In this document: positions 1-46,931 of the stretch, one piece after another
Numbering within the stretch: position 1 is the stretch's first letter
How the letters are laid out: every line of letters begins with the position of its first letter
From: an uncultured Clostridia bacterium
Lineage (GTDB): Bacteria > Bacillota > Clostridia > Christensenellales > Borkfalkiaceae
Direction: 5' to 3'
NCBI GenBank assembly: GCA_947628675.1
Contig: CANRAR010000009.1
Location: 1-46,931 of the forward strand
DNA length: 46,931 nt
Program-made: the position numbers and the translations under genes
Notes under the pieces: generated by a model
Databases searched by the model: none
Seen by the model: only the letters and a program-made list of their open reading frames with translations
What the model was told of the DNA's origin: nothing

Positions 1-62
1 ACTTGCATGTGTTAAGCACGCCGCCAGCGTTCATCCTGAGCCAGAATCAAACTCTTAAGTTC
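1..62 (-). rRNA. rrs: 16S ribosomal RNA, 5' end (partial)
   Basis: The reverse complement contains the universal 5' 16S block AGAGTTTGATTCTGGCTCAG followed by GATGAACGCTGGCGGCGTGC and the helix leading to ACATGCAAGT. The gene runs off the window at position 1. The mature 5' end is placed at about 62 by counting back from AGAGTTTGAT (E. coli position 8). It is transcribed leftwards, away from the putative origin at 22 kb, as rRNA operons usually are. Confidence 0.95.
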
Positions 63-73
63 AATTGTTTAGA

Positions 74-97
74 ATCGGCGCAGGCTAATGCGCCGAT
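74..97 (-). other. Stem-loop in the rRNA leader just upstream of 16S
   Basis: A 9-bp perfect stem (atcggcgca / tgcgccgat) with a 6-nt loop lies 12 nt upstream of the mature 16S end. Further upstream in the leader is a second small inverted repeat (TTTTGAG / CTCAAAA). Such leader helices are commonly part of pre-rRNA processing. That role is inferred here. Confidence 0.5.
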
Positions 98-274
98 GGC
101 TCTAACGAAAATCGTTATCTTTGCTGACTTTGTTTTGAGTACTATTTGATGCTCAAAAAATTGACAGAAACTGCTTTTTGTGTTACAAAAAATCGTTTCT
201 TTCTTATTCGATTTTTAATCTTCGTAAACCGAACGACAGTTCGGGCTGCCCTTCTTCGCAGAGGGAACTTAACC

Positions 275-303
275 ATTATATCATGGATGCGGTTCCGTGT
301 CAA
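275..303 (-). promoter_or_regulatory. rRNA operon promoter P2
   Basis: On the minus strand a perfect -35 TTGACA (298-303) and a perfect -10 TATAAT (275-280) are separated by exactly 17 nt. The predicted start is near 268, giving a leader of about 200 nt before 16S. Confidence 0.9.
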
Positions 304-355
304 GCAGTTTTGGCGATATTTTTATAAACGCCCTTTTTCCTCGGACAGCTTGTTC

Positions 356-384
356 ATTCTATCACAATGATTTTGGGTTGTCAA
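356..384 (-). promoter_or_regulatory. rRNA operon promoter P1
   Basis: On the minus strand TTGACA (379-384), a 17-nt spacer and TAGAAT (356-361) form a second near-consensus promoter 81 bp upstream of P2. Tandem P1/P2 promoters are typical of rRNA operons. Confidence 0.85.
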
Positions 385-461
385 CTGTTTTGAAGGCTTT
401 TTTTCGGAATTTTTTGCGGTTTTTTGCGGAATTTTTGTCGGTTTTTTGCACCCACAAGATG

Positions 462-490
462 TTGTGTTTTGCCATGATTTATGATACAAT
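462..490 (+). promoter_or_regulatory. Promoter of the small membrane protein gene
   Basis: TTGTGT (462-467), a 17-nt spacer and TACAAT (485-490) with TGA directly in front of the -10. The ATG at 528 follows the expected start by about 30 nt. It fires away from the divergent rRNA promoters. Confidence 0.6.
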
Positions 491-527
491 GGAATAGAAA
501 TTATACCTGCTTTTTCGGGAGAATTCG

Positions 528-788
528 ATGAAAATTTTGCGGATCGCGTGTTGCATTCTTTCCTGTTTGTGCCTCGCCGCGCTCGTTCCCATCGCTATCT
601 TTTTCGAGTGGTGGTGCCTCTTGTGCGTTTTGGGGGCGCTCGTGTTCGGCGGGCTGATGTTTCTCTTCATCCGCCTCGGGGAGCCCAAGCCCGCGCCGCG
701 CACCGACTTTATGAAGACCGACGAGGAGAATGCGGAGATTTTGAAGGAACGGGAAAAGCGCGAACAAAATAGCGATGACCGCAAATAA
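528..788 (+). CDS. Small two-helix membrane protein, unknown function
   Basis: An 86-residue protein with two closely spaced hydrophobic segments (about residues 5-26 and 29-49, separated by FEWW) and a charged C-terminal tail rich in Glu, Lys and Arg that should be cytoplasmic. A GGGAGA ribosome site precedes the ATG. It has its own promoter and ends at a strong hairpin shared with the convergent GH43 gene. I do not recognise a family. It sits between the divergent rRNA operon and the arabinan locus, and is one of only three plus-strand genes left of the origin. Confidence 0.65.
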   Translation: MKILRIACCILSCLCLAALVPIAIFFEWWCLLCVLGALVFGGLMFLFIRLGEPKPAPRTDFMKTDEENAEILKEREKREQNSDDRK

Positions 789-807
789 ACATTACATTAT
801 TATATAG

Positions 808-840
808 AGCGCCGCCCGCGCAAAAAGCGCGGGCGGCGCT
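808..840. terminator. Bidirectional terminator hairpin
   Basis: A perfect 14-bp GC-rich stem with an AAAAA loop lies between the 3' ends of two convergent genes (stops at 788 and 853). The flanks are AT-rich on both sides, but there is no long U-tract. Confidence 0.7.
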
Positions 841-852
841 ATTATGATTTGC

Positions 853-2358
853 TTAAATCCGGTTGGTGCTGTTCATGTGGAGCGCCATGCCGCTCCGAAC
901 GCCCATCGCCGTCACCGTGAGCCCCGCCATACCGGCGGCATCGTGCCACGCGGGCATCACCACCCCGCGGTACGTTTCGCCGTCGAGCGTGAGGTCGATA
1001 TACCGCACGCCGTACATCCGCCACGTGCCCGTGTAGGCGCCGTCCACCGTGCCGTCGGTGTGCAGGCGAACGCGCTTTGCCTCCGCCGTGCCCACCCCCT
1101 GCGTGAACACGACGGCCTCGAAATTGCCCGCCGTGATGCCCATGAGGTCGTCCTCGGAGACATCCTGGATCTCCTCGCCCGCGTAGCGGTTGGCGTTCAT
1201 CACAGGCCAACCGTCTGCGTTGAAATCGTACTGCCCCAAATACAGATAGTGGAAGTTGTTGGAGCGCGTGAGACCCTTCTCCGCAAAATAATTGGTGCGG
1301 CAGTGGTAGGAGATGAGGTTGACGCCGCGCGACGTCGTGAACATATCGTTGTGCCCGGGGCAGAAGAAATCGACGGGGTCGTCCTCCCAGCGGAAGGAGC
1401 CGAGCATCTTGTTGCCCGTGCCGATGTCCGTGGAGCAGATGAGGGTGTTGCCGTTGACGTCCACATAGGGCCCCTCGGGGCGCTCGCTCCTGCCGCAGCG
1501 CATATTGTACGCCGACGAAAGGGAGCCGTATGAGCACATCAAATAGTAGTAATTTTTGCGCGTCCAGCCGTTCTTCCCGAGCACCTTGACGCCCTCGTGA
1601 TAGTGCACGACGCCGCCCTCCAACGAGCCGCTCGCAAGCCGTGTGCCGTAGTACTCTCCGAATGTGCGCTTGCCCGAAGCGAAATCAGCGTAACCCATCT
1701 CCTCCTTGCGCCTGCCCGTGGCGGGATCGAGTTCAATGAGGTAGATGCCGAGCCCGTAGGAGCCGTAGACGAGAAACATTCTGCCCTCGGCGAAGAACAC
1801 CTGCGGGTCTATGGCGTTGGGAGTGCGCCAACCGGCGGGCGACTGCACGAGGAGCGCCTCCGAAACGAACCCGCCGTCGGGACGTTCGGACTTCGCCAAT
1901 CCGATACACGACTTGGAGCCGCCGAAATAGCCCGTCAGGCAGTAGTAAAGCCAGAATTTTCCGTCCGTCCCCCTGACGCAGTGTGGCGCCCAAAAGGACA
2001 TATTGCCATCCGTGCGGGTGCAGACGCCGTAGCCCACTTCACTCACGGGCGTGACGCACCAATCGTACGCCGCCTGCAAGTTGCCGTGCGCCGCATCGCC
2101 CTTGTGCGCCCTGTAGAGCGCCGCCGCGCCCTCCATGTGGAACGCCGTGCCGTAGTATTCCCAGTGGAGCAGGTCGTCACTCACGCGGATCTGGTAGCCG
2201 CCCGGCGCGCCGAAGGTGTCGGTGGAAAACGCATAGAAACGGCCTTCCCACTCGAGAAGGGAGGGATCGTGCGCACAGCCCTCCTGCCAGCCGGAATAGT
2301 CGGGCGAGCGCATTTGCAGACGGTTAAAATGCGGATTTTTGGGATATTTTAACGCCAT
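853..2358 (-). CDS. GH43 family arabinanase/arabinosidase, cytoplasmic
   Basis: A 501-residue glycoside hydrolase of family 43 (five-bladed beta-propeller). The three acidic active-site positions can be placed: HDPS with Asp31 (base), NAIDP with Asp184 (pKa modulator) and LEGG with Glu247 (acid). The last ~90 residues resemble the C-terminal beta-barrel domain of Bacillus Abn2-type endo-1,5-alpha-L-arabinanases (GH43_C). It has no signal peptide, so it probably acts on imported arabino-oligosaccharides. The start is the ATG at 2358, which has a GGGGG ribosome site at the right distance; an in-frame ATG 24 nt upstream has none. It follows the exported GH43 gene by 66 nt, and a hairpin lies in the gap. 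Substrate is inferred from family and context; xylan cannot be excluded. Confidence 0.85.
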   Translation of the reverse strand: MALKYPKNPHFNRLQMRSPDYSGWQEGCAHDPSLLEWEGRFYAFSTDTFGAPGGYQIRVSDDLLHWEYYGTAFHMEGAAALYRAHKGDAAHGNLQAAYDWCVTPVSEVGYGVCTRTDGNMSFWAPHCVRGTDGKFWLYYCLTGYFGGSKSCIGLAKSERPDGGFVSEALLVQSPAGWRTPNAIDPQVFFAEGRMFLVYGSYGLGIYLIELDPATGRRKEEMGYADFASGKRTFGEYYGTRLASGSLEGGVVHYHEGVKVLGKNGWTRKNYYYLMCSYGSLSSAYNMRCGRSERPEGPYVDVNGNTLICSTDIGTGNKMLGSFRWEDDPVDFFCPGHNDMFTTSRGVNLISYHCRTNYFAEKGLTRSNNFHYLYLGQYDFNADGWPVMNANRYAGEEIQDVSEDDLMGITAGNFEAVVFTQGVGTAEAKRVRLHTDGTVDGAYTGTWRMYGVRYIDLTLDGETYRGVVMPAWHDAAGMAGLTVTAMGVRSGMALHMNSTNRI

Positions 2359-2380
2359 ATTTTCCCCCTTTTTGAAAAGC

Positions 2381-2409
2381 AAGCCCTTTACGCGATGCGC
2401 AAAGGGCTT
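2381..2409 (-). terminator. Hairpin between the two GH43 genes
   Basis: A 9-bp stem (aagcccttt / aaagggctt) with a short inner stem, followed on the minus strand by GCTTTTC. It could partially terminate after the upstream lipoprotein gene or set relative expression of the two enzymes. Confidence 0.5.
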
Positions 2410-2424
2410 GGTAAAACGCTGTTG

Positions 2425-4023
2425 TTATGCTTCTCTCGGACTGATCGCCCAAAGGCTGCCGCCCTGTTTGGCATCCGTAAGGGACGAGATCGCCGTGATC
2501 GCAAAGACGGGCTTTTGATTTGCGAATGCCTTTGTATACGAATCCCAACCGGGGACGATGACGCCCTTGTATTCCACCTCGTCGATGGTGATCGTCACAT
2601 AGAAACTATCCTTGATCGACCACGTTCCCTTTTCCGTCGTGCCTTGCTTGACTTTGCCGTCCGCGGAGAGGGTGTAGTTGACAGAGGCAACGGGCTTCGC
2701 CGTGATGCCCTGCGAATGGACGACAATCTGATAATCGCCCGCGGCCTCCTCCTGCGTGATAAGGCCGAACTTTTCGCCGACATAGAAGGTGGGAGACATG
2801 ACGGGCCAACCGTCCTCATTAAAGAAGAGCTGGCTGACGCGGATGCTGTGACCCGACGTAACGCCTGCTTTTTTCTCGTCGTCCGCAGTAAACGTGCCCT
2901 GCCTGCGCGCATGATAGATGACAAACCAACGGCCGTCCTCCGACTGCACGACGGAGTTGTGCCCCATAGCGGCGTAGCCCTGTTCGGTGCCCTGCAATGC
3001 GAACTTGTAACTGCCGGCGACCTTGTTTCCTCCGCTGCCGTTGCTCTTGACATCCGTCATGAGTTGTCCCGTGACGTCCTCGTAGGGGCCGTCCGGATTC
3101 TTGCTGCGGGCGATACGCATATTGTAACTGTACATAAGCGCGCCGTAGGACGTCATGAGATAATAGTACTCGTTGAGCGGATTGTAGAACACGAACGGCC
3201 CTTCGACGTTGTTGCCCGTCGCCCAAATGTTCTTGCCGAACGCCTTCCCCGCCTCGGGTGTTTCCTTGGGAAGTCCCCAGTTTTCGCCGCTGTTTTCGAG
3301 TTCAACGATAAAGATGCCGCCAAACGTGGAGCCGTAGACCATCCAAAGCCCGCCGTCTTTATCCGTGAAGAGCTCGGGGTCGATGGCATTGGATTTGCCG
3401 CTGCCGTCGGAGGAGAACAGGATCTTATTGTTGGTGTACGGCCCCAAAACGTTATCCGACTCGACGCGGGCAATCGCCGATTTGCTACTGCCGAAGTAGC
3501 TGGTAAGCGAATAATACATATAGTACTTGCCGTCGTGATAATTGACGTCGGGCGCCCACGTTGTGGTGATGGGGTCATTATTCATTTCCGGATTGACAAG
3601 ATCGACAGTATCCTTGATCGCCATGGGCCATTGTGTGCCGTTCTTGGTGTATGCTTCCGTGCCGTAGAGCTTTTTCCACTCGTTATCCTTTACTTCCTGT
3701 TTCCATTCGACCAAATTCTCGGAGGAGGCAACGGCATAGTGCGTACCGAAGGCGTAGTACGTCTCGCTGGCTTCATCGTAGAATACGGAGGGATCGTGCA
3801 CCGACGCGACGGAACCGGAATTCTGCCTGCCGTTAATATAGTTGTCGTAAAGTTGAGCGTCGATTTCATCGGGAAACGCATAATTTTCCGTGGGGACAAG
3901 AGAGCCTTTGGCTTCCGGCCCCTTCGGCGGCTCCTCTTCTTTTCCGCCGCAAGCGGCAAGCGCGGCAACGGAAAACGCCATGACCGCCGCTAAACTCAAA
4001 CAAAATACTTTTTTGTGTTTCAT
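2425..4023 (-). CDS. GH43 family endo-arabinanase lipoprotein
   Basis: A 532-residue exported GH43 enzyme. The N-terminus has a lipoprotein signal peptide: MKHKK, a hydrophobic stretch, then ALAAC with the lipidated Cys25. Active-site candidates are Asp77 in HDPS, Asp215 in NAIDP and Glu274 in VEGP, and the C-terminal ~90 residues match the GH43_C barrel. It is a divergent paralogue of the downstream cytoplasmic enzyme. The ATG at 4023 follows AAGGGGGA; an in-frame ATG 42 nt upstream lies essentially at the predicted transcript start and is unlikely. It has its own consensus promoter and is separated from the upstream transporter genes by a terminator. Its likely role is to cut arabinan on the cell surface so that the ABC system can import the products. 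Confidence 0.87.
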   Translation of the reverse strand: MKHKKVFCLSLAAVMAFSVAALAACGGKEEEPPKGPEAKGSLVPTENYAFPDEIDAQLYDNYINGRQNSGSVASVHDPSVFYDEASETYYAFGTHYAVASSENLVEWKQEVKDNEWKKLYGTEAYTKNGTQWPMAIKDTVDLVNPEMNNDPITTTWAPDVNYHDGKYYMYYSLTSYFGSSKSAIARVESDNVLGPYTNNKILFSSDGSGKSNAIDPELFTDKDGGLWMVYGSTFGGIFIVELENSGENWGLPKETPEAGKAFGKNIWATGNNVEGPFVFYNPLNEYYYLMTSYGALMYSYNMRIARSKNPDGPYEDVTGQLMTDVKSNGSGGNKVAGSYKFALQGTEQGYAAMGHNSVVQSEDGRWFVIYHARRQGTFTADDEKKAGVTSGHSIRVSQLFFNEDGWPVMSPTFYVGEKFGLITQEEAAGDYQIVVHSQGITAKPVASVNYTLSADGKVKQGTTEKGTWSIKDSFYVTITIDEVEYKGVIVPGWDSYTKAFANQKPVFAITAISSLTDAKQGGSLWAISPREA

Positions 4024-4053
4024 AAAAATCCCCCTTATAAAATGGCTATTCTC

Positions 4054-4082
4054 ATTATAAAACATTTTGTGGGAGATTTCAA
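4054..4082 (-). promoter_or_regulatory. Promoter of the GH43 pair
   Basis: On the minus strand TTGAAA (4077-4082), a 17-nt spacer and a perfect TATAAT (4054-4059). The predicted start is about 25 nt upstream of the ATG at 4023. It gives the hydrolase genes transcription independent of the transporter. Confidence 0.85.
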
Positions 4083-4270
4083 GACTTCTCGGAAAATTTT
4101 TTGGCGTCGGCGGGAAAATTGCGCCCTTCCACGCTTAGGCGGCAGACGGTATCGGAAGGGAGTGAAGGCGTGAAAGCGGTGAATACGCGGGGAAAAGTGG
4201 GGGGGGGTGGTGAAGGATACGCTTCCACCGCGGGGAGCATGAGAGGGGAATAATAGGGTAAAAAGGGAAC

Positions 4271-4303
4271 AAAAAAACGCAGCCGCGGAGGCTGCGCTTT
4301 TTT
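4271..4303 (-). terminator. Terminator after the transporter operon
   Basis: A 7-bp perfect stem (cgcagcc / ggctgcg), loop GCGGA, followed on the minus strand by seven T residues. It lies 11 nt past the stop of the MalG-type permease. A T run is also present on the other side. The remaining DNA up to 4023 holds only the GH43 promoter and purine-rich sequence. Confidence 0.88.
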
Positions 4304-4313
4304 ATTGGAAATT

Positions 4314-5387
4314 TTATTCCTTGGAACCCGTAAGCATCAAGGAACCGATGATGAGTTTTTGGAAGCACCCGAACAAGATGAGGACGGGCAAGACGCACAA
4401 CACCGACGATGCAATGACAGGGCCGAGGTGGTTGTTGACCGAATAGGCGTTGTTCATGAGGTACATCGCGTGAGGCAGGTTGATCCACTCGCTGCCCGGA
4501 TCGATGAAGATGAACGAACCCATGTAGTTGTTCCAGCAACCCATGAAGGACAGAAGTCCCTGCGCCATGATGGCGGGCATCGAAAGGGGAAGGACAAATC
4601 CGCAGAAGATGCGGAAGTATCCCGCGCCGTCGATCTTCGCCGCCTCAATGATGGAGGTAGGCATACCGAACAGGAACTGCCTGATGAAGAATGCCGTCAT
4701 GATGGAGCCGAATAGCCCGGGTACGACCATGACCGACCAGTTATCGACCATTTGAAGGTCGGTATACATGGCGAGCTGGGTAGACATGATGGCGGGCCCG
4801 GGAACCATGACCGCCGCGAGCAGGAAGAAGAACACGACGTTCCTGCCGATCCACTGGATCTTCGCAAAGGAGAATGCGGCGGAGGCGGAGGTGATGACGC
4901 CCACGACGACGGGCACGATGGAATAGATGAGGTTGTTGAGAACGGCGCGCCAGTAGGACATCTTGTCACTCAAAATGGAGACCAGTGCCTTGGTCATGCC
5001 GCGCGAAAACGTTTCGCTGTAGTTGTAGAACGGGCCTACGGCTTCAGCGGTAAACGTGCTGTACTCCGGCCACCAAATGAGCGATTGAAGGGAGCCCTGC
5101 CCTTCCGTCGTGTTGGTGAAGGCAAAGGAGCCCGCGAGCATCCACCAGAAGGGATACACCATGAGGAAGGCGCCGAAGAGAAGCACGATGTACGTGACGA
5201 TGTCGCCGACGAGTTTTGCGCGCTTCTTGCTCGCGCGGTGCGTCTTGGAGGAAATTCCGAAGAACGCCAACACTGCGCCAAACGCATAGCGGATGGGAGA
5301 ATACTGTTTCGAATCGTCCTCGACGGGTGCGGGCGCGGGTGCGACTGCTTCTTCCGTTTCGGGAGCTGTAATCATTTCGTTATCCAT
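4314..5387 (-). CDS. ABC sugar transporter permease, MalG/AraQ type
   Basis: A 357-residue inner-membrane permease with six predicted helices after a cytoplasmic, acidic and Pro/Ala-rich N-terminal tail of about 50 residues. The EAA loop that contacts the ATPase is visible as EAAKIDGAGYFRIF followed by LPLSMPAI about two thirds along. The AAGGAGG ribosome site is well placed. It follows the partner permease by 12 nt and is the last gene of the SBP-permease-permease operon. As in many Gram-positive carbohydrate importers, no dedicated ATPase is encoded here, so a shared MsmX-like ATPase elsewhere is presumed. Confidence 0.9.
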   Translation of the reverse strand: MDNEMITAPETEEAVAPAPAPVEDDSKQYSPIRYAFGAVLAFFGISSKTHRASKKRAKLVGDIVTYIVLLFGAFLMVYPFWWMLAGSFAFTNTTEGQGSLQSLIWWPEYSTFTAEAVGPFYNYSETFSRGMTKALVSILSDKMSYWRAVLNNLIYSIVPVVVGVITSASAAFSFAKIQWIGRNVVFFFLLAAVMVPGPAIMSTQLAMYTDLQMVDNWSVMVVPGLFGSIMTAFFIRQFLFGMPTSIIEAAKIDGAGYFRIFCGFVLPLSMPAIMAQGLLSFMGCWNNYMGSFIFIDPGSEWINLPHAMYLMNNAYSVNNHLGPVIASSVLCVLPVLILFGCFQKLIIGSLMLTGSKE

Positions 5388-5399
5388 TATTCTTCCTCC

Positions 5400-6617
5400 T
5401 TAATCCTTCTTCCTCGAATCAAGCCAGAACTGGAAGAGCGTCATGAAGAAGATGATGATGGCAAGGAACATACCGTACGCAGCACCGGCGGAAGGCATTG
5501 TGTTGCCGCCTTCGCTGGGAGGCGTGAGGCCGTTCTTCCAGATGAGGGAAACGTAACCCGAGGTGTTGGAGATCGTGGTGAGCGACTTGTCGTCCGGCCA
5601 GAACAGGACGGGCTCTGCGTAGATCTGCATACCGCCGATGACGGACGTGACGATGTTGTAGAAAATGACGGGATAGAGATCGGGCATCGTCACTTTCCAG
5701 AAGATCGTCCAACCGCTTGCACCGTCGATCTGCGCGGCTTCCTTGGTCGCCGCATTGACGCCCGACAAGCCTGCGACATACAAGATGATGGTACCGCCGA
5801 GGCCTTTCCAGACCGACATGATGACGACGACGCTCTTTTGTATGATGCCTTGGCACCAATACTCCGTACACATGAATACCGCTTGCGAATTGCCACCGGA
5901 GACTTTATTCCATGTGAGGTGGTCACCCAGCCAGTTCAGATCGGAACCGAACAGCGAGTTGATGACGCCCTGTGCATCAAAGAGCAACTTGAACGTATAG
6001 ACGACGGCGATGGTACTCGCAACGCAGGGAACGTAGTAAAGCACACGGAACAGGTTGCCGCCCTTGATATCGCGGGACATACAGACCGCGAAGAACATCG
6101 AGAGCACCATACCGATCGGGATACCGATCATGTAGAACACGGTGTTGAAGAGGTAGGCTCCCATGACGTTCATCATGATCGGGTTGCCTGCCGCATCCAC
6201 GGCGCCCATGTTGCCCGTCTGCGTAAAGATCTGTTTATACCATACAAACGGATCGGAATAGGCTTCTCCCATGATGAGCAGACCGTCTTCGGTTTCCCCG
6301 ACGATGGGTCTCGTCGTCGCTATATGGGACGAATAATTGCCGAGGTACTCCATGAGCGACTCGGTGCCGGTGCCGATCGAAAATCTCGTAAACGAGAGCA
6401 GAACCGCCATAATGAGCGCGGAATACACGAACCACACCGTGCCCACGATAAGCGGAATGCAGAAGACCCAGCCCCAAATGTTATCTTGCAGCTTCGCCTG
6501 ATTGATGGGCTTGCGCTTTTTCTTGGGGGGGACAACTTCTTCCGTTGTCTCGACCACGGCGGCAGAATCTTCTACGACAGTAGGTTCTTCCGCGACCGCC
6601 GTAATGTTCTCTTCCAT
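5400..6617 (-). CDS. ABC sugar transporter permease, MalF/AraP type
   Basis: A 405-residue permease that pairs with the downstream one. The EAA motif reads EAAQIDGASGWTIFWKVTMP. A cytoplasmic N-terminal tail rich in Glu and Val precedes KKKRK and the first helix. A periplasm-side loop between the first helices is longer than in classic CUT1 permeases. AAGGAGG precedes the ATG. It is separated from the solute-binding protein gene by 86 nt that contain a perfect 28-nt palindrome, which probably lowers its expression relative to the binding protein. Confidence 0.9.
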   Translation of the reverse strand: MEENITAVAEEPTVVEDSAAVVETTEEVVPPKKKRKPINQAKLQDNIWGWVFCIPLIVGTVWFVYSALIMAVLLSFTRFSIGTGTESLMEYLGNYSSHIATTRPIVGETEDGLLIMGEAYSDPFVWYKQIFTQTGNMGAVDAAGNPIMMNVMGAYLFNTVFYMIGIPIGMVLSMFFAVCMSRDIKGGNLFRVLYYVPCVASTIAVVYTFKLLFDAQGVINSLFGSDLNWLGDHLTWNKVSGGNSQAVFMCTEYWCQGIIQKSVVVIMSVWKGLGGTIILYVAGLSGVNAATKEAAQIDGASGWTIFWKVTMPDLYPVIFYNIVTSVIGGMQIYAEPVLFWPDDKSLTTISNTSGYVSLIWKNGLTPPSEGGNTMPSAGAAYGMFLAIIIFFMTLFQFWLDSRKKD

Positions 6618-6653
6618 TTATCTTCCTCCTTTTCTTTGTTTCTGCCGAACGGC

Positions 6654-6681
6654 TTCCCATATCCCCGCGGGGATATGGGAA
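6654..6681 (-). repeat. Perfect 28-nt palindrome between SBP and permease genes
   Basis: Two 14-nt arms (ttcccatatccccg / cggggatatgggaa) meet without a spacer. It lies in the transcribed gap of one operon. By analogy with intercistronic hairpins such as malE-malF, it may stabilise the upstream message against 3' exonucleases or attenuate read-through. There is no U-tract, so it is not a standard terminator. Confidence 0.75.
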
Positions 6682-6703
6682 CCGCCCGTGTTTCAATCCA
6701 CGA

Positions 6704-9445
6704 TCACTCGAGGCTCATCTCTTCCTGCATCGCGCTTCTGAGATTGGTGTACGCTTCACTTGCCTGCGTCATGCAGAAGACGAAAGGCGTCAAGAACTGC
6801 GAGTCGGTATAACCGCCCTTCGTGTTCCACTTCAAGATGTTCTCATCCTTCAAATTCAAAGTGTTGGTGCCATTCTTGAGCGGACGTGCACGGTAGTAGG
6901 CAAGCATATTATCCGGCTTGTTGCGCGCATCGTGAGGATCGAGCCACGTATCTCTGTAGGTATACATGGAGGAGTCGCGCACGGAGTTGAGGCCGTACTG
7001 CATTCTGATGAGAAGGTCGAAGTCCTTCTCGGTGAAGGCGACCATGCGCAAAACTTTCATTGCAAAGCTGTAACGGGAAGTAGCGGTCGTATCCGCCTCG
7101 GCGAAGCTCTCTTTATCCAACTTGGTGTCCGCAAAGTCGGGATCGTACTTTACGGGCTGGCCGTTGACCGTCTTGCCTGCGAGGAACTGCGCAACCGTCT
7201 GGCTGCCGTTGCCATTATAGGCCGCATTACCCATCTCTTTGGCGATCGCATAGTACTGATCCCAAACATCGTTTCCTTCGGCGTCGCCCTCGGGGGTGAT
7301 CATATCCTTGAAGGAGCCCGTCGTCTTATACTCGTCGGACTGGTAGCCGAGGAGTTCCTTGCACTGGGACACGAAGTTGGGAAGCTGCGCGCCGCCGTAG
7401 GTGAGGGAGATCTGAGGCTTCTTATCGATGGTGAGTGCGGCGCAGAGGGACGCTGCGGCTCTCGTTCTATCGTTGACATCGCCGCCGATCTTCTGCCCTT
7501 CGAGCGCCTTATAGGTGACCGCGTAGGCGACGGAGTCCATACGGGCGCCCCACTTATCCTGACGGCAGACCTGGTTGGCGATGATGTCGGCCTCGCTGTA
7601 AACTTTGAGGCCGCTGCTCAGCGCCTGGGCATTTGCTCCCTTTTCCACATTTCTGCCGGTCGCGGCATTCTCGTAGTTGGAATACGTGACCATGTTGTAG
7701 TTCGCATCCTTGATGGAGGAATACAACGCGTATCTTTCGGCAACGGGAGTGGGCATCTGCCCGAATTCAAAGTATTGCCGATCGGTCTCGTTACGGGTGG
7801 CGGCATCCCACGTGCCCGCGCCGTAGAAGAGCGAACGACCCTCACGGAAGTAACCCCAGCCGGAGCTTTCCTTGGTCAAATCATCTGAATCGTTGGGGTT
7901 GGAGTTCCAATCGGAGCCGATGGCGAGGAAGGCTGCATACGTCTCGATGAACTTCTCGCTGTTGAGACCGTACTGAACATCGACCTCGTCTTTCTGCCCG
8001 TTCAAACGGAGTTTCTGCGTCTTCTCGGTCGTATGGCCGGCAATAGCTCTCCAATTGTCCTGCGAAACGGTGTCGATGTTTTGAGCCGCAAGGAGCGTAT
8101 CACGTGCCTCCTTATTGTCACCGGAGATGCAGAGCGCATTCGCGCTGTTGATGAGGTTGGCGTCGTTGGAATAGAGCCAAGGCAGGAGGTACATCTGCGC
8201 GCCATCCTGTGCGCCACCCTCGTACTGCTCGCCGCCGTACACTGTGCGGTATTTGCCCGAGGATGCCACAACGCCGCCCATCGATTCGTCGGTGCCGTCC
8301 CAATGGAAGGTGTTGAGGTAGTAGGTGAGCGACCACATCAGCGCGCCGTACTCCGCATAGGTATACGTGATGTGACCCTTTGCGGTGTTGTAGGGCGCGT
8401 TTTCATCTTTGGGCGCGTCCGTAGGCATATCGAACATCTCGTCCGGATAGCCGGGAAGCGTCACGGTGTAACCGTCGTTGTTCGTGAACGTATACGTCAT
8501 TACCGCAATGGGATCGCCTGCAGCGAGCGCCGCGTCATAAGACGACCACATATAGAAGTTGAACGGCTTGATCTTGACGGGGATGCCGATGTTGATGATG
8601 TTCGCGGCATCGTTTTCGCTGAACCCGTTCCCGCTGACCGCATAGCGGATGACGGGCTCCGAGCCATTATTGCCTGTAGTATTACCAGTGGCCGCAGTGT
8701 ATTGCAGGTTCTTATCGTTGCCCTCTGTAGTCTTCGTGCCCTTGCTGTTGGAACTCGTATCGCCCTTCGCCGCCCAAATACTGCGCGTCTCATTGACTTT
8801 GGTGTTTTCGTACTTGTTTTTCATCTCATCGGAGAAGAAACGGTGGTTGTAGCCCATGGAGAAGTTGGAATAGTCCTTGGGAAGACCATAGAGCCCGACC
8901 TTTTCGCCGGAATCGGTCAGGAAGGCCTTCTGGGCATCGTTGTACGAAATGTGCTGACCCATCGTATAAGCATTGTCGCTGTAGGCGGTCTTGCTCGTAT
9001 CGTAGCCGTAGTAATTGAGCGCATCGGGCCAAATATCCTTCACGTTATTGACGAGGTTGGAATCGGCCGAGATAAACTCCGTAAGGTCGATGACCTTTTG
9101 CGATTTCGCATAAGCGTTCACGTTGCGGGGCGCGATATAGATGACGTCGCCGACGGTGTTCTTCGAGAACATATCCGCAAGCGTGGTGAAATATGTCGCC
9201 TTATCCGTCTCGTTCTTGATATCGACCGTGTAGCTGGTACCGTTAGCCGCATTGTACGAATCCGCCCATTCTTTGGCGATCTTTTCGTTGGTCGCCTTAT
9301 CCGCAGGACCGGAGAACATATTGACGGTGATCGTGTTCAGATCGCCGCCGCCGCCGCAGCCGGCCGCCGTCATTGCGATCCCGCCTACGAGAACCGCAGA
9401 AAGAGCGACGAGCGCGGCGCTTTTGAGAGCCTTGCTTTTCTTCAT
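6704..9445 (-). CDS. Oversized extracellular sugar-binding lipoprotein
   Basis: A 913-residue solute-binding protein, about twice the usual ABC family length of 400-550. It has a lipoprotein-type signal: MKKSK, hydrophobic core, then TAAGC with Cys30 and a GGGG linker. The lipobox has Ala at -3, which is atypical. After Cys30 comes a family-1-like fold start (TITVNMFSGPAD..., KIAKEWADSYNA). It contains many Tyr, Asn and Trp residues typical of oligosaccharide binding. A GAGG-type ribosome site precedes the ATG. As first gene of the operon with two permeases and next to two arabinanases, it probably binds long arabino-oligosaccharides; the ligand is inferred only from context. Confidence 0.82.
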   Translation of the reverse strand: MKKSKALKSAALVALSAVLVGGIAMTAAGCGGGGDLNTITVNMFSGPADKATNEKIAKEWADSYNAANGTSYTVDIKNETDKATYFTTLADMFSKNTVGDVIYIAPRNVNAYAKSQKVIDLTEFISADSNLVNNVKDIWPDALNYYGYDTSKTAYSDNAYTMGQHISYNDAQKAFLTDSGEKVGLYGLPKDYSNFSMGYNHRFFSDEMKNKYENTKVNETRSIWAAKGDTSSNSKGTKTTEGNDKNLQYTAATGNTTGNNGSEPVIRYAVSGNGFSENDAANIINIGIPVKIKPFNFYMWSSYDAALAAGDPIAVMTYTFTNNDGYTVTLPGYPDEMFDMPTDAPKDENAPYNTAKGHITYTYAEYGALMWSLTYYLNTFHWDGTDESMGGVVASSGKYRTVYGGEQYEGGAQDGAQMYLLPWLYSNDANLINSANALCISGDNKEARDTLLAAQNIDTVSQDNWRAIAGHTTEKTQKLRLNGQKDEVDVQYGLNSEKFIETYAAFLAIGSDWNSNPNDSDDLTKESSGWGYFREGRSLFYGAGTWDAATRNETDRQYFEFGQMPTPVAERYALYSSIKDANYNMVTYSNYENAATGRNVEKGANAQALSSGLKVYSEADIIANQVCRQDKWGARMDSVAYAVTYKALEGQKIGGDVNDRTRAAASLCAALTIDKKPQISLTYGGAQLPNFVSQCKELLGYQSDEYKTTGSFKDMITPEGDAEGNDVWDQYYAIAKEMGNAAYNGNGSQTVAQFLAGKTVNGQPVKYDPDFADTKLDKESFAEADTTATSRYSFAMKVLRMVAFTEKDFDLLIRMQYGLNSVRDSSMYTYRDTWLDPHDARNKPDNMLAYYRARPLKNGTNTLNLKDENILKWNTKGGYTDSQFLTPFVFCMTQASEAYTNLRSAMQEEMSLE

Positions 9446-9519
9446 TCCTCTTACCTCTTTTTATAAAGATTTGGCACATGGACGGGCGCTTTCGGCACAA
9501 ATTGGGGGAAAATGTACGC

Positions 9520-9563
9520 AAAAAGGCAACTTGCCGCCCGAATTCCTCCGAGGGAAAGTTGCC
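9520..9563 (-). promoter_or_regulatory. Possible transcription attenuator in the SBP leader
   Basis: Inside the 5' untranslated region, 8-bp arms (ggcaactt / aagttgcc) enclose 23 nt and are followed on the minus strand by TTTTT. The hairpin is about 75 nt upstream of the SBP start codon and downstream of the promoter, so it would stop transcripts before the gene unless bypassed. No anti-terminator or ligand-binding element is recognised. Confidence 0.5.
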
Positions 9564-9685
9564 AAATAAAAAGAAAAACGCCCAAACCATCTACGCCGCC
9601 GACCTTCGGCAAAACGCGCAAATAATTACAGGACGTACCTCTTCTTCATGACTTTTCCCCCATCGTCATTCTATGTACTGTAATA

Positions 9686-9714
9686 AATATAGCACACGCA
9701 AAATGCTTTGTCAA
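9686..9714 (-). promoter_or_regulatory. Promoter of the sugar ABC transporter operon
   Basis: On the minus strand a perfect TTGACA (9709-9714), a 17-nt spacer and TATATT (9686-9691). The expected start is near 9679, giving a leader of about 235 nt to the SBP ATG. The rest of 9446-9882 is T-rich non-coding DNA with the attenuator candidate and no gene. Confidence 0.85.
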
Positions 9715-9882
9715 TGGGATTGGGAAAATTTTTTTGTGAAATTTTTACTTTTTTTTCGCGTTTTTTGGGCAATTTCACCAAAAAAGCGACCTTTTTTCCG
9801 AATGAAACGCCCTATAAATACTATATTTTGTAAACGAATCCGCCGCCCGACGCTAAATGTTGCGGAAGCGGCGGGAATGCCG

Positions 9883-11310
9883 CTACATGGAGGGCGTAAG
9901 GCGGAAATAATAGAAGGTTTCGTCCTCCCCGCAGGGCAAAAATCCCGCGGCGAGCAGCATTTTGCGCGAGCGGACGTTTTCGCGGTAGCACTTGCTCTCG
10001 AGCGTCTCGATATCCAATTTGAGGAAGGCGTACTCGGCGACGGCGCGCACGGCCTCCCGTGCGTAGCCCTTGCCTTCCTCCTCGGGAAGCAGCCGCACCC
10101 CCACCTCTGCCTCGTCGTGATACCCGAAGCGGTGCAGGACGACTTCGCCCACGAGCCTCCCCTCCGCATAGATGCCGAGCGGCATCTCGCGCTTTTCCCT
10201 GAAGTCCTCGCGCGCGCACATTATATAATAGATGTCCTGCGGGGGCTCGGCGGCCGTGAAATCGCTCCGCCAATCGTACCCCCACCAGCGGTTGCGCTCC
10301 ACATCCGAGGCGAGCCGCGCGTAGGCTTTTATGTCGGCATCCGAAAGTTCCGCGATCGCAAGCCGCGGCGTCACGAATGCGGGCGGGCGGGAGATGCGTT
10401 CGATGGCGCGCTTGGGGGATAAATTGTACTTATCGACGAGTTCGGCGGGACGGTATTGCAGTTTGGACTTGCGGAGCCCCGCGTCGCCTGCGTCGTCCAT
10501 GCGGTTGAGGTAGACGATCCCCTCCGTGCAAAAGGCGCGCGCAAATTCCTGTGCGACGGTGGGATAGACGCCCTCGTAGCCGCGGAGCGCCTTCTCCACG
10601 TGCACGACGAGCATATCGCCGCACCGCTCTCCCACCGAAAACGCGACGAGTTTGCCGCCCACTTCTAGCCCGCCGAACACGAAGCCGAATTTCTCCATGT
10701 GGGGGAGGAGTTCGTAGACCTCCTTCATCTCCTCGTCGGCAAGGTACTCGTGCTTGCTGCGCTGGATGGCCTCGTATTCGTGCAGGAACGCTTGGACGGC
10801 GGGCAGATCTTCCCCCGTCATCACACGGAACCGCGCATTTGGATAGAGTTTGCGGAATTTGTTGACGTGGTTGCGCTGGCCGGCATATTTTCCGCCCCCG
10901 TAGGTGCGGAAATCCTCCGCAAAGTAGAGATAGTCGCGCCAACGGCGGCTGTCGGTGACGGAGACGTCCCGCCCGTAGCGCATGATAAGCGCGGGGAGTT
11001 TTTCGCGCGGAATATTGGTGTAATGGAGGCGCAGGTCGTTATCGCGGCAGTACCGCTCGATCTCTTCGATCGCCGCCATCTCCGCATCCCCGTCGTTCGT
11101 GCGCGAGAGCGGGGAATAAAAATACGTCTTTCCGGCGTAGACTTCCTTCAAAATGAGGCAGTCGCCGAAAAAGGCGTAATCGGGGGCGACCATGCGATGC
11201 CACATGAACTGATAGCCTAAAGAATAGTCGCCGATATGGGTGCGCTGGGCGGCAAACCACGGCCGCAAGAGCCCGATCTCCTCCCTGCGCATTTGATGAA
11301 ATTCCAACAT
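9883..11310 (-). CDS. DUF2156 domain fused to a GNAT acetyltransferase
   Basis: A 475-residue protein of two acyltransferase-type halves. Residues ~1-290 resemble DUF2156, related to the C-terminal domain of phosphatidylglycerol lysyltransferases, with conserved-looking WRDYLYFAEDF, NHVNKFRKLYP and a late KLQYRPAELVDKYN block. Residues ~300-475 are a RimJ/RimL-like GNAT domain, with TPRLAIAELSDAD at its start and an acetyl-CoA loop around EEEGKGYAREAV. I chose the ATG at 11310. The longer frame starts with TTG inside the parB terminator. No clear ribosome site is visible, so the start is uncertain. The substrate is unknown. Confidence 0.75.
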   Translation of the reverse strand: MLEFHQMRREEIGLLRPWFAAQRTHIGDYSLGYQFMWHRMVAPDYAFFGDCLILKEVYAGKTYFYSPLSRTNDGDAEMAAIEEIERYCRDNDLRLHYTNIPREKLPALIMRYGRDVSVTDSRRWRDYLYFAEDFRTYGGGKYAGQRNHVNKFRKLYPNARFRVMTGEDLPAVQAFLHEYEAIQRSKHEYLADEEMKEVYELLPHMEKFGFVFGGLEVGGKLVAFSVGERCGDMLVVHVEKALRGYEGVYPTVAQEFARAFCTEGIVYLNRMDDAGDAGLRKSKLQYRPAELVDKYNLSPKRAIERISRPPAFVTPRLAIAELSDADIKAYARLASDVERNRWWGYDWRSDFTAAEPPQDIYYIMCAREDFREKREMPLGIYAEGRLVGEVVLHRFGYHDEAEVGVRLLPEEEGKGYAREAVRAVAEYAFLKLDIETLESKCYRENVRSRKMLLAAGFLPCGEDETFYYFRLTPSM

Positions 11311-11352
11311 GATCTGTGCGCGGGATGCCCCGCGATCTTCCCTCTTTTTTGC

Positions 11353-11381
11353 AAAAAATGGCAAAACGCTGCGAGTTTTGC
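11353..11381 (-). terminator. Terminator of the ftsH-parA-parB operon
   Basis: A 7-bp stem (gcaaaac / gttttgc, 11361-11381) followed on the minus strand by CA and six T residues, starting 3 nt after the parB stop. Confidence 0.85.
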
Positions 11382-11383
11382 GG

Positions 11384-12274
11384 TTATTTCATTCGATCCA
11401 AGATGTCGAGGATCTCGGAGATGCGGTCGAGATCGTCGCGGGTATAGTAGTCGATGTAGATCCTGCCCTTCTTGTCGGTGCCGATGAGCGAGACCTTGGT
11501 TTTGAGCGTCTCGCGGAGGCGTTCGACGAGGCGCTTCAACTCCACGTTTGCGAGAGTGTTCTTCTGCGCTTTCTCGCGGGCGAGCAGTTCGGGCGGGTTC
11601 ATGTGCTGCTTGACGGCGCGCTCCGCCTCGCGTACCGACCAGCCCTCCTTCACGCATTCGGAGGCGAGCCCCGCCTGCTCCTCCTTGGGCACGGGCACGA
11701 GGGTGCGCGCGTGTCCCGCCGAGAGTTTGCCGTCCCGCACGAGGGCGATGACCTCGTCCGAAAGCGTTAAAAGTCGCAATGTGTTGGCAATTGCGGGGCG
11801 GGATTTGCCCAGCCGCTCGGCGAGAACTTCCTGCGTAAGTTTGTACTCCTCCATGAGTTTTTTCATGCCGTACGCGGCCTCGATGGGGTTGAGATCCTCG
11901 CGTTGCAGGTTTTCGATGAGGGAAATTTCCTGAATTTCCTTCTCGCTGTACTCCTTGACGATGGCGGGCACGGTGGCAAGCCCCGCCATTTTCGCGGCGC
12001 GGTACCTTCTCTCGCCTGCGATGATCATGTATTTGCCGCCTTCCTCGCGGTTGACCACGATGGGGCTGATGACGCCGTGTTCCCGAATCGAATTGGCGAG
12101 GTCGTTCATCGCGTTTTCGTCGAACGCCTTGCGGGGCTGATCGGGATTGGGATAGATATCCTCGAGCGCGATCTCCGCGGCGGGGCGCCGTTCGCCGTCC
12201 GTCTGCGCGTTTTCGTACGCCTCCTCCGTGTCGCTGAACAGCGCGGAGAGCCCTCTCCCAAGTCCTTTTACCAT
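11384..12274 (-). CDS. parB: Chromosome partitioning protein ParB (Spo0J)
   Basis: A 296-residue CTP-dependent DNA clamp that loads at parS and organises the origin. Visible parts are the ParB N-terminal domain with GERRYRAAK (87-95, CTP-binding), the ENLQREDLNPIEAA helix (~120-133), an HTH around TQEVLAERLGKSRPAIANTL that reads parS, and a C-terminal dimerisation domain rich in Lys, Arg and Asp. Length is normal. AAGGAG precedes the ATG, inside the end of parA with a 3-nt gap. Two parS sites lie 3.1 kb upstream at 15354-15413. Confidence 0.97.
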   Translation of the reverse strand: MVKGLGRGLSALFSDTEEAYENAQTDGERRPAAEIALEDIYPNPDQPRKAFDENAMNDLANSIREHGVISPIVVNREEGGKYMIIAGERRYRAAKMAGLATVPAIVKEYSEKEIQEISLIENLQREDLNPIEAAYGMKKLMEEYKLTQEVLAERLGKSRPAIANTLRLLTLSDEVIALVRDGKLSAGHARTLVPVPKEEQAGLASECVKEGWSVREAERAVKQHMNPPELLAREKAQKNTLANVELKRLVERLRETLKTKVSLIGTDKKGRIYIDYYTRDDLDRISEILDILDRMK

Positions 12275-12277
12275 CGT

Positions 12278-13054
12278 TTATTCTCCTTTTTTCTCTGTTT
12301 TTTTCAAAAATTCTTCCGTGAGTGCATTGTAAGCCCGCGCGCCCGCGCACTTGGGATCGTGCAGCAGGATGGGCTTCCCGTGGCTGGGCGCCTCCGAGAG
12401 GCGGATGTTGCGCGGAATGACGATCTCATACAGTTTTTTGGTGAAATATTTTTTGATCTCCGCCGAGATCTGCTTGGAAATGGTGGATCTGCCGTCGTAC
12501 ATCGTGAGCACGACGCCCTCCACCTGCAACTTGCCGTTGAGGTGCTGCCGCACGAGCGAGATGGTGTTCATGAGTTGCGAGAGCCCCTCGAGCGCGTAAT
12601 ATTCGCTCTGGATGGGGATGATGGCGCTGTCCGCCGCGGCGAGTGCGTTGATGGTGAGAAGTCCCAGCGAGGGAGGGCAGTCGATGAAGATGAAGTCGTA
12701 CTGCGCCTTCACCTTGTCGAGCGCCGCCTTTAAGACCTTTTCACGGCTCTTTTTGTAGACGAGTTCCACCTCAGCGCCCGCGAGGTCGATGTTTGCGGGC
12801 AGAAGCACGAGGTTCTCGAGTTCGGTGGGGAGGACGTTGTCCTTGACCTCTTCCTCCTCGATGAGCACGTTATAAACCGACTTTTTCAGTTGGCTCTTGG
12901 TAAATCCCAGCCCCGTCGTGGCGTTCCCCTGCGGGTCGAGATCGACTAGGAGCACCTTCTTCCCGTATGTGGAGAGGTATGCCGCCATGTTGACGCACGT
13001 CGTCGTCTTTCCCACGCCGCCCTTTTGGTTGGAAAAGGAATAGATCTTGCCCAT
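12278..13054 (-). CDS. parA: Chromosome partitioning ATPase ParA (Soj)
   Basis: A 258-residue deviant Walker ATPase. The P-loop is KGGVGKTT at residues 11-18 with the signature lysine at 11. The Walker A' stretch VDLDPQGNATTGLG and the Walker B stretch FIFIDCPPSLG are intact. It forms DNA-bound dimers that move ParB-parS complexes and, in Bacillus, modulates DnaA. It starts 12 nt after the ftsH stop with an AAAGGGG ribosome site, so it is translated from the ftsH transcript. Confidence 0.97.
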   Translation of the reverse strand: MGKIYSFSNQKGGVGKTTTCVNMAAYLSTYGKKVLLVDLDPQGNATTGLGFTKSQLKKSVYNVLIEEEEVKDNVLPTELENLVLLPANIDLAGAEVELVYKKSREKVLKAALDKVKAQYDFIFIDCPPSLGLLTINALAAADSAIIPIQSEYYALEGLSQLMNTISLVRQHLNGKLQVEGVVLTMYDGRSTISKQISAEIKKYFTKKLYEIVIPRNIRLSEAPSHGKPILLHDPKCAGARAYNALTEEFLKKTEKKGE

Positions 13055-13066
13055 ATGTTTGCCCCT

Positions 13067-15166
13067 TTACTCGTCGTCTTGGTTGTGTCCCGCGGGGAGT
13101 TCTGCCTCCGCGCCATGCCCGTCTGCGCCCGTCTCCGCGCCGTTTTCCGCGTTCTTTTCGTCTGCGCTATGCTCTTCCGCGGGTTCGGAGGAAGCCGACG
13201 CGCTCTGCTCTGAGGCCTGTGCGCCGAACGGCGTATCGGGAACGTCCTTATCGTGCGTCTCCATATATTCGAGCACTTCCTTGTAACTCGCGCCGTTCAT
13301 GAGCATATCCACTTCGGCGGTGTAGATGGTCTCGCGCTCCACGAGCACCCGCGCCATGTTGTCGAGGACGGAGCGGTGCGCCTTCAAAAGTTCCCGTGCG
13401 CGCTCGTAGGCGCGACCGACGATGGCCTTGACCTCCTCGTCGATGATGCCCGCCGTCTCCTCGGAATAGGTGTTGCGCTGTTCGAAATCGCGCCCGAGGA
13501 ACACGGGACCGTCGTTGCCGTAGGCAATGGGCCCGAGACGCTCGCTCATGCCCCATTCGGTGACCATCTTGCGCGCCATCTGCGTGACCTTCTGAATATC
13601 GTTGGAGGCGCCCGCGGAGACATCCTGAATGACGATCTCCTCCGCGACCCTGCCGCCCAAAGCCATGCAGATGAAATCGTTAAGTTTGTTGACAGTCATG
13701 TCGTTGTCGTCGGTATCGGGGCGGGTGAGCGTATACCCTGCCGCCATGCCGCGAGGAATGATGGAGACCTCCTGCACGTTGTCGCAGTAGGGCAGAAGTT
13801 TGGCGAGGATGGCGTGACCGGACTCGTGGTACGCCGTGCACTTCTTATCCGCCTCGGTGATGACGCGGCTCTTCTTCTGCGGCCCCATGATAACTTTATT
13901 GATGCCCTCGTAGAGTTCGAGGTTGCCGATGATGTTCTTCCCGTTGCGCGCCGCCAAAATGGCAGCCTCATTGAGGAGGTTGGCGAGGTCTGCACCCGAG
14001 AAACCGCTCGTCATGCGGGCGATGACCTTGAAGTTGACGTCGGGCGCAAGCGGTTTGTTGCGCGCGTGTACCTTCAAAATTGCCTCGCGCCCCTTGACGT
14101 CGGGTAAGTGCACATAAATTTGCCTGTCGAACCGCCCGGGGCGGAGAAGGGCGTTGTCGAGGATGTCGGCACGGTTGGTCGCCGCCATGACGATGATGCC
14201 CTCATTGGTCTCAAAGCCGTCCATCTGGACGAGGATCTGGTTGAGGGTCTGCTCGCGTTCGTCGTGCCCGCCTCCGAGACCGGCGCCGCGCTGCCGGCCG
14301 ACGGCATCGATCTCATCGATGAAGATGATGCAGGGCTGGTTGCGCTTCGCCATATCGAAGAGGTCGCGGACGCGCGACGCGCCCACACCGACGTACATCT
14401 CGACGAAGTCGGAACCGCTCGCCGAGAAGAAGGGGACGCCCGCCTCACCCGCAACGGCGCGCGCAAAGAGCGTCTTGCCCGTGCCGGGAGGGCCGACGAG
14501 CAGCACCCCCTTGGGGATCTTTGCGCCGAGATCGGCGAACTTCTTGGGGTTCTTCAGAAACTCGACGACTTCGGCAAGTTCCTCCTTCTCTTCCTCTGCG
14601 CCCGCCACGTCGGAGAAGCGCACCTTGATGTTGGAGGTGACGCGCGCCTTTGTCTTCCCGAAGTTCATGATCTTGCCGCCACCCCCGCTCGTCGCGCGCA
14701 AGATGAGGAAGAACGCGACGACGCCGACGACGAGAATGGCGATGTAGATGAAGTCGCCCCACCAGTTGCCCGCGTTGGGGTTGGAGGCCGACACGACAAA
14801 TTCAACGCCGTATTGGGCGAGGTATTCCGTCCAGCTATCCAGAGCACGGTCGAGAGCCTCACTGCCCTGCTGTTTGGTGGGCAGATTCGACCAGTACTCG
14901 CGGCCGCCCTCGGTGTAGCCCGTGATAACGTAGCCATCGATGTACACGCGCGTGATCTGCTCGCTGTTTGTGTACTTGCCGACTTTTGCGCTCTCGGCGG
15001 TCTCGTCCGTGCCCGTGGGGGCGCGTTCATCCATGATACGCGCCTCAAACTCATTCCAGTTCAATTCGCGGCTGTTGTGCTCGAGGGTGGTAATCAAGAA
15101 GTATGCGCCGATCCCGAGAGCGAGCACAACCAGTGCGATGATGATTGTCTTTGTAACTTTGCTCAA
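13067..15166 (-). CDS. ftsH: ATP-dependent zinc metalloprotease FtsH
   Basis: A 699-residue membrane AAA+ protease. Two transmembrane helices (~7-26 and ~146-164) flank the extracytoplasmic domain. Walker A GPPGTGKT is at 235-242, Walker B FIDEID at 282-287 and the zinc site HESGH at 447-451. The C-terminal ~50 residues form an acidic, Ala/Glu-rich tail. The start is the TTG at 15166, which has AAGGAG at good spacing. The ATG at 15223 would lie at or before the transcription start predicted from the promoter at 15226-15254, so it cannot be used. It heads an operon with parA and parB, an arrangement I do not recognise from model Bacillota. Confidence 0.93.
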
Positions 15167-15225
15167 TTTGATCTCCTTTTTTGATTGCTCCGCTCTTTGA
15201 AAGTATGCGCGAAGCCAACGCAATC

Positions 15226-15254
15226 ATTGTATCATATATGCCATTTTTTTTCAA
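15226..15254 (-). promoter_or_regulatory. Promoter of ftsH-parA-parB
   Basis: On the minus strand TTGAAA (15249-15254), a 17-nt spacer and TACAAT (15226-15231) preceded by TGA. The predicted start is near 15219. This excludes the ATG at 15223 as the ftsH start and supports the TTG at 15166. Confidence 0.8.
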
Positions 15255-15353
15255 GTATTTGGAGGCAAATGTTTCCGCGATTTCAAAAATATCGCGGCTT
15301 CCCCGCGGACGCGACACTTTGAACCACTGCGCTGCCTCAATTTGAGGATAAAA

Positions 15354-15369
15354 TGTTTCATGTGAAACA
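15354..15369. promoter_or_regulatory. parS site with one substitution
   Basis: TGTTTCATGTGAAACA differs from the consensus parS by one central base. It lies 29 nt from a perfect site and upstream of the ftsH-parAB operon. ParB can probably load here. Confidence 0.9.
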
Positions 15370-15397
15370 TCTCCCAAATTTTTTTGCCGATTTTTAA

Positions 15398-15413
15398 TGT
15401 TTCACGTGAAACA
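15398..15413. promoter_or_regulatory. Consensus parS site
   Basis: TGTTTCACGTGAAACA is identical to the bacterial parS consensus, flanked by one more A:T pair on each side. It lies about 6.6 kb from the proposed oriC. The rest of 15255-15474 is non-coding. Confidence 0.97.
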
Positions 15414-15474
15414 TTAGGTGCATAAAAAATTGTGGGGGGCGCGGAAATGGCCACCACAAAATATTGTGCCATAC

Positions 15475-15502
15475 AAAAAGCGCCCGCAAATCACGCGAGC
15501 GC
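15475..15502 (-). terminator. Terminator of cvpA
   Basis: On the minus-strand RNA, GCGCUCGC pairs with GCGGGCGC through a 7-nt loop, with one U-G pair, and is followed by UUUUUG. It lies 20 nt past the stop at 15523. Confidence 0.82.
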
Positions 15503-15522
15503 CACATATAAACTGTGGTTAT

Positions 15523-16050
15523 TTATCTGAAAACTGCCTCGATGTGAAACGAATGGAACATGGATCTGACGACGGTGCTCTCACTAATGAACTCGTTCAC
15601 GGTGCCGATGTCGATCCACGAAATGATGGAAAGGATAAGGAACACAAGCGCAAAGGCAATTCCGCCCCCCGCCATTGCGCCCAATACGCGGTCAATCACG
15701 CTGATGGCGCCGCCGCGGGATACGAGCGCCGACGCAATGTGCCCCACGACCCACACCAAGAGCCGAATTACAATGACGAGCGCAACGAAGGCGATAACGG
15801 CGGAAAGGATGTTCGTCAGGTTTACGGATCCGATGGCACCGTAAATAGCCGTCTTTAACCCAAACAGGATTTCAAATGCTTCGCTGAGGTTAACACAGTA
15901 GGCGCCTGCAAAAATGACGGAAACCACGGTGCCGATGATCTTTGAAAAGCACCGCGCAAACCCGGCGGCGACGCCCGCAAACACGCCGATGAGCAGGATC
16001 GCAAAAAACGCGACGTCTACCGCCCATGAGTAGGAAGCAAGCAAGTTCAT
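15523..16050 (-). CDS. CvpA family membrane protein
   Basis: A 175-residue protein with four hydrophobic segments in the pattern of the CvpA (colicin V production) family, including FFAILLIGVFAGVAAGFARC near the N-terminus and a late AMAGGGIAFALVFLIL segment. The start at 16050 has AAGGAGG. An in-frame ATG 60 nt upstream overlaps the promoter -10 region. The gene has its own promoter and terminator. In Bacillota, CvpA-like proteins are linked to envelope stress and division, but the molecular role is not settled. Confidence 0.8.
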   Translation of the reverse strand: MNLLASYSWAVDVAFFAILLIGVFAGVAAGFARCFSKIIGTVVSVIFAGAYCVNLSEAFEILFGLKTAIYGAIGSVNLTNILSAVIAFVALVIVIRLLVWVVGHIASALVSRGGAISVIDRVLGAMAGGGIAFALVFLILSIISWIDIGTVNEFISESTVVRSMFHSFHIEAVFR

Positions 16051-16069
16051 AATTTTCCTCCTTTTGTTT

Positions 16070-16098
16070 ATTGTACCACATAATTTTTCAAATGTCGA
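16070..16098 (-). promoter_or_regulatory. Promoter of cvpA
   Basis: On the minus strand TCGACA (16093-16098), a 17-nt spacer and TACAAT (16070-16075), close upstream of the ATG at 16050. Confidence 0.7.
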
Positions 16099-16169
16099 AT
16101 GTTTCAGCACATTTGGTTATAAATTTTGCTTCGTTCGGCAACAAACATCCGAGGTAGGGAGAATGTTGT

Positions 16170-16727
16170 ATGGAATACGCCTTTCACTTTTATAATACGC
16201 TCGCGGAGACGGGGGCAATGATGGCGCTTTCGCGCTGTTTGGGAACGCTCACGGCGCCGCCCGTCGTTCTGTGCATCGGGAGCGACCTCGCCGTGGGGGA
16301 TAGCCTAGGGCCCATCGTGGGCACCATGTTGAAGCGCCGCGCCGCGGGCTTTTACGGCTACGTGTACGGCACTTTGAAGAGCCCCGTCACCGCGAAGGAG
16401 GTTAAATACCTCTCGGATTTCCTGCGCAAGACGCACCCGGGGAGCAAGATCGTCGCCGTGGATGCCGCGGTGGGGGAGGAGAGCGATGTGGGGCTCATCA
16501 AGGTCGTCCCCGCCCCCCTTCGCCCCGGCGCAGGCGCAAATAAGCGCCTCGGAAGGGTGGGGGATGTCTCCGTGCTCGGCATCGTGGCGCGGCGCTCCGC
16601 CTTCTCGTATTCCCTCTTGAACCTCACGCGGCTCAACATGATCTATTCAATGGGGGAGATCATCTCGGGCGCGCTCGCTTCCCTCTCCGTCAAGGAATTT
16701 CAGGCGAGAAAAGTTGGTAATTTTTAA
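16170..16727 (+). CDS. yyaC: YyaC family sporulation protein (DUF1256)
   Basis: A 185-residue protein of the YyaC/DUF1256 family, related to the Gpr spore protease fold. Typical blocks are VVLCIGSDLAVGDSLGPIVG (about 32-51), VYGTLKSPV and IVAVDAAVGEESDVGLIKV. In Bacillus subtilis yyaC also lies next to the parA-parB genes, so its place beside parS here fits. It is divergent from cvpA and runs against the leading-strand bias. GGGAG about 10 nt upstream of the ATG is a usable ribosome site. No sigma-A promoter is evident, which would suit a sporulation sigma factor; I could not assign one. Confidence 0.88.
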   Translation: MEYAFHFYNTLAETGAMMALSRCLGTLTAPPVVLCIGSDLAVGDSLGPIVGTMLKRRAAGFYGYVYGTLKSPVTAKEVKYLSDFLRKTHPGSKIVAVDAAVGEESDVGLIKVVPAPLRPGAGANKRLGRVGDVSVLGIVARRSAFSYSLLNLTRLNMIYSMGEIISGALASLSVKEFQARKVGNF

Positions 16728-16794
16728 CAAATTTTTTGTGAAAATGTTAATTTTTATCAAAATGATGCATTTTTGAAAAATTTATTTGAGATTG

Positions 16795-16823
16795 TTGACG
16801 AATAGTTTGTGAAAGTGTAAAAT
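16795..16823 (+). promoter_or_regulatory. Promoter of the 76-residue gene
   Basis: TTGACG (16795-16800), a 17-nt spacer and TAAAAT (16818-16823), about 30 nt upstream of the ATG. The surrounding DNA is AT-rich. Confidence 0.8.
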
Positions 16824-16851
16824 ATAGACAAGTTCAAAAAGGAGAAAAATC

Positions 16852-17082
16852 ATGGTAAAAACAACGAAAACCAAAACTTATAACACCGAAACTGCGACCG
16901 TCGTAAAGAAGGTCACCTGCGGCGCTTACGGCGATCCCGCGGGCTACGAGGAGACGATGTTCCTCACCCCCGAGGGCGACTACTTCCTCTACACCAACGG
17001 CGGCGAAACCTCGCCCTACAAGGCCGAGAAGATCACCTCCTACACCAAGGCGAAGGCGGAAGAGTGGCTCAAAAACAACTGA
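16852..17082 (+). CDS. Small unknown protein, independently expressed
   Basis: A 76-residue soluble protein. The first ~20 residues are rich in Thr and Lys (VKTTKTKTYNTETATVVKK). The middle holds a single Cys and TMFLTPEGDYFLYTNGGE, and the end is EKITSYTKAKAEEWLKN. It resembles a small beta-sheet plus helix fold, but I recognise no family. A strong promoter, an AAAAAGGAG ribosome site and a textbook terminator frame it, so it is probably a well-expressed monocistronic gene. Confidence 0.8.
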   Translation: MVKTTKTKTYNTETATVVKKVTCGAYGDPAGYEETMFLTPEGDYFLYTNGGETSPYKAEKITSYTKAKAEEWLKNN

Positions 17083-17096
17083 AAAAGTGAAAAAAC

Positions 17097-17124
17097 CGTC
17101 GGCTTTCCGCCGACGATTTTTTTT
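17097..17124 (+). terminator. Terminator of the 76-residue gene
   Basis: A 7-bp stem (cgtcggc / gccgacg) with loop TTTCC followed by A and eight T residues. Confidence 0.93.
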
Positions 17125-17600
17125 GCGTTTTTTGAGGAAAATCGGCATATCGCTCTATTTATGCTGCGCGAAAATCAGCTGATTGCTTTAGCGTGATTTA
17201 TTGTTCTGCCTCTTTTGTATGCGGAAACTCGGCATCTCGTTCCGCCGCTATCACGGAAGAAACCAACACATCTTTTGACATCCCGCTCGCGAGCGATCGC
17301 TGTATTATTATATGAAGCGCAACAGGACGAGGTGGAGCGTTTTAGTCATAACAATTATTGTTGTGACACCTTCATACTTCGGGCAGCACGGAACGCTCTG
17401 CTGATAAGTCGCCTTTCGTCCGCTGCGTTTTGCGCAGCAAGTGGGGGGGGGATTTTCTAATTCCGAAAACGTGGGAAGATTGGCGTATATATCTCGTTTA
17501 CTCACAGCGTTTTGCAATTTTTGATTTTTTGGCATATTGGAAGCCGCCTTCCTCTTGCTATTTTTCCCGCTCTTACATATTATAATAAAGCGTTGTTTTT
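17125..17600. other. Gene-poor stretch, possible decayed DNA
   Basis: About 480 nt between the small-gene terminator and the jag terminators. Codon composition here lacks the GC-rich third positions of the neighbours. Frames of 75-81 codons exist on both strands but have no convincing ribosome sites. A run of nine Gs and one hairpin (gctgcg / cgcagc around 17424-17440) are the only notable marks. I see no RNA gene. Confidence 0.5.
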
Positions 17601-17702
17601 ATCTTTTTTCTTATTTTTCGGCATACAAAAAGGGGCTCGTTGCCCCTTCTCTATCTTTTTTCCGATTTTTCGGCATACAAAAAGGGGCTTTGCGCCCCTT
17701 TT
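17601..17702 (-). terminator. Duplicated terminator after jag
   Basis: A 36-nt block occurs at 17601-17636 and again at 17653-17688 with two differences. Each copy includes one arm of a GGGGC/GCCCC hairpin (17632-17647 and 17684-17699), and on the minus strand each hairpin is followed by TTTTTG. This gives two consecutive terminators after the yidC-jag genes, apparently from a tandem duplication. Confidence 0.85.
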
Positions 17703-17714
17703 GCGTTTAATGTT

Positions 17715-18605
17715 TTATTCTTCCGTCGGCTCGGTGGGAGCGGTCTCGCCCTCGTCGTTGGAATTGCCGAGGAACGTGCCGAAAAAGCCGGAAAATCCGC
17801 CCTTCTTGTACCCCGCCGTGCCGCCGCGGTTGAAACTCGTGCCGCTCGTTTCGGGCGTCGCCTCGGAGGGAAGTTCGCGGTGCTCGTACTGCTTCTTCCG
17901 CTCGCTGCCGTACCTCGGCTTGTCGCCGTACTTCCTGCCGCCGCGGCCGCGGTCGTTCTTGCGCCCGCCGCGCTCGCCCCGTTCAAAGGGCTTGGCGTTC
18001 TTGGGGATGATGACGACGAACCGCGCGGGCTCCTTGCCCTCGCTCTTGGTGTAGACCTCGGTGCTGTCGGCAAGGGTGGAGTGGATGATGCGCCGCTCGT
18101 AGGGATTCATGGGCTCGAGGCGAACGCGCTTGCCCGTCCGCACGGCCTTCTGCGCAAGTTTCTCCGCCACGCGCTTCAAGGTCTCCTCGCGCTCCTCGCG
18201 GTAGTTGCCGCAGTCCACGACGACGCGCTTATACTCCTTTCTGCCCGTATTGGCGACGGCGCCCGCAAGCGCCTGAATGGCGTCGATGACTTCGCCCCTG
18301 CGGCCGATCACGCCCTTTGCGGCGTCCGCTTTGAGTTCGATGACGATCTTTTCCTCTTCATCCGTGAGTGCGGGCTGTGCATCCGACCCGAGAAGGGGGA
18401 GAAGCCCCTCCAAAAAGCGCACGGCGCGCTGTCCGTCCGTGAGTTCCTTCACGGTGAGTTTTACCTTTGCGGGAGATGCCCCGAACAGCTTCTTTTTTGC
18501 CTCTTCGAGAACTTCTACCTCCACGTCCTCGCGGGCGACTCCGAGTTCCCGGAGCCCCGCCTCGATCGCCTCCTCGGGCGATCTACCCGTAAAAATTTGT
18601 TCCAT
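17715..18605 (-). CDS. jag: RNA-binding protein Jag/KhpB with RGG-like tail
   Basis: A 296-residue SpoIIIJ-associated protein. The Jag N-terminal domain (~1-50, with FTGRSPEEAIEAGLRELG), a KH-like domain (~80-145, including KGVIGRRGEVIDAIQAL) and an R3H domain (~150-205, with RRIIHSTLAD) are in the usual order. The last ~90 residues are an extra, disordered tail rich in Arg, Gly, Lys and Tyr (ERGGRKNDRGRGGRKYG) and ending in acidic residues, which should add RNA affinity. It follows yidC by 20 nt with a GGAAGGAG ribosome site. In other Bacillota KhpB works with KhpA on RNAs and envelope synthesis. Confidence 0.93.
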   Translation of the reverse strand: MEQIFTGRSPEEAIEAGLRELGVAREDVEVEVLEEAKKKLFGASPAKVKLTVKELTDGQRAVRFLEGLLPLLGSDAQPALTDEEEKIVIELKADAAKGVIGRRGEVIDAIQALAGAVANTGRKEYKRVVVDCGNYREEREETLKRVAEKLAQKAVRTGKRVRLEPMNPYERRIIHSTLADSTEVYTKSEGKEPARFVVIIPKNAKPFERGERGGRKNDRGRGGRKYGDKPRYGSERKKQYEHRELPSEATPETSGTSFNRGGTAGYKKGGFSGFFGTFLGNSNDEGETAPTEPTEE

Positions 18606-18625
18606 TTCCGCTCCTTCCGTTTGCG

Positions 18626-20086
18626 TTATTTTTTCTTATTCTTCTTGTCGCCCTTGTCGCCTTTGTTGCCCTTGGTGCTGTAACCCTCCATCCACGGCAA
18701 CTTGCGCGTGTGTTCTTCCTTGAACTTTTCCTCTTCCTTCTTGTTGAAGATATGCCCGATGATGAGATTGGAAAGAAGCGTCACGAGGATGGCGACGATG
18801 CTGCTGACGATCATGTAGATGGAGAACGCCGCACTCATGAGGAAGGCGAACATCCCGTAGATGAGGGGCATGACGACGAGCATGACTTTCTGCGTCGTCG
18901 CGCCGCGGCCGTCCACCGTCTGATACTTGTTGCTCTCCTTGCTGCTCTTCATGGAGATGAACTGCGAGAGCACCATGAGCCCCACGGAGAGTATGATGAG
19001 GACGAAGTAGCCGTTGGAGGCACTCTGTTCGTCCGCGAGTTCGGAGACGAGGATGTTGTACTTATCGAGGGTCAGAACCTGCCCGAGGGAAACCTCCCCG
19101 CCGTTCGCAAGGTTGACGTCGCCGAGTTGGCTCACAAGGTCGCTATGTGCGGGGATGGGGTGGTCGTAGGAGACGTCGGGATACCACACGTTGCCGATCC
19201 ACAAAAATCCGGGGCCGTCGTCGTGGAAATATTCCGCCGCCGCGATGGCACCGATGCGTTGGACGACCTCGACAATGCGCGCCGTCTTTGCTTCGCCCGA
19301 CAAGCCCGCGATTTCTTCCCTTAACTCCTTCCCCAAATATTTATTTTTTTCTTCCGGCTTGTTCGGATCCGGATCTACATTATAATATTGGGAGGCGAGG
19401 AAGCGCTCTTCGTCCACATAATAGGTTCGGGTGCGCGCGTCGTCGAGCGTGTACTCGTAGTACACGAACTTTTCGCCGTCCTCCGCCTTGACGCGCAGAT
19501 AGGAACTCGTTCCCTCCTGCGCCGCCCGTTGCACGGAATAGACGATGCCGTCCTCCGTCCACGTTTCGCCCTTCTCCTCGACTTCTTGCAGGGAATAGCC
19601 CTTGCCCTCCACGCCGTGCTCCAAGACGGCGGCGTTGTAGTGCTCGGACATCACCTCAAACGTCTGCAACTTGGCATAGTCCGCGTACTCGCGGAAGCCC
19701 TCGAAGGCGACGATGAGGATGACGAGGGAGATGATCATGGGCAGACACGCACCGAGAAGGCTGTACCCGTTCTTCTTCTGAAGTTCGAGCATCTTCTGGT
19801 TGTACATCTGCTTGTCGCCGGCGTACTGCTTTTGCAGCTTGTCCAAATCGTCCTTCATGTTGCGCATGATGAGGGTCTGCTTGCGCATCTTGAAGCGTTG
19901 ATAGATGTCAAAGGGCAGGGTGATGGCTTTGAGCACCAACGTAAACACGATGATGCCGAGGCCGACGATGCCGACCCCTTCGATGATCGCGCGCGCAAAC
20001 TGCCCCAAGAAGTTGAGGCCGTTGTCGTATCCCGTCGCCATGGTGACGATCTCGTTTACCGCGTTGAGAAGTGACTGAAGTTGCAT
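18626..20086 (-). CDS. yidC: Membrane insertase YidC/Oxa1 with a large insertion
   Basis: A 486-residue Oxa1-superfamily insertase, against about 260-290 in most Gram-positive bacteria. The first two core helices (~32-55 and 111-130) flank the cytoplasmic coiled hairpin (FKMRKQ...KQMYNQKMLELQKKNG). The usual FLW motif reappears only at ~304 (GFLWIGNVWYPD), and the last helices are at ~359-378 and ~400-445. Residues ~135-295 are an extra extracytoplasmic domain with no Cys. The conserved groove Arg appears replaced by Lys53 (VLKAITLPF). A Lys-rich C-terminal tail can contact ribosomes. It lies 13 nt after yidD. Confidence 0.93.
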   Translation of the reverse strand: MQLQSLLNAVNEIVTMATGYDNGLNFLGQFARAIIEGVGIVGLGIIVFTLVLKAITLPFDIYQRFKMRKQTLIMRNMKDDLDKLQKQYAGDKQMYNQKMLELQKKNGYSLLGACLPMIISLVILIVAFEGFREYADYAKLQTFEVMSEHYNAAVLEHGVEGKGYSLQEVEEKGETWTEDGIVYSVQRAAQEGTSSYLRVKAEDGEKFVYYEYTLDDARTRTYYVDEERFLASQYYNVDPDPNKPEEKNKYLGKELREEIAGLSGEAKTARIVEVVQRIGAIAAAEYFHDDGPGFLWIGNVWYPDVSYDHPIPAHSDLVSQLGDVNLANGGEVSLGQVLTLDKYNILVSELADEQSASNGYFVLIILSVGLMVLSQFISMKSSKESNKYQTVDGRGATTQKVMLVVMPLIYGMFAFLMSAAFSIYMIVSSIVAILVTLLSNLIIGHIFNKKEEEKFKEEHTRKLPWMEGYSTKGNKGDKGDKKNKKK

Positions 20087-20099
20087 TCTTCGCTCCGCT

Positions 20100-20402
20100 C
20101 TATATGAGCCACTTTTTCTTCCAAAATACCTCGGGGGCGGGATCTACGCCGCCCTTCGAGAAGGGATTGCAACGCAAAATGCGCCATATCCCGAATAAGA
20201 TCCCCACAAATGCGCCGAAATTGTTGATACACCGCTTAGTGTATTCCGAACAGCTGGGGGTATAAAGGCAGGTATGGCGGGACAGGTGATCCTGATAAAA
20301 TGAGATCATGCGGATGCAGAGCCCCGCAAGGATAGGCGGAAACAGCCGCTTTTTGAGGTAACGGGCGTTTTCACGGCATATCCTTTTCAATTCTATCTTC
20401 AA
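20100..20402 (-). CDS. yidD: Membrane protein insertion efficiency factor YidD
   Basis: A ~100-residue YidD protein. The family block is clear: ISFYQDHLS, CLYTPSCSEYTKRCI with its Cys residues, GIWRILRCNPF and GGVDPAP. The proposed start is the TTG at 20402, with GGGAG 7 nt upstream inside rnpA; another in-frame TTG at 20390 is possible. It overlaps rnpA by 32 nt and is followed by yidC 13 nt later, the standard cluster order. It assists insertion of membrane proteins with YidC. Confidence 0.88.
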   Translation of the reverse strand: MKIELKRICRENARYLKKRLFPPILAGLCIRMISFYQDHLSRHTCLYTPSCSEYTKRCINNFGAFVGILFGIWRILRCNPFSKGGVDPAPEVFWKKKWLI

Positions 20403-20715
20403 AGAGCCGCTCCCTCTTGCAAATTTTCCCGATGTCCCGTTCAAATTCGCCGAACGTATACGTCTCGCGGATCTTCGGCAAAAGCAGCACGGCGCACGGA
20501 GAAAGGCGGACGGCATATCTTGCGAACGCTTCCCGAAGCAATCTCTTCACGCGGTTCCTCTGTACGCTCTTTCCGTACTTCTTCCCCACGCACACCGCCA
20601 TTTTAAGCTCCGTATCGGGGAGGTAGATGAAGGTCACCGTCTCCGAATAGGCGCGCTTGCCCGATTTCAGAATGCGGGCAAACTCTTTTTTGTTTTTCAG
20701 CCGCCGATAGCGCAT
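20371..20715 (-). CDS. rnpA: Ribonuclease P protein component
   Basis: A 114-residue basic protein that supports the catalytic RNA in tRNA 5' maturation. The signature RNRVKRLLREAF lies in the middle, preceded by KMAVCVGKKYGKSV, and the N-terminus RRLKNKKEFARILKSGKR is typical. It starts 7 nt after the rpmH stop, with AAAGGG as the ribosome site, which overlaps the end of rpmH. Confidence 0.95.
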   Translation of the reverse strand: MRYRRLKNKKEFARILKSGKRAYSETVTFIYLPDTELKMAVCVGKKYGKSVQRNRVKRLLREAFARYAVRLSPCAVLLLPKIRETYTFGEFERDIGKICKRERLFEDRIEKDMP

Positions 20716-20722
20716 ACGCCCT

Positions 20723-20857
20723 TTATGCGGAGATGTGCTTTCTTCCCTTGTTTCTTCTTCTCTTCAGCGTCTTTCTGCCGCCCTGCGAGGCCATTCTCTT
20801 GCGGAAGCCGTGCACCTTGCTCCGCTGTCTCTTTTTGGGCTGATACGTTCTTTTCAT
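20723..20857 (-). CDS. rpmH: 50S ribosomal protein L34
   Basis: A 44-residue, very basic protein beginning [18 protein letters not shown], followed by RKRM and a late [16 protein letters not shown]. This is the full L34 pattern. AGGAG lies 9 nt before the ATG. It heads the rnpA-yidD-yidC-jag cluster and has its own promoter in the 3' end of the dnaN region. Confidence 0.97.
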
Positions 20858-20893
20858 ACCTTAATACTCCTTACGCAATGGAATTTCTCAATG

Positions 20894-20923
20894 ATTATAC
20901 GTTATTTGCCTTCCCGCCGTCAA
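20894..20923 (-). promoter_or_regulatory. Promoter of rpmH-rnpA cluster
   Basis: On the minus strand TTGACG (20918-20923), an 18-nt spacer and a perfect TATAAT (20894-20899), just past the dnaN stop and about 37 nt upstream of the rpmH ATG. Confidence 0.75.
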
Positions 20924-20927
20924 GCGA

Positions 20928-22025
20928 TTACGAGGCGTTTCTGACGGGCAAAATCAAATACAAACTGTCCTTTTTTTCGGCGTTTTGCAGAATAAAGGGG
21001 GAGATGGGGCCGTTGAACGAGATGACGACCTTCTCCTCGTCGAGGGCGCGGAGGCTGTCGAGGAGATATTTCGCGTTCATGGAGATGGTAAGATCCAGCC
21101 CCTCGGCGGCAGCGGATACGGTCTCCGCCACGTTGCCAGCCTCGGAAGCCGAGGAGATCTTCACAGTCTCGCCCGAAATGTCGAGGGTGATGAGATTGTT
21201 CTTGTCGGCGCGGTTTAAGATAGCGGCGCGCTCAGCGCTCGCCGCAAGTTCGGCGCGGGGAAGCGTCACCACCGTCGAGAACTTGGAGGGGATAACGTTC
21301 TCCTTCTTGATGAATTCACCCTGATAGAGGCGGGAGACGACCGTCATGTCGTCCGAGCCCACCATGAGCATTCCGCCCTGCGTGTAGAGGGTGATCTCCG
21401 CCTCGTCGTCCGTGAGCATACGGGAAATCTCGGCGAGCGTCCTCGAGGGGCAGATGATGCTGTTCTCCCCGCTCTTCGAAAGGATGTCGGCATGGGAGAG
21501 GGCGAGGCGGTAGCCGTCGAGCGCCGTCATCTCCAAATTGTCGCCGAATTCCATGAGGCAGCCCTTCAGAACGGGGCGGGAATCGTCCTGCGCGCAGCAG
21601 AACGTGGTGCCCGCGATGATCTTTTTGAGGTCGCCCTGCTTCACGACGAAACTCTTTTCGCCGATCTCCAAATTGATCTTGGGGAAGTCCTCGGCGCTCA
21701 TGGCCTGAATAAAGGAAGCGGAATCGCGGTAGCGTATCTCCGCGCCCCTTTCGCCCGAGGAAACCATCACTTCCTCTTCCACGAGTTTTCCGAGGAAGTC
21801 GGCGAAGAGTTTCCCGGGGATGCAGATCTCGCCCTCCTCGAGGACGTCCGCCTTCACCGTCTTGCGGATGGAGAGTTCCCCGTCCGTCGCAAGCAGCGTC
21901 ACGTCTTCCGCATTTGCGCTCACGAGAATGCATTCCATGATGGGCGCCGTCGTTCTCACGGCACACGCCTTGCTCACTTTGAGGACTGCCTCCGAAAGGA
22001 TCAGCCCGTTGCAAACGAATTTCAT
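20928..22025 (-). CDS. dnaN: DNA polymerase III sliding clamp (beta subunit)
   Basis: A 365-residue beta clamp of normal length with three topologically similar domains. It begins MKFVCNGLILSEAV and contains typical blocks such as CIPGKLFADFLGKL, ALDGYRLALS and EFIKKENVIPSKFST, ending in YLILPVRNA. The second ATG (22025) is preferred because GGGAGG lies 8 nt upstream; the first ATG is only 2 nt from it. It reads leftwards out of the proposed origin and toward rpmH. dnaA, recF and gyrB, its usual neighbours, are absent. Confidence 0.96.
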   Translation of the reverse strand: MKFVCNGLILSEAVLKVSKACAVRTTAPIMECILVSANAEDVTLLATDGELSIRKTVKADVLEEGEICIPGKLFADFLGKLVEEEVMVSSGERGAEIRYRDSASFIQAMSAEDFPKINLEIGEKSFVVKQGDLKKIIAGTTFCCAQDDSRPVLKGCLMEFGDNLEMTALDGYRLALSHADILSKSGENSIICPSRTLAEISRMLTDDEAEITLYTQGGMLMVGSDDMTVVSRLYQGEFIKKENVIPSKFSTVVTLPRAELAASAERAAILNRADKNNLITLDISGETVKISSASEAGNVAETVSAAAEGLDLTISMNAKYLLDSLRALDEEKVVISFNGPISPFILQNAEKKDSLYLILPVRNAS

Positions 22026-22044
22026 CGCCATTTCCTCCCTTGCT

Positions 22045-22384
22045 GATTGGATATAATTATTTATATAATAGTAGTAATAGTGCCTGTGGAAAAGTGGATA
22101 ATTTTTCTTCTCCCCCTCTTCCGACCTCTATTATACCGAAAAAGCGGGAAAATTTCAAGTAAAAAACCCCCTTTTGCGAAAATCGCGGAAGAAATTATTT
22201 TGTGGATGCCGCCGTGGACAACCTGTGGATATTTCCCCCTCTGTGGATACCCGAACCGCCCCTTCCCGCGCCCGAAGAGGAAAAGAGCCCCTCTTTCCAC
22301 ACTTTTTTCCACATTGTGAAAAAACAAATATACCTTATCCACAAAGGCGTTGATAAATCGGAAAAGGTGTGCTATAATTGCGGT
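22045..22384. other. oriC: Putative chromosomal replication origin (oriC)
   Basis: A non-coding region between divergent dnaN and rsmG, with at least nine DnaA-box-like 9-mers: TTATCCACA exact at 22335-22343; one-mismatch boxes at 22085, 22093, 22224, 22242 and 22305; two-mismatch boxes at 22201, 22213 and 22293. An A/T-only stretch near 22050-22080 could be the unwinding element. The main coding strand switches here from minus to plus. An open frame crossing the region is an artefact. Confidence 0.88.
22350..22378 (+). promoter_or_regulatory. Promoter of rsmG, leaderless geometry
   Basis: TTGATA (22350-22355), a 17-nt spacer and a perfect TATAAT (22373-22378). Seven nt after the last T is the A of the rsmG ATG, so the mRNA should begin at or next to the start codon. 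Confidence 0.82.
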
Positions 22385-23071
22385 ATGCAGTCGCCGGACG
22401 TTGGTCGCATCGAAGATCTCTTACAGGAAAGGGCGGAAAAGTTTGAAATTTTTTCCCGCCTCCTCATGGAATACAACAAAAAATTCAACCTCACCGCCAT
22501 TACGGCGCCCGAAGAGGTGAAAGTCAAGCACTTTTTCGATTCCCTCGCGGGGGAGGCGTACCTGCCCGCGGGTGCGCGCGTCGCCGAGGTGGGCTCGGGC
22601 GCGGGCTTTCCGTCCATTCCCCTCATGATCGCGCGGGAAGATCTCTCTTTCACCCTCATCGAGAGCACGGGCAAGAAGTGCAACTTTTTGCGCATCGTGC
22701 AGGAGGAATTGGGGCTCCGCGCCGAGATCGTCTGCGGCAGGGCGGAGGAGGTAGCACGGGAGCAAGCCTACCGCGAGGCGTTCGATGTTGCCGTCGCGCG
22801 GGCGGTGGCGAAACTCAACACCCTTGCGGAGTACTGCCTCCCCCTCGTCAAAAAAGGCGGCGCGATGATCGCCTACAAGACGGACGGCGGAGAACTCGCC
22901 GGGGCGCGGCGGGCAATTTCCCTGTTGGGCGGGGGAAACGCGAGAACGGCGCCCTACGAACTTCCGCAGGGCATGGGTGCGCGCGCCCTCGTCCTCATCG
23001 ATAAGGTGAAGCCGACCCCGCAGGCCTATCCCCGCGGCCACGGGAAGGAAAGGAGCGCCCCCCTCGCATGA
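22385..23071 (+). CDS. rsmG: 16S rRNA (guanine-N7) methyltransferase RsmG
   Basis: A 228-residue SAM-dependent methyltransferase that modifies G527 (E. coli numbering) of 16S rRNA. Family blocks are YNKKFNLTAI, KHFFDSLAG, the SAM loop VGSGAGFPSIPL (~68-79) and a basic C-terminus. The ATG at 22385 lacks any Shine-Dalgarno and coincides with the predicted transcription start. An upstream open frame would place the start inside the DnaA-box cluster and has no family similarity. It overlaps the next gene by ATGA. Its place beside the origin is classical, although parA-parB are not on this side. Confidence 0.94.
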   Translation: MQSPDVGRIEDLLQERAEKFEIFSRLLMEYNKKFNLTAITAPEEVKVKHFFDSLAGEAYLPAGARVAEVGSGAGFPSIPLMIAREDLSFTLIESTGKKCNFLRIVQEELGLRAEIVCGRAEEVAREQAYREAFDVAVARAVAKLNTLAEYCLPLVKKGGAMIAYKTDGGELAGARRAISLLGGGNARTAPYELPQGMGARALVLIDKVKPTPQAYPRGHGKERSAPLA

Positions 23072-23523
23072 AAAACTGCGCACTGACGGGGCACCGCGAA
23101 CTCCCCCCGGGCTTCGACGACAACGCCCTCTACGACGCCCTCGAGCAACTCATTAAGGAGGGGTACGACCGCTTCTACTGCGGCATGGCGGAGGGGTTCG
23201 ACCTCCGTGCACTCGTCGGCCTCGTCTCCCTCAAACAAAAATATCACATCACCGTTGTCGCCTGCATCCCCTTCGATGGACAGGAGAAGGGCTTCTCCCG
23301 CGAGAACAGGCAGATCTACCGCAGTCTGCTCCCGTGGTGCGACGTCGTCTCCGTCCTCTTCCCCGCCTACCAAAACGGGTGCTACCTCGTGCGGGACAGG
23401 TACATGGTGGACAGGGCGGATCTGCTCTTCGCCTACTGCGTCAAGGAGAAGGGCGGCACGGCGTACACCGTGCGGTATGCCAAGGAGAAGGGCATCCCCG
23501 TTCGGTATTTGGAAAATTCGTAA
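23068..23523 (+). CDS. SLOG superfamily protein (DUF1273/YpsA-like)
   Basis: A 151-residue protein with the TGHRELP start (7-13) and the GMAEGFDLRA Rossmann-like loop (~38-47) of DUF1273, in the SLOG nucleotide-binding superfamily. A late GGTAYTVRYAKEKGI block completes the fold. It is translationally coupled to rsmG through a 4-nt overlap. Members such as YpsA affect cell division in Bacillota; the ligand is unknown. Confidence 0.82.
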   Translation: MKNCALTGHRELPPGFDDNALYDALEQLIKEGYDRFYCGMAEGFDLRALVGLVSLKQKYHITVVACIPFDGQEKGFSRENRQIYRSLLPWCDVVSVLFPAYQNGCYLVRDRYMVDRADLLFAYCVKEKGGTAYTVRYAKEKGIPVRYLENS

Positions 23524-23620
23524 GCGCGGAGGGCAAACCGCCCCATTCCGCGCTTTTTCGTATGCGTCTCCCAAAATCCGCGCGCGCCGCGTTGCTATAC
23601 TTGAAAAAAGGAGAAAAAGT

Positions 23621-24604
23621 ATGGCATATGAAAAGCGCGTTTGCGTGTTGAAGCAGGTGAAGAAGGGATTTTCGGCGGACGGCGGCGAACTCACGGGCGC
23701 CGTCTACTGCGAGCGGCTGGGGGAGACGCTCACCGTAACGCCCCGCCTCTTGGGGCTCGCGCCCGTCAAGGAGGGCAGGTACGCGTTGGCGCTCGCCGTG
23801 GGGGAGAAGACGTACTGCCTCGAACTTGCGGGAAATGCCCGCCTCACCGTGGAAAAGGCGCCCTCCCTCCGCGGGGGATTTGCCGCGCTCGTCGTGTTCG
23901 TGCGGGGCGAAGCGGAGCCCGTAGCGTTCGGCACGTGCGGCGATGCGCCCAAGAACTACTTGCGTCTCTTGGAGGCCGTGGGCGGCGAGAAGAAGCCGTT
24001 CGTCAACCCGCTTCCGCCCAACGAGGTGCCCTTTCCCACCCAGCCCAATTCCCCCCACGCGCCCACCGTGCCGCTTCCCGGGCGCGACCCCGAGCCCGCC
24101 CCCGAAAAGGAGGAGGCCGCGCCCTTTCGGCAAAAGTACGACGACGAGGCGATCGCCGCAAGCGATTACTACGGCGCCCAAACTCATGAAGATGAAGAAA
24201 CTGTGCGCCTCGGCGAAGCGCAAGCGGGAAAGATCGCGGGCGATGGCGATCCTTTGGCGCATGAGGCTCCTCTCGACCCCCGCGGGTCGCTTACATATTA
24301 CAACACCGTGCGGGAACGCCTCGAAGCCGCGCTGAAAAAATTCCCGCCCGACGAGAGGTTGAAAGAGACCTTCCCTCTCTCGGAGTGGGTGAGGGCGGAG
24401 AGCGGTGCGCTCCTCGGCGTCATCTACGAGCGCGGCGCGCCGCGGTATCTCTGCGTCGCCGTGGAGAGGACGGGCGACCCGCCCGCCGAAATGGGGGAGC
24501 ATTGCACCTTCGTGCCCGCCTCGCCCTACACCGAGACCGAGGGCTTCTGGGTGGTCTTTCAGGACGCCGACACGGGCGAATATATAAAAGTGTATGACGC
24601 ATAG
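23621..24604 (+). CDS. Unknown two-domain protein with a disordered linker
   Basis: A 327-residue protein without signal peptide or membrane helices. An N-terminal ~115-residue beta-rich part (LTVTPRLLGLAPVKEGRYAL) is followed by a Pro/Glu-rich linker (~130-185) and a C-terminal ~100-residue domain (PLSEWVRAESGALLGVIYER... ending DTGEYIKVYD). AAAAAAGGAG precedes the ATG; the longer upstream frame overlaps the SLOG gene and is not coding. The first region suggests a sensor or scaffold rather than an enzyme, but I do not recognise a family. It ends at a clear terminator. Confidence 0.75.
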   Translation: MAYEKRVCVLKQVKKGFSADGGELTGAVYCERLGETLTVTPRLLGLAPVKEGRYALALAVGEKTYCLELAGNARLTVEKAPSLRGGFAALVVFVRGEAEPVAFGTCGDAPKNYLRLLEAVGGEKKPFVNPLPPNEVPFPTQPNSPHAPTVPLPGRDPEPAPEKEEAAPFRQKYDDEAIAASDYYGAQTHEDEETVRLGEAQAGKIAGDGDPLAHEAPLDPRGSLTYYNTVRERLEAALKKFPPDERLKETFPLSEWVRAESGALLGVIYERGAPRYLCVAVERTGDPPAEMGEHCTFVPASPYTETEGFWVVFQDADTGEYIKVYDA

Positions 24605-24623
24605 GTTGCGCCGTCCCATTCCG

Positions 24624-24649
24624 TCCGCGCGAAAAATCGCGCGGATTTT
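24624..24649 (+). terminator. Terminator before pckG
   Basis: A 9-bp perfect stem (tccgcgcga / tcgcgcgga) with an AAAA loop followed by TTTTG. It ends the 23621 gene and abuts the pckG promoter. Confidence 0.8.
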
Positions 24650-24650
24650 G

Positions 24651-24679
24651 TTTACTTTCGGGGGAAATGATGGTATAAT
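24651..24679 (+). promoter_or_regulatory. Promoter of pckG
   Basis: TTTACT (24651-24656), a 17-nt spacer and a perfect TATAAT (24674-24679), about 50 nt upstream of the ATG. Confidence 0.75.
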
Positions 24680-24732
24680 AAAAAGTAGGGGCGAAGTTTC
24701 GTTCCCCCAAAGGCGCCAACAAGGAGGTAATC

Positions 24733-26499
24733 ATGGCACTTACAAACAACAAGAAAGTTCTCGCGTTCGTCGAGGAGAGCGCAAAACTCGCTAAGCCCGA
24801 TAAGATCGTGTGGATCGACGGCAGCGAGGCGCAACTCGAAGCACTGCGGCAGGAGGCCGTCAAGACGGGGGAGATGATCAAACTCAACCAGGAAAAACTC
24901 CCCGGTTGCTACTATCACCGCACGGCGGAAAACGATGTCGCCCGCGTCGAGGCGCGCACGTTCATCTGCTGCAAAAATAAGGAAGATGCGGGTCCCATCA
25001 ACTATTGGATGGACCCCGTCGAGGCGTACGCCATGTGCCGCGAGATCGCCCGCGGGAAGATGCAGGGGCGTACCATGTACGTGATCCCCTATTCCATGGG
25101 CGTCGTCGGCTCGCCTTTCAGTAAGATCGGTATCGAGGTGACGGATAGCATCTACGTCGTCCTCAACATGGCCATCATGACGCGCGTCGGCACCGAGTGC
25201 TACGACTATTTGGGCGAGGACGGCGACTTCATCAAGGGCTTCCACTGCAAGTGCGATGTCGATCCCGAGAAGCGCTACATCATGCACTTCCCCGAGGACG
25301 ATACCATCATCTCGGTCAACTCCGCGTACGGCGGCAACGTGCTGCTCGGCAAGAAGTGCTTCGCCCTGCGCATCGCGTCCTACCTCGGCAAGAAGGAGGG
25401 CTGGATGGCGGAGCATATGCTGATCCTCGGCGTCACCTTCCCCGACGGCAGCAAGCACTACGTCGCGGCGGCGTTCCCGTCGGCGTGCGGCAAGACCAAC
25501 CTCGCCATGCTCATCCCGCCCAAGCACTTCCTCGAGGAGGGCTACAAGGTGGAATGCGTCGGCGATGACATCGCTTGGATCCGCGTCGGCGAAGACGGCA
25601 GGCTGTGGGCGGTCAACCCCGAGAACGGCTTCTTCGGCGTCGCGCCCGGCACCAACCAAAAGAGCAATCCCAACGCCCTTGCGGCAACGAGAAAGGGCAC
25701 CATCTTCACCAACGTCGCCATCGACCCCGCGGATAACACCGTGTGGTGGGAAGGGCTCACAAAGCCCGCGCCCGATCACCTCATCGACTGGCTCGGCAAC
25801 CCTTGGACGCCCGATATGGGCACCAAGGCGGCGCATCCCAATTCGCGCTTCACGGCGCCTGCCGAGAACTGCCCCTGCCTCTCGCCCGAGTTCAACTCCA
25901 AGGAGGGCGTCCCGCTCGACGCCATCATCTTCGGCGGCAGAAGGGCTACGACGACCCCGCTCGTCTATCAGTCCCGCGATTGGGACCACGGCGTGTTCGT
26001 CGGCTCCATCATGTCGAGCGAGACCACGGCGGCGGCAACGGGCGCAGTCGGCGTCCTGAGGCACGACCCCATGGCGATGAAGCCCTTCTGCGGCTACCAC
26101 ATGGCGGACTACTTCGGGCATTGGATCGAGATGGGCAAGAAGATCAAAAACCCGCCCAAGATCTTCAACGTCAACTGGTTCCGTCAGGACGAAAACGGCG
26201 ACTTCATCTGGCCGGGCTTCGGCGACAATATGCGCGTCCTCGAATGGATCTTAAAGCGCTGCAACGGCACCGTGGGCGCAAGAGAGACGGCCATCGGCTA
26301 CGTGCCCTACGCCGAGGATATCGACCTCGAGGGCTTGGAGATCTCCCGCGAGACGCTCGAGAGCATCCTCTACGTGGATAAGAAGCGCTGGTCTGCCGAG
26401 GCGGACGAGATCGCCGAATACTACAAGCAGTTCGGCGACCGCCTCCCCGCGGAACTCCGCGAAAGCCTCGCCACCCTCAAAAAGAACTGCGAGGAATAA
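24733..26499 (+). CDS. pckG: Phosphoenolpyruvate carboxykinase (GTP)
   Basis: A 588-residue GTP-dependent PEPCK interconverting oxaloacetate and PEP. The P-loop FPSACGKTN is at about residue 246, followed by GDDIAWIRVGEDG, the guanine-binding region FNVNWFRQDENG and the lid. ENGFFGVAPGTN is intact. AAGGAGG is ideally placed. In anaerobic Clostridia the enzyme often runs toward oxaloacetate for C4 metabolism and GTP formation; direction cannot be told from sequence. It is monocistronic, with its own promoter and terminator. Confidence 0.96.
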   Translation: MALTNNKKVLAFVEESAKLAKPDKIVWIDGSEAQLEALRQEAVKTGEMIKLNQEKLPGCYYHRTAENDVARVEARTFICCKNKEDAGPINYWMDPVEAYAMCREIARGKMQGRTMYVIPYSMGVVGSPFSKIGIEVTDSIYVVLNMAIMTRVGTECYDYLGEDGDFIKGFHCKCDVDPEKRYIMHFPEDDTIISVNSAYGGNVLLGKKCFALRIASYLGKKEGWMAEHMLILGVTFPDGSKHYVAAAFPSACGKTNLAMLIPPKHFLEEGYKVECVGDDIAWIRVGEDGRLWAVNPENGFFGVAPGTNQKSNPNALAATRKGTIFTNVAIDPADNTVWWEGLTKPAPDHLIDWLGNPWTPDMGTKAAHPNSRFTAPAENCPCLSPEFNSKEGVPLDAIIFGGRRATTTPLVYQSRDWDHGVFVGSIMSSETTAAATGAVGVLRHDPMAMKPFCGYHMADYFGHWIEMGKKIKNPPKIFNVNWFRQDENGDFIWPGFGDNMRVLEWILKRCNGTVGARETAIGYVPYAEDIDLEGLEISRETLESILYVDKKRWSAEADEIAEYYKQFGDRLPAELRESLATLKKNCEE

Positions 26500-26510
26500 A
26501 ACGGTTAACA

Positions 26511-26548
26511 AGAACTTCCCCTCCGAAATCGGAAGGGGAGTTCTTTTT
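26511..26548 (+). terminator. Terminator of pckG
   Basis: A 15-bp stem with one mismatch and one G-U pair closed by AAAT, followed by five T residues. Confidence 0.85.
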
Positions 26549-26620
26549 GCAAAGCGAGGGATAACGCGTCATTCTGCCCCGCGCTTGGTTACCGCGTCTT
26601 CTGCCCCGTCCGCTTGTTTT

Positions 26621-26709
26621 ACGCGTCATTCTGAACCCCCTTTCCGCGCCCTGCCCCTGTGGGGGCAGGGCGCGGAAAGGGGGTGAAGAATCCCGAACAA
26701 CGAAGTCCG
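26621..26709 (+). repeat. Family A repeat, copy 1 (22-bp variable stem)
   Basis: Left flank acgcgtcATTCTgaa and right flank tgaAGAATcccgaacaacg-aagtccg. Between them a perfect 22-bp stem (26636-26657 / 26662-26683) has sequence unlike other copies. Two partial left flanks (gcgtcattctgcccc at about 26565 and a variant at about 26593) precede it. Nothing else is seen in 26550-26780. Confidence 0.88.
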
Positions 26710-26786
26710 AAAGCCCTCTCTTGGGAGCCTTCCTTGTGGCTTTCGGGAAAGGCGACCGTATGATATGTGGAGCCTTTCTCCGCAAT

Positions 26787-26806
26787 GGGGGGGGTAGGGG
26801 GTGGGG
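26787..26806 (+). repeat. G-rich motif, G-quadruplex type
   Basis: Eight Gs, TA, five Gs, T, four Gs. It matches the GGGGTAGGGGGTGGGG ending of similar motifs at 34684 and 38820. Confidence 0.6.
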
Positions 26807-26830
26807 CACCGCTTCAATCTCCGACCGATT

Positions 26831-26851
26831 TTATAACAATATTCGTTATAA
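26831..26851. promoter_or_regulatory. Possible operator of the XRE-like gene
   Basis: Inverted repeat TTATAAC-N7-GTTATAA lies 27 nt upstream of a TACAAT -10 (26878-26883) and 63 nt before the HTH gene. Autoregulation is inferred. Confidence 0.45.
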
Positions 26852-26913
26852 CCCATGTAAATCGCAAAAAATTGCTCTACAATCGTGCCATACAACCAAA
26901 GAGAAGAAAAACT

Positions 26914-27135
26914 ATGGATTTGAACGGCATGGGCGCGCGCATAGAGGCGAGCATAAAAGAAAGGGGCTTTTTGCGCTTTGACTTTGCAAAGCGTCTCGGC
27001 ATCCGCGTAAGTACGCTCTACGAGATTTGCCGTTGCCGCCGCCTTCCCACCATGCAGGTATTTCTGAAACTTCTCGACCTTCTCGATATTTCCGCCGACT
27101 TCCTCCTCGGCATTTCTCCCGTTTCTCCCCAATAG
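26914..27135 (+). CDS. Small XRE-like helix-turn-helix protein
   Basis: A 73-residue Cro/C1-type HTH protein. The helix-turn-helix reads FDFAKRLGIRVSTLYEICRCRRLPTM (written here with positions ~22-47), followed by VFLKLLDLLDISADFLLG, the usual fourth-fifth helix of XRE domains. It has no extra domain. The ATG at 26914 is chosen because the longer frame runs through repeat DNA; only a weak AGAGAAGA ribosome site is present. A palindrome upstream may be its operator. It is not next to any recognisable phage or plasmid gene. Confidence 0.75.
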   Translation: MDLNGMGARIEASIKERGFLRFDFAKRLGIRVSTLYEICRCRRLPTMQVFLKLLDLLDISADFLLGISPVSPQ

Positions 27136-27150
27136 TGCCACATTTTTATT

Positions 27151-27180
27151 GCGCGCCCCGCGTTTCTCCGCGGGGCGCGC
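27151..27180 (+). terminator. GC hairpin after the HTH gene
   Basis: A perfect 12-bp stem (27151-27162 / 27169-27180) of G and C only. It lacks a T-tract, so termination may be weak. Confidence 0.5.
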
Positions 27181-27229
27181 CCCTATCTTCCCCCCCTCGC
27201 CAAAAAAAATGTAAAAATTCCGAAAAAAA

Positions 27230-27258
27230 TAGACAAACGCGCGCGGGCGTGATATAAT
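27230..27258 (+). promoter_or_regulatory. Promoter of hppA
   Basis: TAGACA (27230-27235), a 17-nt spacer and a perfect TATAAT (27253-27258). Confidence 0.8.
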
Positions 27259-27290
27259 ATGGAAAAAATTCGCAAGGAGTTTTTAAGAAC

Positions 27291-29525
27291 ATGGATCCCA
27301 AGTATCTCAACCTGCTCATGATCATCGTGATGTTCGCGGTGGTTTTGGGGCTCGGGTACGCGGCGCTCAACTTCTACCTCACCAAAAAACTCAAAGAGGG
27401 GAACGAGCGTATGCAGACCATTGCGGCGAAGATCCGCGAGGGCGCAAACGCCTTCATCTTCTACGAGTACAAGATCGTCGCCATCATTGCGGCGTGTGTC
27501 GCCGTCGTTTTGGGTCTATTCATCGCGTGGGAAGCGGGCATCGCCTTTCTCCTCGGCGCGGTGATGTCGGCAACGGCGGGCTTCATCGGCATGAAGATCG
27601 CCACCTACGCGAACGTGCGCGTCACCAACGCCGCGAACGAGAGCCGCAACATCGGCAAGACCTTGAAGGTCGCCTTCCGCGGCGGCTCGGTCATGGGGCT
27701 GTGCGTCGCGGGCTTTGCGCTTCTCGGCGCCATCATCGTCTACTGCTGCTTCGGCTGGGCGGAGGGCATGATCAACGTGAACGGCGCTACCGCCGCCGAG
27801 ATCGTCGTCGAGAACACCAACCCCATCACGCAGCAGACCTATAACCTCTCCATCGTGCTCTCGGGTTACGCCCTCGGCTGCTCCATCATCGCCCTCTTCA
27901 ACCGCGTGGGCGGCGGCATCTACACGAAGGCCGCGGACATGGGCGCCGACCTCGTCGGCAAGACGGAAGCGCACATCCCCGAGGACGACCCCCGCAACCC
28001 CGCCACCATTGCGGATAACGTGGGCGACAACGTGGGCGACGTCGCAGGTCTCGGCGCCGACCTTCTCGAGAGTTACATCGGCGCCATCATGGCAACGGTC
28101 ATCCTCGCCATCGAAGTGTTCGTGCACACCACCAACTTCACGTCGGCGGTGCTCCTTCAGAAGATGATCCTCTTCCCCATGCTCTTTGCGGGCATCGGGC
28201 TCATCGGGTGCGTCATCGGCATCTCTTATCCGCTCCTCAAGCCCAAACTTTCGGATAACCCCCACATGGAACTCAACCTCGCCACGTGGATCTCGGCGGG
28301 CGTCACGCTCGTCGGCGGGTGTCTTTTGTCCATCTTCATGTTTAAGGACGTCGTGGCGGAAGAACTCAAAGCGGCGAAGTTTGTAATCGGGCCCGTCACG
28401 CCTTGGGTATGCGCGGCGATCGGCGTCATCGCGGGCATCCTCATCGGCATCGTCTCCGAGTACTACACGAGTTACGATTACAAGCCCACCAAGGGCATTG
28501 CGAACGCCAGCAAGGAGGGCGCGGCGCTCACCATCACGCAGGGCATGGCAACGGGCATGATCTCGTGCATGATCCCCGTCGTCATCTTGGGCGTTGCCAT
28601 CTTTGCGAGTTTCGCGCTCGGCGGAATGTTCGGCGTCGGCTGCGGCGCCATGGGTATGCTCTCCTTCGTCGCGGCGACGGTCTCCGTCGATACCTACGGG
28701 CCCATCTCGGACAACGCGGGCGGCATCGCGGAGATGAGCGGCCTCGATGAAGACGTCCGCGCCATCACCGATAAACTCGATAGCGTCGGCAACACGACGG
28801 CGGCCATCGGCAAGGGCTTTGCCATCGGCTCGGCGGCGCTCGCAACGCTCTCCATGATGTCGAGTTACCTCTTCGCGGGCGGGCTCGTGCAGGAGATGCA
28901 AAACGGCATGGATATCTTCCTCAACATCGTCCGCGGCGACATCATCGTCGGCGCCATTCTGGGCGCGGCCATTCCCTTCCTCTTCTCGGGAATGCTCATC
29001 AACGCCGTCGCCAAGGCGGCGCGCAAGATGGTGGAGGAAGTCCGCCGGCAATTCCGCGACAATCCCAAGATCTTGACGGGCGAAGAGGATCCCGACAGCA
29101 AGCAGTGCATCACCATCTCCTCGCAGGGCGCACTCCGCCAGATGATCGTCCCCGCCGTCGTCGCCATCGCCATTCCCGTCGTGTGCGGGTTCATCTTCGG
29201 CGCGGGCTTCGTGGGAGGAATTCTCATCGGCGCAACGCTCTCCGCCATCATGCTCGCCATCTACACGGGCAACGCGGGCGGCGCGTGGGATAACGCCAAG
29301 AAATACATCGAAAGCGGCGGCGTCGAGGGCGTCAAGAAGGGCGAAGAGGGCTACGACGCCGTGCACGATGCGGCCGTCGTCGGCGACACCGTCGGCGATC
29401 CTTTGAAGGATACCGTCGGGCCCTCCCTCGACATCCTCATCAAGATCATGTCTACCATCTCCCTCGTCTGCGTTGTGGTGTTCAGTCATTGGAACCTCAT
29501 GAGCGCGGTCGGCCTCACATTCTAA
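27291..29525 (+). CDS. hppA: Membrane-bound pyrophosphatase, K+-dependent type
   Basis: A 744-residue ion-pumping pyrophosphatase with about 16 helices. The substrate site is intact: KAADMGADLVGKTEAHIPED, DDPRNP and DNVGDNVGDVAG around residues 215-255. GNTTAAIGKG near residue 501 carries Ala where K+-independent enzymes have Lys, so it should need K+. Whether it pumps Na+ or H+ is not decidable by eye. AAGGAG lies 11 nt upstream of the ATG. It recovers energy from PPi and is common in anaerobic Clostridia. Confidence 0.95.
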   Translation: MDPKYLNLLMIIVMFAVVLGLGYAALNFYLTKKLKEGNERMQTIAAKIREGANAFIFYEYKIVAIIAACVAVVLGLFIAWEAGIAFLLGAVMSATAGFIGMKIATYANVRVTNAANESRNIGKTLKVAFRGGSVMGLCVAGFALLGAIIVYCCFGWAEGMINVNGATAAEIVVENTNPITQQTYNLSIVLSGYALGCSIIALFNRVGGGIYTKAADMGADLVGKTEAHIPEDDPRNPATIADNVGDNVGDVAGLGADLLESYIGAIMATVILAIEVFVHTTNFTSAVLLQKMILFPMLFAGIGLIGCVIGISYPLLKPKLSDNPHMELNLATWISAGVTLVGGCLLSIFMFKDVVAEELKAAKFVIGPVTPWVCAAIGVIAGILIGIVSEYYTSYDYKPTKGIANASKEGAALTITQGMATGMISCMIPVVILGVAIFASFALGGMFGVGCGAMGMLSFVAATVSVDTYGPISDNAGGIAEMSGLDEDVRAITDKLDSVGNTTAAIGKGFAIGSAALATLSMMSSYLFAGGLVQEMQNGMDIFLNIVRGDIIVGAILGAAIPFLFSGMLINAVAKAARKMVEEVRRQFRDNPKILTGEEDPDSKQCITISSQGALRQMIVPAVVAIAIPVVCGFIFGAGFVGGILIGATLSAIMLAIYTGNAGGAWDNAKKYIESGGVEGVKKGEEGYDAVHDAAVVGDTVGDPLKDTVGPSLDILIKIMSTISLVCVVVFSHWNLMSAVGLTF

Positions 29526-29545
29526 CGCACAAACATAAAAGGGGA

Positions 29546-29567
29546 GCCCCTCTCCGCGGAGAGGGGC
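29546..29567 (+). repeat. Perfect 22-nt palindrome between hppA and next gene
   Basis: Arms gcccctctccg / cggagaggggc without spacer. It lacks a T-tract and lies 21 nt before the next ATG, so it may reduce read-through or stabilise hppA mRNA. Confidence 0.65.
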
Positions 29568-29587
29568 GTCTCTATGAGGAAAAGCAT

Positions 29588-30484
29588 ATGAGTTTTATCA
29601 CCGTTGTTTTGATTTTGGCATTTCTGTTTTTCGTGGGCAGCGTGTTCGGCTGGTGCCTCGAAGTGCTGTTCCGCCGCTTCTTCACGGCGAAGAAGTGGAT
29701 CAACCCCGGCTTTTTAACGGGGCCCTGCCTCCCGCTGTACGGTTTCGGCGTCGCGGGCTTATTCGGCATCTCCCGCATCCCCATGAACACGGGCTACGCG
29801 TGGCTCGATGCCGTCCTCATCATCCTCATCATGGGCGTCACCATGACGCTCATCGAGTACATCGCGGGGCTCATCTTCATCAAGGGGATGAAGATCAAAC
29901 TCTGGGACTACTCCAACCGCTGGGGGAACATCCAAGGCATCATCTGCCCGTTGTTCTCGCTCTTTTGGCTCCTCGTCTCGGCGGCGTTCTATTTCGTCAT
30001 CGATACGCCCGTTTTGGAGGCAGTCACGTGGTTCGTGAGCAACATTTGGTTCGCCTTCTTCGTGGGCATCTTCTTCGGCATTTTCTTTGTCGATCTCGGC
30101 TGCTCGCTGCACCTCGCAACGCGCATCAAAAAGTTTGCGGATGAGCACGGTATCATCGTCCACTACGAGAAATTCAAGGAGACGCTGCGCGATAAGCGCG
30201 AGGCGGCCAAAGAGAAGGTGGGCTTCGTGTTCCCGCTCGAGAAGATGGGCGAGTTCAAGGAGCAGCTCGCCTCCGCCAAGGAGAAATTCACCGCCCGCAT
30301 GGGCAGAAAGAAGAAAGCCGAAGCGGCAGAAGTGCCCGCCACCGAACCCGCCGAAGTTTCCGCCGCCGCGGAAGAAGCCCCCGAAACAAAAGAAACTTCC
30401 CCCGCCGAACCCGCCGAAAATTCCGCCCTCGCCAACGCCCCCGGAACGACCTCGGACGAGGCTCCCGAAGCGGATAAAAAATAA
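29588..30484 (+). CDS. Membrane protein of the CmpB family (PF06541-like)
   Basis: A 298-residue protein with about five helices in its first 190 residues. The opening FFVGSVFGWCLEVLFRRFF and WINPGFLTGPCLPLYGFG match the family often called ABC-transporter type IV, for which transport is not proven. After the last helix come a charged coiled stretch (~195-245) and a disordered tail of Ala, Glu and Pro repeats (~250-298). The ATG at 29588 follows TGAGGA. It is probably co-transcribed with hppA. Confidence 0.78.
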   Translation: MSFITVVLILAFLFFVGSVFGWCLEVLFRRFFTAKKWINPGFLTGPCLPLYGFGVAGLFGISRIPMNTGYAWLDAVLIILIMGVTMTLIEYIAGLIFIKGMKIKLWDYSNRWGNIQGIICPLFSLFWLLVSAAFYFVIDTPVLEAVTWFVSNIWFAFFVGIFFGIFFVDLGCSLHLATRIKKFADEHGIIVHYEKFKETLRDKREAAKEKVGFVFPLEKMGEFKEQLASAKEKFTARMGRKKKAEAAEVPATEPAEVSAAAEEAPETKETSPAEPAENSALANAPGTTSDEAPEADKK

Positions 30485-30507
30485 CACCCGCCGACTGCGC
30501 CACCACC

Positions 30508-30559
30508 GCGTCATTCTGAGGGAGCGTAGCGACCGAAGAATCCCGAGCAACGCAGTCCG
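30508..30559 (+). repeat. Family A repeat, copy 2 (short core)
   Basis: Flanks gcgtcATTCTga and cgAAGAATcccgagcaacg-cagtccg enclose only gggagcgtagcgac, which lacks a long stem. It may be closest to a minimal form. Confidence 0.8.
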
Positions 30560-30579
30560 CTTCGCCCGTGTGCGTTATC

Positions 30580-30652
30580 CCTCATACCGAGCCGCGCGCC
30601 CGTCCGCTTCTGCGGACGGGCGCGCGGTGAGTGTATCTTCCCTCAACGCAGT
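30580..30652 (+). repeat. Family B repeat, copy 1 (16-bp variable stem)
   Basis: Flanks cctcATACcgag and tgagtGTATcttccctcaacg-cagtc enclose a perfect 16-bp GC stem (30592-30607 / 30612-30627) with loop TTCT. Confidence 0.87.
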
Positions 30653-30738
30653 CCCCCCCCAAAAAAAACCAACAAAAGAGCGTCCCGCAAACAAACCGCG
30701 GGGCGCCCTTCTTAAAAGGAAATAAATGGGGGGCAAAT

Positions 30739-31497
30739 TTACATGACGACGATATTCTTCTCGATGAACTTCTCTTTGAGGTCGGCGGGGAAGTTGTCGT
30801 CGGTGATGAGCACGTCGATATCCTCGAGCCGCGCAAAGGAATAGGGCATGATCTTCCCGATCTTGGAACTGTCAAGCATCATGTACATCTCCTTCGCCTT
30901 CTTGCGCGCCATCTTCAGAAGGTCGGCCTCCACCATGGAGCCGCACGAGAACCCGTTCTCGAGCGTAAACGCCGAGGCGGAGATGATGGCAAGTTCGAAG
31001 TTGGTCGTCTCGAAGTACGCCTTTGCAACGGGGGAGGCGGTGGAAAGGTTATCCTTCAGCACCTGCCCGCCGAGCATCGTGACGTCGATGTTCTTCTTCT
31101 GTGCGAGTTCGATGGCGACTGCCAGCCCGTTCGTGAACACGTGGATGTTGATGTCGGGCAGTTCCTTCGCAAAGGAGAGCGCCGTCGTGCCGCCGTCCAT
31201 AAAGAGCGAACTGTTTTCGGTGATGAGGCTTGCCGCCTTCTGCGCAATTTTGATCTTCTCGTCGGTGTGGATGGCGGTCTTCTTCACATAGGGTTCGCCC
31301 GAGACCTTCTGCACCTCCTTCACCGACATAGCGCCGCCGCGCACACGGATAATGCGACCCTGCTGTTCGAGTTGGAACAGGTCGCGGCGGAGCGTCATTT
31401 GCGAGACGTTGGGAAAAAAGTCATCGAGTTGTTCAAGCGTGAGTTTGCCGCGCTTATCCAAAAGTTCCGCGATCTCTTCGATGCGTTCTCTCTTCAT
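30739..31497 (-). CDS. DeoR family transcriptional regulator
   Basis: A 252-residue regulator. The N-terminal winged HTH has RERIEEIAELLDKRGKLTLE and VSQMTLRRDLFQLEQQGRI-IRVRGGA, and the C-terminal sugar-phosphate sensor domain has FMDGGTTALSFAKEL and CGSMVEADLLKMARKKAKEMY. The ATG at 31497 follows GGAGG; upstream in-frame codons lie in the promoter. It is transcribed against the local plus-strand bias and has no sugar-metabolism neighbour, so its target is unknown. It may act on the palindrome-rich divergent region. Confidence 0.9.
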   Translation of the reverse strand: MKRERIEEIAELLDKRGKLTLEQLDDFFPNVSQMTLRRDLFQLEQQGRIIRVRGGAMSVKEVQKVSGEPYVKKTAIHTDEKIKIAQKAASLITENSSLFMDGGTTALSFAKELPDINIHVFTNGLAVAIELAQKKNIDVTMLGGQVLKDNLSTASPVAKAYFETTNFELAIISASAFTLENGFSCGSMVEADLLKMARKKAKEMYMMLDSSKIGKIMPYSFARLEDIDVLITDDNFPADLKEKFIEKNIVVM

Positions 31498-31516
31498 AAA
31501 AACCTCCGTAAACCGT

Positions 31517-31545
31517 ATAGTAATGCAAGTATTCTCTCTATGCAA
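31517..31545 (-). promoter_or_regulatory. Promoter of the DeoR gene
   Basis: On the minus strand TTGCAT (31540-31545), a 17-nt spacer and TACTAT (31517-31522). The spacer ends in a second TTGCAT, a direct repeat that could be an operator half. Confidence 0.55.
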
Positions 31546-31593
31546 AAGATTAACATATAATTTCAGTTTTGGCAAGCGTTTTCACAAAAAATC

Positions 31594-31682
31594 TTTACAT
31601 TTTTTTGTAAATTTCAATAAATTTTGTAATTTCGAGACAATATGTTCATTTTGTGACACAATTTTTGTGAAAAAATCACAAA
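31594..31682. promoter_or_regulatory. Cluster of AT-rich palindromes
   Basis: Inverted repeats tttaca-N6-tgtaaa (31594-31611), TTGTG-A-CACAA (31651-31661) and TTTGTGA-N5-TCACAAA (31664-31682) lie between divergent deoR and the 31844 gene. The last resembles CRP/FNR-type half-sites. The remaining DNA to 31843 holds only the downstream promoter. Confidence 0.5.
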
Positions 31683-31808
31683 TTTTACGTTTACGCCGTC
31701 CCACACGGCGAACGCCGCGCCGCGTTGCCGCTTTTTGCCGCAATTTGCCGAAATGGGGCGAATGCGCGCAGTTTCTCGGCGGAAGTTATTTTCGGGCGCG
31801 GAAAACGA

Positions 31809-31837
31809 TTGCCTTTTTGCGCGCGGAATGGTAAAAT
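31809..31837 (+). promoter_or_regulatory. Promoter with leaderless geometry
   Basis: TTGCCT (31809-31814), a 17-nt spacer and TAAAAT (31832-31837). The A of the ATG is the seventh base after the -10, as for rsmG. Confidence 0.65.
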
Positions 31838-31843
31838 ACTGCT

Positions 31844-32467
31844 ATGGATACGAGGTATTTGCAGGCGCTCGACGAATATTTTTGCGCAAATTATTCGGAC
31901 TACGTGCGGCTTGCGGCGCTCGAGGGCTACGAGCGCCCCGAACTCATCTATATCGAGCGGGACGGCAACATCGCGCGGCGCGATTCCTCCGCCCTGCGGC
32001 TCTGCGAGCAGAAAAACGCGCAGGAACTTCTCGCGCGCTTCAAAGAGGGGCTCGTCGATACCGACTACACCTTCAACTTCACCGTCGCCTCCTGGTTTTC
32101 CCGCTTCCGCGACCTCTTCCGCAAACACACCTTCAAAAAGGTGCTCGCCTCCACTTTGAAAAAGTACGATGAAACTTGGGAGAGCGCGGGGGAAAAACTC
32201 AACATCGAGCCCCGCTTTTGGCGTATGATCGTCAAGGGCAAGTTGTACCCCGAAAAGTGCACCGTCCTTGCGCTTGCGCTCGTCTGTCATATGCGCACCG
32301 CCGATCTTCAAAGCCTTCTCAACGTCTGCGGGTTCGAACTCAAAAAGGAGAGCGTCCGCGATGTCGTCGTGAGTTATCTCATGGAGCAGAAGGTATTCAA
32401 CGCCGAGATGCGCGACGGGTGCCTTTCCGAATACCACATCACCACCGTCCCCATCCGCCGCGCCTGA
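31844..32467 (+). CDS. Unknown protein with XRE-associated C-terminal domain
   Basis: A 207-residue soluble protein. Residues ~1-95 are unassigned. Residues ~115-205 (RFWRMIVKGKLYPEKCTVLA, ALVCHMRTADLQSLLNVCGF, SVRDVVVSYLMEQKVF) match a helical, HTH-like C-terminal module seen in various Clostridial regulatory proteins; I recall it by pattern only. There is no Shine-Dalgarno, and the ATG coincides with the predicted transcription start. It lies 41 nt upstream of cysE and is probably co-transcribed with cysE-cysS. Confidence 0.7.
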   Translation: MDTRYLQALDEYFCANYSDYVRLAALEGYERPELIYIERDGNIARRDSSALRLCEQKNAQELLARFKEGLVDTDYTFNFTVASWFSRFRDLFRKHTFKKVLASTLKKYDETWESAGEKLNIEPRFWRMIVKGKLYPEKCTVLALALVCHMRTADLQSLLNVCGFELKKESVRDVVVSYLMEQKVFNAEMRDGCLSEYHITTVPIRRA

Positions 32468-32508
32468 AACAAAACGGGGCGCATACAATAGGAGCAAGGA
32501 GAAAAGCC

Positions 32509-33219
32509 GTGTTCTTTCGCAAACTCAACATGGATATTGCTGCGGCCAAGCGCAACGACCCCGCTGCGCGCAACCGCTTTGAAATTTGGCTGACCTATTC
32601 GGGGGTGCGCGCACTCATCTGGCACCGCCGCGCCGCCGTACTTTGGAAGATGCACCTCAAATTCCTCGCGCGCTGGGCTTCCCAGTGGGCGAAATTCCGC
32701 ACGGGCATCGAGATCCACCCCGCCGCCAAGATTGCCCCCGGCGTCTTCATCGACCACGGCTCGGGCGTCGTCATCGGTGAAACGGCGGAAGTCGAAGAGG
32801 GCGTCGTCATCTATCAGGGCGTCACGCTCGGCGGCACGGGTAAAGAGAAGGGCAAGCGCCATCCCACCATCCGAAAGAACGCCGTCATCGCCTGCGGCGC
32901 CAAGGTTTTGGGCGGCTTTACGGTGGGCGAGGGAGCCCGCATCGGCGCGGGCGCCGTCGTCTTAAAGGAAGTCCCCCCGTTTGCGACCGTCGTCGGCGTC
33001 CCGGGGCGCGTCGTGCGCATCAACGGCGAGAAGCCGCAAGATCTCATCCCCGAAAAGGAAGACCCCATCGTGCAGGAACTCTGCGCTCTCCGCGAGCGCG
33101 TCTTTGCGCTCGAAGAGATGCTCGCGGCGCGGCAACAAGAGGCGCAGGCAGACGGGGCGCAACCCGCAGAGCAGACAGACGGGGCACAAAACGAGGAGCA
33201 GACAGATGAAAATTTATAA
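32509..33219 (+). CDS. cysE: Serine O-acetyltransferase
   Basis: A 236-residue left-handed beta-helix enzyme that makes O-acetylserine from serine and acetyl-CoA. Hexapeptide repeats run from GIEIHPAAKIAPGVFIDHG through GVVIGETAEVEEGVVIYQG to GEGARIGAGAVVLKEV. The active-site His lies in FIDHGSG. The start is a GTG with AAGGAG 6 nt upstream. The C-terminal ~25 residues are a low-complexity tail of Gln, Ala, Asp and Glu repeats. It overlaps cysS by 14 nt. Confidence 0.92.
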   Translation: MFFRKLNMDIAAAKRNDPAARNRFEIWLTYSGVRALIWHRRAAVLWKMHLKFLARWASQWAKFRTGIEIHPAAKIAPGVFIDHGSGVVIGETAEVEEGVVIYQGVTLGGTGKEKGKRHPTIRKNAVIACGAKVLGGFTVGEGARIGAGAVVLKEVPPFATVVGVPGRVVRINGEKPQDLIPEKEDPIVQELCALRERVFALEEMLAARQQEAQADGAQPAEQTDGAQNEEQTDENL

Positions 33220-34591
33220 TTCGCTCACGCGCCGGAAGGAGGAGTTTATCCCCCTTGAAGATGGCAAAGTCAAAATGTACGCCTGCGGCATCACCGTCTC
33301 GGGCGAAGCGCACGTCGGGCACGGCTTTCAGGCCATCCTCTACGACATCTTCCGCAAATTTTTGGAAAAGCAGGGCTACGCTGTCATCTACGCCCGCAAC
33401 TATACCGATGTAGACGATAAAATTATCGCCAAGAGCAAGGAGACGGGCATCCCCGCCGACGAGTACGCCGCGATGATGATCCAAAAGATCGACGCGGTGA
33501 TGGAGGAACTCGACGTCGGCGAGCCCACCGTCTGGCTCAAAGCCACGGAGAACATCGGCAACATCATTTCCTTCATCGAGGAACTCATCGCCAAGGGACA
33601 CGCCTACCCCGCGTCCAATGGCGACGTGTATTTCGACGTCGATACCTTCCCCGCCTACGGGCAGCTCTCGGGCAGGAACAAGGAGGAGATGCTCGACGGC
33701 GTCCGCGTCGAAAACGACGAGGAGAAGAAGAACCCCTACGACTTTGCCCTGTGGAAGGCTGCAAAGGCGGGGGAAATCAGTTGGGATTCCCCTTGGGGGA
33801 AGGGCAGGCCGGGCTGGCACATCGAGTGCTCGGCGATGAACCGCGCCGCGTTCGGCGATCAGATCGACATCCACGGCGGCGGCAGGGATCTCATCTTCCC
33901 GCACCACGAAAACGAGATCGCGCAGACGGAGGCGTTGACGGGCAAGCGTTTCGCAAAATATTGGACGCATAACGGGCTCATCAAGGTCAACGGGCAGAAG
34001 ATGTCCAAGTCCCTCGGCAACAGCCTGCTTTTGGAGGACTTGCTCGCCAAGTACAGCAACGAGGCCATCAAGTTCGCGCTGCTCTCCACGGGCTACCGCG
34101 GCGACGTCAACATCACGGACGACCTCTTCCCCAACGCCGAAGCCCACCTCGTGCGGTTCTACGCCCTCATCGAGAAGGCGGAAAAGGCGTTCCCCGAGGA
34201 GACGGGGCTGTACCCCGCCATCGACGAAAAGTTCAACGCCGCCATGAGCGACGACTTCAACACCGCCCTCGCCCTCTCCGACCTCTACGGCTATTTCAAG
34301 GACGTCTCCAAATCGCTCGCGGAAAACGACCCCGCCGCCCGCCGCATGACCAACCAGATCCGCGCGACCTATTCGCTCTTGGGTCTCTTCAAGAAGAACG
34401 CCGCCGAATATCTTGCCAAGTACGCGAAGGAGGAGGACGCCCCCGCCGAGGTGAAACAAATCGCCGAAGCCCGCTGGGCTGCCCGCCAAAACAAGGACTG
34501 GGCGACCTCCGACTCCCTCCGCGAAAAACTCAAAGAAATGGGCTACTCCGTCAAGGACTCCAAAGACGGCTACACCCTCACAAAACTCTGA
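33206..34591 (+). CDS. cysS: Cysteinyl-tRNA synthetase
   Basis: A 461-residue class I synthetase. The zinc ligands are visible in [14 protein letters not shown] and [13 protein letters not shown] appears as HVGH, and KMSKS is intact. The segment [16 protein letters not shown] departs from the usual CGPTVYDYAHIGHAR, so it belongs to a divergent subgroup. AGGAG lies 7 nt before the ATG inside cysE. Coupling of cysE and cysS links cysteine supply with its charging, as in Bacillus. Confidence 0.94.
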
Positions 34592-34614
34592 ATTTGTCCC
34601 TCGCTTATCCTCCC

Positions 34615-34667
34615 GCGTCATTCTGAACCCCCGCAAGGGGGTGAAGAATCCCGAACAACGCAGTCCG
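34615..34667 (+). repeat. Family A repeat, copy 3 (5-bp stem)
   Basis: gcgtcATTCTgaa, CCCCC-gcaa-GGGGG, tgaAGAATcccgaacaacg and cagtccg. This is a short-core version of the same layout. Confidence 0.87.
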
Positions 34668-34671
34668 TCTT

Positions 34672-34780
34672 TGCCCCCTCCTCGGGAGGGGGGTAGGGGG
34701 GTGGGGTTATCCTCATACCGAGCCCCATCCGCTCTTACTTGCCCTCCCCCTACGTTAGGGGGAGGGGTAGGGGAGGGGGT
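34672..34780 (+). repeat. Two G-quadruplex motifs and a family B half-site
   Basis: Motif 34684-34706 has four G-tracts with loops A, TA and T. Motif 34758-34779 has tracts separated by A, TA and A, preceded by a complementary C-rich arm that can form a 9-bp hairpin. Between them ctcATACcgagcc is a family B left flank without its right half. Confidence 0.75.
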
Positions 34781-34831
34781 GCGCCCTCATTCCCCATCAA
34801 CCCAACACAAATCCAAAAAGGAAACACCAAT

Positions 34832-36643
34832 ATGCAGATCACAGGCAAACAACTTCGTCAAAAATGGCTCGACTTCTACACCTCCCACGGCCACGTAGAC
34901 ATCGGCGCGGTCTCCCTCATCGGCGACGGTTCGACGGGCGTCATGTTCAACGTCGCGGGGATGCAGCCCCTCATGCCCTATCTTCTCGGCAAGCCCCACC
35001 CCGCGGGCAAGCGGCTGTGCAACGTGCAGGGCTGTATGCGCACGGTGGATATCGACAGCGTGGGCGATGCCTCCCACTTCACCTTCTTCGAGATGATGGG
35101 CAACTGGTCACTCGGCGACTACTTCAAAAAGGAGAAGACGGCGTGGACGTTCGAACTCCTCACCTCGGTGTTCGGGCTCGATAAAAACAAACTCTGCACC
35201 ACCGTATTCGAGGGCAATTCCTCCGCCCCGCGCGACGAGGAGACGGCGAGCCTTCTCATCGGTCTCGGCATCAAGCCCGAGCACGTATTTTACCTCCCCA
35301 AGGAGGATAATTGGTGGGAACTCGAGGGCACCGTGGGCACCCCCTGCGGGCCCGACAACGAGTGGTTCTATCCCATCGACGCCGAAAAGGAGAACCCCGT
35401 CTTTCCCGACGACTACGTGGAGATCGGCAACGACGTCTATATGCAGTACAAGAAGACGGAGACGGGCTACGAGCCCCTCGCAAACAAAAACGTGGATACG
35501 GGCTTCGGCTTCGATCGGATGCTCCTCTTTCTGAACGGCCTCCACGATGCGTACAAGACCGACCTCTTCACCGCCGTGCTTGCAAAATTGGAAGAACTCT
35601 CGGGTAAGAAATACGATGACGGCGGCGAGGATCAGCGCGCCATGCGCATCATCGCCGACCACACCCGCACCACGGTCATGCTCATCGGCGATAAGGTGGG
35701 CGTTCTCCCCTCCAACGTGGGGGCGGGCTACATCCTCCGCCGCATCATGCGCCGCGCCATCCGCTGGTGCAGAAAGTTAGGCGTCCCGTCCGACGCCATG
35801 CTCGACGTCGCCAAAATTTACATCCACGAAGTCTACAACGAGGCATATCCGCTCCTCCTCGAAAAAGAGGACTACATCCTCGCCGAGATGAAGAAGGAGG
35901 CCGACCGCTTCGAGGCGACCCTCGCACAGGGCATGAAGGAATTTGAAAAGACGGTGCAGGGTCTTAATCGCAAGAACGAGTTCATGGCGAAGCAAAACCC
36001 CGCCTACGTCCCCGAAACCGTCATCGGCGGCAAGGCAGCCTTCCGCCTCTACGATACCTACGGCTTCCCCCTCGAACTCACCGAGGAACTCGCCGCGGAG
36101 GGCGGGCTCACCGTGGACAAGGAGGGCTTCGAGGCGGCATTCAAGGAGCATCAGGAAAAGAGCCGCGCCCTCGAAAAGGGACAGGCAAAGGGCGGCCTCG
36201 AAAGCCACAGCGAAATGGCGGTAAAATATCACACCGCCACCCATCTTCTCAACGCCGCGCTGAAAGCCGTGCTCTCGCCCGACTGCAACCAGAAGGGGAG
36301 CAACATCACCGACGAGCGGATGCGCTTCGACTTCAACTTCGAGCGCGCCATGACGCCCGAGGAGGTGAAGGCGGTCGAGGATCTCGTCAACGAGAAGATC
36401 AAGGCGGATATCCCCGTCGTCTACAAGGAGATGAGCCTCGAGGAGGCGCGGAAAGAGCACTTCGTCGGCGTATTTGATAGCAAGTACGGCGAAGTCGTCA
36501 AAACGTACTCTATCGGCGATTTTTCGCGCGAGATGTGCGGCGGCCCCCACGTCGAACACACGGGCGTTCTCGGCCACTTCCACATCGTCAAGGAGCAGTC
36601 CTCCTCCGCGGGCGTCCGCCGCATTAAAGCGGTCTTGGAGTAA
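34832..36643 (+). CDS. alaS: Short alanyl-tRNA synthetase lacking C-Ala
   Basis: A 603-residue class II synthetase, against about 870-880 for standard bacterial AlaRS. The catalytic core is intact (FNVAGMQPLMPYL, HFTFFEMMGNWSLGDYF, and GFGFDRMLLFLNG). The editing site has HTATH (467-471) and CGGPH (569-573). The protein ends right after SSAGVRRIKAVLE, so the DHHA1/C-Ala region is missing. The distance from core to HTATH is ~100 residues shorter than usual, so the beta-barrel before the editing core is also missing. AAGGA precedes the ATG. Whether this is the sole alaS is unknown. Confidence 0.9.
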   Translation: MQITGKQLRQKWLDFYTSHGHVDIGAVSLIGDGSTGVMFNVAGMQPLMPYLLGKPHPAGKRLCNVQGCMRTVDIDSVGDASHFTFFEMMGNWSLGDYFKKEKTAWTFELLTSVFGLDKNKLCTTVFEGNSSAPRDEETASLLIGLGIKPEHVFYLPKEDNWWELEGTVGTPCGPDNEWFYPIDAEKENPVFPDDYVEIGNDVYMQYKKTETGYEPLANKNVDTGFGFDRMLLFLNGLHDAYKTDLFTAVLAKLEELSGKKYDDGGEDQRAMRIIADHTRTTVMLIGDKVGVLPSNVGAGYILRRIMRRAIRWCRKLGVPSDAMLDVAKIYIHEVYNEAYPLLLEKEDYILAEMKKEADRFEATLAQGMKEFEKTVQGLNRKNEFMAKQNPAYVPETVIGGKAAFRLYDTYGFPLELTEELAAEGGLTVDKEGFEAAFKEHQEKSRALEKGQAKGGLESHSEMAVKYHTATHLLNAALKAVLSPDCNQKGSNITDERMRFDFNFERAMTPEEVKAVEDLVNEKIKADIPVVYKEMSLEEARKEHFVGVFDSKYGEVVKTYSIGDFSREMCGGPHVEHTGVLGHFHIVKEQSSSAGVRRIKAVLE

Positions 36644-36657
36644 CCCTCCCGCCCGTA

Positions 36658-36818
36658 CCTGCCCCCTTTGCAAGGGTCGCGGAACGCACCATGAGCACCA
36701 GCCCTGTGGGCTGTGCGAGGCGTTCCGCGGAGAGTTCGCGCATTGGTAGGCGCGAACGGTGACCGAGGGCGGGCTTCCACCCGCCCGAGAAGGCTCCGCC
36801 GTAGGCGGTGGTGGGGGT
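36658..36818 (+). repeat. 161-bp multi-hairpin element, copy 1 (family C)
   Basis: By eye identical to 42306-42466. In order it can form cgcggaacgc/gcgttccgcg enclosing a smaller stem-loop (cagccc/gggctg), gttcgcgc/gcgcgaac, gggcggg/cccgccc and ccgcc/ggcgg. It starts 15 nt after the alaS stop. It contains no convincing coding frame. Confidence 0.9.
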
Positions 36819-36895
36819 TGATCGCACCTCCGCCTGTGCATAGCTGCTCCTTTTTGAAGGGGGCGGCTCCGCCGTAGGCGGTGGTGGGGGTTGAT
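36791..36895 (+). repeat. 31-bp direct repeat at the end of family C
   Basis: The final 31 nt around the C1 terminus (36791-36821, ggctccgccgtaggcggtgg and on) recurs exactly at 36865-36895, 74 bp downstream. The sequence between is non-coding. Confidence 0.85.
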
Positions 36896-36921
36896 TGTTC
36901 CCCCTTCGTACCCTTATGTCC

Positions 36922-36982
36922 CCTCATACCGAGCCTCGCGCCGACGCCACAGCGTCGGCGCGAGGCGAGTGTATCTTCCCTC
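36922..36982 (+). repeat. Family B repeat, copy 2 (15-bp variable stem)
   Basis: cctcATACcga, a perfect 15-bp stem (36933-36947 / 36952-36966) with loop CACA, then gagtGTATcttccctca. The right flank ends 6 nt before the next gene's ribosome site. Confidence 0.87.
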
Positions 36983-36999
36983 AAAAAAAGGAGCCCCAT

Positions 37000-37563
37000 A
37001 TGACCGAAAAGCAAAAAATGCTCGCAGGCGAACTGTATACCGCCTATGTGCCCGAACTCATGGAGGGTCTCGCCCGCGCCAAGCGTCTCTGCGAGGAGTA
37101 CAACCGCACCTCCCGCGATGAAAAGGAAAAGCGCCGCGCCCTCATGCACGAACTTCTCGGCAAGCACGGCGAAAATTTCAACATCGAGAGCAACGTGTGG
37201 TTCGACTACGGCTGCAACACCGAGGTCGGCGAAAACTTCTATTGCAATCACGACTGCGTCTTTCTCGACTGCAATAAAATTACGTTCGGCAACAACGTAT
37301 TCATCGCGCCGCAGTGCGGCTTCTATGCGGCGGGTCACCCGCTCGACGCCAAAATCCGTCGCCAAGAGTTGGAATTTGCAAAGCCCATCACAGTGGGGAA
37401 CGACGTTTGGTTCGGCGGCGGGGTGAAAGTTCTGCCCGGCGTCACCGTCGGCAGTAACGTTGTCATCGGCGCAGGGAGCGTCGTCGTTCACGATATTCCC
37501 TCGAACAGCGTCGCCGTCGGCAACCCCGCCCGCGTCATCAAAACCCTCCCCCCGCTCGAATAA
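37000..37563 (+). CDS. Maltose/galactoside O-acetyltransferase family protein
   Basis: A 187-residue hexapeptide acetyltransferase. It has the Mac N-terminal helix region (KQKMLAGELYTAYVPEL), then a left-handed beta-helix including YGCNTEVGENFYCNHDC and the catalytic-type loop AAGHPLDAKIRRQ with His, ending GNPARVIK. AAGGAG precedes the ATG. The sugar acceptor is unknown; some members detoxify excess sugars. The promoter must lie in the repeat-filled region upstream. Confidence 0.9.
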   Translation: MTEKQKMLAGELYTAYVPELMEGLARAKRLCEEYNRTSRDEKEKRRALMHELLGKHGENFNIESNVWFDYGCNTEVGENFYCNHDCVFLDCNKITFGNNVFIAPQCGFYAAGHPLDAKIRRQELEFAKPITVGNDVWFGGGVKVLPGVTVGSNVVIGAGSVVVHDIPSNSVAVGNPARVIKTLPPLE

Positions 37564-37577
37564 CCGCATCCCGCCCA

Positions 37578-37630
37578 TCCCCCTCCCCGCCTCTATAAGA
37601 GGCGGGGAGGGGGACACAGGGGGAGGGGCA
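37578..37630 (+). repeat. Family F repeat, copy 1 (stem plus G-quadruplex tail)
   Basis: A perfect 16-bp stem (37579-37594 / 37598-37613, loop ATA) whose right arm runs into GGGGAGGGGGACACAGGGGG-AGGGG, four G-tracts at 37604-37628. The rest of 37564-37753 is A/T-rich and non-coding. Confidence 0.85.
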
Positions 37631-37753
37631 CAAAACCGCGCCCTTCTCCCCCGAAAATCAATATGTCGTGCTTCGGCGGCCGCATCCCCCGAAATATGCA
37701 AAAAATATTTTCCTTTTTTCAAAAAAAATTATGATTTCGCAATTCAAAACCGC

Positions 37754-37782
37754 TTGACGGAACTTTTTATACGCCCTATAAT
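37754..37782 (+). promoter_or_regulatory. Promoter of rplM-rpsI
   Basis: TTGACG (37754-37759), a 17-nt spacer and a perfect TATAAT (37777-37782). Confidence 0.85.
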
Positions 37783-37828
37783 AAAGAAGTAAACGGGCGA
37801 AAGGCGGGCACTCCGCAGCGCATTGCGC

Positions 37829-37845
37829 GTTGCCGCGTTTCGGCA
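37829..37845 (+). promoter_or_regulatory. Hairpin in the rplM leader
   Basis: ttgccg-N5-cggcaa ends 8 nt before the ribosome site of rplM in a ~75-nt leader. An L13 leader motif is known in Bacillota; I cannot confirm that this one matches it. Confidence 0.4.
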
Positions 37846-37865
37846 ATTACGGTAAGGAGACAGAT

Positions 37866-38297
37866 ATGAAAACGTATATGGCAAACTCTCAAACGGTTGA
37901 GAGAAAGTGGTACGTTGTAGACGCGGCCGGCGTCCCCCTCGGAAGGCTTGCTTCCAAGGTGGCGGCCATTCTTCGCGGCAAAAACAAGCCCACGTACACC
38001 CCCAATGTCGATACGGGCGATTTCGTCATCGTCATCAACAGCGATAAGGCGGTGCTCACGGGCAAGAAGCTGGAAAATAAATTCTATCGCTATCACACCG
38101 GCTACATCGGCGGCCTCAAAGAAATTTCCTACGGCAAAATGATGTCCGAGCGCAGCGATGTCGCCGTATACGAGGCAGTCAGGGGAATGCTCCCGAAGAA
38201 TTCTCTCGGGCGGCAGATGATCAAAAAGCTCCGCATTTTCAAGGGCGCAGAGCACAACCATCAGGCGCAGAAGCCCGAACCTTTGAAATTATTTTAA
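37866..38297 (+). CDS. rplM: 50S ribosomal protein L13
   Basis: A 143-residue L13 of normal length. It has [55 protein letters not shown] and the [19 protein letters not shown] block. TAAGGAG precedes the ATG at 37866. It is followed 12 nt later by rpsI, the conserved L13-S9 pair. Confidence 0.97.
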
Positions 38298-38309
38298 GGA
38301 GAGCACGTC

Positions 38310-38723
38310 ATGGCTAAGGCGAATTTGAAGAAAAAGTTGCAATTCTGGGGCACCGGGAGAAGGAAGAAGGCGATCGCCCGTGTCCGTTTGCTCCCCGCAG
38401 GGAGCGGCGCCATCGTCATCAACGATAGAACGCTCGAAGATTATTTCCCGCAGGGCACCACGCAATACGTCGTCAAGCAGCCCCTCGTCGAAGTGGGCGC
38501 AGAGGGCAAGTACGATATCTACGTCAACGTCATCGGCGGCGGCTACACGGGTCAGGCGGGCGCCATCCGCCTCGGCATTGCGAGGGCGCTTCTCGAAGCC
38601 GAACCCGAAACGCGTCCCGCGCTGAAAAAGGCGGGCTTCCTCACGCGGGATCCCCGCGTCAAGGAGCGCAAGAAATACGGTCTCAAAAAGGCTCGCCGCG
38701 CTCCCCAGTTCTCGAAGAGATAA
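38310..38723 (+). CDS. rpsI: 30S ribosomal protein S9
   Basis: A 137-residue S9. [34 protein letters not shown] and the C-terminal [17 protein letters not shown], whose last Arg reaches the P-site tRNA, are all present. AAGGAG precedes the ATG. Confidence 0.97.
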
Positions 38724-38730
38724 AAAACCA

Positions 38731-38761
38731 AGAGGTACAAATCGTACCTCTTTCTTTTTTT
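38731..38761 (+). terminator. Terminator of rplM-rpsI
   Basis: agaggtac / gtacctct with a 5-nt loop, followed by a T-rich run broken by one C. Confidence 0.92.
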
Positions 38762-38809
38762 GGTTAGAAACTGCGCCCAACGCAGCCCCCCTTGCGAGTT
38801 TTCCTTTTT

Positions 38810-38844
38810 GCCCCCTCCTGGGAGGGGGGGGTAGGGGGGTGGGG
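38810..38844 (+). repeat. G-quadruplex motif with C-rich arm
   Basis: ccccctcct pairs with the start of the G-run, then tracts at 38820-38844 separated by A, TA and T. It is almost identical to 34672-34706. Confidence 0.75.
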
Positions 38845-38865
38845 CATCCCCTCACTCTTTCCCCC

Positions 38866-38973
38866 GCGTCATTCTGCCCCGCCCGCACCATTCGTCTACT
38901 AAGGGCGGCACGAGCGCGTAGCGCGAAGTAACCCCCCGCAAGGGGGGTGAAGAATCCCGAACAACGCAGTCCG
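38866..38973 (+). repeat. Family A repeat, copy 4, carrying a nested family E element
   Basis: The A left flank gcgtcATTCTg is separated from CCCCCC-gcaa-GGGGGG-tgaAGAATcccg by a family E unit ctacTAAGggcggcacgag...gcgAAGTA (38895-38930). Confidence 0.8.
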
Positions 38974-38983
38974 TCGCCCCCGT

Positions 38984-39340
38984 CTACGGCGTCTGCTCTT
39001 TTCCTCCCGCACCGTTTGTCGAGCCCGCGCCCGTCGAGCCAGAACCGCCCGCCGAGCCCGCGCCCGTCAAACCCGAACCCGACCCCGCCGCATCCCCCGC
39101 GCCGATGTGCTTCACCGCCTTCTCGTGCCTGTCGAGAAAGGCAGAGAGCGCGCTCGCGCCCGCAGTCTCAGTCTGCTCCCCGTAGGCGGGCGGGGCGAAC
39201 GCCCTGTCCGCGGCGTTCGGCGCCGTCTCTGGCGCCCCGACCTTTTCAGCCCGCTCGGGCGCCCCGCTCTTTTCGGGTGTCTCGGGCAAGATGAGCGCGG
39301 AGAGGGTGTCGAGCAGCTCGAAAATTCCGAATTTTTCCAA
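38984..39340 (-). CDS. Unknown small protein with Gly/Ser-rich tail
   Basis: A 118-residue protein. The start is a TTG at 39340 with AAAGGAGG 7 nt upstream; the longer frame begins in promoter DNA of the divergent gene. The first ~20 residues (LEKFGIFELLDTLSALIL) form an amphipathic helix. A Pro/Ala/Glu stretch, a short helix ALSAFLDRHEKAVKHI and a final ~35 residues of Gly, Ser, Ala and Thr repeats follow. No family is recognised. It runs opposite to the local bias and its 3' end touches repeat A4. Confidence 0.6.
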   Translation of the reverse strand: MEKFGIFELLDTLSALILPETPEKSGAPERAEKVGAPETAPNAADRAFAPPAYGEQTETAGASALSAFLDRHEKAVKHIGAGDAAGSGSGLTGAGSAGGSGSTGAGSTNGAGGKEQTP

Positions 39341-39401
39341 AAAATCGCCTCCTTTTCTGTAAAATTTTTTTAAGAAAAGTGCAACTTTCGCAACTTTTTG
39401 A

Positions 39402-39430
39402 TTGCAAAAAGCCCCGATATAGTATATAAT
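39402..39430 (+). promoter_or_regulatory. Promoter of the large surface protein gene
   Basis: TTGCAA (39402-39407), a 17-nt spacer and a perfect TATAAT (39425-39430), about 54 nt upstream of the ATG. Confidence 0.82.
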
Positions 39431-39483
39431 AAGGTTTGTATCGTTAGAACGCAAAATCTCTCTTTTTGATAAGGATAACTTCC

Positions 39484-41976
39484 ATGAGAAAAGGTCTGAA
39501 AAAATTCCTCTGCATCGTCACGGCGGCAACGCTCGTCTCTTCCGCGCTGTCCTTCACCGCTTGCGGATATACGTTCACCCCGCCCAAAGGCGGGCCCGAA
39601 GCCCAAGCGGAGGTCACCTCCAACGGCGGCTTTGCCGTGAAGAAGGGCGACTATATCTACTTCATCAACGGCGTGGAGACGTACACCTCGGATAACGAGT
39701 ACGGCACCCCGCAAAAGGGTTCGCTCATGCGCATCAAGGCGGAAGACGCCGATAAGGGCACCAACACCGCAGAGACGGTCATCCCTTCACTCATGGTCGC
39801 GGGCGACTATACCGCCGGGCTCTTCATCTACGGCGACCGCATCTACTACGCCACGCCCAACAACATGAAGAACACCTCGGGCGTCGTCGAAAACACCTAC
39901 CTCGATTTCAAGAGCGCCAAACTCGACGGCACGGACATTCAGGATTATTTCTACGTATCGGATAACACCACGCAGTATCGCTATGTGGAAGTGGACGGCA
40001 CCGTCTACCTCCTGTACGCGGGCACGGTGAAAAAGGCAAGTTCCACGTCGGATGTCTCCGCCCTCCTCTCTTACAACACCAAGACGGATACCACCACCGA
40101 ACTTGTGAGCGGCTACCTCGAATTCATGTTCAACAGTTTCTCCAAGGAGGACCCTTGGATCTACTACACGATGTCCGTTCCCAACGAGGCGGGCTCGCAG
40201 GACGGCACGAGCACCCTGCAATTCAGCTATCAGCAACTCTTCCGCGTCCGCGCCGACTGGACGGCGGAGAAGGCCGCAGGCGCCTACGATGCCAAAGCGC
40301 CCTACAAGTACACGTGGACGGAGAAATTCCTCGAGGCGACGGAGGGCGAAGCGCCCTACTCCAACCTCGGCGAGATCGTCCTCGACGGCCGCGGCGCACT
40401 TTCGGGCGCCCCCACGCAGTACAACCACTCCGCGTCCGAGCCCCTCTCCGAGAGTTTCGGCTACACCTACACCCTCCGCTCGTACACCGATGACGGCGTC
40501 TATTTCACCCGTGCCGACGGCGGCAGCGATGCGGATACCTACCTCTACTTCCTCCCCGAGGCGAGCCTTGCAAGCGGCTGGGATTCCGTCACGGGCAATG
40601 CCGACGCCAAACTCGAAAAGGTCTCCGTCGGCGATAAGACGACGGGTGCCGAAATCTACTTCATCGAGAAGGACGCCGAGAACAAGAACGTCCACCATTA
40701 TCTCTGCGTCACCGACGGTGAGATCCACAACATCACGGCGGCAAATGACGGCTCCGTCGCAAGCGATGTCCGCATCGCCACCGATGTGAGCGGCGCCACC
40801 CTCAAATTCATCGACAATACGTCGAGCAACGACTACAAGTACGTCTACTACACCAAGTCCAACGGCAGCGGCACCTCGGTGGAGCGCGCCGTCTACAACG
40901 GCGAGGCCGACAACTACAAGAACCTCTCCTTCGACGGGGAGAACAACGATGAATGGCGCGCCGTCAAACTGCTCGACGTGCAACACGCCACGGGCTGGTA
41001 CGATTTCGAGATCATCGGCGGTACGGTGTTCTATGCCGACGCCGCCACCGTCGGCGCCGCGTCCTACAACTACGTCACCGCGGTCAACATCAAGAATGCG
41101 GACGGCACGTTGAAGAACAACGCCGAACTCGCCGCGTTCAATGAGAAGTATAACGAGATCATGGGCACCGACGGGCTCGTGCAGACGCTCTCGTCCAACA
41201 GCAACTCTAAACTCTCCGCCCTCATCTCCTACTATTTCAAGACGGGCGAGACAAGCGCCTACGAGGACAACCTCACCGAGGCGCAGGAAAACGGCCGTTC
41301 GGATACCTACCTCTTCACCGAGGCGGAAAAGACGGCGTTCAAGGCGTTTGTCGAGAACAAGGGCGATACGTCGGACGATGCACTCTTCACCGCGGATAGT
41401 TATAAGGACGGCGACAAGTACTACCGCACCTATTCGTACTTTGCAACGAGGATCGGCAAGGTGAACGAGGAAGATGCGGAGGCAATGGCGCTCGCATGGC
41501 GCAACGCCATCCAGCGTGACGCCGCCCCCGAGGAGACGGAAGAGACGGGTCTCGCCGGTTGGGAGATCGCCCTCATCGTCATCGCCTGCGTCATCGCCGT
41601 GGGCGGCGGCGCCGGGCTTGCGGTGTACTTCATCCTCCGCAAGCGCAAGAAGGAGAACGCTCCCGCACCCGAGCGCATGAAGGTGGATACGACGGACGAC
41701 CGCAGCGTCAATGTCTACGACGCCCCCGAAGAGCCCGAACCCGAAGCGCTCGCCGAACCCATAGAAACCACGGAACCCGCCGAAGAAGCGGTTCCCGCGG
41801 AAGAGGCAACTCCCGCCGAAGCGGCAGAGCCCGCGACTCCCGCCGAGGAAGCACCCGTTGAGCCCGCGGCTCCTACCGAAACGGCAGAACCCGCGACCCC
41901 CGCCGAGGAAGCACCCGTTGAGCCTGCGGCTCCTACCGAAACGGCAGAACCCGCGGAGCCCTCCGCGAAGGACTAA
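39484..41976 (+). CDS. Large surface protein, single TM helix and repeated cytoplasmic tail
   Basis: An 830-residue protein. It has a signal peptide with a possible lipid Cys27 (LSFTAC; Phe at -3 is atypical). The ectodomain of ~650 residues has repeated Y-x-Y strands (GDYIYFINGVETY, GDRIYYATPNN, KYVYYTKSNG), suggesting a DUF5050-like beta-propeller. One helix (WEIALIVIACVIAVGGGAGL, ~residues 690-715) is followed by KRKK and a ~110-residue Pro/Ala/Glu tail. The tail ends in two tandem 20-residue repeats (TETAEPATPAEEAPVEPAAP) encoded by 60-bp DNA repeats near 41820-41950. AAGGA precedes the ATG. Function unknown. Confidence 0.82.
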   Translation: MRKGLKKFLCIVTAATLVSSALSFTACGYTFTPPKGGPEAQAEVTSNGGFAVKKGDYIYFINGVETYTSDNEYGTPQKGSLMRIKAEDADKGTNTAETVIPSLMVAGDYTAGLFIYGDRIYYATPNNMKNTSGVVENTYLDFKSAKLDGTDIQDYFYVSDNTTQYRYVEVDGTVYLLYAGTVKKASSTSDVSALLSYNTKTDTTTELVSGYLEFMFNSFSKEDPWIYYTMSVPNEAGSQDGTSTLQFSYQQLFRVRADWTAEKAAGAYDAKAPYKYTWTEKFLEATEGEAPYSNLGEIVLDGRGALSGAPTQYNHSASEPLSESFGYTYTLRSYTDDGVYFTRADGGSDADTYLYFLPEASLASGWDSVTGNADAKLEKVSVGDKTTGAEIYFIEKDAENKNVHHYLCVTDGEIHNITAANDGSVASDVRIATDVSGATLKFIDNTSSNDYKYVYYTKSNGSGTSVERAVYNGEADNYKNLSFDGENNDEWRAVKLLDVQHATGWYDFEIIGGTVFYADAATVGAASYNYVTAVNIKNADGTLKNNAELAAFNEKYNEIMGTDGLVQTLSSNSNSKLSALISYYFKTGETSAYEDNLTEAQENGRSDTYLFTEAEKTAFKAFVENKGDTSDDALFTADSYKDGDKYYRTYSYFATRIGKVNEEDAEAMALAWRNAIQRDAAPEETEETGLAGWEIALIVIACVIAVGGGAGLAVYFILRKRKKENAPAPERMKVDTTDDRSVNVYDAPEEPEPEALAEPIETTEPAEEAVPAEEATPAEAAEPATPAEEAPVEPAAPTETAEPATPAEEAPVEPAAPTETAEPAEPSAKD

Positions 41977-41977
41977 C

Positions 41978-42182
41978 GCGTCATTCTGCCCCGCGCGCTC
42001 GTCGGCGCAGGGCGAACTTCGCAAGCGTCCGCCTGCGGCAAACGCTTTGCTTTCACGCCCGCGCCTCCTCTTCCCCAAAAACCTTTGCTACGCAAATCTT
42101 TTTTGGGAGCCCTATATCTACTAAGCGCGGCACGAGCCAAAGGCGAAGTAGCGCAGCGAAGAATCCCGAGAAACGAAGTCCG
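41978..42182 (+). repeat. Family A copy 5 split by D and E elements
   Basis: The A left flank begins 3 nt after the stop codon of the surface protein gene. A 157-bp family D unit (41978-42134) ends in a family E start (ctactaagcgcggcacg), E continues to gcgaagta, and the A right flank gcgAAGAATcccgagaaacg closes at 42182. D includes the hairpin ccccaaaaa...ttttttggg. Confidence 0.85.
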
Positions 42183-42237
42183 ACCACCCTTCGCCCTGCT
42201 CCCACCGACGAGCCCAAAGAATAACAGTTGTTTCTTG

Positions 42238-42264
42238 AGCGCCTCCCTTACGGAGGCGCTTTTC
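42238..42264 (+). terminator. Displaced terminator of the surface protein gene
   Basis: agcgcctcc / ggaggcgct with loop CTTAC followed by TTTT. It lies 260 nt past the stop at 41976, with a repeat composite in between. Confidence 0.75.
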
Positions 42265-42305
42265 CATACGCGTCATCCTCCTGCGCGCCCCCCGCCTGCC
42301 CATGG

Positions 42306-42466
42306 CTGCCCCCTTTGCAAGGGTCGCGGAACGCACCATGAGCACCAGCCCTGTGGGCTGTGCGAGGCGTTCCGCGGAGAGTTCGCGCATTGGTAGGCGC
42401 GAACGGTGACCGAGGGCGGGCTTCCACCCGCCCGAGAAGGCTCCGCCGTAGGCGGTGGTGGGGGTT
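42306..42466 (+). repeat. 161-bp multi-hairpin element, copy 2 (family C)
   Basis: By eye identical over its whole length to 36658-36818, 5.6 kb away. The flanking sequences differ, so the boundaries of the unit are well defined on both sides. Confidence 0.92.
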
Positions 42467-42495
42467 ATATTTTCCTCGCCCCGCGCCTGTTTTAC

Positions 42496-42652
42496 GCGTC
42501 ATTCTGCCCCGCGCGCTCGTCGGCGCAGGGCGAACTTCGCAAGCGTCCGCCTGCGGCAAACGCTTTGCTTTCACGCCCGCGCCTCCTCTTCCCAAAAAAC
42601 TTTTGCTACGCAAATCTTTTTTGGGAACCCTGTATCTACTAAGCGCGGCACG
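42496..42652 (+). repeat. Family D repeat, copy 2
   Basis: 157 bp aligned without gaps to 41978-42134 with only a few substitutions. It starts with the A left flank and ends in the E start ctactaagcgcggcacg. Confidence 0.9.
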
Positions 42653-42670
42653 TCCCGCCCGCACTGTTTT

Positions 42671-42756
42671 CGACCAAGGGCGGCACGAGCCGTAGGCGAA
42701 GTACGGGGGTTACGGCGGTTCCTGCCGCCGTAACCGGGGACACAGGGGGAGGGGTT
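42671..42756 (+). repeat. Family E fragment and family F repeat, copy 2
   Basis: accaagggcggcacgagccg...gcgaagta (42672-42703) leads into a perfect 11-bp stem (42708-42718 / 42725-42735) and the F tail ggggacacagggggagggg. Only three G-tracts are present here. Nothing else is seen up to the promoter at 42854. Confidence 0.75.
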
Positions 42757-42853
42757 TTCTCCACTTACCGCGCCATTCCTGCCGTCCCGGCAAAAATTCG
42801 TGTAAAAAGTTCATAAAAAGCGATAATTTTTTCGTAAACACATAAAAAAACAG

Positions 42854-42882
42854 TTTACAAAAAAAATAAATACTAATATAAT
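42854..42882 (+). promoter_or_regulatory. Promoter of the zinc-ribbon gene
   Basis: TTTACA (42854-42859), a 17-nt A-rich spacer and a perfect TATAAT (42877-42882). Confidence 0.85.
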
Positions 42883-42933
42883 TTATTAGCCTATGGGTCG
42901 AGTGTTTTTACCGACGATACGGGAGGAAGATAC

Positions 42934-43422
42934 ATGGTCAAGTATATGAAGTGTCCGCGTTGCGAACTCAACTACATCGACGCGGAAAAACAGGAATATT
43001 GCGACATCTGTCTCAAAGAGATGAAGGGGCTCATGACGGAGTCCGACGAGATCGAGGAAGCCGAAGAGGAACTCCCCACGGAGATCTGCCCCGTCTGCGG
43101 GGAGAACATGATGCGTCCCGGCGAGAAGATGTGCGAGGAGTGCCGCAAGAAGGCGGAGTACGAGGAAGAGGAGCCCGATCCCGAAGAGGACGACGAGTGG
43201 CGCGAGTACCTCGATGACGACACCGATGCCGAACTCGACGAGGAGATGGGGGAGATCGACGAGACGTTCGACGAAGAGCCCGACCTCGAGGAGGAGGACG
43301 AGGAGTACGAGAGCGAGGACGAAGAGGATCTCGAGTACGTCACGGGCGACGAGATCTACACGCTCTCGGGCGACGACGATGACGACGATGACGACGACGA
43401 AAAATCCGACGACGACTTCTAA
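42934..43422 (+). CDS. Double zinc-ribbon protein with polyacidic tail
   Basis: A 162-residue protein. Two CxxC pairs near the start (CPRC at ~7, CDIC at ~23) and two further on (CPVC at ~52, CEEC at ~67) can hold two zinc ions. From ~residue 75 to the end it is almost entirely Glu and Asp, including nine consecutive Asp residues near the C-terminus. GGGAGG precedes the ATG. The tail may mimic nucleic acid or bind cations or basic proteins; this is inference. It has its own strong promoter and terminator. Confidence 0.82.
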   Translation: MVKYMKCPRCELNYIDAEKQEYCDICLKEMKGLMTESDEIEEAEEELPTEICPVCGENMMRPGEKMCEECRKKAEYEEEEPDPEEDDEWREYLDDDTDAELDEEMGEIDETFDEEPDLEEEDEEYESEDEEDLEYVTGDEIYTLSGDDDDDDDDDEKSDDDF

Positions 43423-43450
43423 CCCCGCGCATTTCCCCAATCAATCAACG

Positions 43451-43476
43451 AAGCGCCCCCATTCAGGGGCGCTTTT
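43451..43476 (+). terminator. Terminator of the zinc-ribbon gene
   Basis: aagcgcccc / ggggcgctt with a 6-nt loop and TTTT. Confidence 0.88.
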
Positions 43477-43512
43477 CATATAGTACAATTAGTAACCCCG
43501 CCCTTTTCCACC

Positions 43513-43597
43513 GCGTCATTCTGCCCCGCGCGCACTATTCGTCTACTAAGCGCGGCACGAGCCGTAGGTGAAGTAAGAATCCCGAACAACGCAGTCC
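43513..43597 (+). repeat. Family A copy 6 with nested family E element
   Basis: gcgtcATTCTgcccc, then E (gtctacTAAGcgcggcacgagccgtaggtgAAGTA), directly joined to AGAATcccgaacaacg and cagtcc. Here E takes the place of the hairpin core. Confidence 0.85.
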
Positions 43598-43620
43598 AAC
43601 CAAGCCCCAATCCATCAACA

Positions 43621-43648
43621 AAGCGCCTTTATTCCGAAGGCGCTTTTC
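43621..43648 (+). terminator. Second aagcgcc-type terminator
   Basis: aagcgcctt / aaggcgctt followed by TTTT. It and the preceding tccatcaaca resemble the terminator at 43451, so repeat A6 is bracketed by two similar terminators. No gene lies between. Confidence 0.8.
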
Positions 43649-43724
43649 TTATGCTATAAAATTGTCATTTCGCCCGACGCGTAGCGGCGCACGGAGTAGC
43701 GTAGTCGCCCCCCCTCTTTCCACC

Positions 43725-43813
43725 GCGTCATTCTGAACCCATTGCCCGCGCCCGCCCCTTCGAAGAGGGGCGGGCGCGGGCAATGGGTGAAGAATCCCGA
43801 GTAACGCAGTCCG
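43725..43813 (+). repeat. Family A repeat, copy 7 (22-bp variable stem)
   Basis: gcgtcATTCTgaa, a perfect 22-bp stem (43738-43759 / 43766-43787) closed by a U-G pair and CGAA, then tgaAGAATcccgagtaacg and cagtccg. The stem sequence is unrelated to the 22-bp stem of copy 1. Confidence 0.9.
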
Positions 43814-43867
43814 ACCAAGTCCCCGTCTCGGGGGCTTTCCTTTTGCCCCACGCGGTATATTAGATAT

Positions 43868-43919
43868 CCCCCTCCCCGCGCGCAAAGCGCGCGGGGAGGG
43901 GGACACAGGGGGAGGGGGC
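43868..43919 (+). repeat. Family F repeat, copy 3 (stem plus G-quadruplex tail)
   Basis: A perfect 16-bp stem (43868-43883 / 43887-43902, loop AAA) running into four G-tracts at 43893-43918 with the same ACACA loop as copy 1. Confidence 0.87.
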
Positions 43920-43945
43920 ATCTCTTGTCTGCCCCTCGCCCCACC

Positions 43946-44018
43946 CCTCATACGCTCACCCGTGCCGCGCCCACAAAGGCGCGGCATGGGTGAGCGTATC
44001 TTCCCCCAAACCCAGTCC
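43946..44018 (+). repeat. Family B repeat, copy 3 (22-pair variable stem)
   Basis: ctcATAC and GTATcttcccccaa flanks are part of a 22-pair stem (43950-43971 / 43978-43999) with one G-U and loop CACAAA, ending near cagtccg. Confidence 0.87.
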
Positions 44019-44028
44019 GCCTCCCATC

Positions 44029-44057
44029 AAAAAAAGCGCCCCCAAGGGGCGCTTTTC
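44029..44057 (-). terminator. Terminator of degV
   Basis: aagcgcccc / ggggcgctt with a CAA loop, followed on the minus strand by seven T residues. It lies 13 nt past the stop at 44070. Confidence 0.92.
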
Positions 44058-44069
44058 ACGCAGCGTTTT

Positions 44070-44981
44070 TTACTTTTGGTGTTTCTTGTCGGTAGTGGCG
44101 GCGTACGTCCTCCTGTCCTTTCCGAGGAAGAAGAGCGCGAGCGTCCCGGGGCCGACGTGCGCCGCGGTGCAGATGTCGTAGTACTCGATGACGACCTCCT
44201 TCACGCCGCGCGCCTTCAACTGCTCGGCGAGGGCGAGGGCGTCCTCCTCGCAGTCGGCGTGGGCAACGGCAACCGTCTCCTGCCCGGGGTCGGCGTAGTC
44301 GTCAAACCCCTTCAAAACGGCGGCGAGTGAGCGGCGGCGGCCGCGCTCCCTGTCATACATCACGAGGTTGGCGGGCACATCGCCGCTGGCGCGGATGAGG
44401 GGCTTGATGTTGAGAAGATTGCCCGCGAACGCGAGAATGGCGTTCACCCGCCCGCTCTTGCGCAGGTACTTCAAATCGTCCACCGTGAGATAACTGTTGA
44501 GTTTGTAGCAGTTCTCGTCGAACCACGCCGTACACGTCTCCAAACTCTCGCCGCGCTCGCGCATACGGGCGACGAAGAGCGCCAAGAGCCCCTGCCCGAG
44601 CGAAGCATTCTGGCTGTCCCGCACCACGATCTTGCGGTCGGGGTAGAGGGGGGCAAGTTCCGCCTGTGCCTTCACGGCCTCCGCGTAGGTGCCGCTGATG
44701 TTCGAGGCGATGGTCAGAAGGAACACGTCGCGCCCCGCCTGCAGCGAGGGCTCAATGGCCTCCTTAAAGGTCTCCTTGCTCACGAGCGAGGTCTTTCCCT
44801 CCGCGCCCGCGCGCAGGGCGTCGTAGAACGTCCGCGCGAGCGTACGGAAGGGCACATTTTTATCGTAGGTGGTGTGCACCTCGCCGTTCATCACATAGGA
44901 ATAGGGGATGACGGATATGCCGTATTTTGCGACATATTCGTCGGGCAGATTGACGGACGAATCCGAAAAAATATCAAACAT
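44070..44981 (-). CDS. DegV family fatty acid-binding protein
   Basis: A 303-residue DegV/FakB-type protein. It begins IFSDSSVNLPDEYVAKYGISVIPYSYVMNGE, and has TSLVSKETFKEAIEPSL (ligand-loop region), LLTIASNISGTYAEA, DSQNASLGQGLLALF and LKYLRKSGRVN. These proteins hold a fatty acid for phosphorylation by FakA. AAGGAGG precedes the ATG. It runs against the local strand bias as a single gene with its own promoter and terminator. Confidence 0.95.
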   Translation of the reverse strand: MFDIFSDSSVNLPDEYVAKYGISVIPYSYVMNGEVHTTYDKNVPFRTLARTFYDALRAGAEGKTSLVSKETFKEAIEPSLQAGRDVFLLTIASNISGTYAEAVKAQAELAPLYPDRKIVVRDSQNASLGQGLLALFVARMRERGESLETCTAWFDENCYKLNSYLTVDDLKYLRKSGRVNAILAFAGNLLNIKPLIRASGDVPANLVMYDRERGRRRSLAAVLKGFDDYADPGQETVAVAHADCEEDALALAEQLKARGVKEVVIEYYDICTAAHVGPGTLALFFLGKDRRTYAATTDKKHQK

Positions 44982-45019
44982 TGTTGCGCCTCCTTGCGCT
45001 ACCTCTTATATACCCAAAT

Positions 45020-45048
45020 AGTTTATCATCTTAACCGCAAAATTACAA
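45020..45048 (-). promoter_or_regulatory. Probable promoter of degV
   Basis: On the minus strand TTGTAA (45043-45048), a 17-nt spacer and TAAACT (45020-45025). Confidence 0.5.
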
Positions 45049-45074
45049 TACTTTTTTGCTGTTTCGGGCGATAC

Positions 45075-45139
45075 CGTTTTCGTCGGGCACTCTACTGCCT
45101 AAAAAAGCAGGTCTACTGTGAGTAGAGTTGCCGAAAACG
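45075..45139. other. Long imperfect palindrome with alternative pairings
   Basis: Outer arms cgttttc...ggcactctact and agtagagttgccgaaaacg pair over about 18 bp with small bulges. tctact occurs twice (45091-45096 and 45112-45117), and both copies can pair with agtaga (45121-45126), so two exclusive folds are possible. It lies between divergent degV and the deacetylase gene; nothing else is seen in that gap. Confidence 0.6.
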
Positions 45140-45277
45140 CATATTCATAGCGCCCTTTTCATAGAATACAGCGCAGAACGCGAAGAGGGGCAAAAACGTT
45201 TTCGCGGAAATTCGGCAGCATTCGACCGTCCTTTCCGCATTTTTCGCGTTTGACTATGATATGATACGGGTGTTGCA

Positions 45278-46045
45278 ATGCGGTTTATGATTTTTCGGCT
45301 GAAAACCGTGCTCATGGCGGCGGCGCTCCTCGCGGCGTTTACGGGGGCGGCGCTCCTCGCGGGCGCGACCGACGCCGCGGAGGTCTACGGCAGCACGGCG
45401 CGGTCTCTCCCCATCTACAACGTGGAGCGCGCCGACAACAAAATTTCCATCTCCTTCGACTGCGCTTGGGGGGTGGAGTACACCGACAGCCTCCTCGAAA
45501 CGCTGGAAAAGTACGACGTCCGCGCCACGTTCTTCGCCGTGCAGTTCTGGACGGAGAAGTACCCCGAGTACGTCAAAAAAATTTCGGCGGCGGGGCACGA
45601 GGTGGGAACGCACAGCGCCACGCATCCCTATATGTCCCGCCTCTCGGAGACGGAAATAAGGGCGGAGATGACGAGTTCCATTGCCGCCATCGAGAAACTC
45701 ACGGGCAAAAAGGTGGAACTCTTCCGCCCGCCCTACGGCGACTACGACAATCTCCTCATCGATACCGTCAACTCCATGGGCGTCTATCCCATCCAGTGGG
45801 ACGTCGATTCCCTCGATTGGAAGGATCTGAACGCCTCGGATATTCTCGCCCGCATCACCGAGCGTACGAAGAGCGGCTCCATCATTCTCTGCCACAACAA
45901 CGGGCTGCACACGGCGGAGGCGCTGCCCCTCGTCATCGAGGCGCTCCGAAAAAAGGGGTTCGAGTTCGTGCCCATCGGCGAACTCATCTACCGCGAGAAC
46001 TACCGCATCGACGCCGCGGGCAAGCAAATTCAAAGCGCCGCATAG
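45278..46045 (+). CDS. Polysaccharide deacetylase, PdaB-like
   Basis: A 255-residue exported NodB-homology protein. A signal or anchor helix (LMAAALLAAFTGAALLAGAT, ~11-31) is followed by SISFDCAWG (metal Asp), HSATHPYMSRL (metal His pair), RPPYGDYD and late LCHNNGLHTAEALP. The FDxAWG form of motif 1 is typical of the sporulation-linked PdaB group, so a role in spore cortex or mother-cell envelope is likely. Only a weak GGGTG ribosome site is visible and the promoter could not be assigned to sigma-A. Confidence 0.88.
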   Translation: MRFMIFRLKTVLMAAALLAAFTGAALLAGATDAAEVYGSTARSLPIYNVERADNKISISFDCAWGVEYTDSLLETLEKYDVRATFFAVQFWTEKYPEYVKKISAAGHEVGTHSATHPYMSRLSETEIRAEMTSSIAAIEKLTGKKVELFRPPYGDYDNLLIDTVNSMGVYPIQWDVDSLDWKDLNASDILARITERTKSGSIILCHNNGLHTAEALPLVIEALRKKGFEFVPIGELIYRENYRIDAAGKQIQSAA

Positions 46046-46200
46046 CGCCGCGAAATTGTTCCAACGCCGCCGAGGAACGGCTCTAACATTGTCGGCAAAC
46101 AAATTCCGAGCGCAGCATAAATCACAAAACGCCACGGAGTGCAATGCCGCACGGCGAATTCCCATCGTAAAATCACGCAATGAAATACGCGGAGGTAATT

Positions 46201-46881
46201 ATGGACTACAATACGGAAAAAAACAACAGGGTCTTTTTATCGGGCGAGATCGTCTCCGAGGCGACCTTTTCCCACGAAGTGTACGGCGAGGGCTTCTACG
46301 AATTTTACGTGCAAGTTCTGCGCCTGTCGGGGCAGGCGGACATCTTGCCCGTCACCGTCTCCGAACGGCTCATCAAGGGGCACGATTTGAAAGTGGGCAG
46401 TACGCTGTGCGCGTTGGGGCAGTTCCGCAGTTACAACAAATTGGAGGGCGGAAGATCGCGGCTCATGCTCACGGTGTTCGTACGCGAAATTGTGGACGCA
46501 GCGCCCTCCAAAAATCCCAACAGCATCGTGCTCTCGGGGTACGTGTGCAAGCCGCCCGTCTACCGCACCACGCCGTTCAACCGCGAAATTGCCGACCTGC
46601 TCCTCGCCGTCAACCGCGCCTACAACAAGTCGGACTACATTCCGTGCATTGCATGGGGGAGGAACGCGCGGTTCGTGCAAAATTTGAAGGTGGGGGACAG
46701 GCTCGCGCTCTCGGGCCGCATCCAGAGCCGCGAATACCAAAAGCGGCTCTCCGACGAGGAGGTCGTGACGATGACGGCATACGAGGTCTCCGTCTCCAAA
46801 CTCGCCGCGTTCGACGAGGGGGACAACTTCGATCTGGACGGCGAGTTCGAACTCTACACCGCGCAGAGTTCCGCCGAATAA
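46201..46881 (+). CDS. Tandem OB-fold single-stranded DNA-binding protein
   Basis: A 226-residue protein made of two SSB-like OB-folds: residues ~1-100 (NRVFLSGEIVSEATFSHEVY, FYEFYVQVLRLSG, LKVGSTLCALGQFRSYN) and ~105-205 (NSIVLSGYVCKPPVYRTTPF, REIADLLLAVNRAYNKSDYI, LKVGDRLALSGRIQSREYQK). The second looks like canonical SSB. The C-terminus is acidic but lacks the DDDIPF-type SSB tip. The ATG at 46201 has GGAGGTAATT; an upstream in-frame ATG at 46180 has no site. It is probably an accessory SSB rather than the main replication protein. Confidence 0.85.
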   Translation: MDYNTEKNNRVFLSGEIVSEATFSHEVYGEGFYEFYVQVLRLSGQADILPVTVSERLIKGHDLKVGSTLCALGQFRSYNKLEGGRSRLMLTVFVREIVDAAPSKNPNSIVLSGYVCKPPVYRTTPFNREIADLLLAVNRAYNKSDYIPCIAWGRNARFVQNLKVGDRLALSGRIQSREYQKRLSDEEVVTMTAYEVSVSKLAAFDEGDNFDLDGEFELYTAQSSAE

Positions 46882-46931
46882 ATTTTGCAGTATATTTGAT
46901 AACAAATTCTTTTTCCTTTCCCGCGGGCGCG

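Follow-up and report, generated by a model that had tools for sequence, protein, structure and literature searches.

REP-like repeats with conserved frames and variable, nearly perfectly paired cores in an uncultured Clostridia bacterium

How can a family of dispersed repeats keep its edges constant and carry a different hairpin core from copy to copy, with each core almost perfectly paired? The question is raised by contig C9 of an uncultured Clostridia genome (G000; 1.53 Mb in 34 contigs, 93.9% complete), the whole of which, 46,931 nucleotides, is referred to here as the window. The repeats of its family A share the frame CGTC-ATTCT-GA-(core)-GA-AGAAT-CCCGANNAACG.AGTCC, which occurs seven times between 26624 and 43812, always on the plus strand and never on the minus strand (Table 1). 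A1, A2, A3 and A7 enclose one simple core each, and the composite cores of A4, A5 and A6 hold a second, nested module, D. Left halves of the frame (CGCGTCATTCTG) also stand without right halves, both in the window and in tandem at loci L031, L132 and L226, which suggests recombination between halves. Full A copies are absent from positions 1 to 26000 of the window, where the genes up to about 22 kb lie mostly on the minus strand.

Family B, headed by CCTC and bounded by ATAC...GTAT, is represented three times in the window; the copy B3 lacks the CGAG edge and was left out of the B counts. A preliminary description had put the stems at 22 pairs in A1, A7 and B3, 5 in A3, 16 in B1 and 15 in B2; these figures are right to within about one pair, as we count 23 pairs in A1 and A7 and 6 in A3, with B1 and B2 as given. 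None of 200 dinucleotide shuffles folded as well as A1 (z -11.3) or as B1 (z -8.1). Modules C and D likewise combine conserved ends with varied paired centres. The pattern of C is CCCTCCCCG...CGGGGAGGG around a variable paired apex; its right part, GGGGGACACAGGGGGAGGGG, was found at 34 places with up to 2 mismatches vs 30 for the reversed control, so this pattern is weak. D modules, GGCACGAG(paired core)GAAGTA, are often nested within A frames, and carry 81 different short paired cores by a context-based count in which doubles are possible. At gathering scores no Rfam family matched positions 26000-46931 of the window, and no plasmid was found to match A1 with its surroundings. Nine of ten nearby proteins matched Pfam, among others as H+-pyrophosphatase, CysS, alanyl-tRNA synthetase-type domains, L13, S9 and DegV.

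Table 1. Positions of the repeat copies, modules and half-copies in the window
Feature	Position	Strand	Description
Left half of frame A, no right half	26566..26576	+	
A1	26624..26708	+	CGTC head, ATTCT, long core (arm ACCCCCTTTCCGCGCCCTGCCCC, loop TGTG), AGAAT, tail
A2	30509..30558	+	short core GAGGGAGCGTAGCGACCGA
B1	30584..30636	+	CCTC head, then ATACCGAG...GTAT; arm CCGCGCGCCCGTCCGC, loop TTCT; 16 pairs
A3	34616..34666	+	short core GAACCCCCGCAAGGGGGTGA
B2	36926..36974	+	arm GCCTCGCGCCGACGC, loop CACA; 15 pairs
C	37578..37614	+	TCCCCCTCCCCG(variable paired apex)CGGGGAGGGGGA
A4	38867..38972	+	composite core: D module (38907-38930) and CCCCCC/GGGGGG hairpin
A5	41979..42181	+	composite copy, long insert, D module at 42129-42150
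Left half of frame A, no right half	42496..42506	+	
D module outside any A frame	42682..42703	+	GGCACGAG(paired core)GAAGTA
A6	43514..43597	+	core built of D module (43554-43575)
A7	43726..43812	+	long core (arm ACCCATTGCCCGCGCCCGCCCCT, loop TCGAAG)
C, second copy	43867..43903	+	different apex
B3	43950..43999	+	ATACGCTC...GAGCGTAT; 21 of 22 positions paired, the odd one G.T by eye

The combination of constant flanks with a variable, near-perfectly paired core, as first described, is borne out well beyond the window. The right flank of frame A matched 94 times genome-wide with up to 2 mismatches, its reversed control not at all, and the frame is present in sister species: in a genus sample of 101 genomes, the flank occurred with no more than 1 mismatch in 31, the window's own genome counted. 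Judged by rplM-rpsI, the nearest relatives are G008 (94%, positions 1-644), G047 (90%), G093 (88%) and G003 (87%, positions 382-897). A 25-mer of the flank retrieved 45 stretches in genome contigs, in a search from which the window's own genome was possibly excluded; all 45 belong to five bins, which are titled uncultured Clostridia bacterium and derive from samples 'Lapin'.

By genome coordinates we assembled 240 distinct A places (94 in G000, 66 in G047, 50 in G008, 16 in G003 and 14 in G093), drawn from 94, 75, 52, 35 and 14 matches, respectively, the last listing with no more than 1 mismatch. Core counts exclude 83 of them (53 with no left frame within 70 nt, 17 E-type, 12 with nested D and 1 with a nested left half), leaving 157 simple-core copies from the five genomes. 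The head, scored at the 227 places with a left frame, is CGTC in 218, TGTC in 8 and CCTC in 1. The stem foot is ATTCT/AGAAT in 151 of the 157 simple copies and ATCCT/AGGAT in 4, and the core is flanked by GA/GA in 147 and by TC/GA, which lengthens the stem, in 8. CCCGA follows AGAAT at 232 of the 240 places, and a GTCCA variant occurs at 32. The scanned stretches were picked mostly around A copies, so family B is sampled and its count of 65 places (25 in G047, 24 in G008, 16 in G000) is incomplete; 63 of these carry the CCTC head. The E-type variant, CATCCTGAGCC...GAAGGATCCC, was seen at 17 places, namely L002, L040, L043, L052, L057 and L067 of G000 and copies in G003; its core of 41-42 nt contains no simple palindrome and differs among the G003 copies.

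Pairing in the long cores is close to complete. Stems of at least 12 bp are found in 56 of the 157 simple copies, with 13 to 24 pairs, loops of 3-10 nt and 49 distinct arms, and together they contain 1071 Watson-Crick pairs and 3 internal mismatches (T.G, A.A, G.G). An earlier, less complete copy set pointed in the same direction, with 963 pairs and 4 mismatches. Three disrupted long cores (L002, L158-1078, L201) were placed in the short group. The 31 family B stems of at least 9 pairs comprise 28 distinct arms, 491 pairs and 4 mismatches (A.C, A.C, G.T, T.C). Among the long A cores listed, nearly all have, by eye, a C-rich 5' arm and a G-rich 3' arm. The 101 copies with short cores fall into a limited number of recurring types, the commonest being GAGCGTAGCG with 14 copies; within the earlier, less complete set, 6 copies shared the core of A2 and 3 shared that of A3. 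The commonest short cores have a GTA loop closed by GC/GC (GCGTAGC); stable DNA minihairpins with GNA loops are known. An assembly artefact was considered and rejected: the arms, at most 26 bp, are shorter than the reads and k-mers usual for such assemblies, and the pattern was seen again in separate genome bins. A terminator control for G.U and mismatch rates, built from hairpins before T runs, was discarded, as it included chance hairpins and 74 of its 344 hairpins were perfect.

Sorted from the loop outwards, the cores fall into classes by their tips, which are combined with outer stems that vary. Nine A hairpins share the tip of A1, CCTGCCCC, and have 9 outer stems between them; CCGAGCGC is the tip of 13 A hairpins, on 8 outer stems, and the tip of B1, CCGTCCGC, sits on 10 outer stems in 11 hairpins (9 B and 2 A). 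That of B2, GCCGACGC, is present in 5 hairpins. The claim that cores are unrelated from copy to copy was thus too strong, given classes that recur genome-wide and in sister species, and to that extent the cores do fall into families that align to each other, an outcome the preliminary description had named as counting against it. Sharing of tips between A and B concerns few cases: the longest common tip, 16 nt, was reached in 6 of 1000 dinucleotide shuffles, and 3 A arms have at least 8 nt in common with B, a number reached in 253 of 1000 shuffles and so not unusual. A single chimera among the 240 places, L122 of G008, has the head of B and the tail of A, with a perfect core between them.

Differences between related hairpins mostly come in complementary pairs. 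Comparing each of 84 A and B hairpins of at least 12 pairs with its nearest copy gave 44 neighbour pairs that could be scored ungapped, 17 that needed a gap and were left unscored, and 4 hairpins without a near neighbour. In the scored pairs, which are not independent of one another, we counted 44 two-arm changes, all complementary (24 transitions and 20 transversions, some of which may be register shifts), vs 5 one-arm changes. Covariation, which the preliminary description had proposed to test, is present when 13 cores of the CCGAGCGC class and close relatives of it are aligned: 8 cells changed on both sides vs 1.6 in shuffles; none of 500 shuffles reached 8, and slid controls gave at most 1 such cell. 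The covariation score also exceeded all shuffles, while the number of pair types did not (6 vs 6.3); this alignment was chosen by class, and its related rows inflate covariation tests.

The 84 hairpins form 153 pairs with the same 8-nt tip and loop length. Of these pairs, 24 had identical loops and 20 had exactly inverted ones, vs a mean of 8.4 and a maximum of 19 in 2000 permutations within length and 1.4 under random relabelling. The pairs are non-independent, as a small number of copies contribute to many of them, and little weight attaches to short loops, AAAA/TTTT for example. Both orientations occur in 5 of 29 tip classes, as CACA/TGTG, AAC/GTT, GTA/TAC, TTCT/AGAA, AAAA/TTTT, CTCTA/TAGAG and ATA/TAT. 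Differing loops of neighbours are mostly not inversions (43 other, 9 inverted).

At the same site in different genomes, the core can differ within a preserved setting. L031 of G000, L132 of G008 and L226 of G047 form the only orthologous comparison that is clean on both sides near the frame: their left flanks align at 84 to 92% over 249 to 285 bp, and all three retain the gene end, the GTCCA variant, the 3' flank and the greater part of the terminator stem that comes next. Their cores are GGGAGCGTAGCGACC, ACCCCCGTAGGGGGT and CCCCCGTAGGGGG, respectively, that of G000 differing on both arms and those of G008 and G047 by one A-T pair. The upstream tandem half-copies of L031 differ too, so the replaced tract may exceed the core; no exact donor for the L031 core was found. 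At the site of A3, the copy that G047 carries next to the same gene is framed by ATCCT...AGGAT and encloses a different core; its left flank aligns over 290 bp. Cores also differ at L045/L208, L049/L119, L036/L123, L007/L131, L061/L138, L038/L121 and L142/L222, seven comparisons that involve nested modules or one well-aligned side, so that independent insertion is possible there; L042 and L130 kept an identical core. Three neighbouring units at L163 of G047 have in common the sequence 3' of the core. Units 1 and 2 are one base apart over roughly 100 bp from AAGAAT on, and their cores differ by one paired (double) C.G to T.A change; the one-sided differences are an uncompensated A in unit 2 and one further base in unit 1.

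We consider it moderately probable that A and B are REP-like repeats in which recombination exchanges cores between copies and hairpin template switching keeps the two arms identical, both processes being deduced from the patterns above. The CGTC-headed A and CCTC-headed B hairpins, mostly downstream of genes, have a conserved outer edge, which in A is the 5-bp outer stem with its GA/GA internal loop. Under this reading, the distal stem would not be inherited as a fixed sequence; recombination or gene conversion between dispersed copies, via short shared edges or shared stem blocks, would instead swap it whole and so produce mosaic combinations of tip and outer stem. Against the reading weigh the single clean orthologous comparison, the lack of an exact donor for L031, the few A-B tip matches, the predominance of non-inverted loop differences between neighbours, the core kept in L042 and L130 and the one-sided bases of L163; a core might also be swapped through unequal crossing-over in tandem half-copies. 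Hairpin template switching (quasipalindrome correction) would then copy one arm onto the other and leave the stem perfect, and its intermolecular form would flip the loop. Recombination among copies would thus account for the recurring classes, the mosaics and the chimera, and arm-to-arm template switching for the perfect stems and flipped loops. That cores are created or corrected as units, as the preliminary description held, is supported by the few mismatches among the A pairs, the excess of two-arm changes, the inverted loops and the orthologous core difference, but its "must" was too strong, since compensatory selection could also be at work.

Such selection, acting on a transcribed RNA hairpin (a stability element or processing site) that keeps its pairing as cores diverge by compensatory point mutation, is in our judgement unlikely, though it has the genomic position of the repeats in its favour. 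By a simple ORF model, 51 of the 240 places lie between convergent and 14 between divergent genes, 2 lie inside ORFs and 65 have a neighbour missing; between tandem genes, 74 copies are on the gene strand vs 34 against it (binomial P 0.00015), an excess that leaves room for, and hints at, an RNA role that exchange and switching do not need. Single-mismatch states also exist (T.G in L141, A.C in L159). However, one-arm states are few (5 vs the 44 two-arm changes), G.T does not exceed A.C (2 vs 2 among 7 mismatches, a small number), and loop inversion would be unexpected. Moreover, the genus contains frames with hardly any pairing inside them: in 13 sequences from G059 and G095, an invariant ATTCT-GA-GC...GC-GA-AGAAT surrounds an interior that varies in sequence but not in length and shows almost no paired variation, and their consensus fold comprises the frame and a weak inner helix only, so copies of the frame can persist in the genus without a perfect hairpin. 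The frames of G030 and G098 were also seen, as in G059 and G095, around variable, mostly unpaired interiors of near-constant length.

The cores could alternatively be small palindromic mobile elements that enter the ATTCT...AGAAT frame, or replace each other in it, in either orientation through a putative transposase or recombinase. Classes recurring at many sites, D modules nested in A frames and loops in both orientations would fit this rather unlikely account, but insertion alone does not give the paired changes within a class, and a search restricted to the Y1 (RAYT-type) transposase, PF01797, found no match in the window's own genome, which is 93.9% complete. Four of 16 relatives have a Y1 transposase, including G047 but not G008, G093 or G003. 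A dedicated enzyme inserting inverted copies, as suggested at the outset, is not required by the data. It is quite doubtful that the perfect hairpin tips themselves, of about 8 to 16 bp, are mobile cassettes moving in either orientation between families A and B, and possibly C and D, with the conserved ends as a docking frame. Creation of each core de novo, by template switching from neighbouring sequence and with no exchange between copies, would suit the near-perfect stems of varied sequence and has a published precedent in perfect stems created by template switching, as described in the available part of the source (PMC8794818), but is very improbable because core classes recur at distant sites and in sister species, and many must thus have been copied and not made anew.

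No paper was found for the string ATTCTGAGCGAAG, matches to other repeat strings had titles that look unrelated, nothing useful was found on organelle double-hairpin elements, and no paper joining "extragenic palindrom" and "template switch" was found in a body of literature thin on subscription journals. Integron attC sites have conserved ends and a variable folded centre, an arrangement that frame A may resemble.

Closer comparisons are offered by REP sequences. As described in the accessible text of Di Nocera et al. (2013, PMC3733652), CGTC-tagged REPs carry CGTC, TGTC or CCTC as a head that lies outside the stem, and the stem starts with AT; stems measure 8-9 bp and loops 4-5 nt, and tails mostly fit CCA. 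They are intergenic, mostly between unidirectional or convergent genes, occur predominantly as head-to-head dimers and have no dedicated transposase. The authors note that stems and loops are heterogeneous within families, and they read the frequency of G.T pairs as support for RNA function. Judged against that part of the source, A and B are similar in their head, AT foot and position after genes and in that no transposase was found in the host; A differs in its 5 bp plus GA/GA plus distal stem, its long stems (13-24 pairs) and loops of 3-10 nt, its CCCGA tail, which is not CCA-like, and the rarity of G.T pairs (PMC3733652). Because A and B fit the CGTC superfamily in head, AT foot and position, but not in stem, loop and tail, we class them as REP-like.

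The Neisserial dRS3, ATTCCC(N8)GGGAAT (PMC3898611), stated to correspond to CGTC-1 REPs (PMC3733652), is a close precedent for frame A in its short conserved inverted ends and variable interior, but that interior is fixed at 8 nt, and neither long paired cores nor core exchange is described in the accessible portion of the source (PMC3898611). GTAG REPs, as far as the available text goes, consist of a conserved tetranucleotide and a complementary region of variable base composition, and vary between classes tied to RAYT genes (PMC3686654), whereas A varies among copies of one family; A also differs from these RAYT-mobilised repeats in its CGTC head and in a host with no Y1 gene found. Template-switch homogenisation, in the parts of the sources at hand, resembles A and B in perfect arms and two-arm changes (PMC8604942, PMC8794818, PMC6649704), and its intermolecular form, which is reported to homogenise arms and invert the spacer (PMC8604942), resembles them in the inverted loops, whose count of 20 in the 153 non-independent pairs was reached in none of the 2000 permutations. 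The subjects of these papers, in those parts, are yeast genes, RNA genes and the mitochondrial genes of nematomorphs; dispersed bacterial repeats with exchanged cores are not among them.

The usual description of a REP family is a consensus hairpin; A, a single family found in this genome and its sisters, has dozens of different nearly perfect stems. Families A and B thus offer a natural test bed, rich in copies and in related species, for distinguishing compensatory hairpin change due to template switching or exchange from that due to RNA selection, and if the share of switching and exchange is large, covariation in such repeats would alone be no evidence of RNA function.

The region downstream of rpsI was inspected in relatives as well. 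Its stop codon was located in 13 of 29 relatives, and no A frame was seen by eye in the roughly 330 bases 3' of rpsI in those 13. At L103 and L106, two of these places, which belong to more distant relatives, the sequence 3' of rpsI contains a hairpin resembling B (CATACCGAGGCCCC...GAGTGTAT) and hairpins resembling D.
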